39,238 nucleotides of DNA from Planctomyces sp. SH-PL62 (GTDB lineage Bacteria; Planctomycetota; Planctomycetia; Planctomycetales; Planctomycetaceae): assembly GCA_945905295.1 (NCBI GenBank), contig CAMDPX010000047.1, forward strand, positions 1-39,238. The letters are read 5' to 3'. Below, piece by piece: positions 1-39,238 of the stretch (position 1 is the stretch's first letter; each line of letters starts with the position of its first letter). A program made the translations under genes and the position numbers. The notes beneath the pieces were generated by a model that searched no databases, was not told where the DNA came from, and was given only the letters and a program-made list of their open reading frames with translations.

Positions 1-150
1 GCGGACACGCTTCCCCATGAAGCGTGCTCCGTGAAGAACTCTGGCTCGACTCCAAGCAACTGGCGGTCGCTACTGTGCAAATTGTTGTTGACGATTCACC
101 AACCTCGACTATCGCCTCCCCTGCCGCGACCAGCGGCTTCCTTGAACAGT
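1..150. other. Gene-free left edge with one hairpin
   Basis: No convincing coding frame is seen. Positions 2-31 form an imperfect hairpin: the arm ACGCTTC pairs with GAAGCGT across a CCCAT loop, and the stem is extended by CGGA/TCCG with single bulges. The rest, to about 150, carries no recognisable signal. A gene lying to the left of the window cannot be excluded. Confidence 0.4.
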
Positions 151-276
151 GCAGTTAGCTGCGAGCAATCACGGCCTGACTGAAATGGGTTCACCGCTCG
201 CTTGGTGAATCAACGTCTCATTCCGGCTGTGGTTTGTCAATCGGCTGGAAGGCCCCGCTTGCGGCCTGGCAGAACG
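151..276. repeat. Dispersed intergenic repeat, copy A
   Basis: This is one of three copies in the first 2.5 kb. It shares with copy C (2295-2420) nearly the whole stretch from GTTAGC through the blocks TGAAATGGGTTCACCGCTCG and TCAATCGGCTGGAAGGCCCC to the end. It contains an internal hairpin (GTTCACC with GGTGAAT). It lies just past the 3' end of minus-strand genes. Its right end runs into an inverted-repeat pair that begins TGGCAGAAC at 267. Confidence 0.8.
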
Positions 277-352
277 ATGAGGCAGAATGATCCGAGGAGG
301 ATGACCGAATCAGAATTCTTGTCTTCATCGTCCTGCCCCCATTGTTCTGCCA
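267..352. repeat. Imperfect inverted repeat of the TGGCAGAA type
   Basis: The left arm starts TGGCAGAACGATGAGGCAG (267 onward) and the right arm ends CCCCCATTGTTCTGCCA (to 352). They are imperfect reverse complements with a spacer of roughly 35 nt. Related pairs flank copy C (2411-2462) and lie downstream of the WD40 gene (10744-10867). Confidence 0.7.
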
Positions 353-359
353 CTTCCCT

Positions 360-425
360 GTAGCCGAACTCGTGAGAGTTCGGACGGTCGGTGATCCGAT
401 CCCGAATTCTCACGAATTCGGCTAC
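360..425. repeat. REP/BIME-like inverted pair of GTAG hairpins
   Basis: The forward unit at 360-383 reads GTAG, stem CCGAACTC, loop GTGA, stem GAGTTCGG. The reverse unit at 402-425, read on the minus strand, is GTAG, stem CCGAATTC, loop GTGA, stem GAATTCGG. The two units differ by a compensatory C-G to T-A change in the stem. An 18-nt spacer separates them. The pair ends 14 nt downstream of the stop of the minus-strand gene at 440, so it could also stop transcription. Confidence 0.8.
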
Positions 426-439
426 TCGCACCTGCTGTT

Positions 440-679
440 TTACGACTTCAGCACAGGCGTGGCAGGCCGTGAAGCCACCGCTTTGTCCGTGTCGGGTGGA
501 ATCGCATTGTTCGATTCGGATTGCTGATCATCTTCGGCATAGGAAACGATCTGGCGACCGCTGCGCTTCTCTTGTTCTTTCAAATCGCGAAAGATGGCCT
601 GCAAATCGTAGTTAAAGCGGGCCGCGTAGGCATCGCGGGCGCGCCGGACTTCATCGACGATCGGGTCTGACCAAGTCAT
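440..679 (-). CDS. Small partner protein of PIN-domain toxin (putative antitoxin)
   Basis: This 79-residue protein starts MTWSDPIVDEV and has a charged helical first half with a FNYDLQAIFRDLK segment. The second half is polar and looks disordered. Its ATG overlaps the stop of the upstream PIN gene as ATGA (679-676), so the two are probably translationally coupled. Small proteins with this N-terminus occur beside PIN proteins in cyanobacteria and planctomycetes (recalled knowledge, not searched). The start is chosen from the ATGA overlap; a frame 11 codons longer upstream lies inside the PIN gene. An antitoxin role is inferred from position alone. There is no recognisable DNA-binding fold such as AbrB or RHH. 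Confidence 0.6.
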   Translation of the reverse strand: MTWSDPIVDEVRRARDAYAARFNYDLQAIFRDLKEQEKRSGRQIVSYAEDDQQSESNNAIPPDTDKAVASRPATPVLKS

Positions 680-1154
680 GGCTTCACCTCCATCATTTCT
701 TCCGGGGTGCAAATAATCGGTGCCTTGAATCCTCTGCTGGCGCAGACCTCCTCGATCTTAGCCCGCATGGTGGCGTTTGCCATGTGCCGGCAATTCCACG
801 TCAGCAGATACGGGACACGGTGAATCGCCGCAATCGCGATGTGCAGCGCGTCATTCTCCGCTTTCGTCGGCAAGGCTCCGACTTTGACAAGTTCTTCTGC
901 CAGCATTAACGCCGATTCGGTGATCTCCAGCATGGTCATCGACGCGAGTTCGGCGAGGCGTTCTTGTGCGGCCTGCGGATCTCCGTCTCCCGCTTCCTGA
1001 AGCACCAGTTGGGAAACACAGAGTTCATAACTCGCGCGCTGCCCGTCCCACCAATCGTGTGTGGATTGTTGATGCCGGCAACAATCACGTCACGGCTGGG
1101 CCGAGCGGTCAAGTAACTGACGAACGTGGTTTCGATATAGGCTCGCGTATTCAT
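676..1154 (-). pseudogene. VapC-like PIN-domain toxin, frameshifted
   Basis: PIN proteins are small Mg-dependent RNases and the toxin half of many type II toxin-antitoxin modules. The N-terminus (MNTRAYIETTFVSYL, from 1154) lies in one frame. From about 1074-1076 the family-like sequence (HQQSTHDWWDGQ, YELCVSQLVLQEA) continues in a second frame to 676, with conserved segments ENDALHIAIAA and LLTWNCRHMAN typical of the second acidic cluster and the C-terminal PIN region. One nucleotide appears to be missing in the GCCGGCATC stretch. As read, only fragments would be made: about 75 residues ending in unrelated sequence, or a 109-residue C-terminal piece starting at 1005. The cause may be true decay, a phase change or a sequencing error. 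The gene overlaps its downstream partner by ATGA. Confidence 0.7.
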
Positions 1155-1198
1155 GGCCATTCATGTTCGTGTTGAGAATGCGACGACTACATCGTTCG

Positions 1199-1270
1199 AT
1201 GAATCAACCTCTCATTCCGGCTGTGGTTTGTCAATCGGCTGGAAGGCCCCGCTTGCGGCCTGGCAGAACG
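1199..1270. repeat. Dispersed intergenic repeat, copy B (short)
   Basis: This copy matches copies A and C only over their right half, from GATGAATCAACCTCTCATTC through GGAAGGCCCCGCTTGCGGCC to TGGCAGAACG. It lies just downstream of the Phd-like gene (1277, minus) and upstream of the PIN gene. Confidence 0.8.
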
Positions 1271-1276
1271 GGGGAA

Positions 1277-1564
1277 TCATTCGATGCCGAGTTGTTTTTT
1301 GACGTCCGCCAGCGGGATGCCCTTGCCTCTGATACCCTTTCGACGGGCCGCCAGAGACTTCATCAGCTTCTTGTTGCTTCCCGTTCGTTCGACTTCGTCT
1401 GCAAAATCGTTGCTCATTCCCACGTCGAAGCCTTCCCTGTTGTTGACGGCAGTCAGCGCGAATCGTTGTCCGTCCGCCGATTCCAAAACAACGACCCCTT
1501 GTCGAGCCTTTTTCAGTAGCTCGTTGAGAGATGCTGCTCGTGCCGAGACGGCGATTGTTTTCAT
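1277..1564 (-). CDS. Phd/YefM-like antitoxin homologue
   Basis: This 95-residue protein begins MKTIAVSARAASLNELLKKA, followed by GVVVLESADGQRFALTAVNN. This is the order seen in Phd/YefM antitoxin N-terminal domains: a short strand, a helix, then a beta hairpin ending in an 'LTAV' strand. The C-terminal half is basic (KKLMKSLAARRKG) and ends in a short helix. No toxin-like gene is adjacent: the next gene upstream on the same strand is the retropepsin-like protein 55 bp away, and downstream is repeat copy B. It is therefore an orphan antitoxin or part of a small accessory operon. An SD-like GAGG sits about 6 nt before the ATG. Confidence 0.6.
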   Translation of the reverse strand: MKTIAVSARAASLNELLKKARQGVVVLESADGQRFALTAVNNREGFDVGMSNDFADEVERTGSNKKLMKSLAARRKGIRGKGIPLADVKKQLGIE

Positions 1565-1619
1565 AGTTGCCTCTTCGCTCTGCGAATAAAAAGGAGATTG
1601 CTGACCTTGGTCATCTGCA

Positions 1620-2003
1620 TCAACTCAGCCACAAGCGGCCTTGGCGGAAGTCGATCTCAAGCTTGTGACCGCGCAGGAAGTCCAGCCCCAAGAGGCCATC
1701 AATCCCCGCAGTTGGCGGGAGCGTATGGGCGAGGACGGGCAATTCAACTCGTTCTTGGCCCAAGCCAACGACGCGCTGCAGTTTCACCAGCGGCGCAAAC
1801 TCGACCCCGCTGCCGGTCGTGACTTTGACCTTCTCGGCATCGTGATTGAGGGCACAACCAACGACGATCAAATGCTCAGAGTTGATCATGGTGCGAGTCG
1901 CCCCGGTATCGAGCGCCAGTCGCAGGACAGCGCTTCCCTGCGAACCGAATATCTCCACCGAGACGAAAATCAGGCCGTGGCTCGCTCGAAACGAGTCGGT
2001 CAC
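1620..2003 (-). CDS. Retropepsin-like aspartic protease
   Basis: This 127-residue protein carries the aspartyl protease signature LALDTGATRTMI (DTGA at residues 32-35) and a C-terminal flap/second-strand segment GIDGLLGLDFLRGHKLEIDF. This is the layout of single-domain bacterial retropepsin-like proteins, which would work as dimers with one Asp from each chain. No signal peptide or membrane segment is seen, so it is probably cytoplasmic. The start is GTG at 2003, overlapping the stop of the upstream gene (GTGA), which indicates coupled translation. The substrate is unknown; the obvious candidate is the small upstream partner. Fold assignment is fairly safe, biological role unknown. Confidence 0.75.
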   Translation of the reverse strand: MTDSFRASHGLIFVSVEIFGSQGSAVLRLALDTGATRTMINSEHLIVVGCALNHDAEKVKVTTGSGVEFAPLVKLQRVVGLGQERVELPVLAHTLPPTAGIDGLLGLDFLRGHKLEIDFRQGRLWLS

Positions 2004-2227
2004 AGCACCACCGCCGTGTTCTCGGGCATTTCGCCGGTGAAGAGCGTCGCATACCGAGCCGGTTTGACGGCGAGGAGATGACGATAGACTTCATCTCGAT
2101 CCTTGCTGTGGCAAATCACTTTGCCACTGAGGACTTGAAGGTGCTCGTCAGTCTCTGGGTCGGCGATGAGTACCCATTCGTCATCGAATTGAGATTCCAT
2201 TTCTTGGACCGTCATCTCCTGTTCCAT
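2000..2227 (-). CDS. Small acidic protein coupled to retropepsin
   Basis: This 75-residue acidic protein starts MEQEMTVQEMESQF, then contains DEWVLIADPETDEHLQVLSGKV, SKDRDEVYRHLLAVKP and ends FTGEMPENTAVVL. The ATG at 2227 is preferred over a longer frame to 2287 because it follows a GAGG motif and because homologues, as I remember them, begin at this point. The stop overlaps the GTG of the protease gene. I recognise the combination 'small acidic protein plus retropepsin' as recurring in cyanobacteria and planctomycetes, but know no assigned function. It could be a protease substrate, inhibitor or adaptor (inference). Confidence 0.65.
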   Translation of the reverse strand: MEQEMTVQEMESQFDDEWVLIADPETDEHLQVLSGKVICHSKDRDEVYRHLLAVKPARYATLFTGEMPENTAVVL

Positions 2228-2294
2228 GATCTTGGACCTCGTGAAGTAGGGCGCTGGATTTGATGAGGAGTCACGTCCCGCGGCCAACAGTTAA

Positions 2295-2420
2295 GTTAGC
2301 CGCGCGCGAGCGATCACGGACCGACTGAAATGGGTTCACCGCTCGCTTGGTGAATCAACGTCTCATTCCGGCGGTGGTTTGTCAATCGGCTGGAAGGCCC
2401 CGCTTGCGGCTTGGTAGAAG
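2295..2420. repeat. Dispersed intergenic repeat, copy C
   Basis: This is the full-length counterpart of copy A, collinear from GTTAGC through GATCACGG, TGAAATGGGTTCACCGCTCG and TCAATCGGCTGGAAGGCCCC. It lies between the retropepsin pair and the end of the cytochrome/DUF1592 gene. Confidence 0.8.
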
Positions 2421-2462
2421 GATGGAGAGAGAACTCAAAAAGAGTCTTCATTGTTCTGCCAA
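2411..2462. repeat. Imperfect inverted repeat of the TGGCAGAA type
   Basis: The left arm TTGGTAGAAGGATGGAGA and the right arm TCTTCATTGTTCTGCCAA are imperfect reverse complements. The element abuts the stop codon of the minus-strand gene ending at 2464 and could serve as its transcription terminator. Confidence 0.65.
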
Positions 2463-2463
2463 C

Positions 2464-4989
2464 TTACTTGTTCTGAAATAGCTCACTCTGCACCACTTCA
2501 TGCAGGAGCGATCGGAAGCCGTAGTTCTTGTCCCGCACGCGGGCGACGATGGCTTCGATCTCCGGAAGATCGGCTTTGGTCGGTGCTCCGCCGGTGGCGT
2601 AGGTCAGCACCTTTGTGGCGAGCGATCGGGCAAGCTGGTCCTTATCTCGCAGCAGCAAATGGCGGAACTCGTCGATGTTCTGGAACGGCTGGCCATCTTC
2701 GGTCACGCTGGAGGGATCAACTCGCGGGCCGCGGTAGTAATTCATCTTGCGACCGTCCAAGACCACCTCTTCCGCATCTCGTCGCCAGCCGGAGATCCGA
2801 TACTTCTCACGCCAGCCGCCGATGCAATCGAAACTCTCGAGCGCGAAACCTGGCGGGTCGATCTTCGTGTGACAACTGGCGCAGGCGGGGTCGGTGCGGT
2901 GCTTGGCCAGTTGCTCGCGGATCGTCGTCGCGCCGCGAATGTCCGGATCGATCGCCGCGACCCCTTCGGGTGGCGGGGGCGGAGGCGTACCCAAGATGCG
3001 ATCGAGCACCCACGCTCCGCGCATGACCGGCGAGGTCGACGTGCCGTTGGCCGTGACCTTCATGACGCTGGCCATTGTGATGACTCCGCCACGATGACTG
3101 TCTGGCGGCAGCGGCGTCTTGTGAAACTCCCAGCCGGTCAGGCCGGGGATGCCGTAATGCTTTCCGAGTCGGCCGTTGAGCATCGTGAAGTCGGAGGCCA
3201 CGAATTTGGTCAGGGGTAAGTCCTGCTTGAGGACTTCGTCGAAGAAGAGTTCGGTCTCGCGGATCATCGACACTTTCAGCAGGTGATCGAATTCGGGGTA
3301 CACGAGGTGGCTCGGTTCGGTCGCGTCGATTTCGCGCAGGCCCAGCCATTGGCCGACGAAGTGTTCGGTGAATTGTTGGGCTTTGGGGTGTGCGAGCATT
3401 CGTTCGACTTGCCGATGAATTGGCGAGCCGGAGGGCGTTAGCCCCCGGACTGCGGTTTCGTTGGTAGTTCGAGCCGGCGGATTTGTCCGGGGGCTAACGC
3501 CCTCCGGCTCGCCTGATCCGGTCAGTCTTCCCTTCTCGGCGAGTTCAAAGAGTTCGTCGTCCGGCATCGTGCTCCAGAGGAAATACGAAAGCCGATTGGC
3601 CAACGCGAAATCATCGAGCTTGCCCGGTTGCTCGCGGAGGAACAGGAACTCGGGCGAGATCAACACCCCTTTCAGAGCGGCTCGCATTGCCAACTCGAAC
3701 GTGTAGCCGCCATCCAGCTTGGCCTGCACAATGGCCACGAACGGTGCGACGTCATCAGCGATCACGTTCCGGCGAAACGCTCGGCGCGTGAACTTCGTCA
3801 GGATGCGTGCGGCATCGACGATGGGTTGGTCCGAGACGACTTCCACGCGGTCGGAGAAGTTGTAAATCGGAAACTTCTTCTGCGGCATGTCGCCGAAGAT
3901 GCGGCGATGACTTTCGGGAGGCCAGGTCTCGTTGAGCGGGCCTTCGACTTCGACATACTGCACGGCGAGACCGGGGCCGTTCCAGTATTCGCCACCGGTT
4001 TGCTTCACGGTGTTCGCGCCGGCCAATCCATACGGCAGCATTCGGATCGTGGTGCGCGGTTCCATGTAGCGGACGAACTCGAACACAGTTGGCTTATCGG
4101 GCGGGGCGTCGAAGTAGCTGATCAAGCCGTGCGTCCCCGTCAGGCGCGTATCGCTGGTGGTCACTCGAAACGTGACCGGTTTGCCTTCCCCTTGAATGGT
4201 GGATGCGGAAATGCGGAAGCGATAGTTGCCGGCATCCGGTGGATAGAACGTTGAGATGCTGGCGTTGTGCCATTCGGATGAGCAGAAGCAGACGACTTCG
4301 CCATCATCGAGGAAGCGATACACGTCCTCGGTGGTTCCTCGAACCGGGTGCCCGTCTTTGAGACTGTACCGCTTGTCAATCCGCAGCGGCGGCTTGGGTC
4401 GGTTAGCGATGGCCATGTTCAAGGCGGTGTCGGCCGCTTCGAGATACTTCTCCATCAAGAAGGATGACGTGTGATGCGCCGCGCCGGCGTTATCAAAACC
4501 GTTGGCCGAGCCATCCGCAGGCAACTGCTCTTTCAAGCTGACTTTGATGCCCAGCAGATCGTTGATCGTGTTCTCGTACTCGGTCCGATTCAACCGGCGG
4601 AGGATCACTCGCCCCTGAGTCGCCCGCGCGGCGGCATCGGCATCGGCCACGCGCGGGGCCAACCAATCGATCAGCGTCTGGACTTCCTTTTCCGGCGGAC
4701 GCGGTTTCGTCTTGGGGGGCATCTCTCCCGCTCGGAGTCGCTCAACCACAGTGGTCCAATGCTTGCGAGCCGCCGCATCCGCAAAGTCCAGCTTTAGGTT
4801 GTCCAGCCGGAGATTCCCCTTGGGTTTGTCTCCGCGATGACACTCCACGCAATGCTGAGTCAGCAGCGGCCGGAATTGATCCTCGAATGTCTTCGGATCG
4901 TCCGCCTTGCCGGTGGTGAAAGACGCGGCGACGACCACCAGGCTCAGCAATGTCACACCAACGCCGACCCACTTGCGAGACTTGGCCAT
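2464..4989 (-). CDS. Secreted cytochrome-like DUF1587/1595/1592/1588/1585 protein
   Basis: This 841-residue planctomycete-specific multidomain protein begins with a signal peptide or N-terminal anchor (VGVTLLSLVVVAASFTTG). A PSCyt1-type haem motif CVECH is near residue 45. A DUF1587 segment (LRRLNRTEYENTINDLLG), a carbohydrate-binding-like middle, DUF1595 (FTRRAFRRN), DUF1592 (LANRLSYFLWSTMPDDELF), DUF1588 with a second haem motif CASCH, and C-terminal DUF1585 follow. It is probably periplasmic; the family's role is not established, and polymer degradation coupled to redox is often suggested. The start at 4989 (MAKSRKW) follows a GGAGAG motif; a 13-codon longer frame exists. Residues about 492-523 are encoded by an in-frame palindromic insertion (3422-3513). 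It is divergent from the PQQ gene at 5146. Confidence 0.9.
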   Translation of the reverse strand: MAKSRKWVGVGVTLLSLVVVAASFTTGKADDPKTFEDQFRPLLTQHCVECHRGDKPKGNLRLDNLKLDFADAAARKHWTTVVERLRAGEMPPKTKPRPPEKEVQTLIDWLAPRVADADAAARATQGRVILRRLNRTEYENTINDLLGIKVSLKEQLPADGSANGFDNAGAAHHTSSFLMEKYLEAADTALNMAIANRPKPPLRIDKRYSLKDGHPVRGTTEDVYRFLDDGEVVCFCSSEWHNASISTFYPPDAGNYRFRISASTIQGEGKPVTFRVTTSDTRLTGTHGLISYFDAPPDKPTVFEFVRYMEPRTTIRMLPYGLAGANTVKQTGGEYWNGPGLAVQYVEVEGPLNETWPPESHRRIFGDMPQKKFPIYNFSDRVEVVSDQPIVDAARILTKFTRRAFRRNVIADDVAPFVAIVQAKLDGGYTFELAMRAALKGVLISPEFLFLREQPGKLDDFALANRLSYFLWSTMPDDELFELAEKGRLTGSGEPEGVSPRTNPPARTTNETAVRGLTPSGSPIHRQVERMLAHPKAQQFTEHFVGQWLGLREIDATEPSHLVYPEFDHLLKVSMIRETELFFDEVLKQDLPLTKFVASDFTMLNGRLGKHYGIPGLTGWEFHKTPLPPDSHRGGVITMASVMKVTANGTSTSPVMRGAWVLDRILGTPPPPPPEGVAAIDPDIRGATTIREQLAKHRTDPACASCHTKIDPPGFALESFDCIGGWREKYRISGWRRDAEEVVLDGRKMNYYRGPRVDPSSVTEDGQPFQNIDEFRHLLLRDKDQLARSLATKVLTYATGGAPTKADLPEIEAIVARVRDKNYGFRSLLHEVVQSELFQNK
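3422..3513. repeat. Palindromic element inserted inside the cytochrome/DUF1592 gene
   Basis: Two perfect 29-nt reverse-complement arms (3422-3450 and 3485-3513) are separated by 34 nt. Within each arm, stem CCGGAGGGC, loop GTTA and stem GCCCCCGG fold as a smaller hairpin preceded by GCGAG. The same layout (GCGAG, GC-rich stem, loop GTCA) recurs at 32477-32552. It is read through in frame by the host gene. Confidence 0.85.
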
Positions 4990-5145
4990 AGCATCTCTCC
5001 GCCCCACGGACTTGTGATTCAGCACCAATCAACTTCCACTTGTCGGTTGATTGTCAGCTTTCGGATCGAGCACTACAAGCACCCTGAATTGAAGTCCGTC
5101 GCGGTCTCAACGGTTCCGTCCCAGAGTGATTCGGAGACACATCTC
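4990..5145. promoter_or_regulatory. Divergent intergenic region
   Basis: This 156-bp gap separates the divergent starts of the cytochrome/DUF1592 gene (4989, minus) and the PQQ gene (5146, plus). It must hold both promoters unless they are further inside the genes. I could not identify convincing -10/-35 boxes or operators. GGAGA ahead of 5146 and GGAGAG ahead of 4989 are plausible ribosome binding sites. Confidence 0.4.
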
Positions 5146-7791
5146 ATGCGAGCATACTCGGCGTTGATGTTCTTGGTGTTGGCCGCGAGCGGCGTCTTAG
5201 CCGCCGACGATTGGGGGCAGTTGCAAGGAGATGCCTTGCGATCAGGGAATGTGCCGGCGGTGTCGGTGAAGACTCCGGTGAGTTTGATCGCCGCGATTCC
5301 GCTGACGGATGGGATCTTCGCGTCACCGGTCGTCAGCGACGGCCAAGTGTTTGTCATCGACGGATCGGGTGTCGTGTTTGCGCTGGATGCGAAGACGCTC
5401 AAGGTGCAGTGGAAGTTCGCCTCGCGCGGCGGAGCGGGGAACTGCAACAACGTGGCGGCTCCGGCGGTTGTGGGGAAGTATCTGCATGTCGGCACGGCCG
5501 CTGGTTTTTATTACGTGCTCGATCGCGAGAGCGGAGCCGTTGTTCGTGAGATCGACTGTCACGAACCGATCCTGACGTCACCGGCGGTCGGCGCAGATCG
5601 CGTGTATTTCGCAACGCTCGGTGCGCAGGTCTATGTGGTGGAACCCAACGGCACCGTCGCCTGGACTTGGGACTTCGTGAAGGAGGTCGTCAAGTTCGAT
5701 GGCAACCGCTGGAGCGGAGAAGAATGGTTGGCTCAACGCAAAGATCGCGTGACGTGGCGCGATCACTTTGTTTGCTCGCGCGATCTTTGTCTGGTCGGTA
5801 AGACGGTCGTGATTCCGGCGGGTGGGCGAACGGTGTTCCTCGATGATGCGGGCGATCATCCGCAGCTTCGCGTGATCGGTCAGATTCCGGCCTACGATGG
5901 ATCGGAGTTCCCCGCGACGTTCGGTCAAAGCGCCGACGCGGCCGGCAACGTCTATGTCCAATGGCACCGCCGCGACAACGCGGGGCGCGTTGAGATTCTG
6001 AAACTCAACAAGGACGCGATCGAAACCGATTTCGTGAAGGGGACTCAAACCGCAATTCACTTGCCCGGCCTGCTGAGCTTCGCCTCGGTCAGCGTTCGCG
6101 GCAGTGACGTGTATCGAGTGAAGCCCGAAGAGGGTCTTGGCCTGTGCCGGCACAAAGCGGGCGAAGAGAAGCCAGAGGTGCTCTGCCCAGCGGCTTCGAT
6201 TTGTCCGCCGGTGCTGACTCGTGACCACGCAATCTACGGTGGACTGGATGGGAAGCTGTATGTCGTGCCGTTGACGAGCGGCGAAACTTTTTCGTTCGCG
6301 ACGGCGTTTGGTGCGCCAATCACGGCACCGGTGGCGGTGGCCGGAGGACGGATCTATGTCGGAAGTGAAGATGGTTATCTCTACGTGCTTGGTCCCGATG
6401 GAAAAGCGCCGCTGCCGAAGCAGGATTTGGAAGTGTGGAAAGTTCGCAGTCCGATCACCGGCAAGTTCGCCGATGCGAAGTTCGACTGGTACACGAACTA
6501 CGGCGACTTCGGTGGCACGAACTCCAACGCACAAGGCCTGAAACCTCCGCTGCGAATGCGTTGGGCTCGGCGACTCGAAGGGACGGTTAAGCATCTGCCG
6601 GTGTGCGGCGGCGGGCGGGTGTACTCGCACACGGCCGAAGGGCAGATCATCGCGGTTGAGCAAGATACTGGCCGGCTGCTGTGGCGACGGCATTGGCCTG
6701 ACGTCTATTTGTCGTTCACCTCGCCGCTGTATGTGAACGGCAAATTGCTGATCCCACAGGCGGGCATCAAACGCTCGCTGATGCGCTGTCTCGATGCGGC
6801 GACCGGAAAGCTGTTGTGGGAAGCACCGTTCACCGGCTCGCCCAGTTGGAGCCGTCAGTTCCCGCCGCTGGTGCATGGCAACGTCGCGATCTATGCGTCC
6901 GGCTCTGGCAGTTATGCTCCGCAAGGAACCGAGAAGCCGTTCACGTTCAAAGGGACGCCCGAAGCGGCTCGCGATAACGAAGAGGTCATGAGTTGGATTT
7001 ACTCGAACGACAATCCCTACTACCCGAAAGACAATCACCCGCTGCTTTGGGCGTGGGACTTGGATACTGGCAAGCTGGTCTGGGGCAAAGATTTCTCCGA
7101 GTACGGTCGCGGCGGCAACGACTGCGGCATCTGTTTGTTGGATGGCAAACTTTTCTACTCAACGTTCTTCGGCTTTGCGGCGAGTCAACGAGTTCGTCGT
7201 GGACTCCCTCCGGACAACAACGGCTTGACCGCCTGCATGGACCCAGCGACCGGCAAAGTGAATTGGCTCACGACGAAGTATTACGTCACCGCCAAATGCA
7301 CGCTGAGCGCGCGCGACGGCCGCATCTACATCGGCGGCTACAACCCGGCGATCGAGACGACGAAGGATCGCTTTGTCTGGTGCTTGGACGCCAAAGATGG
7401 GTCGCTGATCTGGAAGTCCGAAGCGGTGACATCGGCGCTGAACGTCGTCAGCGTGGGTGAGCAATTCATCTTCTCGAATGCTCTGCGCGGCCGAGGCAAC
7501 GTCTTCGATCGCGAGACCGGTAAGGTCATCGGCGGCGTCGGCCACAACTACGCTTGCTGCCGGTTCACGCTGTCTGAGCCATACATCCTCGGCGCGAACA
7601 TGGACATGATCGACCTGTCGCAAGACAGCAAGCTGGTCTCGACCGGCCCGGCGATTGATTCGCGCGAATGTTTGGGAGCCGTCGTTTCCAACGGCCGCAT
7701 CTTCTACATGTCACAAGCCAGCGGCTTCGTGGTCTCGCAGACCTATGGTGAGATGTCGAAGACGCTGCCCGCAGTTTGGGAACGGCCGTAA
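5146..7791 (+). CDS. Secreted PQQ-like beta-propeller protein
   Basis: This 881-residue protein starts with a signal peptide (MRAYSALMFLVLAASGVLAADD). Many PQQ/BamB-type blade repeats follow, with recurring aromatic 'LDAKTLKVQWKF', 'LDRESGAVVREID', 'VEQDTGRLLWRRHW', 'LDAATGKLLWEAPF', 'WDLDTGKLVWGKDF', 'LDAKDGSLIWKSE' motifs. This is long enough for two propellers, joined near residues 420-470 (LPKQDLEVWKV, YTNYGDFGGTNSNAQG). Planctomycetes encode many such secreted propellers, often outer-membrane or periplasmic scaffolds; no catalytic residues identify an alcohol dehydrogenase. The frame is open 103 codons further upstream, but the start at 5146 is chosen for the signal peptide and the GGAGA upstream. 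A strong inverted repeat follows the stop. Confidence 0.85.
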   Translation: MRAYSALMFLVLAASGVLAADDWGQLQGDALRSGNVPAVSVKTPVSLIAAIPLTDGIFASPVVSDGQVFVIDGSGVVFALDAKTLKVQWKFASRGGAGNCNNVAAPAVVGKYLHVGTAAGFYYVLDRESGAVVREIDCHEPILTSPAVGADRVYFATLGAQVYVVEPNGTVAWTWDFVKEVVKFDGNRWSGEEWLAQRKDRVTWRDHFVCSRDLCLVGKTVVIPAGGRTVFLDDAGDHPQLRVIGQIPAYDGSEFPATFGQSADAAGNVYVQWHRRDNAGRVEILKLNKDAIETDFVKGTQTAIHLPGLLSFASVSVRGSDVYRVKPEEGLGLCRHKAGEEKPEVLCPAASICPPVLTRDHAIYGGLDGKLYVVPLTSGETFSFATAFGAPITAPVAVAGGRIYVGSEDGYLYVLGPDGKAPLPKQDLEVWKVRSPITGKFADAKFDWYTNYGDFGGTNSNAQGLKPPLRMRWARRLEGTVKHLPVCGGGRVYSHTAEGQIIAVEQDTGRLLWRRHWPDVYLSFTSPLYVNGKLLIPQAGIKRSLMRCLDAATGKLLWEAPFTGSPSWSRQFPPLVHGNVAIYASGSGSYAPQGTEKPFTFKGTPEAARDNEEVMSWIYSNDNPYYPKDNHPLLWAWDLDTGKLVWGKDFSEYGRGGNDCGICLLDGKLFYSTFFGFAASQRVRRGLPPDNNGLTACMDPATGKVNWLTTKYYVTAKCTLSARDGRIYIGGYNPAIETTKDRFVWCLDAKDGSLIWKSEAVTSALNVVSVGEQFIFSNALRGRGNVFDRETGKVIGGVGHNYACCRFTLSEPYILGANMDMIDLSQDSKLVSTGPAIDSRECLGAVVSNGRIFYMSQASGFVVSQTYGEMSKTLPAVWERP

Positions 7792-7819
7792 CCAACGCTG
7801 TGTCCCTAATTGTGAACGC

Positions 7820-7918
7820 GGGGTCGGGTCTACGATTTTTCGGATTTGGCCGGGTGAGACGTGGATTGCAAAAGAGGCGTTGCGCCGGCCAAATCCGAAA
7901 AATCGTAGACCCGACCCC
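7820..7918. repeat. Long perfect inverted repeat between convergent genes
   Basis: The 34-nt arms at 7820-7853 and 7885-7918 are perfect reverse complements with a 31-nt spacer. The outer ends read GGGGTCGGG/CCCGACCCC, like the element at 28911-28997. It lies between the convergent gene ends at 7791 and 8004 and could act as a bidirectional terminator, but arms of this length with a long spacer look more like a mobile palindrome. Confidence 0.85.
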
Positions 7919-8003
7919 TGACGCACTCGCTGCTTGGCCGCTCAATGAGACCTACGGTCGGGAGTGGGTGGCTCGGTCAGGAGACCGGCCACAACGCATT
8001 CAC

Positions 8004-10013
8004 TCACTTCTTTTTGGCGGGAGGCTCGACGGCCGCATCGGGTGGAGTGACTGTGCCTGTCACAAAGTCAATGTGCGTGTCTTTCGTCAAAGCGATCTCT
8101 GCAGGGCCTTTGTTGCTCGTGGCAAGAAGTTGACGTCGAAAGCGCCTGAGTCCGCCGACTTCCGTCTCGTAGGTTCCAGGCTCGACATGATCGAGTTCGA
8201 AGTAGCCATCGACATCGGAGATCGTTGCCACATTCGCAACACTATCGGCGTCTCTTGTCGGATTGGCATCGCCAGTGGAGACGCTCGGCTTCCGGGTGAT
8301 CCGGACTTGTGTGAAGGGGGAAGTACGTCCGCTGAGTGTCAACGAGCCAGTCATCTCGCCGAGCGGTACCGTGCGCTTCTCTCCCGCCTTGAGCGTGATC
8401 TTCTTCGTCCAGCAGGAGGTCGACATATTGCCGTCACTGTGCATCAATGTGACGAAGTAGTCACCGGCCGCCAGAGAATCGATCAGGCATCCTCCTTTCT
8501 CATCTCGCTTCAGGCCGTGGAACATGTGGTCGAAGCGATCGGTCGAAACAAAATGGAGTGAAACCCCATCCGCCTGCTGACTCAGTCGCGAGCCAGGCAC
8601 CGCGACTCCGTGAATTGAGGCGCCCGGTTGCAGCCGAATCGGAACCAGCCCGGCGTCATTGGGATCGGGACGCAGGGTCGGCGTCACGATCGCTCGGGCG
8701 TAACCGCTCGTGTGGATGATCAATGTCACCGGTTCGTCTCCCTCGGGAACGGTGACTCGTCCATCGGCATTCGACGTGAGTCGTAGCACATTCTCCAAGG
8801 CGTGGTGTCCGTCGGCGTAACTGTTGAGGTTACTCCACTCGATGTAGTTCCAACCGGACTTCTTCGAGAGACCCGTAACGACGGAGACATTCGGCAGCGG
8901 CTTCTGTGTCTGCGCATCGAGCAACAGAAACTCAACGGGCTTGTGCGGCGTCAGTTCAATTCGTTCGGGCTTGGCTTGGCTGGTCTTTCGCGGAGAGATG
9001 CGTCGAGTTGCCGGAGCGAATCCTTTCGCGAAGATCCGAATCTCATAGGTGTCTTCCGGGTCGAACGTCTTGCCCCACTGGAACCGGCCCTCTGGATCGC
9101 TCACCGCGAGCGGCTCCGTTCGATGGCGGAGCGTGACGTGGTATTCCTTCACGGATTGCCCGGTAGCGTCAACGACCTCCCCAAAGATTGTTCCGTTGGT
9201 GATCTTTGGTGCGAGCGGATTGCGGTAGTCGGGAACGACGACTCGGACCATCCCTTGGGACTCGAAGAATTCCTTGCGAGAGATCTGATGCTCGTGAACC
9301 CACTTCCCTTTCTGAGTGATGCGAAGTGAAAGCCAGCCCTCTTGGTTGAAACGCTCTTTGTGTTCCGTCACAGCCTGAGTGTCTCCGTCGGCCTTCACCT
9401 TCAGCGGATCAGGAGCGGGGAGCAGTTGTCGCAATTGGTAAACGCTCAGTTCGTCACTCAGTGTCGGCTGGTTGTTCCCAGGGATCGGCTCTGGTTGCTG
9501 GATCGACGAGAAGCTGGATTGAAACCCGGACTGCGGCGTCATCGGGAGGACTTCAAGATTCGGAATCGGCAGATTCATTTCGTCGACAACCATGACTCGG
9601 ATGGTTGTTTCCGGAGGGAGTTTGAAATGGAGTTTGGTCGGTGCCGAACGCGGACCAGGTGCCAATCCCGTGATCCATGTGGGAGAGAAGCCAGGCGCCG
9701 AGATCCCCAGCTTGAATCGCCCTCCCGCCTTCTTCGCTTCGAGCCGGTAACTTCCATCCTCTCCAGAATGTGTCACTTCGCGAGGAGCATCATGCGGGTA
9801 GTCCGGCCCCCATTCGATCAGAGCCCCTGAAATCGGCTTGCTGTTGGCATCGGTGATTTTTCCGGTGATCACTCTTGGATAAGAGGCGACATGCCCCCGT
9901 TTGACCTCAACCGGCTTAGCCTCTGTCGATGCGTCTTCGGCGTCAGGAGGATCGGCCGGCAACTGACTGCCAGCAAGGAGCAGGACGATCAAAGAGCACC
10001 GAAACACACGCAT
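8004..10013 (-). CDS. Secreted carboxypeptidase-regulatory-like domain protein
   Basis: This 669-residue protein has a signal peptide (MRVFRCSLIVLLLAGSQLPADPP). It is followed by several CarboxypepD_reg-like/CNA_B-like beta-sandwich modules: ITGKITDANSKPISGALIEWG with DGSYRLEAKKAG near residue 50, TIFGEVVDATGQSVKEYHVTL with DPEGRFQWG in the middle, and SLTLSGRTSPFTQVRIT with DVDGYFELDHVEPGTYETEV near the end. Such domains are extracellular, non-catalytic folds. The start at 10013 is chosen because GAGGAG lies 8 nt upstream; a 13-codon longer frame lacks support. It is 35 bp downstream of the GNAT gene, so probably co-transcribed with it. The C-terminus ends in a basic tail (EPPAKKK). Confidence 0.8.
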   Translation of the reverse strand: MRVFRCSLIVLLLAGSQLPADPPDAEDASTEAKPVEVKRGHVASYPRVITGKITDANSKPISGALIEWGPDYPHDAPREVTHSGEDGSYRLEAKKAGGRFKLGISAPGFSPTWITGLAPGPRSAPTKLHFKLPPETTIRVMVVDEMNLPIPNLEVLPMTPQSGFQSSFSSIQQPEPIPGNNQPTLSDELSVYQLRQLLPAPDPLKVKADGDTQAVTEHKERFNQEGWLSLRITQKGKWVHEHQISRKEFFESQGMVRVVVPDYRNPLAPKITNGTIFGEVVDATGQSVKEYHVTLRHRTEPLAVSDPEGRFQWGKTFDPEDTYEIRIFAKGFAPATRRISPRKTSQAKPERIELTPHKPVEFLLLDAQTQKPLPNVSVVTGLSKKSGWNYIEWSNLNSYADGHHALENVLRLTSNADGRVTVPEGDEPVTLIIHTSGYARAIVTPTLRPDPNDAGLVPIRLQPGASIHGVAVPGSRLSQQADGVSLHFVSTDRFDHMFHGLKRDEKGGCLIDSLAAGDYFVTLMHSDGNMSTSCWTKKITLKAGEKRTVPLGEMTGSLTLSGRTSPFTQVRITRKPSVSTGDANPTRDADSVANVATISDVDGYFELDHVEPGTYETEVGGLRRFRRQLLATSNKGPAEIALTKDTHIDFVTGTVTPPDAAVEPPAKKK

Positions 10014-10048
10014 GAGCGAACTCCTCGAATCTAATTCCTTTTCCCTGC

Positions 10049-10597
10049 TCAAAGAGATGTCACGGCATCAACCTTGTGACACGTACCACTCAACTCTGGC
10101 GTTTGCGTGATCGAAAACAAATGGACTTCTCGACCTTTGATACGACAGTGCGTTTCAGGTTTCATGCCGAGCTTCTCAACGACTCGAATGGACGCGCGAT
10201 TCGGCGACTGCACTGTGGCGATGATGCGTCGGAATCCGAGAGTCTCGAACCCATGTTTCAGAACTGCGCGAGCGGCTTCGGTTGCCAAGCCGCGCCCCCA
10301 ATACGGTTTCGCGAGTCTCCAGCCGATCTCAGCGCCGTCGTTTGACGGAATGAAGCCGCAGAATCCGATCAATGCCGAGTCGGACTTGAGGATCAGTGGC
10401 CATTGGCAGAAACCCAGCGTCTGCGACATCTCGCCAGCACGCGCGATGAATTGCTCGGTTCTTTCCAACGACCAGGGCTCGCCATCGCCGACGAACTTCA
10501 TCACGACAGGATCCGCGCAAATGGAATGAAACGGCTCCACGTCTGTGGCCATCCAGTCGCGGAAGAGCAGCCGATTTGTTTCGAGAGGGATCGTCAT
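10049..10597 (-). CDS. GNAT family N-acetyltransferase (RimJ/RimL type)
   Basis: This 182-residue protein has the RimJ/RimL-like layout. The N-terminal strand is ETNRLLFRDWMATDVEPF. PLILKSDSALIGFCGFI is the beta4 region. EIGWRLAKPYWGRGLATEAARAVLKHGFE is the acetyl-CoA pyrophosphate loop, with a (Q/R)xxGx(G/A)-like GRGLATEA. The C-terminal part is IIATVQSPNRASIRVVEKLGM, typical of motif B. It transfers acetyl from acetyl-CoA to an amine; the substrate cannot be told from sequence (ribosomal protein N-terminus, small amine or drug are possible). The ATG at 10597 is preferred over a TTG two codons upstream. It is cytoplasmic, with no signal peptide. Confidence 0.9.
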   Translation of the reverse strand: MTIPLETNRLLFRDWMATDVEPFHSICADPVVMKFVGDGEPWSLERTEQFIARAGEMSQTLGFCQWPLILKSDSALIGFCGFIPSNDGAEIGWRLAKPYWGRGLATEAARAVLKHGFETLGFRRIIATVQSPNRASIRVVEKLGMKPETHCRIKGREVHLFSITQTPELSGTCHKVDAVTSL

Positions 10598-10743
10598 CGA
10601 CAAATCAAAACTTCTGAGATGCTATCCGAGTAGACCTTTGCCCGACCCGTTGTCGGTGGGAGGATTTTGGATGAGTGACTATTCCACTGGAAAATCGACA
10701 CTCCTCGCTCCAGCCGACAGCACATCGTCGTCACTTCGGATTG

Positions 10744-10867
10744 CTGACAGAAAAATGGGGACAGAAAAAGTTGGGAATGAGTGTCGTCGTCGGAAGGATC
10801 GTAGCGCACCATCAGAAGCCGGCGATCGAAAGTGGTCCTAATCTTTCTGCCCCCATTTTTCTGTCAG
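10744..10867. repeat. Long-range inverted repeat, TGACAGAAAAATGGGG type
   Basis: The arm CTGACAGAAAAATGGGGACA (from 10744) is the reverse complement, with one mismatch over 24 nt, of the arm ending at 10867. The arms are about 76 nt apart. It is related in sequence to the TGGCAGAAC pairs at 267-352 and 2411-2462. Confidence 0.75.
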
Positions 10868-10929
10868 TTTCAGCCTTTCTAAAAACAAAGCTGTCGGCTT
10901 CGGCGAGAAGTCTCGGAAAATCGAGTCCT

Positions 10930-10953
10930 CCGCCCCGCAAGGGGGCGGGCTAC
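10930..10953 (-). repeat. Solitary REP-like hairpin with GTAG
   Basis: Read on the minus strand: GTAGC, stem CCGCCCC, loop CTTGC, stem GGGGCGG. Length and layout match single units of the paired GTAG elements. It lies 11 nt past the stop of the WD40 gene and may double as its terminator. Confidence 0.65.
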
Positions 10954-10964
10954 TTAAGAAAGCT

Positions 10965-13466
10965 TCACTTGACCGATGCGGATCGTTCCAGAGCGTCGGC
11001 CGCCAATCGCTCCAGGTCTCCCTTGGGATCACGCTCGGCCAGCGCTTTGAGGAGTTGCAGGGCTTCGGCAGTGCCGAGCTGACTCAGTACGGAAACGGCT
11101 CGCCTGACAACGTGCGAGAGCGCCACGTTGTCATTCTTCTTGACCATGAGGCGGGCGAGTTTTTGTCGCTCGGCAGCTTCTTCTTCGGACTGTCCTTTCG
11201 CGATGCGATCCAGATCGATGACCTTCGTGATCCGCCGAAGCTTGTTGCTCAAGAACGCCACCGTGCGGTCGGGTGTCCGAGTCATCGCCCACATCGCCGG
11301 ATACGCGGAGGTTCCATCGCCGGCGAGATCATTCCACAACGCGCTGAGTTCTTGCTCCGGTTGCAGTCCGTGTGGCTGCAAATCCCAGACGTAGCAGACT
11401 CCGTCCGAGCCGCCGCTGACGAGCGTGTGGTGGTCGGCTCCGAACGCGACTGTGTACACGTAACTTTCATGCCGGCCGACATTCCAGACGGTCTCGGCGG
11501 TTAGCGGATCCCACAGAGCAATCTCGCCACCCATGCTGCCGGTCGCCAGCAGCGAACCGTCGGGCGAAAAGGCAATCGCGCCGAAGACGAAGCGACCCTC
11601 CACTTCAAACTCTTTCCGCAACTCCATGTCAGCCGCATTCCAGATCCGAACTTGGCCGTTGAGATGAGCCGTCGCGATCAACCCGCCGACGGGGGAGTAG
11701 CACACCGCATACATGCTTTGGTCGTCTCCTTTGAAACGGCCTGCGGAGACATCGATTTGACGTTGCAGCTCACCACCAGTCGTTTCCCAAAAGCGGACGA
11801 TCTTGTCCCAGCCGGCGGTCGCCAGCGTCTTGCCGTCTGGACTGAACGAGAGGCCGTAGACTGCGCTGTGCTTGAGCTGAGCCAACTGATCGCCCGAGTT
11901 CAGATCCCACAAGTAGGCCATTGATTGGCGGAAGACGGAGGCCGCCAACTGCTGGCCATCAGGTCGAAAGCAAAGTGATTCCACATGTGAATGCGGATCG
12001 CGTCCCTTCGGCCATTTCCAATCGCGAACAATCTTCCCGTCAGCGACATCCCAGACCGCGACGCGCACTTGGTCTCCGGCCGCTCCGCCGCCAGCCAGCC
12101 GCCGGCTGTCCGGCGAGAACCTCAGTTGCGAAAAGCTCATGCCTGCAAAGTCGAAGGTGCGCAGCTCATGCCCATCTTTGGCGCGAACCAGATGGACTGT
12201 TCCCGAGTCGTCCTCGTAAGCCACCATTCGACCGTCAGGCGAAGCAGTGACGGTTGATGACGCGCGGCCTCCTTCTGGCAATGGAAGTTGTTTTCGATTG
12301 CCGATGTCCCAACGGCGGATGGCTCCGTCCCACCCCGACGAATACAGCACCTTGCTTCCCGCCGCCAAGGCCCAGGGCTTCCAAGTATGACCCACGAGTT
12401 TGCCAACTTCTTTTCCCGTCCGCGCATCAAGCAGCCGGATCGAATCGTCAGAGCCAATCGGGGCACCGACTGCGATCACGTTGGGATCCGGACAATAGGC
12501 GACGGCAGACAAGTAGCTCTCGGCATTCACTGAAGGTGGAATCTCCGTCGACCAAATCCGCTCTCCTGAATTGACCGCATACAGGCGAGCGGCAACGTCT
12601 CGCTCAGTCGTGACGATCTGGCGGCCGTCCGGTGAGAACGCCAAGCGGACAAGGCGAGACTTGAGTTTGATGCGCCGCAGTTCCTTCCCGGTCTCCGCAT
12701 CCCACAACTGAATGGCCATTGGCGCATCGCTCGTCACCACGGCCAACAGTTTTTGATCCGGCGAGAAACGACCGAAGCTGTAATCGCCCCCAAACAGCAA
12801 GCGGTCACCGTTATTCTCGATGGCGACCGGAATCTCCGGCGTGTTGGTGATTTCAAACAGCACCTTCCCTTGGTCATCGCAAGCGACCACGCCTTGGAAG
12901 TTTCCCAGCGCCAGATTCCGTCCGTCGCTCGTGACATCAATGGCGTTTGGATTGTTACTGAAAACGTTGTGACGTTCGGCTTCCACGTTCATCGGACCAT
13001 CGCGCTTGAGTGACAGCACTTCGTGTTTGCCGGAAGCGACATCCCAAACAAAGATCTGGCCGAGTCCACCCGGTGTGTAGAAACGCGAACTGCTGGCCGC
13101 GAACGCCAACGCCCGAACGCCATACGCGGCACCCGGCAAGACGATCCCAAGTTCACGCGAGTTGGTGCGCCATCGGATTTGTCCAGTCGCGGCGACCCAG
13201 ACGATCAACTCATCGTCGCAGATCGACACGATCGACTTCTCGTCAGGCGAGACAGCCATTTCAACGACCGTTGACGGATGGCGGAACCGATTCGTACCGA
13301 ACCGCAGCAAAGCACCCGACGGTAGCGGGTCTCCCAGCGAATCGACCCCAGGCTTCGCGTGATGGGGATTGGTATCGTCGGCCGCCAAGTCACCGAGCCA
13401 CGCCGCGACCATCACGAGCATCACCGCGATTCTCGGGATCGCGTTGCTATTCATTCGATGAATCAT
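10965..13466 (-). CDS. WD40-repeat beta-propeller protein, secreted
   Basis: This 833-residue protein begins with an N-terminal hydrophobic segment (IPRIAVMLVMVAAWLGDLAA) acting as signal peptide or anchor. WD40 blades then follow, recognisable from repeats such as VWAATGQIRW, IQLWDAETGKELRRI, IRLLDARTGKEVGKLVGH, IRRWDIGNRKQL, VAVWDVADGKIVRDW, VRFWETTGGELQR, VRIWNAADMELRKEF and ALWDPLTAETVWNVGRHESYVYTV, giving about two propellers. The C-terminal 100 residues are non-WD (LARLMVKKNDNVALSHVVRRAVSVLSQLGTAEALQLLKAL), a tail common on planctomycete WD40 proteins. GAGGAA lies 5 nt before the 13466 ATG; a second ATG follows four codons later. A paired GTAG-type element (13484-13548) occupies the 5' leader. 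Confidence 0.9.
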   Translation of the reverse strand: MIHRMNSNAIPRIAVMLVMVAAWLGDLAADDTNPHHAKPGVDSLGDPLPSGALLRFGTNRFRHPSTVVEMAVSPDEKSIVSICDDELIVWVAATGQIRWRTNSRELGIVLPGAAYGVRALAFAASSSRFYTPGGLGQIFVWDVASGKHEVLSLKRDGPMNVEAERHNVFSNNPNAIDVTSDGRNLALGNFQGVVACDDQGKVLFEITNTPEIPVAIENNGDRLLFGGDYSFGRFSPDQKLLAVVTSDAPMAIQLWDAETGKELRRIKLKSRLVRLAFSPDGRQIVTTERDVAARLYAVNSGERIWSTEIPPSVNAESYLSAVAYCPDPNVIAVGAPIGSDDSIRLLDARTGKEVGKLVGHTWKPWALAAGSKVLYSSGWDGAIRRWDIGNRKQLPLPEGGRASSTVTASPDGRMVAYEDDSGTVHLVRAKDGHELRTFDFAGMSFSQLRFSPDSRRLAGGGAAGDQVRVAVWDVADGKIVRDWKWPKGRDPHSHVESLCFRPDGQQLAASVFRQSMAYLWDLNSGDQLAQLKHSAVYGLSFSPDGKTLATAGWDKIVRFWETTGGELQRQIDVSAGRFKGDDQSMYAVCYSPVGGLIATAHLNGQVRIWNAADMELRKEFEVEGRFVFGAIAFSPDGSLLATGSMGGEIALWDPLTAETVWNVGRHESYVYTVAFGADHHTLVSGGSDGVCYVWDLQPHGLQPEQELSALWNDLAGDGTSAYPAMWAMTRTPDRTVAFLSNKLRRITKVIDLDRIAKGQSEEEAAERQKLARLMVKKNDNVALSHVVRRAVSVLSQLGTAEALQLLKALAERDPKGDLERLAADALERSASVK

Positions 13467-13483
13467 GCCGCTTCCTCAGCCTC

Positions 13484-13548
13484 GTCGCTGAATTCGCCAG
13501 AATTCAGCCGTTTGTTTCGACTCTCTGAACTCTGGCGAGTTCAGCTAC
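13484..13548. repeat. REP/BIME-like inverted pair upstream of the WD40 gene
   Basis: The forward unit at 13484-13507 reads GTCG, stem CTGAATTC, loop GCCA, stem GAATTCAG. The reverse unit at 13525-13548, on the minus strand, reads GTAG, stem CTGAACTC, loop GCCA, stem GAGTTCAG. The T-A/C-G difference in the stem is compensated on both sides. It begins 18 nt before the start codon of the WD40 gene. Confidence 0.8.
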
Positions 13549-14093
13549 GGGCAAACTTGCAACGACTGAATGACCTCATCACCGTCCAACCGCTGATCCA
13601 GTGCAGTATAGATTTGAGTCCGTCCGGAAAATCAATTTGTAGCTCCGCGCCAGACTTTTCCGAGTCCGCCGTTGCCAACTTCGTCGTCCCAGGCGTATCG
13701 CGACTTGGGTGACTCCTGGTCGACGCGCGGAGATGGCAACAACGTTCATCGCGGAAACTGTTGCTGGGATGCAACCTCGCGTTCAAATTCGATGCTCTCA
13801 TTGCTCTTAGTGACCCCGTTGATCGGGAGAAGCCAACCCAATCAATCGGGTCACCAATTGCGATCGTGTGAGGTCGTGTTGGTGGCTTCCATTCGCATAG
13901 CTGGCCCTGTGTCTGGGACTGGAGTAGCAAAGAATCCAGCCGTCTTGCCGAGTTCTCGAAATTCCGCAGAACGAACGCGAATTCTTGTCGGAAACGCTGT
14001 CCCTTTCAGCATTTTGAAGGAGAGACACACAACAGAAGTGAATGACCCGCAAACAACAAACCCCACAAGTATTTGAAGAAAGTGAAAGTCATC
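13549..14093. other. Gene-free interval between divergent genes
   Basis: This stretch of about 545 bp upstream of the anti-sigma-like gene has no convincing coding frame. It contains a degenerate inverted pair at 13808-13854. The promoters of the divergent WD40 and ATPase genes must lie here or in the palindrome at 13484-13548. I could not pick out boxes with confidence. Confidence 0.5.
13808..13854. repeat. Degenerate inverted repeat of the GTGACCC type
   Basis: The arm TAGTGACCCCGTTGATCGGG (13808-13827) is an imperfect reverse complement of CCCAATCAATCGGGTCAC (13837-13854). It resembles the well-preserved element at 25310-25373 (GTAGTGACCCGATTCATCGG). Confidence 0.55.
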
Positions 14094-14753
14094 ATGACCG
14101 GGATCAATTCGCACAGTTCGCAGTCACGCTCGACGACCGCTCACGGACACCACAGTTCGATTCGAGATTTCAATTCCCGTGAGCAACTGGTGATCCAATT
14201 CACGATGGCGAATGACGTCAGCCTGGTCATGCCGATCATTAGAAATCTCGGAAATCGACTTCGCGCCCTGCAAGTCATGGACGACCGTGAGATTTCGCGA
14301 GTCGGGATCGCTTTGCATGAAGCGTTGCTGAACGCCATCTATCACGGCAACCTGGAGCTCGATTCCGAACTGCGTCAGGAGGACGAACGCCGATTCCACG
14401 ATCTGGCGGAGATTCGCCGCCATCAATCGCCGTATCGCGACCGCCAGGTGGTCGTGCGATTTGTGCTCTCCAGCAACGCCGCGACGTTCGTGATTCGCGA
14501 CGAAGGTCTGGGCTTCGATATCACCGCCGTCGCGGACCCGACCCAGGGAGAGAATGTGTTCCGAGTTGGTGGCCGCGGACTGCTGATGATCCGCAGTTTC
14601 ATGGACACCGTGCATCACAACGTGTGTGGCAACCAAATCACGATGGTGAAACAGATTTCTCAGACTGCTGAAGTGCCGCACACGGCTGGTACTCGCGTGG
14701 TCCCCAGCCATCGCACCGCTGAGAAAGTCACGGAGATGCAGATCCTTTTGTAA
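14094..14753 (+). CDS. Anti-sigma-factor-type HATPase (RsbW/SpoIIAB-like)
   Basis: This 219-residue GHKL ATPase carries the N-box (ALHEALLNAIYHGN, about residues 74-86), the G1 box (DEGLGFD, 136-142) and a G2-like loop (GGRGLLMIRSFMD, 159-171). These are typical of RsbW-type serine kinases that bind a sigma factor and phosphorylate an STAS anti-anti-sigma partner. A roughly 30-residue insert (SELRQEDERRFHDLAEIRRH) sits between the N and G1 boxes, seen in planctomycete members. It is cytoplasmic. No sigma factor or STAS gene is adjacent, so partners would be elsewhere. The ATG at 14094 is preferred, with a GAAGAAAG stretch upstream; an in-frame TTG at 14073 is also possible. The first 30 residues are low-complexity and His/Ser-rich. 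It is followed by a strong terminator. Confidence 0.85.
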   Translation: MTGINSHSSQSRSTTAHGHHSSIRDFNSREQLVIQFTMANDVSLVMPIIRNLGNRLRALQVMDDREISRVGIALHEALLNAIYHGNLELDSELRQEDERRFHDLAEIRRHQSPYRDRQVVVRFVLSSNAATFVIRDEGLGFDITAVADPTQGENVFRVGGRGLLMIRSFMDTVHHNVCGNQITMVKQISQTAEVPHTAGTRVVPSHRTAEKVTEMQILL

Positions 14754-14808
14754 ACCGCGTCGGCAGGTGATCCGCATTCCAAAGAAAGCGGCGCGGTCGC
14801 GGGCCGCC

Positions 14809-14846
14809 AGAAGCCCGGCTTTTTCAAAAAGCCGGGCTTCTTGTTT
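14809..14846. terminator. Rho-independent terminator, probably bidirectional
   Basis: The perfect hairpin GAAGCCCGGCTTTTT / AAAAAGCCGGGCTTC (14810-14824 and 14826-14840) has a 1-nt loop apex and is followed by TTGTTT. It lies between the converging ends of the anti-sigma ATPase (14753) and the PQQ gene (14846). Confidence 0.85.
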
Positions 14847-16099
14847 CACCGTCCAGCCGCCGTCCCGATGCAATACAGATTCGAGTCGGTTCGGTAGATC
14901 AACTCATTGCCTGAGATCGCCGGTGAGGCCGTGATGCGTTCGCCAAGATTGTTCGTGGCCAGCAACTCAAACTTGGTTCCGGCTTTGACCACGAAGGTTT
15001 GGCCGTCGTTGTTGCTGAAATAGATGCGGCCGTCGCTCGCCACGGGTGACGAATTGCAATCGCCGCCGAGACGCTCACGGTAATGCTCCTGGCCGGTCTT
15101 TCCGTCAAAGCACACCAGCACGCCGTTATCCATCAGCACATAGAGCAGCCCTCGGTAATACAGCAACGATGGTTCGACACCACCGGGCTTGTCACTGACC
15201 CAAATGGGTTCGGGAGGTCTTCCCTGTGGACTCAAGCGAAGGGCGTGAATGCGACTTTGCCTCCACAGTTGCGTGAACACGATGCCGTCGCCGCAGACCG
15301 GACTGACGATGATCTCGCCGTTGTATGGCCCTTCGCCTTCGCCGTACTTCCACAACTCGGCGTGTGTCTTGGCATCAAAAGCCGCAAGCCGATGCTTGCC
15401 CGGAACGAGAATGTCTTGCTGGCCGTGATGCTCGACCAACAGCGGAGTCGCATGCGCGGTGCCGATCGGCCGCTCGTTCTTCCAAGCGATCTCGCCGGTT
15501 TGTGGATTCAAGCCGATCAGAAAGCAGGGGCCGGTGTGATGATCCCACGGAAACAGAATCGAATCTTCCAGCACGAGCGGGCTGAGGCAATATCCCCAAG
15601 CCATCTTCGGATCGCCGAATTGAGGGATGTAGCGATTGACCCACAGCAGCTTGCCCTCGTGCGAGTACCGAGCGATGTCGGCGTTTCCAAACGCCACATA
15701 CACCGCGTCCGCTGTGACGGCCGGTGTGTTGGTCGCCAAGTTCGATTTCTCGTGAACGCGCTGATTCACCCCGAAGCCAAAATCATGTCGCCACAGCTCA
15801 CGTCCGGTTGTTCGATCAAAGCACAGCGTGAGCAGCGATTTCTTGCCCTCCTGGTTGAGTTCCGAAGTGACGAACACTCGGCCTCCGTAAACGACGGGTG
15901 AACTCGTGCCCCATCCTGGCAACTTCGCCGACCAACGAATGTTTTCGGATTGGCTCCACTGAGTCGGCAGCCTCCTGTTGTCTGCGACACCGTCCGCATT
16001 CGGCCCTCGCCACCGAGGCCAATCTCGGCTCGGCTCGTTGGCGAATACGGCCGTCACGCAAGAAACGATCCCCACAACGGCAAGGAAGATTCTCGTCAT
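14846..16099 (-). CDS. Secreted PQQ-like beta-propeller protein
   Basis: This 417-residue protein has a signal peptide (MTRIFLAVVGIVSCVTAVFANEP), then DWPRWRGPNADGVADNRRLPTQWSQSENI, the stereotyped opening of planctomycete PQQ-repeat proteins. About seven blades follow, with motifs CFDRTTGRELWRHDF, LNPQTGEIAWKNE, FDAKTHAELWKYGEG and CFDGKTGQEHYRERL. It forms a single propeller, likely periplasmic; the ligand is unknown. The frame is open another 185 codons upstream, but that extension runs through the DUF1552 gene's 3' end in another frame, so the start is set at 16099 by the signal peptide. It is 80 bp downstream of the DUF1552 gene and probably in its operon. Confidence 0.85.
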   Translation of the reverse strand: MTRIFLAVVGIVSCVTAVFANEPSRDWPRWRGPNADGVADNRRLPTQWSQSENIRWSAKLPGWGTSSPVVYGGRVFVTSELNQEGKKSLLTLCFDRTTGRELWRHDFGFGVNQRVHEKSNLATNTPAVTADAVYVAFGNADIARYSHEGKLLWVNRYIPQFGDPKMAWGYCLSPLVLEDSILFPWDHHTGPCFLIGLNPQTGEIAWKNERPIGTAHATPLLVEHHGQQDILVPGKHRLAAFDAKTHAELWKYGEGEGPYNGEIIVSPVCGDGIVFTQLWRQSRIHALRLSPQGRPPEPIWVSDKPGGVEPSLLYYRGLLYVLMDNGVLVCFDGKTGQEHYRERLGGDCNSSPVASDGRIYFSNNDGQTFVVKAGTKFELLATNNLGERITASPAISGNELIYRTDSNLYCIGTAAGR

Positions 16100-16179
16100 C
16101 AGGACTTCGCGATTCCTTGAGGGCAGGACCGAAACAAGTTTCCGGGCCGAATGGAATGACCACTCAGCCGAAATCAGCG

Positions 16180-17487
16180 CTAGAGACCGGCCAGCCGTTC
16201 TTTCGAGTCGCCGAATTGCGGCAGTTCCAGACCCATGCGATCCATTAGTGAGAGATACAGGCTGCACAGTTTTCGCTTGTCGTTGCCCGCCTGCAGGTAA
16301 TCCAGCGAGCGCCCCGTCTTCAATTGCCCGCCCAATCCGCCGGCCAGAACCAGCGGCACTTGGTTGCCGTTGTGAGCGTTCCAGTGCTCGGAAACGAACA
16401 TCAGGCACGAATTGTCGAGCACCGTGCCGTCCCCCTCCTGCATCTTGTTGAGTCGGTCGATGAGGTAGGCGTACTGCTCGACGTGAAACTTGACGATCGA
16501 CTGGTACTCGGGGCCTTCGTTCGAGTGCGAGTAGCTGTGATGGTCGTCGCGCACGTTGAGGAACGGGTAGACCTGCCCCGACAGATCGCGCGACATGAGC
16601 AACGTCGCCACGCGCGAACGATCCGTCTGAAACGCCAGCGCGATGATGTCGCACATCAAACGCGCGTACTCGCGGAAGTCCTTCGGCTGACCGACAGGCG
16701 GGCGCTGATGAGCCGCAGCCGTCGCGGCGGCGGCTCCGTCTTCCTTCGCAGCGCTCCGATTGAGCTTCTGCAATCGCTGCTCGGTTTCGCGAACCGAGGT
16801 CAGGTATTCGTCGATCTTCACTTGGTCGGAACCGCTCACCTTCAGTCGCAGGCTGGCGGCCTCTTCGAGCACTTGATCGAGGATGCTTCCTTGCAGCTTG
16901 CCGGTCTGGCTGCCGAAGAGACTGTCGAAAGCCAACGACGGATACAGCTCGATCGGAATCGGCGAATCGGGGTTCCGCCAGGAAATGTGCGAGGCGTAGA
17001 CCATCGAGTACTGGCTCTCATGAAAGCCGCTCACCGGTTGCTCGCAGCCGAGAACCAAGCTCGGCACGAGCGTGTCGTCGGCGTACAGAGCGGCCAGCTT
17101 TTGATCCATGCTGACGCCACCCTTGATGATGCTGCCGCGATGCAGATTGGCGCCCGACAGGATGTTCCCCGTGCAGCGAGCGTGTCCGCCGTCTCCCTCG
17201 CGATTGAACAGCCCGTTGATGACGTTGAGCTTCTCCTTGAACGGCGTCAGCGATTCCAGCGACGGTCCCAATTCCATTTCGCTGCCGTTCCCCTTGGCCC
17301 ACCACTGCGGTGGCGAGATGCCGTCGCCGATGAACAGGCAGGCGAACCGCTGCGGAGTCTTCGCCTTCTCAGTCGCAATCGTTTCGCGACCAAACGCCGA
17401 CATTGACTCGAGCCACGGCAATGCAACCGCGGCACCAAGTCCCTTGAGCAACACTCGACGCGAAATGGATGGCTGAGAGATGGGCAT
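16180..17487 (-). CDS. DUF1552 family protein, Tat-exported
   Basis: This 435-residue protein begins SRRVLLKGLGAAVALPWLES, a twin-arginine-type signal. It has the DUF1552 hallmarks RFACLFIGDGISPPQWW, NVINGLFNREGDGGHARCTGNILSG, SMDQKLAALY and ARLMCDIIALAFQTDRSRVATLLMSRDLSGQVYPFL, with DDHHSYSHS. DUF1552 belongs to the alkaline-phosphatase-like/sulfatase-like group and is almost always encoded next to a DUF1592-type cytochrome protein in planctomycetes. Here that partner (18474-21923) is separated by an intervening plus-strand gene pair. The start at 17487 has AAGGAGAC 8 nt upstream. Residues around the low-complexity AAATAAAHQRP linker separate two halves. Confidence 0.9.
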   Translation of the reverse strand: MPISQPSISRRVLLKGLGAAVALPWLESMSAFGRETIATEKAKTPQRFACLFIGDGISPPQWWAKGNGSEMELGPSLESLTPFKEKLNVINGLFNREGDGGHARCTGNILSGANLHRGSIIKGGVSMDQKLAALYADDTLVPSLVLGCEQPVSGFHESQYSMVYASHISWRNPDSPIPIELYPSLAFDSLFGSQTGKLQGSILDQVLEEAASLRLKVSGSDQVKIDEYLTSVRETEQRLQKLNRSAAKEDGAAAATAAAHQRPPVGQPKDFREYARLMCDIIALAFQTDRSRVATLLMSRDLSGQVYPFLNVRDDHHSYSHSNEGPEYQSIVKFHVEQYAYLIDRLNKMQEGDGTVLDNSCLMFVSEHWNAHNGNQVPLVLAGGLGGQLKTGRSLDYLQAGNDKRKLCSLYLSLMDRMGLELPQFGDSKERLAGL

Positions 17488-17698
17488 CAAGATGTCTCCT
17501 TGTTGGTTTTTCGCAGTACAGGCAGATCGTCTGAGCAACGCGAATCGGTCTCGTATGACGGCAACAGGATAAAGCGAATCGGCACGATTTGGCGAGCAAA
17601 AGTGAATCGCCTTCACGTTCAAGTTGGCATCATCCTATACTCATTTGGTCTTCGACGGCTTGGCAAGTCCCCCAAAAAAGATCGTTAAGGTCAGACTC
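17488..17698. promoter_or_regulatory. Divergent intergenic region
   Basis: This 211-bp gap lies between the DUF1552 gene (minus) and the unknown two-gene unit starting at 17699 (plus). It must carry at least one promoter for each side. No clear boxes or palindromes were recognised. Confidence 0.35.
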
Positions 17699-18025
17699 AT
17701 GGATCTGGAGTTCTTCACTCATCCTGTTCCCACTTCCGTCAGTTCGCGGTTCGGCCAACTTGTCTCCGAGTGGAAGCAGCAGTCGCGATTTCTCTCCAGC
17801 GTCTCACAGATGGCGATGCTGCGACCGTACCAACGCATCATCGGCATTGGCCCCAGCGCGGTTCCGCTGATTCTTGAGGAACTGAAACGAGAGACCGACT
17901 TTTGGTTTTGGGCGCTCGAAACGATCACGGATGAGAATCCCGTCTCGCCCGAAGACAGCGGCTTTGTCGCCAAAATGGCTGATGCGTGGTTGGCGTGGGG
18001 CCGGCAGCGAGGGCTGATCTCGTGA
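17699..18025 (+). CDS. Small conserved protein of unknown function
   Basis: This 108-residue protein starts MDLEFFTHPVPTSVSSRFGQLVSEWKQQSRFLSSVSQMAMLRPYQRIIGIG. It continues with a helical repeat-like end PSAVPLILEELKRETDFWFWALETITDENPV and a short C-terminal helix ADAWLAWGRQRG. The segment 'IGPSAVPLILEEL...WFWAL..ITGENP' is a family I recognise from cyanobacteria and other bacteria, where it precedes the gene type found next here; its function is unknown. The ATG at 17699 is preferred over a 25-codon-longer frame because homologues start near here. Its stop overlaps the GTG of the next gene (GTGA, 18022-18025). Confidence 0.65.
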   Translation: MDLEFFTHPVPTSVSSRFGQLVSEWKQQSRFLSSVSQMAMLRPYQRIIGIGPSAVPLILEELKRETDFWFWALETITDENPVSPEDSGFVAKMADAWLAWGRQRGLIS

Positions 18026-18504
18026 ACTGGCTCAGCCGCGAATTTCCGCAACTCACCGACGCCAACGCGCGTGTCACCAGTCCCAGAAATGTCGAATACA
18101 ACTGCATTGCGTGGGCGATGAACGACGACGCTCGCTGGTGGGAGCCGGGCATCTTTTGGCCGAGCAATAGCGAACCTGGTGAGCTCGGAATCGCGGTGCT
18201 TGAGGCGCTGTTTCATGATCAAGGATTTGTGGACTGCGACTCTCCCGATTCGGAACCGGGGTTCGAGAAGGTTGCTCTCTATGGCAACAACCTGTTCTAC
18301 ACGCACGCGGCTCGACAGCTTTCCAACGGCCGGTGGACCAGCAAGCTCGGCAAGTGGGAAGACATCGAACATGACTCACCCGATGACGTTGCCGGTGGAG
18401 TTTTATGGAGAAGTCCTGCAGCTCATGAAACGCCCGCTGGAAACGAAGTCGTAGTGCGGGCGGCTCGCCTGAGCTACGGGGAGACAAGATCACGACTGCG
18501 TTGA
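18022..18504 (+). CDS. Conserved protein of unknown function (DUF7689-like)
   Basis: This 160-residue protein starts VNWLSREFPQLTDANARVTSPRNVEYNCIAWAMNDDARWWEP, then ALFHDQGFVDCDSPDSEPGFEKVALYGNNLFYTHAARQLSNGRWTSKLGKWEDIEH. The 'YNCIAWA' Cys followed by conserved 'HAARQL..GRWTSKLG..EDIEH' His/Asp residues is suggestive of a Cys-His catalytic layout, but this is inference. I associate it with the DUF7689 type; no function is known. The GTG start overlaps the previous stop, so the two are translationally coupled. The last 31 bp overlap, tail to tail, the end of the large cytochrome gene on the other strand. The C-terminal 25 residues look less conserved. Confidence 0.65.
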   Translation: MNWLSREFPQLTDANARVTSPRNVEYNCIAWAMNDDARWWEPGIFWPSNSEPGELGIAVLEALFHDQGFVDCDSPDSEPGFEKVALYGNNLFYTHAARQLSNGRWTSKLGKWEDIEHDSPDDVAGGVLWRSPAAHETPAGNEVVVRAARLSYGETRSRLR

Positions 18505-21500
18505 TTTCGAAAAACCGGGCTGGTGACAATCGTCTCTAACAACGGCGTTGGACGATCGCCGGACTCATGGAGCGTCGTTTCCATTTTCTCCAGCAAGACG
18601 AGATCGGAGAGTTGCAGCGAGCGCCCCAAGGCGTATCCCAGCAACTTGCGATTCAATGTCTTCGTAAAGTCTGAACGGCGATTGTTTGCCAGGTATTCTG
18701 AGAACTCCGCGACTCCGCGAGCCTGCTCGCCCGACGGCAATTGGACCACGTTGTCGATCGCTCGGCCCGCGAGATCTTTTGCTCGGCTGCGGCCTATCGA
18801 GTCGAAGCCTTCCATCGCCAGGCCGATTGGATCGAAACGCACATGGCAGCGAGCACACTTCATGTCTTCGGTGTGAGCGGCCAGTAATTGTCGAATCGTC
18901 TTGCCGTCGGTGTCGGTCTCTTTGGCCGGCAACACCGCAACATCTGGTGGCGGTGGCGGGATGTGTTCGCCGAGCAGTTTGTGAACGACCCAGAAGCCGC
19001 GCTTCACCGGGCTGGTCCGTTGCGGTTGCGAGTTCTTCGTCAAGAAGACCGCCATGCCGAGCAACCCGCCTCGTCCTTGTTGATGTAATCCGGTTGCCAG
19101 TCGCCACTCGTTAGCGGGGCCGTCGAATGGCAGGCCGTAATGCTGAGCCAGCCGCTTGTTGACGAACGTCGTGTCGCTCCGCAGCAGTTCGGTGATCGGC
19201 AGATCGTTTTGGAGAACGTGCGTCACCAGCCGCGTCGGCTCTTCAAACATCGCCTGCTTGAGCGGATCGTCGAAGGCGGGGAAGACCGCGCGGTTGACCG
19301 CTTCGGCCTGGCGGAAGTCGCGGTAGTTCAGCCACTGACCGAAGAACTCCAACGCGAAGCCGCTGACCTTCGGGTCTTTCAACATGCGGCGCGTCTGAAC
19401 CTTCAGCGTTGCCTCATTGTTCAACTGACCCGCTTCTGCGAGCGTCAGCAATTCGGCGTCCGGGACCGACGACCACAAAAAGAAACTGAGTCGCGAGGCC
19501 AGCGCCAAATCGGGCAGCGGTTTGTCGCCGTCACCCTGTGGCACTGCATCGGCGAGATAACAAAAGTTCGGTGAGACCAAGATGCGGACCACGGTCTGTC
19601 GAACGGCTTGCTCGATGCCCAGCGATTCGGGCTTCGCGGCGTCGGCGAAGAACTGCGTGAGCTTCTGCTGTTCGGCCGGCGTCAGCGGTCGTCGATACGC
19701 CGCCTGAGCGAACTGCATCAGCCGTTGCTGGTAGGTCGGAACGGCCGCCTGCCATTGAGCGGCTCGACGTTTCAGGCCGCGACGGAACTCTTCAAAGAAC
19801 GTGTGAACGGGATGCGTCGAGATTTCGTGGGGCACGTTTTCAACGTGCCCATTCTTCAAAGCTTCGAGCACGTTGGAAACGTGCTCCACTTTCACGCCCG
19901 ATCGCGTGAGGTAGATCCCCTCGAAACGATTCAGCGTCTCGTTGCTCGTCAGTTCCGGGTCTTCCTCTTTGATCGAGTCGAAATCCGGGTGCTTCATGAA
20001 ATTTCGTTCGGATCGTTCGAAGAAGACGAAGCCGCGCAGCATTTTCTCGGTGACGCCGGTGACGAAGTAGAGCTCATCCCAGAGCTGATCCAGTTCGCGA
20101 TTCTCCGCCTCGCTGAGCACCAATCGGCAGAGCGGTTGATCGTCTCGGAAGAATCCTTCGATGAGATGAAAGCCAGCCGACAGCCCGCGTGTCTCGTCGG
20201 CGAAATAGAACCGATTCGGGAACAGCTTGCAGAACGCTTTGCCCGACGCGGCGAATTCCTTCGCGATCGCATGTTCCGGATTGATCAGCGGCAGAGACGT
20301 AGCAGCATCGCTCCGCGGCGCTGATTCCGAGTCGCGGAGCGACTCGGCGACGTAGACGCTCGCGATGCCCGCTTTCGAGTTCGCTCGATCCAGCGCCGCC
20401 TCGGCATAAACGTGTTTGTGCTTCACGTCCCCGAACGCTTTCGCCGGGATCTCGATGCTCACGCTCGACGGCACTTTGAGCACCAAGCTTTCTGCATCAA
20501 CGTCTTGCCCAAGTGGATGAGTCCCCCAGTTGAGCCGCTTCAATTCCTCCGGCGCGTGTTCGTTCAACAGCGTCTTTAACGACAGATTCTTCGTCGGATC
20601 GTTCGGCTTGTATTGATTCGGTGCCGACGTGCTGAAGTTCATCGCTTTGAGAATGACATAGCCGTCGTCGGTCGCATCGCCGACCGAGCTGACTCGCACG
20701 ACGATCGTCACCGGTTTATCGACTGCGATGGTGACTTCGGCATGTAACCGCCGACTGTCCGTGATCGCGCCCGGATTAAACGTGTCGCGATTCGCGGCCG
20801 TCTTTGAGCGGCGATCGATGTGTTGCACCGGCGCGTTCCCCGCATTGCCGACGATCGCTTCGGTCTCCGGCAGGCAAAGCTGTTGGCTCAAGCGGAGGAT
20901 GTCGTTCGCGAGCGAGTTGATCTCCGCCGGCCGTTGGCCGTGAGCCGATGGCCGTGAGCCGTGATCCGTTTTTCGTAATCGCTGAGGCAACTGATCTCGG
21001 CCATCGGCCACCGGCTCACGGCGATCGGCCGGCTTGGGCAAGAGGTTGAATCGTCGTCTCACAGCGCCCAGCAAGAGTTGGTCAGTTGAAGTCTCGTCGG
21101 TGAGCATGTCCCAAAAAGCACGCAGATACGTCGGACTGAGCTGCTGCTCGGTCGCCCAAGCTTCGATGGTCGCGTTTTTCTGTTCTGCGGGTCGGTGCCG
21201 GTACTGCCAAGCCGCAGTGAGGTATTTCGCGTAATCGACTTTGTGCCGCTCATAGAAATTGAGCACCGCTTGTTCGGTCAGCTTGGTTTGGTCAGCGAAC
21301 GTCACCACCGGATGCGGAGCGAACGACATCTGCGTCGGCGTGAGCAGCACATGATCGGCAACATGCTGCGCGGCGGCGTAGTACTTCTTGAAGAGGTTCG
21401 GCGACATGACGAGCGCCTCGCCGGTATTCGAAAAGCCCTCGCCTGAAGCGGGATCGATCGGGAACGAATCGGCCGGCCGAATGTCGACGCCGGTCAGATC

Positions 21501-21923
21501 GCGGATCGCATAGTTGTATTCGGCATTGCTCAACCGTCTGGGCAGGACGACACCGGGATCACCGGCCGTCTTACGAGCCTCTTGCAGCATCAACTTTCCA
21601 AGTACGCCCAGCACCTCGGCCCGTTCGGCGGGAGTCGGTTGCTTGGCATCGGGCGGCGGCATCTCTTCCTTGGTGACGAACGTGACGACGTGTTCCCATT
21701 TCCGATAGTCGGCCGCCACTTTCTCGGCGGACGAGTACCGAGTCAGATCCAGTTCCCCTTCGGTCTTCTTCGCGTTGTGGCACTCGACGCAGTACGTCTT
21801 CACGAACGGCAACACCGTGTCTCGAAACGGCTCCGCCCCTTCCGCGTTGAGGCTCACCAAGAGCAGTGGCATCAGCCACCAAACAGGAAGCAGACGGTGT
21901 GCGGGAGATGATTGCGATGGCAT
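18474..21923 (-). CDS. Large secreted cytochrome-like DUF1587/1592/1588/1585 protein
   Basis: This 1149-residue protein has a signal peptide (LLPVWWLMPLLLVSLNAEGAE) and a haem motif CVECH near residue 45. DUF1587 (LPRRLSNAEYNYAIRDLTGVDI), DUF1595 (FAQAAYRRPLTPAE), DUF1592 (LALASRLSFFLWSSVPDAELL, FGQWLNYRDF), DUF1588 with CARCH, and a C-terminal DUF1585 follow. A long central region carries a carbohydrate-binding-like beta-sandwich. It is probably a periplasmic partner of the nearby DUF1552 protein. Two palindromic elements are translated in frame: residues about 297-333 (20926-21033) and 679-699 (19828-19889). Its 3' end overlaps the plus-strand gene ending at 18504 by 31 bp. No clear SD precedes the ATG. 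Confidence 0.9.
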   Translation of the reverse strand: MPSQSSPAHRLLPVWWLMPLLLVSLNAEGAEPFRDTVLPFVKTYCVECHNAKKTEGELDLTRYSSAEKVAADYRKWEHVVTFVTKEEMPPPDAKQPTPAERAEVLGVLGKLMLQEARKTAGDPGVVLPRRLSNAEYNYAIRDLTGVDIRPADSFPIDPASGEGFSNTGEALVMSPNLFKKYYAAAQHVADHVLLTPTQMSFAPHPVVTFADQTKLTEQAVLNFYERHKVDYAKYLTAAWQYRHRPAEQKNATIEAWATEQQLSPTYLRAFWDMLTDETSTDQLLLGAVRRRFNLLPKPADRREPVADGRDQLPQRLRKTDHGSRPSAHGQRPAEINSLANDILRLSQQLCLPETEAIVGNAGNAPVQHIDRRSKTAANRDTFNPGAITDSRRLHAEVTIAVDKPVTIVVRVSSVGDATDDGYVILKAMNFSTSAPNQYKPNDPTKNLSLKTLLNEHAPEELKRLNWGTHPLGQDVDAESLVLKVPSSVSIEIPAKAFGDVKHKHVYAEAALDRANSKAGIASVYVAESLRDSESAPRSDAATSLPLINPEHAIAKEFAASGKAFCKLFPNRFYFADETRGLSAGFHLIEGFFRDDQPLCRLVLSEAENRELDQLWDELYFVTGVTEKMLRGFVFFERSERNFMKHPDFDSIKEEDPELTSNETLNRFEGIYLTRSGVKVEHVSNVLEALKNGHVENVPHEISTHPVHTFFEEFRRGLKRRAAQWQAAVPTYQQRLMQFAQAAYRRPLTPAEQQKLTQFFADAAKPESLGIEQAVRQTVVRILVSPNFCYLADAVPQGDGDKPLPDLALASRLSFFLWSSVPDAELLTLAEAGQLNNEATLKVQTRRMLKDPKVSGFALEFFGQWLNYRDFRQAEAVNRAVFPAFDDPLKQAMFEEPTRLVTHVLQNDLPITELLRSDTTFVNKRLAQHYGLPFDGPANEWRLATGLHQQGRGGLLGMAVFLTKNSQPQRTSPVKRGFWVVHKLLGEHIPPPPPDVAVLPAKETDTDGKTIRQLLAAHTEDMKCARCHVRFDPIGLAMEGFDSIGRSRAKDLAGRAIDNVVQLPSGEQARGVAEFSEYLANNRRSDFTKTLNRKLLGYALGRSLQLSDLVLLEKMETTLHESGDRPTPLLETIVTSPVFRNQRSRDLVSP
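19828..19889. repeat. REP/BIME-like inverted pair inside the large cytochrome gene
   Basis: The first unit at 19828-19850 reads GTG, stem GGGCACGTT, loop TTC, stem AACGTGCCC. The second, on the minus strand from 19889, reads GTG, stem GAGCACGTT, loop TCC, stem AACGTGCTC. The second stem pair is G-C in one unit and A-T in the other, a compensatory change. It is translated in the host protein as a stretch containing VEHVSNV and GHVENVP. Confidence 0.75.
20926..21033. repeat. Inverted repeat of the GGCCGTGAGCCG type inside the large cytochrome gene
   Basis: The left arm begins GCCGGCCGTTGGCCGTGAGC (20926) and the right arm is its imperfect reverse complement ending at 21033. The left side carries an additional tandem GATGGCCGTGAGCCG unit. 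It encodes an Arg/Asp/Pro-rich low-complexity peptide (RREPVADGRDQLPQ, HGSRPSAHGQRP) unlike the surrounding protein. Confidence 0.75.
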
Positions 21924-22037
21924 GAAACGGGCTCGTGGCTGGGGGAGTCGTTCGACTCCAAGGGGAGGGCAGGCGGGAGGCAGGTGCGGGGGCGGAGCAT
22001 ACCAAACGCAACAACAACAATCTTGTCGTCTCGCGGA

Positions 22038-24134
22038 CTACTCGTCGGTGCGAAACGTGATCGCCGGGAGTCCCTCTTTGTTGAAGAGATTGACCAGCGG
22101 ATTCCAGGCCCAGCCGTAGCGGACATATTTCGGAAGCGGGACTTCGGGGGACGACACGACGATCGTGTCCCTTTCGATCACCGCATCGGCGAAGACGAAA
22201 TTCTTGTCGGTGCCGGCGATCACGAAGCCGGTTAGCTTTTCGTCACCCGGCTTGATCATCAGGCCGCCGTGGATGTGCTTGAAGTACAGCCGGATCTTGT
22301 CGTGTTTCGGCTGTTCGGTCTGCATCTCGATGAACTCCGGGCCGGAGTAAACGAGATCTTTCTCCCCATACACGAGATGCCGCGCGACGAGCGACAGGCG
22401 GCGGCCGACCTCTTGTTTGTTGCGAGGGTGAATGTCTTTCGGGTCGCCGATGTCGATCGTCATCGCGAGCCCGGTGTTCGGCACGCGACGGACGGTGCGC
22501 CATTGCGATTCGCGGATCTCCGCCCAGCCGGGTTCGACCGGCTTCGTTTGCAGAGCGTTGAGGTTCGCCAGCGAGACGATCAGAAACGGAAAGTCGCCGA
22601 CCTCGAAACGCTTGCGCCAGTCGGCGATCAAGGTCGGCAAGAGGCGGCGGTATTGCAGCCAGAAGGGACCGTTCGCTTCCCCCTGATACCACAACGCGCC
22701 TTTGATCGCGAATGGCGCTAGCGGCTCGATCATGCCGTTGGAAAGAGACGAGATCATTTTGTAGTGCGAGACCTGCGGCGTCGGAAACGGCGTCTTCAAG
22801 TCGGCGAGCGCGACGGCCGGCTTCGTCTTCCATGTTCCCGCCAACTTCACTCGACGATCCCCAGGATTGATCGCCGGCTGAAGCACCATGTTGGTCGGGG
22901 CCGAACAAAAACCGCCGGGGCCATTGAGCTTGTGATTCAGGACCGCCGCGACGAGCACATTCTTTCCCGGCCGCACATGCCGGCGATCGACCAAGTATCG
23001 GCGAACACCAGAAAGCTGCGTCGAGCCGATCAGCTCGCCGTTCCACCAGACAATGTCGACGTCATTGATCACCGACAACACGAGCGACAGATCCTCGCCC
23101 GCCCACGTTTCGGGAATGTCAATCTCGTGTCGGAACCAAACGAGTCCATCGAACTCTTTGAGCGGTTCCAGTCCCGCTTCTTCCCACGGCTTCGGAACGC
23201 TGATGTCGAGCCAATCGTCGGTCTTGAGTTGCAGATCGGAGATGTACCTTTTCTCGGCGCTGACGGGATCGACAGTCGCGGTCCATTTCTCCAGCTCGCG
23301 GAAGTAATCGAAGTTCGGACCACCGACGGCGATCAGCTTGTCGAGTTCCGCGAACCGCTCGGAGAAGTCGTAGGGCATCTCGCGACGCAGAGCCTCACCG
23401 CTGACCCACGCCTCAGCGGCCGTCGCGCCGGCCGACGAGTGGATGATCCCAATCGGAATCTTTTGCGTCGCGTGAATCTGGCGAGCAAAGAAATACCCAA
23501 CCGCCGTGAAGTTACGAGCGAACTCCGGAGTGCAGATCTCCCACTTCGCCGGAGGCGGCAACTTCATCGGCACGAGCGACGAGTAGAAGCTGACGGTGAA
23601 GGAGCGAATCTCCGGGACGTTCGCCTGCTTGACCTCTTCCTCGGCATTGTTTGCCAACCGAACGGGCCAGTTCATGTTCGATTGCCCGGTGCAGAGCCAC
23701 ACATCACCGAACAACACGTTGGTCAGCTTTGCCGATCGCCCGCCTCCCTCGACGACGATCTCGTGCGGACCACCGGCGGCGAACGGTCCGACCTTAGTCG
23801 TCCAGCGTCCATCGTTGCCGGCCACGGCGGGCTGCCCCGCCGGTTGTCCGTCGACCTGCACGGTGATCTTGTCACCCGGCTTAGCCCAACCCCAAATCGG
23901 CGCGACGATGTCTCGTTGCAGCACCATGTCGTTGGCGAACAGCGGATGCAGAAACGGCAACGGTGTGGGCTGCGTCGGCCACCACGGCTGCGGTCCCGTG
24001 GGTTGCGCGAGCAGTGCATCGGAATGCGACAGTGCCACGAGAAGCAATGCCGTAGCCACGTTCGCCAGAACGTGGGTGATGCGGCGAAAACCCCACGTTC
24101 TGGCGAACGTGGCTACAGATTCTTGGCCGATCAT
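22038..24134 (-). CDS. Sialate O-acetylesterase-like SGNH hydrolase
   Basis: This 698-residue SGNH/GDSL-type esterase (DUF303 type) has its nucleophile Ser in GQSNM at about residue 152, the oxyanion segment SSAGATAAEAW, GALWYQGEAN, and the Asp/His pair in DIGDPKDIHPRNK near the C-terminus. Between them is a jelly-roll insert (FRHEIDIPETWAGEDLSLVLSVINDVDIVWWNGELIG), the usual layout of this family. It removes O-acetyl groups from sialic acids or other acylated glycans in the periplasm. The ATG at 24134 overlaps the stop of the oxidoreductase gene as ATGA. The signal peptide (ANVATALLLVALSHSDALLAQ) follows a stretch encoded by a palindromic pair (24052-24116), so the present N-terminus is partly built from a repeat. 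Confidence 0.9.
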   Translation of the reverse strand: MIGQESVATFARTWGFRRITHVLANVATALLLVALSHSDALLAQPTGPQPWWPTQPTPLPFLHPLFANDMVLQRDIVAPIWGWAKPGDKITVQVDGQPAGQPAVAGNDGRWTTKVGPFAAGGPHEIVVEGGGRSAKLTNVLFGDVWLCTGQSNMNWPVRLANNAEEEVKQANVPEIRSFTVSFYSSLVPMKLPPPAKWEICTPEFARNFTAVGYFFARQIHATQKIPIGIIHSSAGATAAEAWVSGEALRREMPYDFSERFAELDKLIAVGGPNFDYFRELEKWTATVDPVSAEKRYISDLQLKTDDWLDISVPKPWEEAGLEPLKEFDGLVWFRHEIDIPETWAGEDLSLVLSVINDVDIVWWNGELIGSTQLSGVRRYLVDRRHVRPGKNVLVAAVLNHKLNGPGGFCSAPTNMVLQPAINPGDRRVKLAGTWKTKPAVALADLKTPFPTPQVSHYKMISSLSNGMIEPLAPFAIKGALWYQGEANGPFWLQYRRLLPTLIADWRKRFEVGDFPFLIVSLANLNALQTKPVEPGWAEIRESQWRTVRRVPNTGLAMTIDIGDPKDIHPRNKQEVGRRLSLVARHLVYGEKDLVYSGPEFIEMQTEQPKHDKIRLYFKHIHGGLMIKPGDEKLTGFVIAGTDKNFVFADAVIERDTIVVSSPEVPLPKYVRYGWAWNPLVNLFNKEGLPAITFRTDE
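24052..24116. repeat. REP/BIME-like inverted pair inside the esterase signal-peptide region
   Basis: Forward unit 24052-24075: GTAG, stem CCACGTTC, loop GCCA, stem GAACGTGG. The reverse unit 24093-24116 is identical on the minus strand. A 17-nt spacer separates them. It encodes residues about 7-28 of the esterase. Confidence 0.85.
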
Positions 24135-25276
24135 CCCATGACCTCGGCCAAGGTCACCAAGCGGCTCTTGTCGTCGCGAGACTTCACGCCGGCGTGAATG
24201 ATCGCGGTCACTTCGAGAATCTCTTGATGAGACACCGGCTCGACGCCGGTCTCGACCATTTTGCGAAAGGCGTCGGCCATATTCAGCATCTGATAGTGAT
24301 GCCCCAGCCAATAGTGATCCTCGATCGCCGGCGTGTAGGTGTAGACCTTCTTGGCGAAGTGGACCGAGGTCGAACAGTAGCGGCCGACAACATCGGGGCG
24401 ACCGTACCACACCTCGGCCGGTGGACGATCCTTGTACGTCACCAGCCCGTGGCAGGTGTTTTCGTAGGCGTACAAGTTCACCGCCTCAACCCCCGGCCCG
24501 CAGAGCGTCATCACCATCCAGACGGGATGTTGACCGTAGATCACCCAGCCGTCGGGTGTGTAGCCGCCGGCCTGCGAGGCGATGACGTATTGAAGCGGGC
24601 CGAATTCCCCAGACGCCTTCATGCGGAGTGCCTCTTCGGTGCCCCATTGGTGTCGAAACAAACTCGACGACATCAGCGGAGCTTTGTGCTTGCGGGCAAA
24701 CTCCAGGATGCGGCGCGTCTCGGCCACCGAGCCGCCGATCGGTTTGTCGCAAAACGTCGGCAGCCCTTTCGCCAGGCCGGGAGCGGCGAGGTCGAAATGG
24801 TCTTCGCCAAAACCCGACGCATCGCCGAGCCAAATCGCATCGACTTCGCCGACCATCTTCTCCAGCGACGTGGCGATCTCTACGCCGGGAAACGCCTCGC
24901 AGAAGATCTTGGCCACTTCGAGATCGGGTTCGTAGTAGTGCGTGATCCGCGTGTTGTTGAACGGCCAGCGGCCGAACGTTGTTTGCGGATTGCGCAGGTA
25001 GTCGTGAAACAGTTTGATCGTGCCCGGGTCTTTGTACTTCTTGATCGCGTCGAGATTGCACTCGGGATGGAAATACTGAGCGAAGTGCCAAGTATGTCCG
25101 TTGAGCCGCTGCGGCTTGCCTTGGATGCGCGACGAGATGACCCCGATGCGATAGACCTTCCCCGGAGTTCCGCCCGGTTTGCTCGGCGGTTCGGCGGCGG
25201 CCGATGGTTGTGCGAAGAAACCGGCTCCGGCAGCCAGCGCGGCTGTGGAGATGAGTTGACGGCGCGTGGATGGCAT
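24131..25276 (-). CDS. Gfo/Idh/MocA-family oxidoreductase, Tat-exported
   Basis: This 381-residue NAD(P)-dependent sugar oxidoreductase-like protein begins with a twin-arginine signal (STRRQLISTAALAAGAGFF). Its Rossmann start is YRIGVISSRIQG. GEVDAIWLGDASG and FCDKPIGGSVAETRRILEFA (the EKP-type motif, here DKP) and a C-terminal alpha/beta domain (FGPLQYVIASQAGGYTPDGWVIYGQHPVWMVMTL) follow. The usual GxGxxG is altered to IGVISSRIQG, as in several exported planctomycete members, so cofactor use is uncertain. The predicted location is periplasmic. The stop overlaps the esterase start (ATGA), which suggests joint action on a modified sugar. No SD is visible before the ATG. Confidence 0.85.
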   Translation of the reverse strand: MPSTRRQLISTAALAAGAGFFAQPSAAAEPPSKPGGTPGKVYRIGVISSRIQGKPQRLNGHTWHFAQYFHPECNLDAIKKYKDPGTIKLFHDYLRNPQTTFGRWPFNNTRITHYYEPDLEVAKIFCEAFPGVEIATSLEKMVGEVDAIWLGDASGFGEDHFDLAAPGLAKGLPTFCDKPIGGSVAETRRILEFARKHKAPLMSSSLFRHQWGTEEALRMKASGEFGPLQYVIASQAGGYTPDGWVIYGQHPVWMVMTLCGPGVEAVNLYAYENTCHGLVTYKDRPPAEVWYGRPDVVGRYCSTSVHFAKKVYTYTPAIEDHYWLGHHYQMLNMADAFRKMVETGVEPVSHQEILEVTAIIHAGVKSRDDKSRLVTLAEVMG

Positions 25277-25309
25277 AGGAGGTCTCGACCGAGTTCGAAG
25301 TTTGCATCT

Positions 25310-25373
25310 GCGCTCGTAGTGACCCGATTCATCGGGTCGAGACAGACCCGATGAATCGGGTCACTACGAGCGC
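25310..25373. repeat. Perfect palindrome of the GTAGTGACCCGA type
   Basis: Two perfect 29-nt reverse-complement arms (25310-25338 and 25345-25373) flank a 6-nt spacer. Each arm contains GTAGT, stem GACCCGA, loop TTCA, stem TCGGGTC. It lies between the NHL gene (stop at 25393) and the oxidoreductase gene (start 25276), 20 bp past the former's stop, and may terminate or attenuate transcription. Confidence 0.85.
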
Positions 25374-25392
25374 GGCAGCGATCGTGCGAGCG

Positions 25393-26391
25393 TTACTTCA
25401 CTCGCACCAGCTTCATGATGCGGCCGGAGACGTTCCAATCCTGCACATACAGGTTGCCGTCCTTGTCCCAGTAGGAACCGTGAGTGCCGTTGAAGACTCC
25501 TTCGATCCACTTGTCTTGCGGGACATTGTGGTTCACTCGCGTCGCCGGGTCCGCGTTGTGGCCGAGCACGGCCATGATCGTGTTGCTCTTGTCGAGAATG
25601 ACCACTCGGCCGTGCAAATCCGGCACGGAGACATAATCGCCTTGAACCGAGACCGAGGTCGGCATCCCCAGTCCGGTCACGACCTCGTCGATGTAATTGC
25701 CGTCGAGGTCGTAGTGCAGCAAGCGACCCTTCGGCGTGTGATTGCGGTCGCAGATCAACAAGCGCGGCGGGTCGTAGCGGGTATCCAACGTCATGCCATG
25801 CGCGGTGTTGAATTCCTTGAGGCCGTTCCCTTTGGTCCCAAAGTGCTTGATGTATTTCCCGGTCTTGTCGAACTTGAAGATGTGATTGCTGGCGTAACCG
25901 TCGGCCAGAATGATGTCGCCGTTCGGAGCGACCGTGATCGCGGTCGGAGCCCACTTGGTCAGCTTCAATCCCGACTCTTCGGGGATACCCAGCTTCAGCA
26001 CGATGTCGCCGGTCTCGGCGTGGAACTTGATCCCTTCGCCGGCCGCGTTGCGAGCACCATAAATGAACTCGTCGTTCCCTTCGGCCCGGATTTCCAGGTC
26101 ATGGATGTTGTTGTATTTGTCGCCGAGGAATCGACGAATCACTTTGCCTTCTGGCGAGAAGACGAAAACTCCCATGCTCGAACTGGTGTAGATGCTGCCG
26201 GCCTTGTCGATCACCACACCGCCGTGGGTCGATCCGAGCACCGATTTCCCGTCCTCACCGAGTCCCCAGCCGGGAACCGTGTCAAAGGTCATGATCCCGC
26301 AGCCCATCCGCACCGGCTGGACCTTCTCGGCCGCGAAACCCGGCAGGGCGAGACCGAACACGAACGCGATCGAAAGCAAGCAGCTCTTCAT
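25393..26391 (-). CDS. Secreted NHL-repeat beta-propeller protein
   Basis: This 332-residue protein has a signal peptide (MKSCLLSIAFVFGLALPGFAAE) and six-bladed NHL-type repeats: GVVIDKAGSIYTSSSMGVFVFSPEGKVIRRF, ITVAPNGDIILADGYASNHIFKFDKTGKYIKHFGTKGNGLKEFNTAHGMTLD, LLICDRNHTPKGRLLHYDLDGNYIDEV, and DKDGNLYVQDWNVSGRIMKLVRVK. These resemble the peptidylglycine alpha-amidating lyase-like propellers common in planctomycetes. No catalytic role can be assigned. It is probably the first gene of a minus cluster with the oxidoreductase and the esterase, though a perfect palindrome lies in the gap. An AGGAATCC motif precedes the ATG. Confidence 0.85.
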   Translation of the reverse strand: MKSCLLSIAFVFGLALPGFAAEKVQPVRMGCGIMTFDTVPGWGLGEDGKSVLGSTHGGVVIDKAGSIYTSSSMGVFVFSPEGKVIRRFLGDKYNNIHDLEIRAEGNDEFIYGARNAAGEGIKFHAETGDIVLKLGIPEESGLKLTKWAPTAITVAPNGDIILADGYASNHIFKFDKTGKYIKHFGTKGNGLKEFNTAHGMTLDTRYDPPRLLICDRNHTPKGRLLHYDLDGNYIDEVVTGLGMPTSVSVQGDYVSVPDLHGRVVILDKSNTIMAVLGHNADPATRVNHNVPQDKWIEGVFNGTHGSYWDKDGNLYVQDWNVSGRIMKLVRVK

Positions 26392-26587
26392 CGTTTGGAT
26401 TCCTGGTTGTGAGTGAGTTGTTCCCCGGCCGTCATCAAGGTGTCAGATTCGCGATGAGTTCAACTCCACGAACCCTCGGCAGACAGCGACATCGCAAGTT
26501 GCATCACGAGCGGTCGCAGTATCCGGTTCCAAGTTCCGCATTTCAACCAGCGAGAGGAGCGTTGAACCGATCAGGGCTCCACCACGA

Positions 26588-28879
26588 CTACCCGAATCCC
26601 GATAACCGACGCAGAGACCATTCGAGAGCGAGTAAGCCCACGACGAGCAGCCACAACCAGGGACTGTCCCACATCGGTTGGCGAGTGATGACGGCATCGC
26701 CACGGGTCACGGGGATCTGCAACAACGAGGAGACCAGCGTTTGCGAATCGCGACAAACGATGCCGTCCGTGGCTTGGGCAATCCGTTCGAGCAACTCTGG
26801 TTGGGGACGTGGCTGAAGCAGTTCATGCAGGTCCGGCAGGATTTGGACTTTGGTGCTGGTGCGAGCGATCTCATGGCCTTGGTGAGAGGCGATGACTTCG
26901 ATCTCTCGCGAGGGAATCACCGTTGACGCGGCTCCCACGAGATCCGGCATGGACGCCAAGGCTTGCGAGTCCATCTGGCCGACATAGTCTTTGCCGGACG
27001 TTGCGGCGGTGAGCGGCATCGCAGGCAAGCGCACCGCGGTTGCCGAGGTGTCGGCCGTCTTCACGGTGGCCACGAGCTCGTAATCAATCGTCTCTTTGAG
27101 TTGCTCATCAAACGCCTGCGCGGTGAGGACGATCGGCTGCCCCGCGCGATAGATGACGCGATCCGTTTCGATCTGCAATCGCTTGTTGCCGGCCGTCGAG
27201 TTTTCAGACAGCCAGCGCACCACGTTTCGCCAGAAGCGACGGAAGTATCTGTTGTCCCCTTCGCCCCACTGCGATTCAAAGAAGCGGCCCCAGTCGGCGG
27301 TCGTGTCGGGCGCGAAGGCGAAGGTGCGCCCGCGTCCGTAAGTTTGGCTGGCGAAGATCGGCATGATCCCCGCCTGCGGAATCGGAGTCGCCGAGACTCC
27401 CAGCACGGTCGCCGCCGGCTTGAGACGCTGCATGAAATTCGTGCCGAGAAACATCGGCATCGCCGCTAACACGCGACGGTTCTGTTCGGGGTCTTCGACG
27501 ATTCGCCAGATGGGATGCGTCTGCGCGGCCTCGGGGATCTGCACTTTGAACTGGTGATACAGCCAACCTTGTCCAATGCGGCCCCCTTTCATGTCCACGG
27601 GGATGAGCTGGTCCCACACCGTTTGATCCCAGCCACCGGCCCCAAAACTGGTGATGCCTCCGACCATCATGAATCCGCCGCCGCGCTTTGCCACCAATTC
27701 GACGGTCCAATCCAGTTGCTCGCGAGTGAACGCGCCAATCGAGATGTCGCTACAGATGACGCAGTCGTATTGCAGCAGTTCTTCACGCGTCGCCGGAAAG
27801 CCGCGATAGGCGTCGTTCACGCGCTGTAACCGCGGTCGCTGCACGTATTGCTGATCCGCGACCAGCGACAGGCATTCGATCTCTTTGTCTTCCTGCAAGG
27901 CGTTGTGGACCCACTGATATTCATTGCCGCCGGTCCCTTCCATGTAGAGGACTTTGAGTTTTCTCGCCGCCTTGCAGAGCTGGAACGGGACACGGTTGTT
28001 TTGCTCGGTGACTTCGCCGGAGAGCGGCGGTGCTTCCAACACGAGTTCGCCGTATTCGGGATTGGCCTCCACGATCAACTCGAACGGTTGCGGCTTCTCG
28101 CTGAGCGTCACGGGCAGAGAGGCCAGCGGCGGCAACTGCGGCCGGTCGGCCACGCGCACCTGTAAGACGACACGCTCACCTTCAAAGCCAGTCCCACGAA
28201 GTACTCCCCGGATCGGCGCTTTCGTGCCAGCCGCGACGCGTGGCGGGACGACGAGTTCATCAATCGCCACGTCACCGCGAATCTGCGGGCTGCCGACCGG
28301 AAACACATGGATGGGGATCTTCAGACTGCGATACCCCTGCGCCACCTCGGCCAGTCGATCCGGGTCGTCCACGGCCCCATCCGAGAAAACGACGATCGCG
28401 CGCGGCAGTTCTCGCGAGAACCTCGACGGCAACTGTTCGAGCGCGTCACACAGTCGAGTCGCGTCCTCGTTCGGGCTGAGTTGTGAGAAATCAGCCGCAG
28501 ACGAAAGCTGCTGGCCGAATCGGAAGAGCTGCACGCGCGGACGATTGCCGTGCCGTTGCAACTGCGAGTCCACTTCTTGAATCGTCTGCTGCACGACCAG
28601 CGAGCGACTGAGCGGCTGCTCCAGCGCCATACTGCGCGACGAGTCCACCAGAAACATCACCTGCGGTGCCTGGTCGGGCAAACGATGCTCGCGACGCCGC
28701 ACCGGATTGAGCAGCACCAGCAGCAGTATCAACATCACAAGCAAACGGGGCGCGAACAGCGACCAACTGCGTAGCCGATCTGAGATTGCCATCCAGCGCG
28801 CGACGAAGATCAGCGCCACCATCCCGGCCGCCACCGCGACATACAGCCAACCGGAATAGGAACCCGACCACTCCAACAT
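26588..28879 (-). CDS. Membrane VWA / glutamine-amidotransferase-like protein
   Basis: This 763-residue protein has two N-terminal membrane segments (WLYVAVAAGMVALIFVA and LFAPRLLVMLILLLVLL). A VWA domain with a MIDAS-type DSSRS (79-83) follows. Then come beta-sandwich modules and a class I glutamine-amidotransferase-like fold (VLYMEGTGGNEYQW, DCVICSDISIGAFTREQLDWTVELVAKRGGGFMMVGG, with no nucleophile Cys in the expected elbow). The protein ends in a final membrane helix (SPWLWLLVVGLLALEWSLRRL). Such proteins occur in planctomycete MoxR/DUF58/BatA operons and are thought to be envelope assembly or chaperone modules. The ATG at 28879 has AGGGTGG upstream. It is the last gene of the operon. Confidence 0.85.
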   Translation of the reverse strand: MLEWSGSYSGWLYVAVAAGMVALIFVARWMAISDRLRSWSLFAPRLLVMLILLLVLLNPVRRREHRLPDQAPQVMFLVDSSRSMALEQPLSRSLVVQQTIQEVDSQLQRHGNRPRVQLFRFGQQLSSAADFSQLSPNEDATRLCDALEQLPSRFSRELPRAIVVFSDGAVDDPDRLAEVAQGYRSLKIPIHVFPVGSPQIRGDVAIDELVVPPRVAAGTKAPIRGVLRGTGFEGERVVLQVRVADRPQLPPLASLPVTLSEKPQPFELIVEANPEYGELVLEAPPLSGEVTEQNNRVPFQLCKAARKLKVLYMEGTGGNEYQWVHNALQEDKEIECLSLVADQQYVQRPRLQRVNDAYRGFPATREELLQYDCVICSDISIGAFTREQLDWTVELVAKRGGGFMMVGGITSFGAGGWDQTVWDQLIPVDMKGGRIGQGWLYHQFKVQIPEAAQTHPIWRIVEDPEQNRRVLAAMPMFLGTNFMQRLKPAATVLGVSATPIPQAGIMPIFASQTYGRGRTFAFAPDTTADWGRFFESQWGEGDNRYFRRFWRNVVRWLSENSTAGNKRLQIETDRVIYRAGQPIVLTAQAFDEQLKETIDYELVATVKTADTSATAVRLPAMPLTAATSGKDYVGQMDSQALASMPDLVGAASTVIPSREIEVIASHQGHEIARTSTKVQILPDLHELLQPRPQPELLERIAQATDGIVCRDSQTLVSSLLQIPVTRGDAVITRQPMWDSPWLWLLVVGLLALEWSLRRLSGFG

Positions 28880-28910
28880 CAATCCACCCTAACGATCCAG
28901 GCCACCTAAA

Positions 28911-28997
28911 GGGGTCGGGAGTCTTTTTCATGCCGCAGTTGAGAAAATCCCGATTGTTTGTCTCGTGTTGTGCGGCATGAAAAAGACTCCCGACCCC
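28911..28997. repeat. Perfect inverted repeat with GGGGTCGGG ends
   Basis: Perfect 27-nt arms (28911-28937 and 28971-28997) have a 33-nt spacer. The outer ends GGGGTCGGG/CCCGACCCC match those of 7820-7918, with different inner sequence (AGTCTTTTTCATGCCGCA). It fills the gap between the coiled-coil gene and the VWA gene. Confidence 0.85.
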
Positions 28998-29010
28998 GTC
29001 GCCTCAACAT

Positions 29011-30669
29011 TCACTGCCGCAAGTCGTCGGACAGGACTCGATAATACTCTTCAACCAGCTTCTTGTACGTCGGCGGCACGGGCTGGTCCGCGTCCATCAA
29101 TGCGGCGGCGAGAATCGCCTCCTGAATTTTCGCTTGCAGCGCCTTCGAGATTTCGCGGGCTCCGTTGAAGTCGCCTAACTCCATCCGAGGATAGAAGCCA
29201 TCGGGAGGAGGCTGGCCACCCTCCACGAAGGGAGTTGGCTGTGGCTTCACCTGTGATCCGGCTCGCGATTGGCGGAGCGCCTCGGCCAGTCGGCGATCAC
29301 CGTCGGCGAGAGCGTCCAACCGCTTTTCGAGGCCGCTCGCTTTTTGTTCCGCGGATGCTGACTTCTGGCCTTGCTCGTGAGCACGCTTCGCCTGTTCGAT
29401 CAGTTGTGCCAACTGCTCCTCCAGCGCGATCAATTCCTTGAGTTGCGGCTGCGCGTATTCGCTGCGTGCAGTCGTCAGCGAGCGACTCAAATCGTTCAAT
29501 CGTTCGCGAGCTTCCTTCACAGCGCGACCCGCAGGGCGATCGGCCTGGAGGTCATCGGCCGCTTGCTTCATTCCGGCCGCGATCTCGCGCGGCGGGTTCT
29601 CGGCCTGGACCTGATCGAGCTTTTGTTTGACCCCTCCGTTTTCTTTAGCGGCGTCTCGCTTCAGCGCGTCGAGCAAGTCGGCGAGCAACTCCGTTTGAGC
29701 GGCCAACGACTGTTCGTCGCGAGCGACGCTCGCTTTGTCGGTGGATGATGCGGGCGTCTTCGATTGCTCGGCGTCGCCCAGTTGCTTCTCGATCGACTCT
29801 TGCTTGCCGGCGAGTTGCTGCGCGAGCTTCTGAGCTTGCTCAAGTCGTTGTCCAAAATCACGAGCCCCCATGGCGGCGAGATGCGCGGAGAGTTGTTCCA
29901 ACTGATCGGCGGACCGGCGGCCTTCTTTGGCGGCCGATTCGCCCGCTTGTTTTCGCAACTCATCCAGCCCTTGCTGCATCGACTGAGCGGCTTGCTGAGC
30001 CTGCTCGCTCGCCGCTTTGCCGGCGGTGTCGAGCTTTTCGAGTTGCTTCTGAAGATCCGCCAGTTCGGCCTGCATCTTCTCCTGATCGGCAGCGACCTCC
30101 GCTTGCGACGGGCTTTCAGACTTCTCGGACTTCTGGCTTTGATTCGGCTGCGAGGGAGAAGAGCTGCTCGACTTGCTCGGGCTGCTGCACGATTGCTGGG
30201 CCTGCTCAGACCATTTCCGTTCGCGCTTGGCGAGATCGTCGAGCTTTGTTCGAGCGTCCGCGAGTTGTTGCTGTTGGTCCTTTTTCTTTTCAGGCATCCT
30301 CAGCTTCTGACGTTGCTCGCGGTCGAACTTGCGGCAGGCGGCCGCGGATTGGCTGCTCGATTGGCCCAGCATCTTCCGCATGTTCTGTCGGGCGCGGATC
30401 AGACTGGCGAGAGCCTGTTGCTCGGACGTGACGGCTTCGGGAAGTTCGGGCACATCGAGCGCCTGCAATGCCGACTGCATCTGTGCGACGGCATCCGTCA
30501 GACCGGGCAGCGCGGCACCGCGTGCGGCCAAGCCTTGCGCGAACTCGTTGGTCTTCTCGATGAGTTCGGATTGGTTCGTGTGGAGTTCTTTGGCGGTGGA
30601 CGAAGCGAGTGGTTGTTGTTCCTGAGCCGTAAATGTGTGATTGAGATTGTTTCTTTGCCGGACGATCAA
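29011..30669 (-). CDS. C-terminal coiled-coil part of a DUF4175-like protein
   Basis: This frame of about 552 residues is rich in Q, E, K and A. Long helical stretches (DELRKQAGESAAKEGRRSADQLEQLSAHLA, LNDLSRSLTTARSEYAQPQLKELIALEEQLAQLIEQAKRAHEQ) and a Ser-rich linker (SKSSSSSPSQPNQSQKSEKSES) are followed by EVA-type coiled coil. It ends in PPDGFYPRMELGDFNGAREISKALQAKIQEAILAAALMDADQPVPPTYKKLVEEYYRVLSDDL. It begins LIVRQRNNLNHTFT, which continues the upstream gene in the same frame after a single TGA at 30697-30699. In relatives (recalled) both parts form one protein. The TTG at 30669 is the formal start but sits directly against GGAGGAG, too close for an SD. It is either a separate product by reinitiation or half of a split gene. 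Confidence 0.6.
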   Translation of the reverse strand: MIVRQRNNLNHTFTAQEQQPLASSTAKELHTNQSELIEKTNEFAQGLAARGAALPGLTDAVAQMQSALQALDVPELPEAVTSEQQALASLIRARQNMRKMLGQSSSQSAAACRKFDREQRQKLRMPEKKKDQQQQLADARTKLDDLAKRERKWSEQAQQSCSSPSKSSSSSPSQPNQSQKSEKSESPSQAEVAADQEKMQAELADLQKQLEKLDTAGKAASEQAQQAAQSMQQGLDELRKQAGESAAKEGRRSADQLEQLSAHLAAMGARDFGQRLEQAQKLAQQLAGKQESIEKQLGDAEQSKTPASSTDKASVARDEQSLAAQTELLADLLDALKRDAAKENGGVKQKLDQVQAENPPREIAAGMKQAADDLQADRPAGRAVKEARERLNDLSRSLTTARSEYAQPQLKELIALEEQLAQLIEQAKRAHEQGQKSASAEQKASGLEKRLDALADGDRRLAEALRQSRAGSQVKPQPTPFVEGGQPPPDGFYPRMELGDFNGAREISKALQAKIQEAILAAALMDADQPVPPTYKKLVEEYYRVLSDDLRQ

Positions 30670-30696
30670 CTCCTCCAGAGTTGTAGCGCATCCGTT

Positions 30697-32352
30697 TCAG
30701 GTGCCGCCGGTATCGAGCAACTGAAAGGCGAGCTTGAACGGCCGGATGTCGATGAACCGCAGCGGTGTCGTCGTTCGCCTCGGCTGACCGAAGTAGTTGT
30801 CTTCCGCGAAGGCGTAATAGTTCACGGCGTCCTGATGACTGAGTTGATGCTGCTCCAGCAGCAATTCGGACGGCAGACGAAACAGTTCGGTCGAGCCATC
30901 GGCGTTTTGCTCCAGCAGAGTTTCCATCGGGCCGCCGCTGATCTGATACATGATCCCGACTTTGAAGAGGCCCAAGTCGTCATCGGCCTCGACGAGCAAC
31001 GGCACTTCGGTGGTCGGCGTGACGACGAGTTCTTCCGACGGTTCGATGAACTGCACCTTTGGCTTGCGATCCAATTGCACGCGGATGTTGAATCGAATCG
31101 GCTCCAGCGACATTCCATCCGCTGCCTGAGCCGAGAATGAATACGTGCCGTTCTTTCGCAGATCGTTCAACGTGCCGCGGACAAAGTGACCGTCGATGAT
31201 GAGGCGATGATTCTCTTCCGACGTAGCCGAACTCGTGAGAGTTCGGTCCGAAGTCTCACGACTTCGGCTACTCGGATCCTTGTCCAGTCGCACGAGCTTC
31301 GCCTCGCCAGCCGGACGATTGAGCTCCAGCGTGAGCTCGACGTTCGAGCCTTCCAGCACCTTCAAGTCGAGCGACTCAACCGTCTCTTCTTTCTTAGCGG
31401 TGTATTCGGGCGGAGTGATGCGGGCTTGCGACTTCTCCAACGTCAGTGGCTGCAACACGCGGATCGCACCGAGCGGCAATGCTCGCGGGCCGGCGACCAC
31501 TTCAAACTCGATGTCCTGACCGAGCTTCTCCAGCGTCGCATCGAGCCGCCCGAGCAGCAAATCAGAAGCGTCCTCTTCTTCGGCCGGAACGAGATCCATC
31601 GTCTGCCAGTTGTCTTGCGAGTCGGCCGGCCGATATCGCAACTGAGCCGACTCGATCGGTCGCCCCGTGACTTCTGCTTTCACCGTGACCGACTCACCCG
31701 AACGAACCGTCGTCGTCTGCGGCGAGTAAGTGACCGTCGTGTATTCGACCGGCAGCAGGAACGCCCGCGCGGCGGCGATGCGAAATTCCGGTGAAGCAAT
31801 CAATCCAAACAACCAAACGCACGCGACCGCTGCTGCCATCGTGATTGCTTTCATGAGCGGCCGGCTATCAACCGCACCGTCCCAATCGGCACGCTCCGCG
31901 ACTTGATGCGACTCCCGATGCAACGCCGCCACGAGCACCGGCGAAGCGGCCGCCGGATGCCGATTCGGCTGGTCGTAATCGAGCGTCGTCCGCAATCGTT
32001 GTCCGAGTTGTTCGAGTTGCGCCTCCGCATCGACCGCCGCCTGCGACAACGTGTAGCTGGCGATCCAGCGTTTCCAGCCCAGGAAGATCGCCGCTGACGA
32101 ACTCATCAAGAGACCGACGAACCACGCCGTGCGATAAGCAAGCTGGAGTTCCAGGAAGAAGTCCGCGACAGCGACGATGCTCAAGGCCAACGCGAATGCG
32201 GTCGCGAGACAGCAAGCTCCGACGAACTTGCGCTGGAGAATCGCCCGTTGCTGCATGTCGCGAATGCGAGCCTCCAACTCACGCTGAGCAACATCGGCCG
32301 GGACACTTTGTTTGGATTTCGAGGCAACGATCGGAGGCGATGTGAGCGACAT
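30697..32352 (-). CDS. DUF4175-like membrane protein, N-terminal part
   Basis: This 551-residue protein has two membrane helices near the N-terminus (KFVGACCLATAFALALSIVAVADFF and TAWFVGLLMSSSAAIFLGW) and a third near residue 175 (ITMAAAVACVWLFGLIAS). Beta-sandwich modules follow (YTTVTYSPQTTTVRSGESVTVKAEVTGRP, ITPPEYTAKKEETVESLDLKVLEGSNVELTLEL). It ends in YYAFAEDNYFGQPRRTTTPLRFIDIRPFKLAFQ, a segment usually leading straight into a coiled coil. An in-frame TGA at 30697-30699 ends it; the same frame continues into the next ORF. Residues about 361-377 come from a palindromic insertion (31223-31271). The ATG at 32352 has GAGGT 8 nt upstream. It lies in the MoxR operon. Confidence 0.75.
   Translation of the reverse strand: MSLTSPPIVASKSKQSVPADVAQRELEARIRDMQQRAILQRKFVGACCLATAFALALSIVAVADFFLELQLAYRTAWFVGLLMSSSAAIFLGWKRWIASYTLSQAAVDAEAQLEQLGQRLRTTLDYDQPNRHPAAASPVLVAALHRESHQVAERADWDGAVDSRPLMKAITMAAAVACVWLFGLIASPEFRIAAARAFLLPVEYTTVTYSPQTTTVRSGESVTVKAEVTGRPIESAQLRYRPADSQDNWQTMDLVPAEEEDASDLLLGRLDATLEKLGQDIEFEVVAGPRALPLGAIRVLQPLTLEKSQARITPPEYTAKKEETVESLDLKVLEGSNVELTLELNRPAGEAKLVRLDKDPSSRSRETSDRTLTSSATSEENHRLIIDGHFVRGTLNDLRKNGTYSFSAQAADGMSLEPIRFNIRVQLDRKPKVQFIEPSEELVVTPTTEVPLLVEADDDLGLFKVGIMYQISGGPMETLLEQNADGSTELFRLPSELLLEQHQLSHQDAVNYYAFAEDNYFGQPRRTTTPLRFIDIRPFKLAFQLLDTGGT
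31223..31271. repeat. REP/BIME-like inverted pair inside the DUF4175-like gene
   Basis: Forward unit 31223-31246: GTAG, stem CCGAACTC, loop GTGA, stem GAGTTCGG, identical to the unit at 360-383. Reverse unit 31248-31271 on the minus strand: GTAG, stem CCGAAGTC, loop GTGA, stem GACTTCGG. The stem pair is C-G in one and G-C in the other. The spacer is 1 nt. It is translated in frame as a Ser/Arg/Thr-rich stretch (SSRSRETSDRTLTSSATSEE). Confidence 0.85.
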
Positions 32353-32476
32353 GTTTTCGGACCTCATGAATGGCCATCAAAGGCTGGCGATTAGAGGGGA
32401 TCAGGGTAGCGAGTTTCTTTCGGTTCAACCAAACGCAAAGTCAGCCAAACAACTCCGACAGAAACCAAAACACAGA

Positions 32477-32552
32477 CAGGCGAGCGGGGCGGCGTCAGCC
32501 CCCCGGTTCTGCGGCCAATCCACCGGGGGGCTGACGCCGCCCCGCTCGCCTG
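32477..32552. repeat. Perfect palindrome between BatA-like and DUF4175-like genes
   Basis: Perfect 31-nt arms (32477-32507 and 32522-32552) flank a 14-nt spacer. Each arm has GCGAG, a GC-rich stem, loop GTCA and a GC-rich second stem with two mismatches. It is the same family as 3422-3513. It ends 6 nt after the stop of the BatA-like gene. Confidence 0.85.
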
Positions 32553-32558
32553 AATATC

Positions 32559-34526
32559 TCAAGCATGGACTCGTCCCGCGAGGAGCAGTTCGGCAACCAG
32601 CGTCAGCAGCAGCAGCCAGGCGATGACGGTCCAGATTTCTTCGGGGCGCAGTCGGTCGGTCGGAAGCGTGATTCCCAATGCGGCTTCCTGAGCCGCTTCG
32701 TCCAACTTCTCAACCGTTCCGCCGGCAAGCTTCTGGAAGTCTTCGGGAGTGATTCGATCCAGCGCCGATTCGCGCGGGTCGAGATTCGTGACCAGCCAGC
32801 GCCCTTCGTCACCAGCGATCGGCGCGATGCCGATCGGATCGTGAGTCTTCGCGACCAGTCGGCTCGTCACGGCGGATCGCTCGGCCAGTTGATCGGTCAG
32901 GTACGCGAGCAGTTGCCGAACCAGTGGGACATACATCGGGGTCCGTGGCAGGTCGGTCCAATCTCGATCGACGGTGCTTCCGAAGTAGAGGCAACGACCG
33001 CGCTCAATGGTTCGCTCCGCGGCAGCGATGTGCTCACCGGTTTGCAACAGGACGTGGCACTCGGCCGCCAGTGATTCCAGCGGCAAGAGCTTCGAGAACT
33101 CCACACGCCGCAAGTCCCCTTGTTGCGGATCGGCGAAGCAGGCGAGCGCGGGATGTTTCGCGTCCCATTGATCAACCCGCAGACGGCCTGAGACCACCGT
33201 GTTCGCGATCTTGCCCGGCAGCAGGCGATGTTCTTGCAACGCTGCCAGCGAATCAGGCGTGACTTGATCGCCCGCGAAGATCAGCAGGCTGCCGCCGCCC
33301 CGAACGTACTCGTTCATGCGCTGACCATCCTCCGCCGAAAGACGCCGGACATTCGCCAACACAACGGCTCGATAGCCGTCGAGACGCGGAAAGCCTTTGC
33401 CCGACTCCCAGGCGATCCGCTCGGTTTCAAACGACCGCATCTGTCCGTCGGACTCTTCAGTGTGGAGCCGCAGTGCGGTCTCCAAGAAATAGGTCTCGTT
33501 CGTAAAGACCGAGCGTCCTTCCTCACCATCAATCAACAGCACGCGATCGGGATGCCGGGCTTCAAACGCGACCCAGCGCAGATTGTCGATCGCCAGCGCG
33601 TCCTCGATTCTGACGGTGACTTGTCCGCGATAAAGTCCGTCTTTCTGCACGTCGAAAGGCAACTCCACGACCGCGCTCCCGTGCGCGACAACGTCGATCG
33701 CCTTGGAGACCGTGAGCTTCCCGGTCGGGCCTTCGAGGTCACATCGCACGGGCAATTGTCTGACCGGCAAGGGGCCGTGATTGCGCACGATGGCTCGCAC
33801 ACGGACTTGAGCATCGGGACGAATCTCCGTGTGGACGGCGGCGACCGACTCGATGGCAACGTTTCGAGCCAGCGTTTCGCCAACGTCGTGCAATTGCAGT
33901 TCGATCCCTTCCGGTAATTGATCCAGAGTCGTTTGCCTCAGGCCGCTCCGCTGCAAATCGCTGATGAGCACGATTCGCTTCGACGAACGTTGCGACTGGG
34001 CCAGCACGTCTCTCCCCCACGCGAGAGCCAAACCGAAATCGCTCGCTGCGTTGGTGGTCGCTGCTGCGTTTAATTTCTCGACCGAGATTTCCTCAACGCC
34101 GGACAGGTCGCACAGTCCGACATGCAGCACGACGTTCGCATCCAGCAGCGACAGCTCGCCGCGCAGCTTCGCCAACGCGCGCTCGAACGAGGTTTCGCCC
34201 AGTCCGTTCCTGGCCGCCATGCTGGCCGAGCGATCGACAAGCAACACGACCTCCTGATCGAAACCACGTCGCTGCGAAGCGTCCCAGTACGGCCGAGCGA
34301 ACAACAACGCCAACAGCAACACGGCGAGCATCCGCAACGCCAGCAGTATCCATTGCCGAACTCGACGCCGACGACGGTGCTCGCGAACCACTTGATGCAG
34401 AAAACGGACAGATCCGATCGCCAAGGTTCGCGTCTTCTGACGGAACAGCAGATGGATCACGACCGGGACGGCCACCGCCAATCCGGCGGCTAGAAATCCT
34501 GCATGAATGAGGCTGAGACCTTGCAT
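32559..34526 (-). CDS. BatA-like VWA membrane protein
   Basis: This 655-residue protein has a BatA N-terminal domain (LIHAGFLAAGLAVAVPVVIHLLFRQKTRTLAIGSVRFL) followed by a second membrane helix (ILLALRMLAVLLLALLFARPYW). A VWA domain with MIDAS DRSAS (98-102), long beta-sandwich segments, a glutamine-amidotransferase-like fold (RAVVLANVRRLSAEDGQRMNEYVRGGGSLLIFAG) and a C-terminal membrane helix (IWTVIAWLLLLTLVAELLLAG) follow. It is probably an inner-membrane partner of the MoxR and DUF58 proteins in envelope assembly or protein complex maturation (family knowledge; substrate unknown). The start is set at the ATG of MQGLSLIHAG; an ATG nine codons upstream is also possible and neither has a good SD. 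Confidence 0.85.
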   Translation of the reverse strand: MQGLSLIHAGFLAAGLAVAVPVVIHLLFRQKTRTLAIGSVRFLHQVVREHRRRRRVRQWILLALRMLAVLLLALLFARPYWDASQRRGFDQEVVLLVDRSASMAARNGLGETSFERALAKLRGELSLLDANVVLHVGLCDLSGVEEISVEKLNAAATTNAASDFGLALAWGRDVLAQSQRSSKRIVLISDLQRSGLRQTTLDQLPEGIELQLHDVGETLARNVAIESVAAVHTEIRPDAQVRVRAIVRNHGPLPVRQLPVRCDLEGPTGKLTVSKAIDVVAHGSAVVELPFDVQKDGLYRGQVTVRIEDALAIDNLRWVAFEARHPDRVLLIDGEEGRSVFTNETYFLETALRLHTEESDGQMRSFETERIAWESGKGFPRLDGYRAVVLANVRRLSAEDGQRMNEYVRGGGSLLIFAGDQVTPDSLAALQEHRLLPGKIANTVVSGRLRVDQWDAKHPALACFADPQQGDLRRVEFSKLLPLESLAAECHVLLQTGEHIAAAERTIERGRCLYFGSTVDRDWTDLPRTPMYVPLVRQLLAYLTDQLAERSAVTSRLVAKTHDPIGIAPIAGDEGRWLVTNLDPRESALDRITPEDFQKLAGGTVEKLDEAAQEAALGITLPTDRLRPEEIWTVIAWLLLLTLVAELLLAGRVHA

Positions 34527-34579
34527 GAAAAATCCCAAGTTAGAAGACCCCATCCGGCTTGCCCGGATGGTGAAGATGA

Positions 34580-34721
34580 TGGTGGGCTAACAGCCAAGGA
34601 ACCACTCACTCCCCCAACTCTCCCGTTCCTCCGCCGCAGGCGGAGGAACGGGAGAGTTGGGGGAGTGGGAACGACACCTACTAGCCCACCATCGGCTTCA
34701 CCAACGGCACGAGGCCGTTGG
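34580..34721. repeat. Nested palindromes between DUF58 and BatA-like genes
   Basis: A perfect 29-bp stem with a 3-nt loop (34607-34635 / 34639-34667) sits inside shorter outer arms (GATGGTGGGCTA near 34580, TAGCCCACCATC near 34682-34693). A further hairpin CCAACGGC/GCCGTTGG lies at 34701-34721. The 216-bp gap within the operon holds no gene; the structure could terminate or attenuate transcription, or be another mobile palindrome. Confidence 0.8.
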
Positions 34722-34742
34722 GGTCGGAAGTCAGACAGTCCC

Positions 34743-35651
34743 CTAAAACAACTGCGACCGTTTGGCGCAATAATCCATCAGCGCCGCCTCCAACGGTTCG
34801 TCAGTCACCAAACAAACATGATCAATATCGCGAGCGATGCAGCCAGAATGGACTTCGTCGATCCAACGACCCACGGCGGCGGTGAAGCTGTCCCGGATTT
34901 CGTGGGCCAGTGTTTCGAGATGCTCGCCGGTTTCGACATCGACCAGCTTCACCGAGCCGTCAACCGGGAGTCGGCGTTCGATCGGTGCTTGCACTTGAAA
35001 CACCAGCACGTCATGACCGAAGTGCCGGAAATGATCGAGCGCCGACAACAGCTCCGGCGGGTCGTAATACAAGTCGCTGATCACCACGACGAGTCCGCGC
35101 CGCGGCATCAGTTCGGCCGCTTCGTGCAACACTCGCGACGACGTCGCGCGGGGATGCGGACGGGCGCGGGACAGCGAGGACATCAGCGACAGGATCTGAT
35201 CCGTGTTGGCTCGCGCCTGATGATGCTCGACGATGTTGTCGGCGAAGAGCGTCAGGCCGACGGCGTCACGCTGCCGAGAGGCCAGATGCGCGAGACTCGC
35301 ACACAGCATCGCCGCATAACGCTGCTTCGACAGCGACTCGTCTCCGACGGTCATCGAGCCGCTGATATCCAGCACGAGATGCAGATCGACGTTGGTCTCG
35401 GCATCGTATTGCTTGATGTAGAGCCGGTCGTGGCGTCCGAAGAGCTTCCAATTCAGATGCCGCAGGTCGTCGCCGGGCATGTACTCGCGGTGCGATGCGA
35501 AATCGACCGAGTACCCGACGTAGGGGCTGCGATGCAGGCCGTGCATGAAACCCTCGACGACCCATCGCGCGACAAGCTCCAAGTCCTCGACCGAAGCCAT
35601 CAACTTCGGATCGGCAAGCTCGCGAATGCTGACCGCTGGAGACGCCGTCAT
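34743..35651 (-). CDS. DUF58 domain protein
   Basis: This 302-residue cytoplasmic VWA-like protein has the DUF58 signature (EYMPGDDLRHLNWKLFGRHDRLYIKQYDAE, residues 57-85) and a MIDAS DISGS (95-99). The C-terminal part is LVVVISDLYYDPPELLSALDHFRHFGHDVLVFQV. DUF58 proteins partner MoxR ATPases and are thought to present substrates for remodelling. The ATG overlaps the MoxR stop as ATGA. The length fits the family's usual ~300 residues. Confidence 0.9.
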   Translation of the reverse strand: MTASPAVSIRELADPKLMASVEDLELVARWVVEGFMHGLHRSPYVGYSVDFASHREYMPGDDLRHLNWKLFGRHDRLYIKQYDAETNVDLHLVLDISGSMTVGDESLSKQRYAAMLCASLAHLASRQRDAVGLTLFADNIVEHHQARANTDQILSLMSSLSRARPHPRATSSRVLHEAAELMPRRGLVVVISDLYYDPPELLSALDHFRHFGHDVLVFQVQAPIERRLPVDGSVKLVDVETGEHLETLAHEIRDSFTAAVGRWIDEVHSGCIARDIDHVCLVTDEPLEAALMDYCAKRSQLF

Positions 35652-36679
35652 GGGTGACGTACCTGCTTCAAGATGCGGCGAATGATTTCGTCGGTATCGA
35701 TCGCCTCGGCCCGCGCGTGGAAGTTCAGCACCAGCCGATGCCGCAACACCGGCGAGGCCACGGCCCGCACGTCCTCGAAGTCGACATGGAACCGACCCAG
35801 CAGCAACGCACGAGCCTTCGCGCCGAGAATCAAATACTGCGACGCTCGCGGACTGGCCCCGTAGCGAATGAAGCGATGCACCTCTTCGTTCTTCTTCGCC
35901 GCCATGTCCGGCCGAGAGAAACCACTGATCGCGACCGCGTAATCCACCACATCATTGGCCACCGGAACGCCACGGACGAGCGTCTGCAGTCGCAGCAATT
36001 CGTCCGCCGCGAGAATCGGCTGCTGCGAGACCGTTACGTTCGTTGTCGTGTTCTTGACGATCTGAGCCTCCTCTTGCGGAGTCGGATACGTCACCGGGAT
36101 GTTGAACATGAAGCGGTCGAGCTGTGCTTCGGGCAGCGGATACGTCCCTTCTTGCTCGACGGGATTCTGCGTCGCCACGACAAAGAACGGCGGGGCGAGC
36201 GTGTAAGTCTGCCGTCCGACCGAGACCTCCAATTCCTGCATCGCCTGCAACAGCGCGGCCTGCGTCTTAGGCGGAGCACGGTTGATTTCGTCGGCCAGCA
36301 AGAAGTTCGTGAACAGCGGCCCGTTGTGAAATTCCAATCGACGCCTCCCGGTTTCGGGATCTTCCATGATGATGTCGGTGCCCGTGATATCCGACGGCAT
36401 CAAGTCCGGAGTGAATTGAATGCGGCGGTACTCCATGTTGAGCGACCGCGCCAGCGTGCGCGCCATCAACGTCTTGCCCAACCCCGGCACGCCGATCATC
36501 AGCGCGTGGCCGCGACAGAGCAGCGCCACCAACAAGCTGTCGATCACTTGATCCTGACCGACAACGGTCTTGGCAATCTCCACCTTGAGCCGATCGCGGG
36601 CTGCACGCAGCCGAGAGACCGTCTCTTCATCGGCGGCCGTGGGAGCCGGTGTCGTCGCAGACTTGGGAACTGTTGTCAT
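35648..36679 (-). CDS. MoxR-family AAA+ ATPase
   Basis: This 343-residue protein has Walker A GVPGLGKT (63-70), Walker B FLLADE (126-131), sensor 1 ATQNP (169-173) and an arginine-finger/lid region LRLQTLVRGVPVANDVVDYAV. It contains the MoxR-type helix-2 insert NMEYRRIQFTPDLMPSDITG. MoxR ATPases act as chaperones with VWA-containing partners; here the DUF58, BatA-like and VWA/amidotransferase-like genes lie downstream in one operon. Stop and start overlaps (ATGA at 36679-36676 upstream and 35651-35648 downstream) tie it to both neighbours. Confidence 0.95.
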   Translation of the reverse strand: MTTVPKSATTPAPTAADEETVSRLRAARDRLKVEIAKTVVGQDQVIDSLLVALLCRGHALMIGVPGLGKTLMARTLARSLNMEYRRIQFTPDLMPSDITGTDIIMEDPETGRRRLEFHNGPLFTNFLLADEINRAPPKTQAALLQAMQELEVSVGRQTYTLAPPFFVVATQNPVEQEGTYPLPEAQLDRFMFNIPVTYPTPQEEAQIVKNTTTNVTVSQQPILAADELLRLQTLVRGVPVANDVVDYAVAISGFSRPDMAAKKNEEVHRFIRYGASPRASQYLILGAKARALLLGRFHVDFEDVRAVASPVLRHRLVLNFHARAEAIDTDEIIRRILKQVRHP

Positions 36680-37548
36680 GGAACGGTCTGCTCCTTCTTT
36701 TTCAATGGAACGAAAATCTTCTTCGCCAAAGCACCATCGAGCTTGGCTGTCGGAATGGGATTCGATGCCGGAGCCAAATCCTCGGTGCCCTGCCCATCAC
36801 CATTGTCGTCGAGCTGCGCGTGCTCCGTCGGCAGTCGCTTGTCATTTTGAAAACGCCGCGAAACCTCACGAACAACCGCCGTGAACAATTCGGCCACCGA
36901 AACTTTTTCGTCCTGATCCGTATCTAGCATGGCCGCCGGTGATTGAACGACCGTTGCGAGCGCGTGCGGAAACTCGGTTTCATTCGATTCGTCATCCGCG
37001 GCCGTCGCCGCAATCACGATCCGTCCCGGCCGCGAGAGTGGTTTGACGAACCAGCCGGCATTCGACTGAGTCAGCCAAATGACCTGCTCGCGACAGCGGA
37101 CTTCGCTGAACCACCGACCGAAATCCTCAGCAGACGGATCCTTGCCGGCCAAGTGAAACCAAGCCTGCTTTCCGTCGTAGTTCCCATGCCCCAGCGTGAA
37201 GACCCACAGGCTGTCGTTGGGTTTCAGTTTCTGATTCAACTCCGTGATTGCGGTGCGGATCGCGTCGGACGTCAAAGCCGGAGCTGCGGCTTCGTTCTCT
37301 TGAGTTCGACGAGGCAACCGCAACACCTGCTCGCGCGGAATGTCGCACGACTCTGTGAGCCACGTCTGCCAAGCATCGGCCGTCTCGCGAAAGAGGTCTG
37401 CGTGCGATTCATCTCCTGGCAGACCGACCAAGATGACCGCCCAACGCTGACCACCGGCCGCGTCAGTCTCTTGTGTTTGCGCGGACGCCAGCGGGGCCAT
37501 GTTCAGAATCGCGATGAACGCTAAGACCGCCAGCCCAATGGCACTCAC
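36676..37548 (-). CDS. Caspase-like (C13/C14-fold) protein lacking the catalytic Cys
   Basis: This protein of about 290 residues has an N-terminal signal segment (AIGLAVLAFIAILNMAPLASAQ) and a caspase-fold core. The core has RWAVILVGLPGDESHADLF, the catalytic His loop FTLGHGNYDG (LGHG at about 119-122), and the position usually holding the nucleophile reads IWLTQSNAGWF with no Cys. PGRIVIAATAADDESNETEF follows. The C-terminus has an EF-hand-like calcium loop, DTDQDEKVSVAELF. It is probably a secreted pseudo-protease in the MoxR operon. The GTG at 37548 is the best remaining native start; an IS inserted 28 bp upstream (37576) removed the region beyond, so the true N-terminus or promoter may be lost. 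The open frame runs into the IS to 37734, but that part is IS sequence. Confidence 0.65.
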   Translation of the reverse strand: MSAIGLAVLAFIAILNMAPLASAQTQETDAAGGQRWAVILVGLPGDESHADLFRETADAWQTWLTESCDIPREQVLRLPRRTQENEAAAPALTSDAIRTAITELNQKLKPNDSLWVFTLGHGNYDGKQAWFHLAGKDPSAEDFGRWFSEVRCREQVIWLTQSNAGWFVKPLSRPGRIVIAATAADDESNETEFPHALATVVQSPAAMLDTDQDEKVSVAELFTAVVREVSRRFQNDKRLPTEHAQLDDNGDGQGTEDLAPASNPIPTAKLDGALAKKIFVPLKKKEQTVP

Positions 37549-37575
37549 TTTGAGCGGAATGGCGCTAGTGCTTAG

Positions 37576-39238
37576 TTGGACAGCGCCACTTTTTGGGACG
37601 GCAGTTTGGTCAAATGGAGGGCTGACATCAAGTTGGGTGAAGAGTTGAGCTGACGCGAAACGGAAAAAAGACGATCCTGCGTGTGTTCCGTGGCAGGGAT
37701 GAACACTGGGGAGGATCGTCAGGATGACGCTCAAGCAGATTCGCTCGTTGGGCCGGGAATTGGTTCGGTTTCTGGCCTTGTTCGTGGGGTGTTTTCGGAG
37801 TCGGCCGGGGATCGCGTTGTTGCGGGTCTATGTGCAGGGGTTGTTGTCCGATGAACAACGCAAGAATGCCGAAGCCATTGCTTTGAGGTTTGGCAAAGCC
37901 CCGCGCACCTTGCAGCGCTTCCTGGAAGCGATCCAGTGGGACGAAGCGCGGTTGCGAGACCAGTGCCAGGAGTTGATCGCCCGCGAGCACGCGCACGCCA
38001 ACGCCATCGGTTGCCTGGACGAACAGGGGACGGCCAAAAGCGGTGAGCACACCGTCGGTGTCGCGCGGCAGTGGCTGGGAAGTCGCGGCAAGATCGACAA
38101 CGGTGTGGTCAGCGTGCATCTGACGTACTCGGCCCCCGGCTTTCAGTGTCTGCTCGACAGCCAACTCTATCTGCCCGCGGACTGGGCCAATGACCTGGTG
38201 CGTCGCAAAAAAACTATGTGCCCGATGACGTTGAGTTCCGCACCAAGCCGCAGATCGGACTGGACCTCATCGACCGCGCTCTGGCCAAGGGAGTCCGCGT
38301 GAAGGCCTGGACGTTCGATGAAGCCTATGGTCGCAACACGGAATTTCTGGACGGTCTGGAAACTCGGCGCCAAGTCTTTGTGGGCGAAGTGCCGAGCAAT
38401 TTTCACGGTTGGACGAAGAAGCCGACGGTGCTCCACAGCAGCCCACCGTCGCGCCGCGGACGACCGAAAAAGTCTCCCCGCACCGCGCGTCGTCCCAAGT
38501 CGTGCGAGGTGCAAAATCTGGCGACGTACTCGCCCCACTTTCGACAGCAGTCGTGGCAACGCTACCGCATCAAAGACACCCATCGCGGCCCCGAAGTCTG
38601 GGAAGTGAAATGGTCTGTGTTGTGGCGGAAGGATGCTCACGGCCTGCCGGGGCGACGCCATTGCCTGATCGTGGCCCGCAATGTTCTGACCGGTGAGATC
38701 AAGTATTTCGTCTCGAACCGCGTGCCTGGCGACCAGGGGATCACGCTGCGTTGGCTGCTCTGCGTGGCCTTCGGCCGGTGGTCGGTGGAGAGTTGCTTCC
38801 GTCAGGCGAAAGAAGAGCTGGGACTGGATCATTACGAAGCCCGCGGTTGGCGCTGCGTCCATCGCCACTTCCACCTCACACAACTCAGCCACTTGTTCTG
38901 CGCCCGGATGCGTCAGAAATTCGACAGCCGCCCGACCGTGGATGACTCACTCGAACATCTCACCACCGAGCAAGTTCGCCGAGCCGTAAATACTTGGCTG
39001 GAGACAGCCGCGCCCACCGACCGCTTGCAACAGGAACTCGCGACCCAGCAATACCATCAGCGCCGCAACCGCCAAGCCCTCCAGTCACACACGAAAACCC
39101 GCATCGCCCAACTGAAGTCCCTGGGAATCGACGTCAACCGCATCAAATCCTGCGTCCCCAAGCTCTCCTCGTGATCCGCGAAGCTCTTCCAGGCTCAACC
39201 CTTACTACAATGCGTCACGCAAAAGTGGCGCTGTCCAA
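37576..39238 (+). mobile_element. IS701-like insertion sequence
   Basis: Perfect 18-bp terminal inverted repeats are present: TTGGACAGCGCCACTTTT at 37576-37593 and its complement at 39221-39238. They frame 1663 bp carrying a DDE transposase on the plus strand. The flanking bases at the left are CTTAG; a CTTA duplication would fit the YTNA target of the IS701 family, but the right flank lies outside the window. The IS is inserted just upstream of the pseudo-caspase gene. Confidence 0.9.
37724..39174 (+). CDS. IS701-like DDE transposase, split by -1 frameshift
   Basis: The first frame (37724-38302) encodes MTLKQIRSLGRELVRFLALFVG, the N-terminal helical part and the first catalytic Asp in CLDEQGTAKSGEHTVGVARQWLG. 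The second frame (to 39174) encodes the second Asp in AWTFDEAYGRNTEF and the Glu in RWSVESCFRQAKEELGLDHYEARGW. The frames meet at a run of seven A (38207-38213): moving -1 there gives RRKK followed by NYVPDDVEFRTKPQIG, which reads as a continuous family member. An extra A through transcriptional slippage, ribosomal slippage, or a real 1-nt deletion would explain it. A total of about 480 residues fits the IS701 family. GGGGAGG precedes the ATG. Confidence 0.85.

Follow-up and report, generated by a model that had tools for sequence, protein, structure and literature searches.

Head-to-head GTAG hairpin dimers of a planctomycete genome form a dispersed REP/REPIN-type family and share a hairpin class with the flanks of IS200-like subclass 1.2 Y1 genes

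We analyzed a stretch of 39,238 nucleotides from Planctomyces sp. SH-PL62 (assembly GCA_945905295.1, contig CAMDPX010000047.1), hereafter called the window. It holds four inverted pairs of hairpins, each pair with its left arm on the plus strand and its right arm on the minus strand. In dimer 1, the left arm GTAG-CCGAACTC-GTGA-GAGTTCGG (360 to 383) is separated from the right arm GTAG-CCGAATTC-GTGA-GAATTCGG (402 to 425) by an 18-nt spacer (384 to 401). Dimer 2 consists of GTCG-CTGAATTC-GCCA-GAATTCAG (13484 to 13507) and GTAG-CTGAACTC-GCCA-GAGTTCAG (13525 to 13548), with a 17-nt spacer. The two arms of dimer 3 (24052 to 24075 and 24093 to 24116) are identical, both reading GTAG-CCACGTTC-GCCA-GAACGTGG, and also lie 17 nt apart. 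In dimer 4, a single nucleotide separates GTAG-CCGAACTC-GTGA-GAGTTCGG (31223 to 31246) from GTAG-CCGAAGTC-GTGA-GACTTCGG (31248 to 31271), and the whole element lies in frame within an open reading frame (ORF 30697-32367), in which it is translated as SRSRETSDRTLTSSA. The first two stem bases of the window units are CC or CT, and their loops are GTGA or GCCA. The four pairs are far above chance frequency. A sequence-only reading of the window had placed them exactly, with their tags, 8-nt stems, 4-nt loops, spacers of 1 to 18 nt and the single GTCG tag, which is that at 13484. Two other elements that it had attached to the family do not belong there. The supposed solitary unit at 10930 to 10953 forms its base pairs in a different register, and just one further match to its 11-nt core turned up in a 2.0-Mb sample of the genome; the GTAGTGACCC palindrome at 25310 to 25373 represents a separate hairpin class, whose stem begins with T.

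Searches of the genome yielded 427 units of the form GTAGNNNNNNTC-GCCA-GA and 77 of the form GTAGNNNNNNTC-GTGA-GA, versus 1 and 0, respectively, for the reversed-pattern controls, a high copy number as in GTAG REPs. Likewise, GTAGCCGAACTCGTGAGAGTTCGG occurs at 86 places when up to 3 mismatches are allowed, and its reversed pattern at none. In a 1.57-Mb systematic sample, which provides an unbiased census, GTAG was found 5′ of 126 of the 408 perfect 8/4/8 hairpins and the second-ranking tag 5′ of 16; an unpaired GTAG at the foot of the stem-loop is also characteristic of GTAG REPs. Pairing was assessed in the 2.0-Mb sample, which is not an unbiased census, 20 of its 101 stretches having been picked for copies, Y1 genes or contigs bearing such. 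There, 123 of the 127 unit pairs no more than 120 bp apart were arranged head to head with their tags outside, making the inverted two-unit arrangement the basic unit, as in REPINs and BIMEs. Heterodimers are no universal rule: all 21 GTGA dimers are of this type, as are 13 of 18 TTCC dimers, whereas among GCCA dimers the share falls to 32 of 48, and the CCACGTTC dimers are for the most part homodimers. Comparison of the 21 GTGA dimers showed that their ends coincide with the tag and that the flanks just outside are dissimilar, with at most 0.51 bit per position.

Compensatory stem changes, already noticed in the window, reflect real covariation. Among 37 distinct unit sequences, selected on the tag, the closing pairs and the loop with the other six pairs disregarded, stem pairing held in 95.3% of cells compared with a shuffled mean of 75.2, and both-side changes numbered 63 compared with a shuffled mean of 17.4. 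The stem is thus maintained through complementary changes, as in GTAG REPs. The view that structure and not sequence is kept was right as to structure, but sequence is kept as well: the loop-proximal TC/GA, the loop and the stem of each subfamily are nearly invariant.

Orthologous loci were then compared, and each of the four window sites differs in at least one congener examined. The dimer at 31223, missing from three aligned orthologues of ORF 30697-32367, offers the sole clean two-sided comparison. At the 360 site, the orthologue in genome G002 holds unrelated sequence of about the same length, which indicates a replacement rather than a clean insertion. The alignment at 13484 covers the gene-side flank only and does not qualify as a two-sided empty site; with that one flank aligned, G006 lacks such an element in the stretch compared and G005 carries a different GCCA-type dimer. 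Nor is 24052 a clean empty site, G010 being without about 1.67 kb there (a block from about 22465 to 24132 that includes dimer 3). Judging from this site polymorphism, which is the kind of mobility expected of REPINs and BIMEs, the dimers appear to move between sites. The family is therefore neither confined to a few copies, nor devoid of covariation, nor identically present at all orthologous loci, the three outcomes that the sequence-only reading had named as contrary to it.

REP repeats are widespread among bacteria, and their presumed movers are RAYTs. For REPINs, the inverted REP doublet was reportedly described as the dispersed unit by Bertels and Rainey in 2011. The window dimers share this inverted doublet, but no cognate RAYT was found for the window family. 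Because of their copy number, covariation, head-to-head pairing and occupancy differences between congeners, we regard the window elements as a dispersed family of REP type, as had been proposed, and REPIN-like describes it better than BIME-like. It is of a kind previously known: GTAG REP families occur in Planctomycetes, including R. baltica, and were linked to RAYTs by Di Nocera et al. 2013 (PMC3733652). As described there, GTAG REPs resemble the window family in the GTAG at the foot of the stem (theirs mostly of 6 to 9 bp) and in complementary stem variants, and likewise form head-to-head dimers (with spacers of 1 to 2 bp in O. terrae) and heterodimers, with copies within genes. The comparison is one of descriptions, not of family sequences, and it brings out a difference, as those REPs are tied to RAYTs (PMC3733652) whereas the hairpin class of the window fits IS200-like subclass 1.2 genes.

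A canonical class-2 RAYT of the genus, acting in trans or encoded in an unassembled stretch, might still be the mover of the dimers. Such genes exist in the genome, since locus L020 scores 176 bits against a REP_Tyr_transpos cut-off of 80 and is a canonical RAYT. Other GTAG families, which have the tag in common with the window family, bracket RAYT-like genes of this genome and of congeners (L021, L022, L233, L235, L228 and L239), where the label denotes 58 bits for L021, below the NCBIfam cut-off of 80, and similarity to the L021 kind, not a profile scan, for the others. Two window-family dimers also lie near RAYT-like loci, one about 0.9 kb from L017 and another about 0.9 kb from L021. However, the sequence-only reading, which had invoked RAYTs, called for a Y1 gene flanked by the same hairpins, and none was found bracketed in this genome or in the relatives examined. 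Units of the window family bracketed none of the 13 Y1 genes of the draft genome, none of the 50 Y1 loci examined (of 67 Y1 matches) in draft genomes of seven relatives, and none of the 24 L020-like loci examined (of 27 matches), also in draft genomes; class-2 RAYT genes bracketed by these hairpins, which RAYT-mobilized REPs should have, were thus not among the loci examined. Among the 13 Y1 loci of the genome itself, window-subfamily units occur only near L012 (a single unit adjoining it), L017 and L021 (the two dimers just named), in each case on one side. Where GTAG hairpins lie close to RAYT-like genes, they are of other families, and G opens the stem in 29 of 31. L020 itself was rejected as the mover: it is flanked by its own long-loop repeat, GTAGGGTGGG...CCCACC, and its distribution does not track the family, L020-like RAYTs being found at an E value of 1e-30 in only 5 of 12 genus genomes and the window family in all 12. 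We therefore consider mobilization by a canonical RAYT unlikely.

It may also be asked whether the hairpins are immobile structures with a cellular job, such as ending transcription, stabilizing mRNA or binding proteins, spread by recombination only. According to gene calls that are crude (one ORF overlaps the Gfo/Idh-like ORF at 24131), 29 of 100 GCCA units and 20 of 43 GTGA units lie within genes, as opposed to 85% of random 24-mers. This mainly extragenic location, also typical of GTAG REPs though many units are intragenic, would suit a cellular role. So would the fact that two subfamilies, comprising 9 and 7 dimers, have arms about 97% and 99% alike and spacers about 45% and 41% alike, compared with 31% for random 17-mers, which suggests constraint on the arms. 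Nevertheless, orthologous sites vary between congeners, the dimer at 31223 lies within a reading frame, and an Rfam scan of the window gave no match at gathering thresholds. Moreover, although intervals between convergent genes hold 14 of 100 GCCA and 6 of 43 GTGA units versus 1.7% of random 24-mers, the units are not concentrated there, as 33 and 9, respectively, lie between codirectional genes. A purely cellular function is thus improbable. The inverted repeats, the high copy number and the lack of coding capacity would also fit a conventional MITE, mobilized by a DDE transposase through its terminal inverted repeats, but this already disfavored explanation is barely plausible, as no shared target duplication was seen by eye among 87 flank listings, and the ends, whose arms covary internally, are hairpins in their own right and bear a guide-like single-strand tag.

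The hairpin class points instead to another group of Y1 proteins. TnpA-Y1 subclass 1.2 is characterized by the motif Y---Q--HH, and its members, mostly from Cyanobacteria and Bacteroidetes, generally have no IS200 terminal structures (Quentin et al. 2018, PMC6006769). The available text of that study states no REP association or role for them (PMC6006769). We collected 80 subclass-1.2-like loci from several phyla, those ranking highest in similarity to L012, a gene with hairpins of its own; 4 of the 80 were known beforehand. The motif, on which alone the assignment is based, is present in 73 of the 80, and motif and IS200-like size agree with the published subclass (PMC6006769); unlike in its description, NTAG hairpins flank the genes here, in several further phyla. 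These hairpins are concentrated next to the gene: 133 lay no more than 300 bp from it, in 47 kb of sequence, versus 21 at distances above 1 kb, in 213 kb. Tags pointed outward in 109 cases versus inward in 24, and the stem opened with CC in 102 of the 109 outward hairpins. Outward hairpins occurred on both sides at 35 of the 80 loci, the other 45 being without one on one or both sides. The query alignment, A1, comprised nine genes chosen for having hairpins. We also examined 28 Planctomycetota loci as a second set, of which 13 had hairpins on both sides, and the stem started with CC in 31 of 36 hairpins; without the 5 loci that overlap the first set, the figures are 11 of 23 and 25 of 30.

Among GTAG hairpins at subclass 1.2 loci, the first stem base is C in 38 of 39 and the loop ends in A in 37 of 39. 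The window family, with C as first stem base and a loop ending in A, is of this kind. In our sample of the genome, 131 perfect 8/4/8 GTAG hairpins were of the C...A type, 59 of the G...C/T type and 7 of others. We propose to define the subclass 1.2 hairpin by a tag ending in TAG and directed away from the gene, an 8-nt stem starting with CC and a 4-nt loop ending in A; the window units have this tag, stem and loop anatomy. A limited literature search revealed no earlier report of NTAG hairpins associated with subclass 1.2 genes.

Likeness in hairpin shape to these flanks is not proof of recognition. In G039, a subclass 1.2 gene (L307) has GTAG-CCC[CT]GGTC-GTGA units on one side, at distances of 66 and 125 bp, whose tag, loop and closing bases are as in the window family. 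No subclass 1.2 gene was found with the very subfamily of its own genome's window-type units on both sides, as L011 to L014 of the present genome lack such bracketing and L307 is one-sided. At subclass 1.2 genes of the genus, either no hairpin was found or those seen had other stems and loops, their tags being GTAG, ATAG, TTAG or others. Of the IS200-like loci in relatives, 73 with repeats of one gene counted in, 14 had a GTAG hairpin no more than 400 bp away. The TnpA gene L012 has matching hairpins at one side only; the CCGTGGGT-TTCA hairpins beside it do not form a dispersed family, with no exact copies in the 2.0-Mb sample. At an E value of 1e-15, no subclass 1.2 hit was obtained in 4 of the 12 genus genomes, all of which carry the family (30 to 82 units in these four). 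Across 59 genomes, the gene was present in 13 of 20 rich and 12 of 39 poor in units, a weak co-occurrence (Fisher p 0.025) with a cut-off of 15 units set post hoc, and outside the genus but within the taxonomic family it was not significant (p 0.18).

In our opinion, the window elements are probably non-autonomous mobile hairpin dimers of REP/REPIN type, and a subclass 1.2 Y1 protein, rather than a canonical RAYT, is the likeliest enzyme. The spreading unit would be the dimer, GTAG-hairpin, spacer and inverted hairpin-CTAC, each arm folding by itself once the DNA is single-stranded. At the base of the arm, GTAG might guide a Y1 HUH nuclease into position, and this enzyme would cut and rejoin single-stranded DNA, probably at replication forks. 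That enzyme, supplied in trans, would most likely be an IS200-like Y1 protein with Y---Q--HH. IS200/IS605 transposons have an HUH-Y1 enzyme of their own, whereas the window elements are gene-less, paired hairpins. A profile search for solved relatives returned transposases, including that of ISHp608, with 2fyx as the best match.

A wider proposal, on which we consider the odds to be even, is that subclass 1.2 Y1 proteins drive a second REP system alongside RAYT/REP. In Planctomycetota, Verrucomicrobiota, Acidobacteriota and other phyla, [AGT]TAG-CC.../NNNA hairpins often bracket the genes for these proteins; the hundreds of planctomycete dimers would derive from this system, and a code, stem-C with a loop ending in A versus stem-G, would tell both systems apart in one genome. 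If so, the hairpin code would predict directly which enzyme handles which repeat, and subclass 1.2 proteins would gain a testable candidate substrate. Should a separate IS200-like group own REPs, the transition from an insertion sequence to a domesticated REP system would have taken place at least twice, or else an intermediate of it would still be alive.

The four inverted pairs in the window, at 360, 13484, 24052 and 31223, fit their description in the sequence-only reading. Each unit comprises 24 nt (a GTAG tag, an 8-nt stem, a 4-nt loop and the second 8-nt stem arm), and two units face each other in a dimer with the tags at the outer ends. The proteins of the window contain planctomycete PSD/PSCyt domains. 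In the whole draft genome (8.6 Mb in 476 contigs, the window being the entire contig C47), the reference unit occurred at 86 places with up to 3 mismatches, versus 0 for the reversed pattern. Patterns in which only tag, loop and TC/GA closing pairs were fixed yielded 427 GCCA and 77 GTGA units genome-wide (reversed-pattern controls, 1 and 0, respectively), far above chance. A systematic sampling of contigs C1-C37 (1,570,200 bases) showed GTAG 5′ of 126 of the 408 perfect 8/4/8 hairpins, with 16 for the runner-up tag.

Stem pairing was analyzed in 143 units chosen on tag, closing pairs and loop only. The six free stem positions showed 95-99% Watson-Crick pairing, and pairing was perfect in 126 units. 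Among their 37 distinct sequences, 95.3% of cells were paired versus a shuffled mean of 75.2%, and both-side changes affected 63 cells versus 17.4; none of 500 shuffles matched either value. The number of stem pairs with at least one both-side change (5) was not above that of the shuffles (4.8) for these 37 sequences. The claim that structure and not sequence is kept thus stands for structure only, as sequence is conserved too: in two subfamilies of 9 and 7 dimers with spacers of 14-19 nt, the arms were 97% and 99% alike and the spacers 45% and 41%, with 31% for random sequence.

In a 2.0-Mb sample of the genome (101 stretches, 20 of them not blindly chosen), 127 pairs of units lay no more than 120 bp apart, and 123 of them were head-to-head. 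All 21 GTGA dimers had two different stems, 13 of them pairing CCGAACTC with CCGAAGTC. A C/G swap at stem position 6, which preserves the hairpin of each arm and disrupts the long palindrome, was also found in CTGAA[CG]TC-GCCA (14 dimers) and GTCAG[CG]CT-TTCC (10 dimers). Homodimers made up 16 of 48 GCCA and 5 of 18 TTCC dimers in this sample. A preference for heterodimers is reported, and termed without obvious explanation, in passages of Di Nocera et al. (PMC3733652). A composite repeat, in which GTGAAAGAATTG and CAAAAAGTTCACA enclose a CTGAACTC/CTGAAGTC GCCA dimer, was present in 15 nearly identical copies in the sample (e.g., L024:523-610 and L044:4707-4794, two loci of this genome) and was not found in the window. 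It is nested in further palindromic arms whose bases covary by eye.

We compared the dimer sites with those of congeners. The dimer at 31223 lies in frame within a 556-amino-acid open reading frame (ORF). Its orthologues in G002, G010 and G007 can be aligned on either side of the dimer site, and each lacks 45 nt across the aligned region, indicating that the 49-nt dimer arrived with small local changes. At this place G006 has a longer, unrelated linker, and the alignment of G005 breaks. For the dimer at 360, the G002 orthologue has a different sequence of comparable length, and in G001, G002, G006 and G010 copies related to the left flank run on without the dimer. Beside the gene aligned at 13484, there was no such element in G006 within the stretch printed, and G005 carries a dimer of a different GCCA-type subfamily. 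The dimer at 24052 falls in a 1.67-kb block absent from G010. A looser pattern gave 510 units in this genome (reversed-pattern control, 2) and 30-360 in each of 11 congeners (control, 0-11); beyond the genus, 8 of 47 genomes were rich in it (at least 15 units). With a stricter 24-mer, allowing at most 2 mismatches, 15 of 40 genomes gave matches, including this one.

The proposed link to a REP-associated Y1 transposase (RAYT) fared less well, as GTGA or GCCA units bracket none of the 13 Y1 genes that a PF01797 search found in this genome. A single CCGCGTTC-GCCA unit lies upstream of the Y1 locus L012, and L017 and L021 each have one dimer of the window family approximately 0.9 kb away, on one side only. 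At L020, which NCBIfam identifies as a canonical RAYT (176 bits), the bracketing element is a GTAGGGTGGG...CCCACC repeat. GTAG-GTTGGGAC-TCC/TCT hairpins (61 family matches in the 2.0-Mb sample) bracket L022 and L021, the latter under the NCBIfam RAYT cut-off (58 of 80 bits), and GTCAG[CG]CT-TTCC hairpins (39 perfect copies in the sample) bracket RAYT-like genes in G007 and G010. Since distinct repeats bracket these genes, RAYT-like/REP systems operate in the genus, each with its own hairpin family. Seven relatives gave 67 Y1 hits, of which 50 loci were inspected (Y1 ORF not found in 7); exact family units at fetched Y1 loci outside this genome were seen only at L307 of G039. The product of L019, on contig C288, is a long Y1 protein in which the part past the Y1 core weakly matches the C-terminal region of DnaA (31 bits; cut-off, 344), reminiscent of the DnaA-like C-terminal domains that PMC6006769 discusses.

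NCBIfam classes L012 as IS200-like (88 bits; cut-off, 55), and GTAG-CC hairpins bracket its relatives in other planctomycetes (L204, L282, L283 and L284). A GTAG hairpin lay within 400 bp at 14 of 73 IS200-like loci examined, some genes being counted more than once; at one locus, L319, the tags are directed inward. L012 and its relatives share the motif Y---Q--HH, the signature of subclass 1.2 in passages of Quentin et al. (PMC6006769), which describe this subclass as generally without IS200 terminal structures.

We then examined the best 80 of at least 585 loci found in a scan of named genomes. Nearly all of the 80 come from metagenome-assembled genomes, assigned by their record titles to Planctomycetota, Verrucomicrobiota, Acidobacteriota and others. 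The motif was present in 73 of the 80, absent in 1 and without score in 6. NTAG hairpins numbered 133 in the 47 kb of sequence no more than 300 bp from these genes, versus 21 in 213 kb beyond 1 kb, and four control tags gave 1-12 near and 6-14 far. The near hairpins pointed outward in 109 cases (ATAG 45, GTAG 38, TTAG 22 and CTAG 4) and inward in 24. The outward stems start with CC in 102 of 109, and the loops end in A in at least 105, including GTGA (8) and GCCA (3). NTAG hairpins flanked 35 of the 80 loci on both sides and 59 on at least one; the corresponding figures were 13 and 16 for a further 28 planctomycete loci, or 11 and 14 of 23 without the 5 overlapping the 80. With one detector applied to both gene kinds, the first stem base of GTAG hairpins was G in 29 of 31 at RAYT-like loci and C in 38 of 39 at subclass 1.2 loci. 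The 31 RAYT-like loci were previously inspected ones, so that their flanked rate (17/31) is no estimate; they were not selected on the base that follows the tag.

No subclass 1.2 gene bracketed by exact CCGAAnTC-GTGA or C[CT]NNNNTC-GCCA units was found among the loci examined. The closest case is L307 of G039, with GTAG-CCC[CT]GGTC-GTGA units on one side only and, by eye, a GAAG-tagged hairpin to the left in the printed sequence. The family is also present in four genomes of the genus without a detected subclass 1.2 gene. The enzyme assignment of the window family therefore comes from hairpin anatomy, not from linkage.

The window holds other repeats. Long inverted repeats beginning GGGGTCGGG occur at 7820-7918 and 28911-28997; this 9-mer has 121 matches in the 2.0-Mb sample, and a Y1 gene of G002 (contig C203) has relatives of 7820-7918 on either side, like the TIR-flanked 'TIRYT' type in passages of PMC3733652. 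Two further palindromic families, at 32477-32552 and 3422-3513, have cores of 24 and 26 nt with 33 and 13 matches in the sample (both strands, window copies included). A palindrome with 29-bp arms and GTAGTGACCC lies at 25310-25373; G010 has a relative at another position within the syntenic region, so this palindrome may also be mobile. An imperfect inverted repeat with GGGGACAGAAAAA lies at 10744-10867, and its ATGGGGACAGAAAAA has 7 matches in the sample.

According to passages of PMC8266576, GTAG acts in vitro when a TnpA-REP selects its cleavage site. We found no tie between subclass 1.2 and REPs among the papers listed by full-text literature searches (titles and abstract starts) or in passages of PMC3733652, PMC6006769 and PMC8266576; subscription papers, figures and supplements were outside this scope, and absence is thus not proven. 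The window family may already be among those in Figure 1 of PMC3733652. What is known here is that the phylum has GTAG REP/REPIN families, of which this is one. What is new is that the hairpin class of this family goes with IS200-like subclass 1.2 Y1 genes, and that in several phyla REP-like hairpins often flank these genes.
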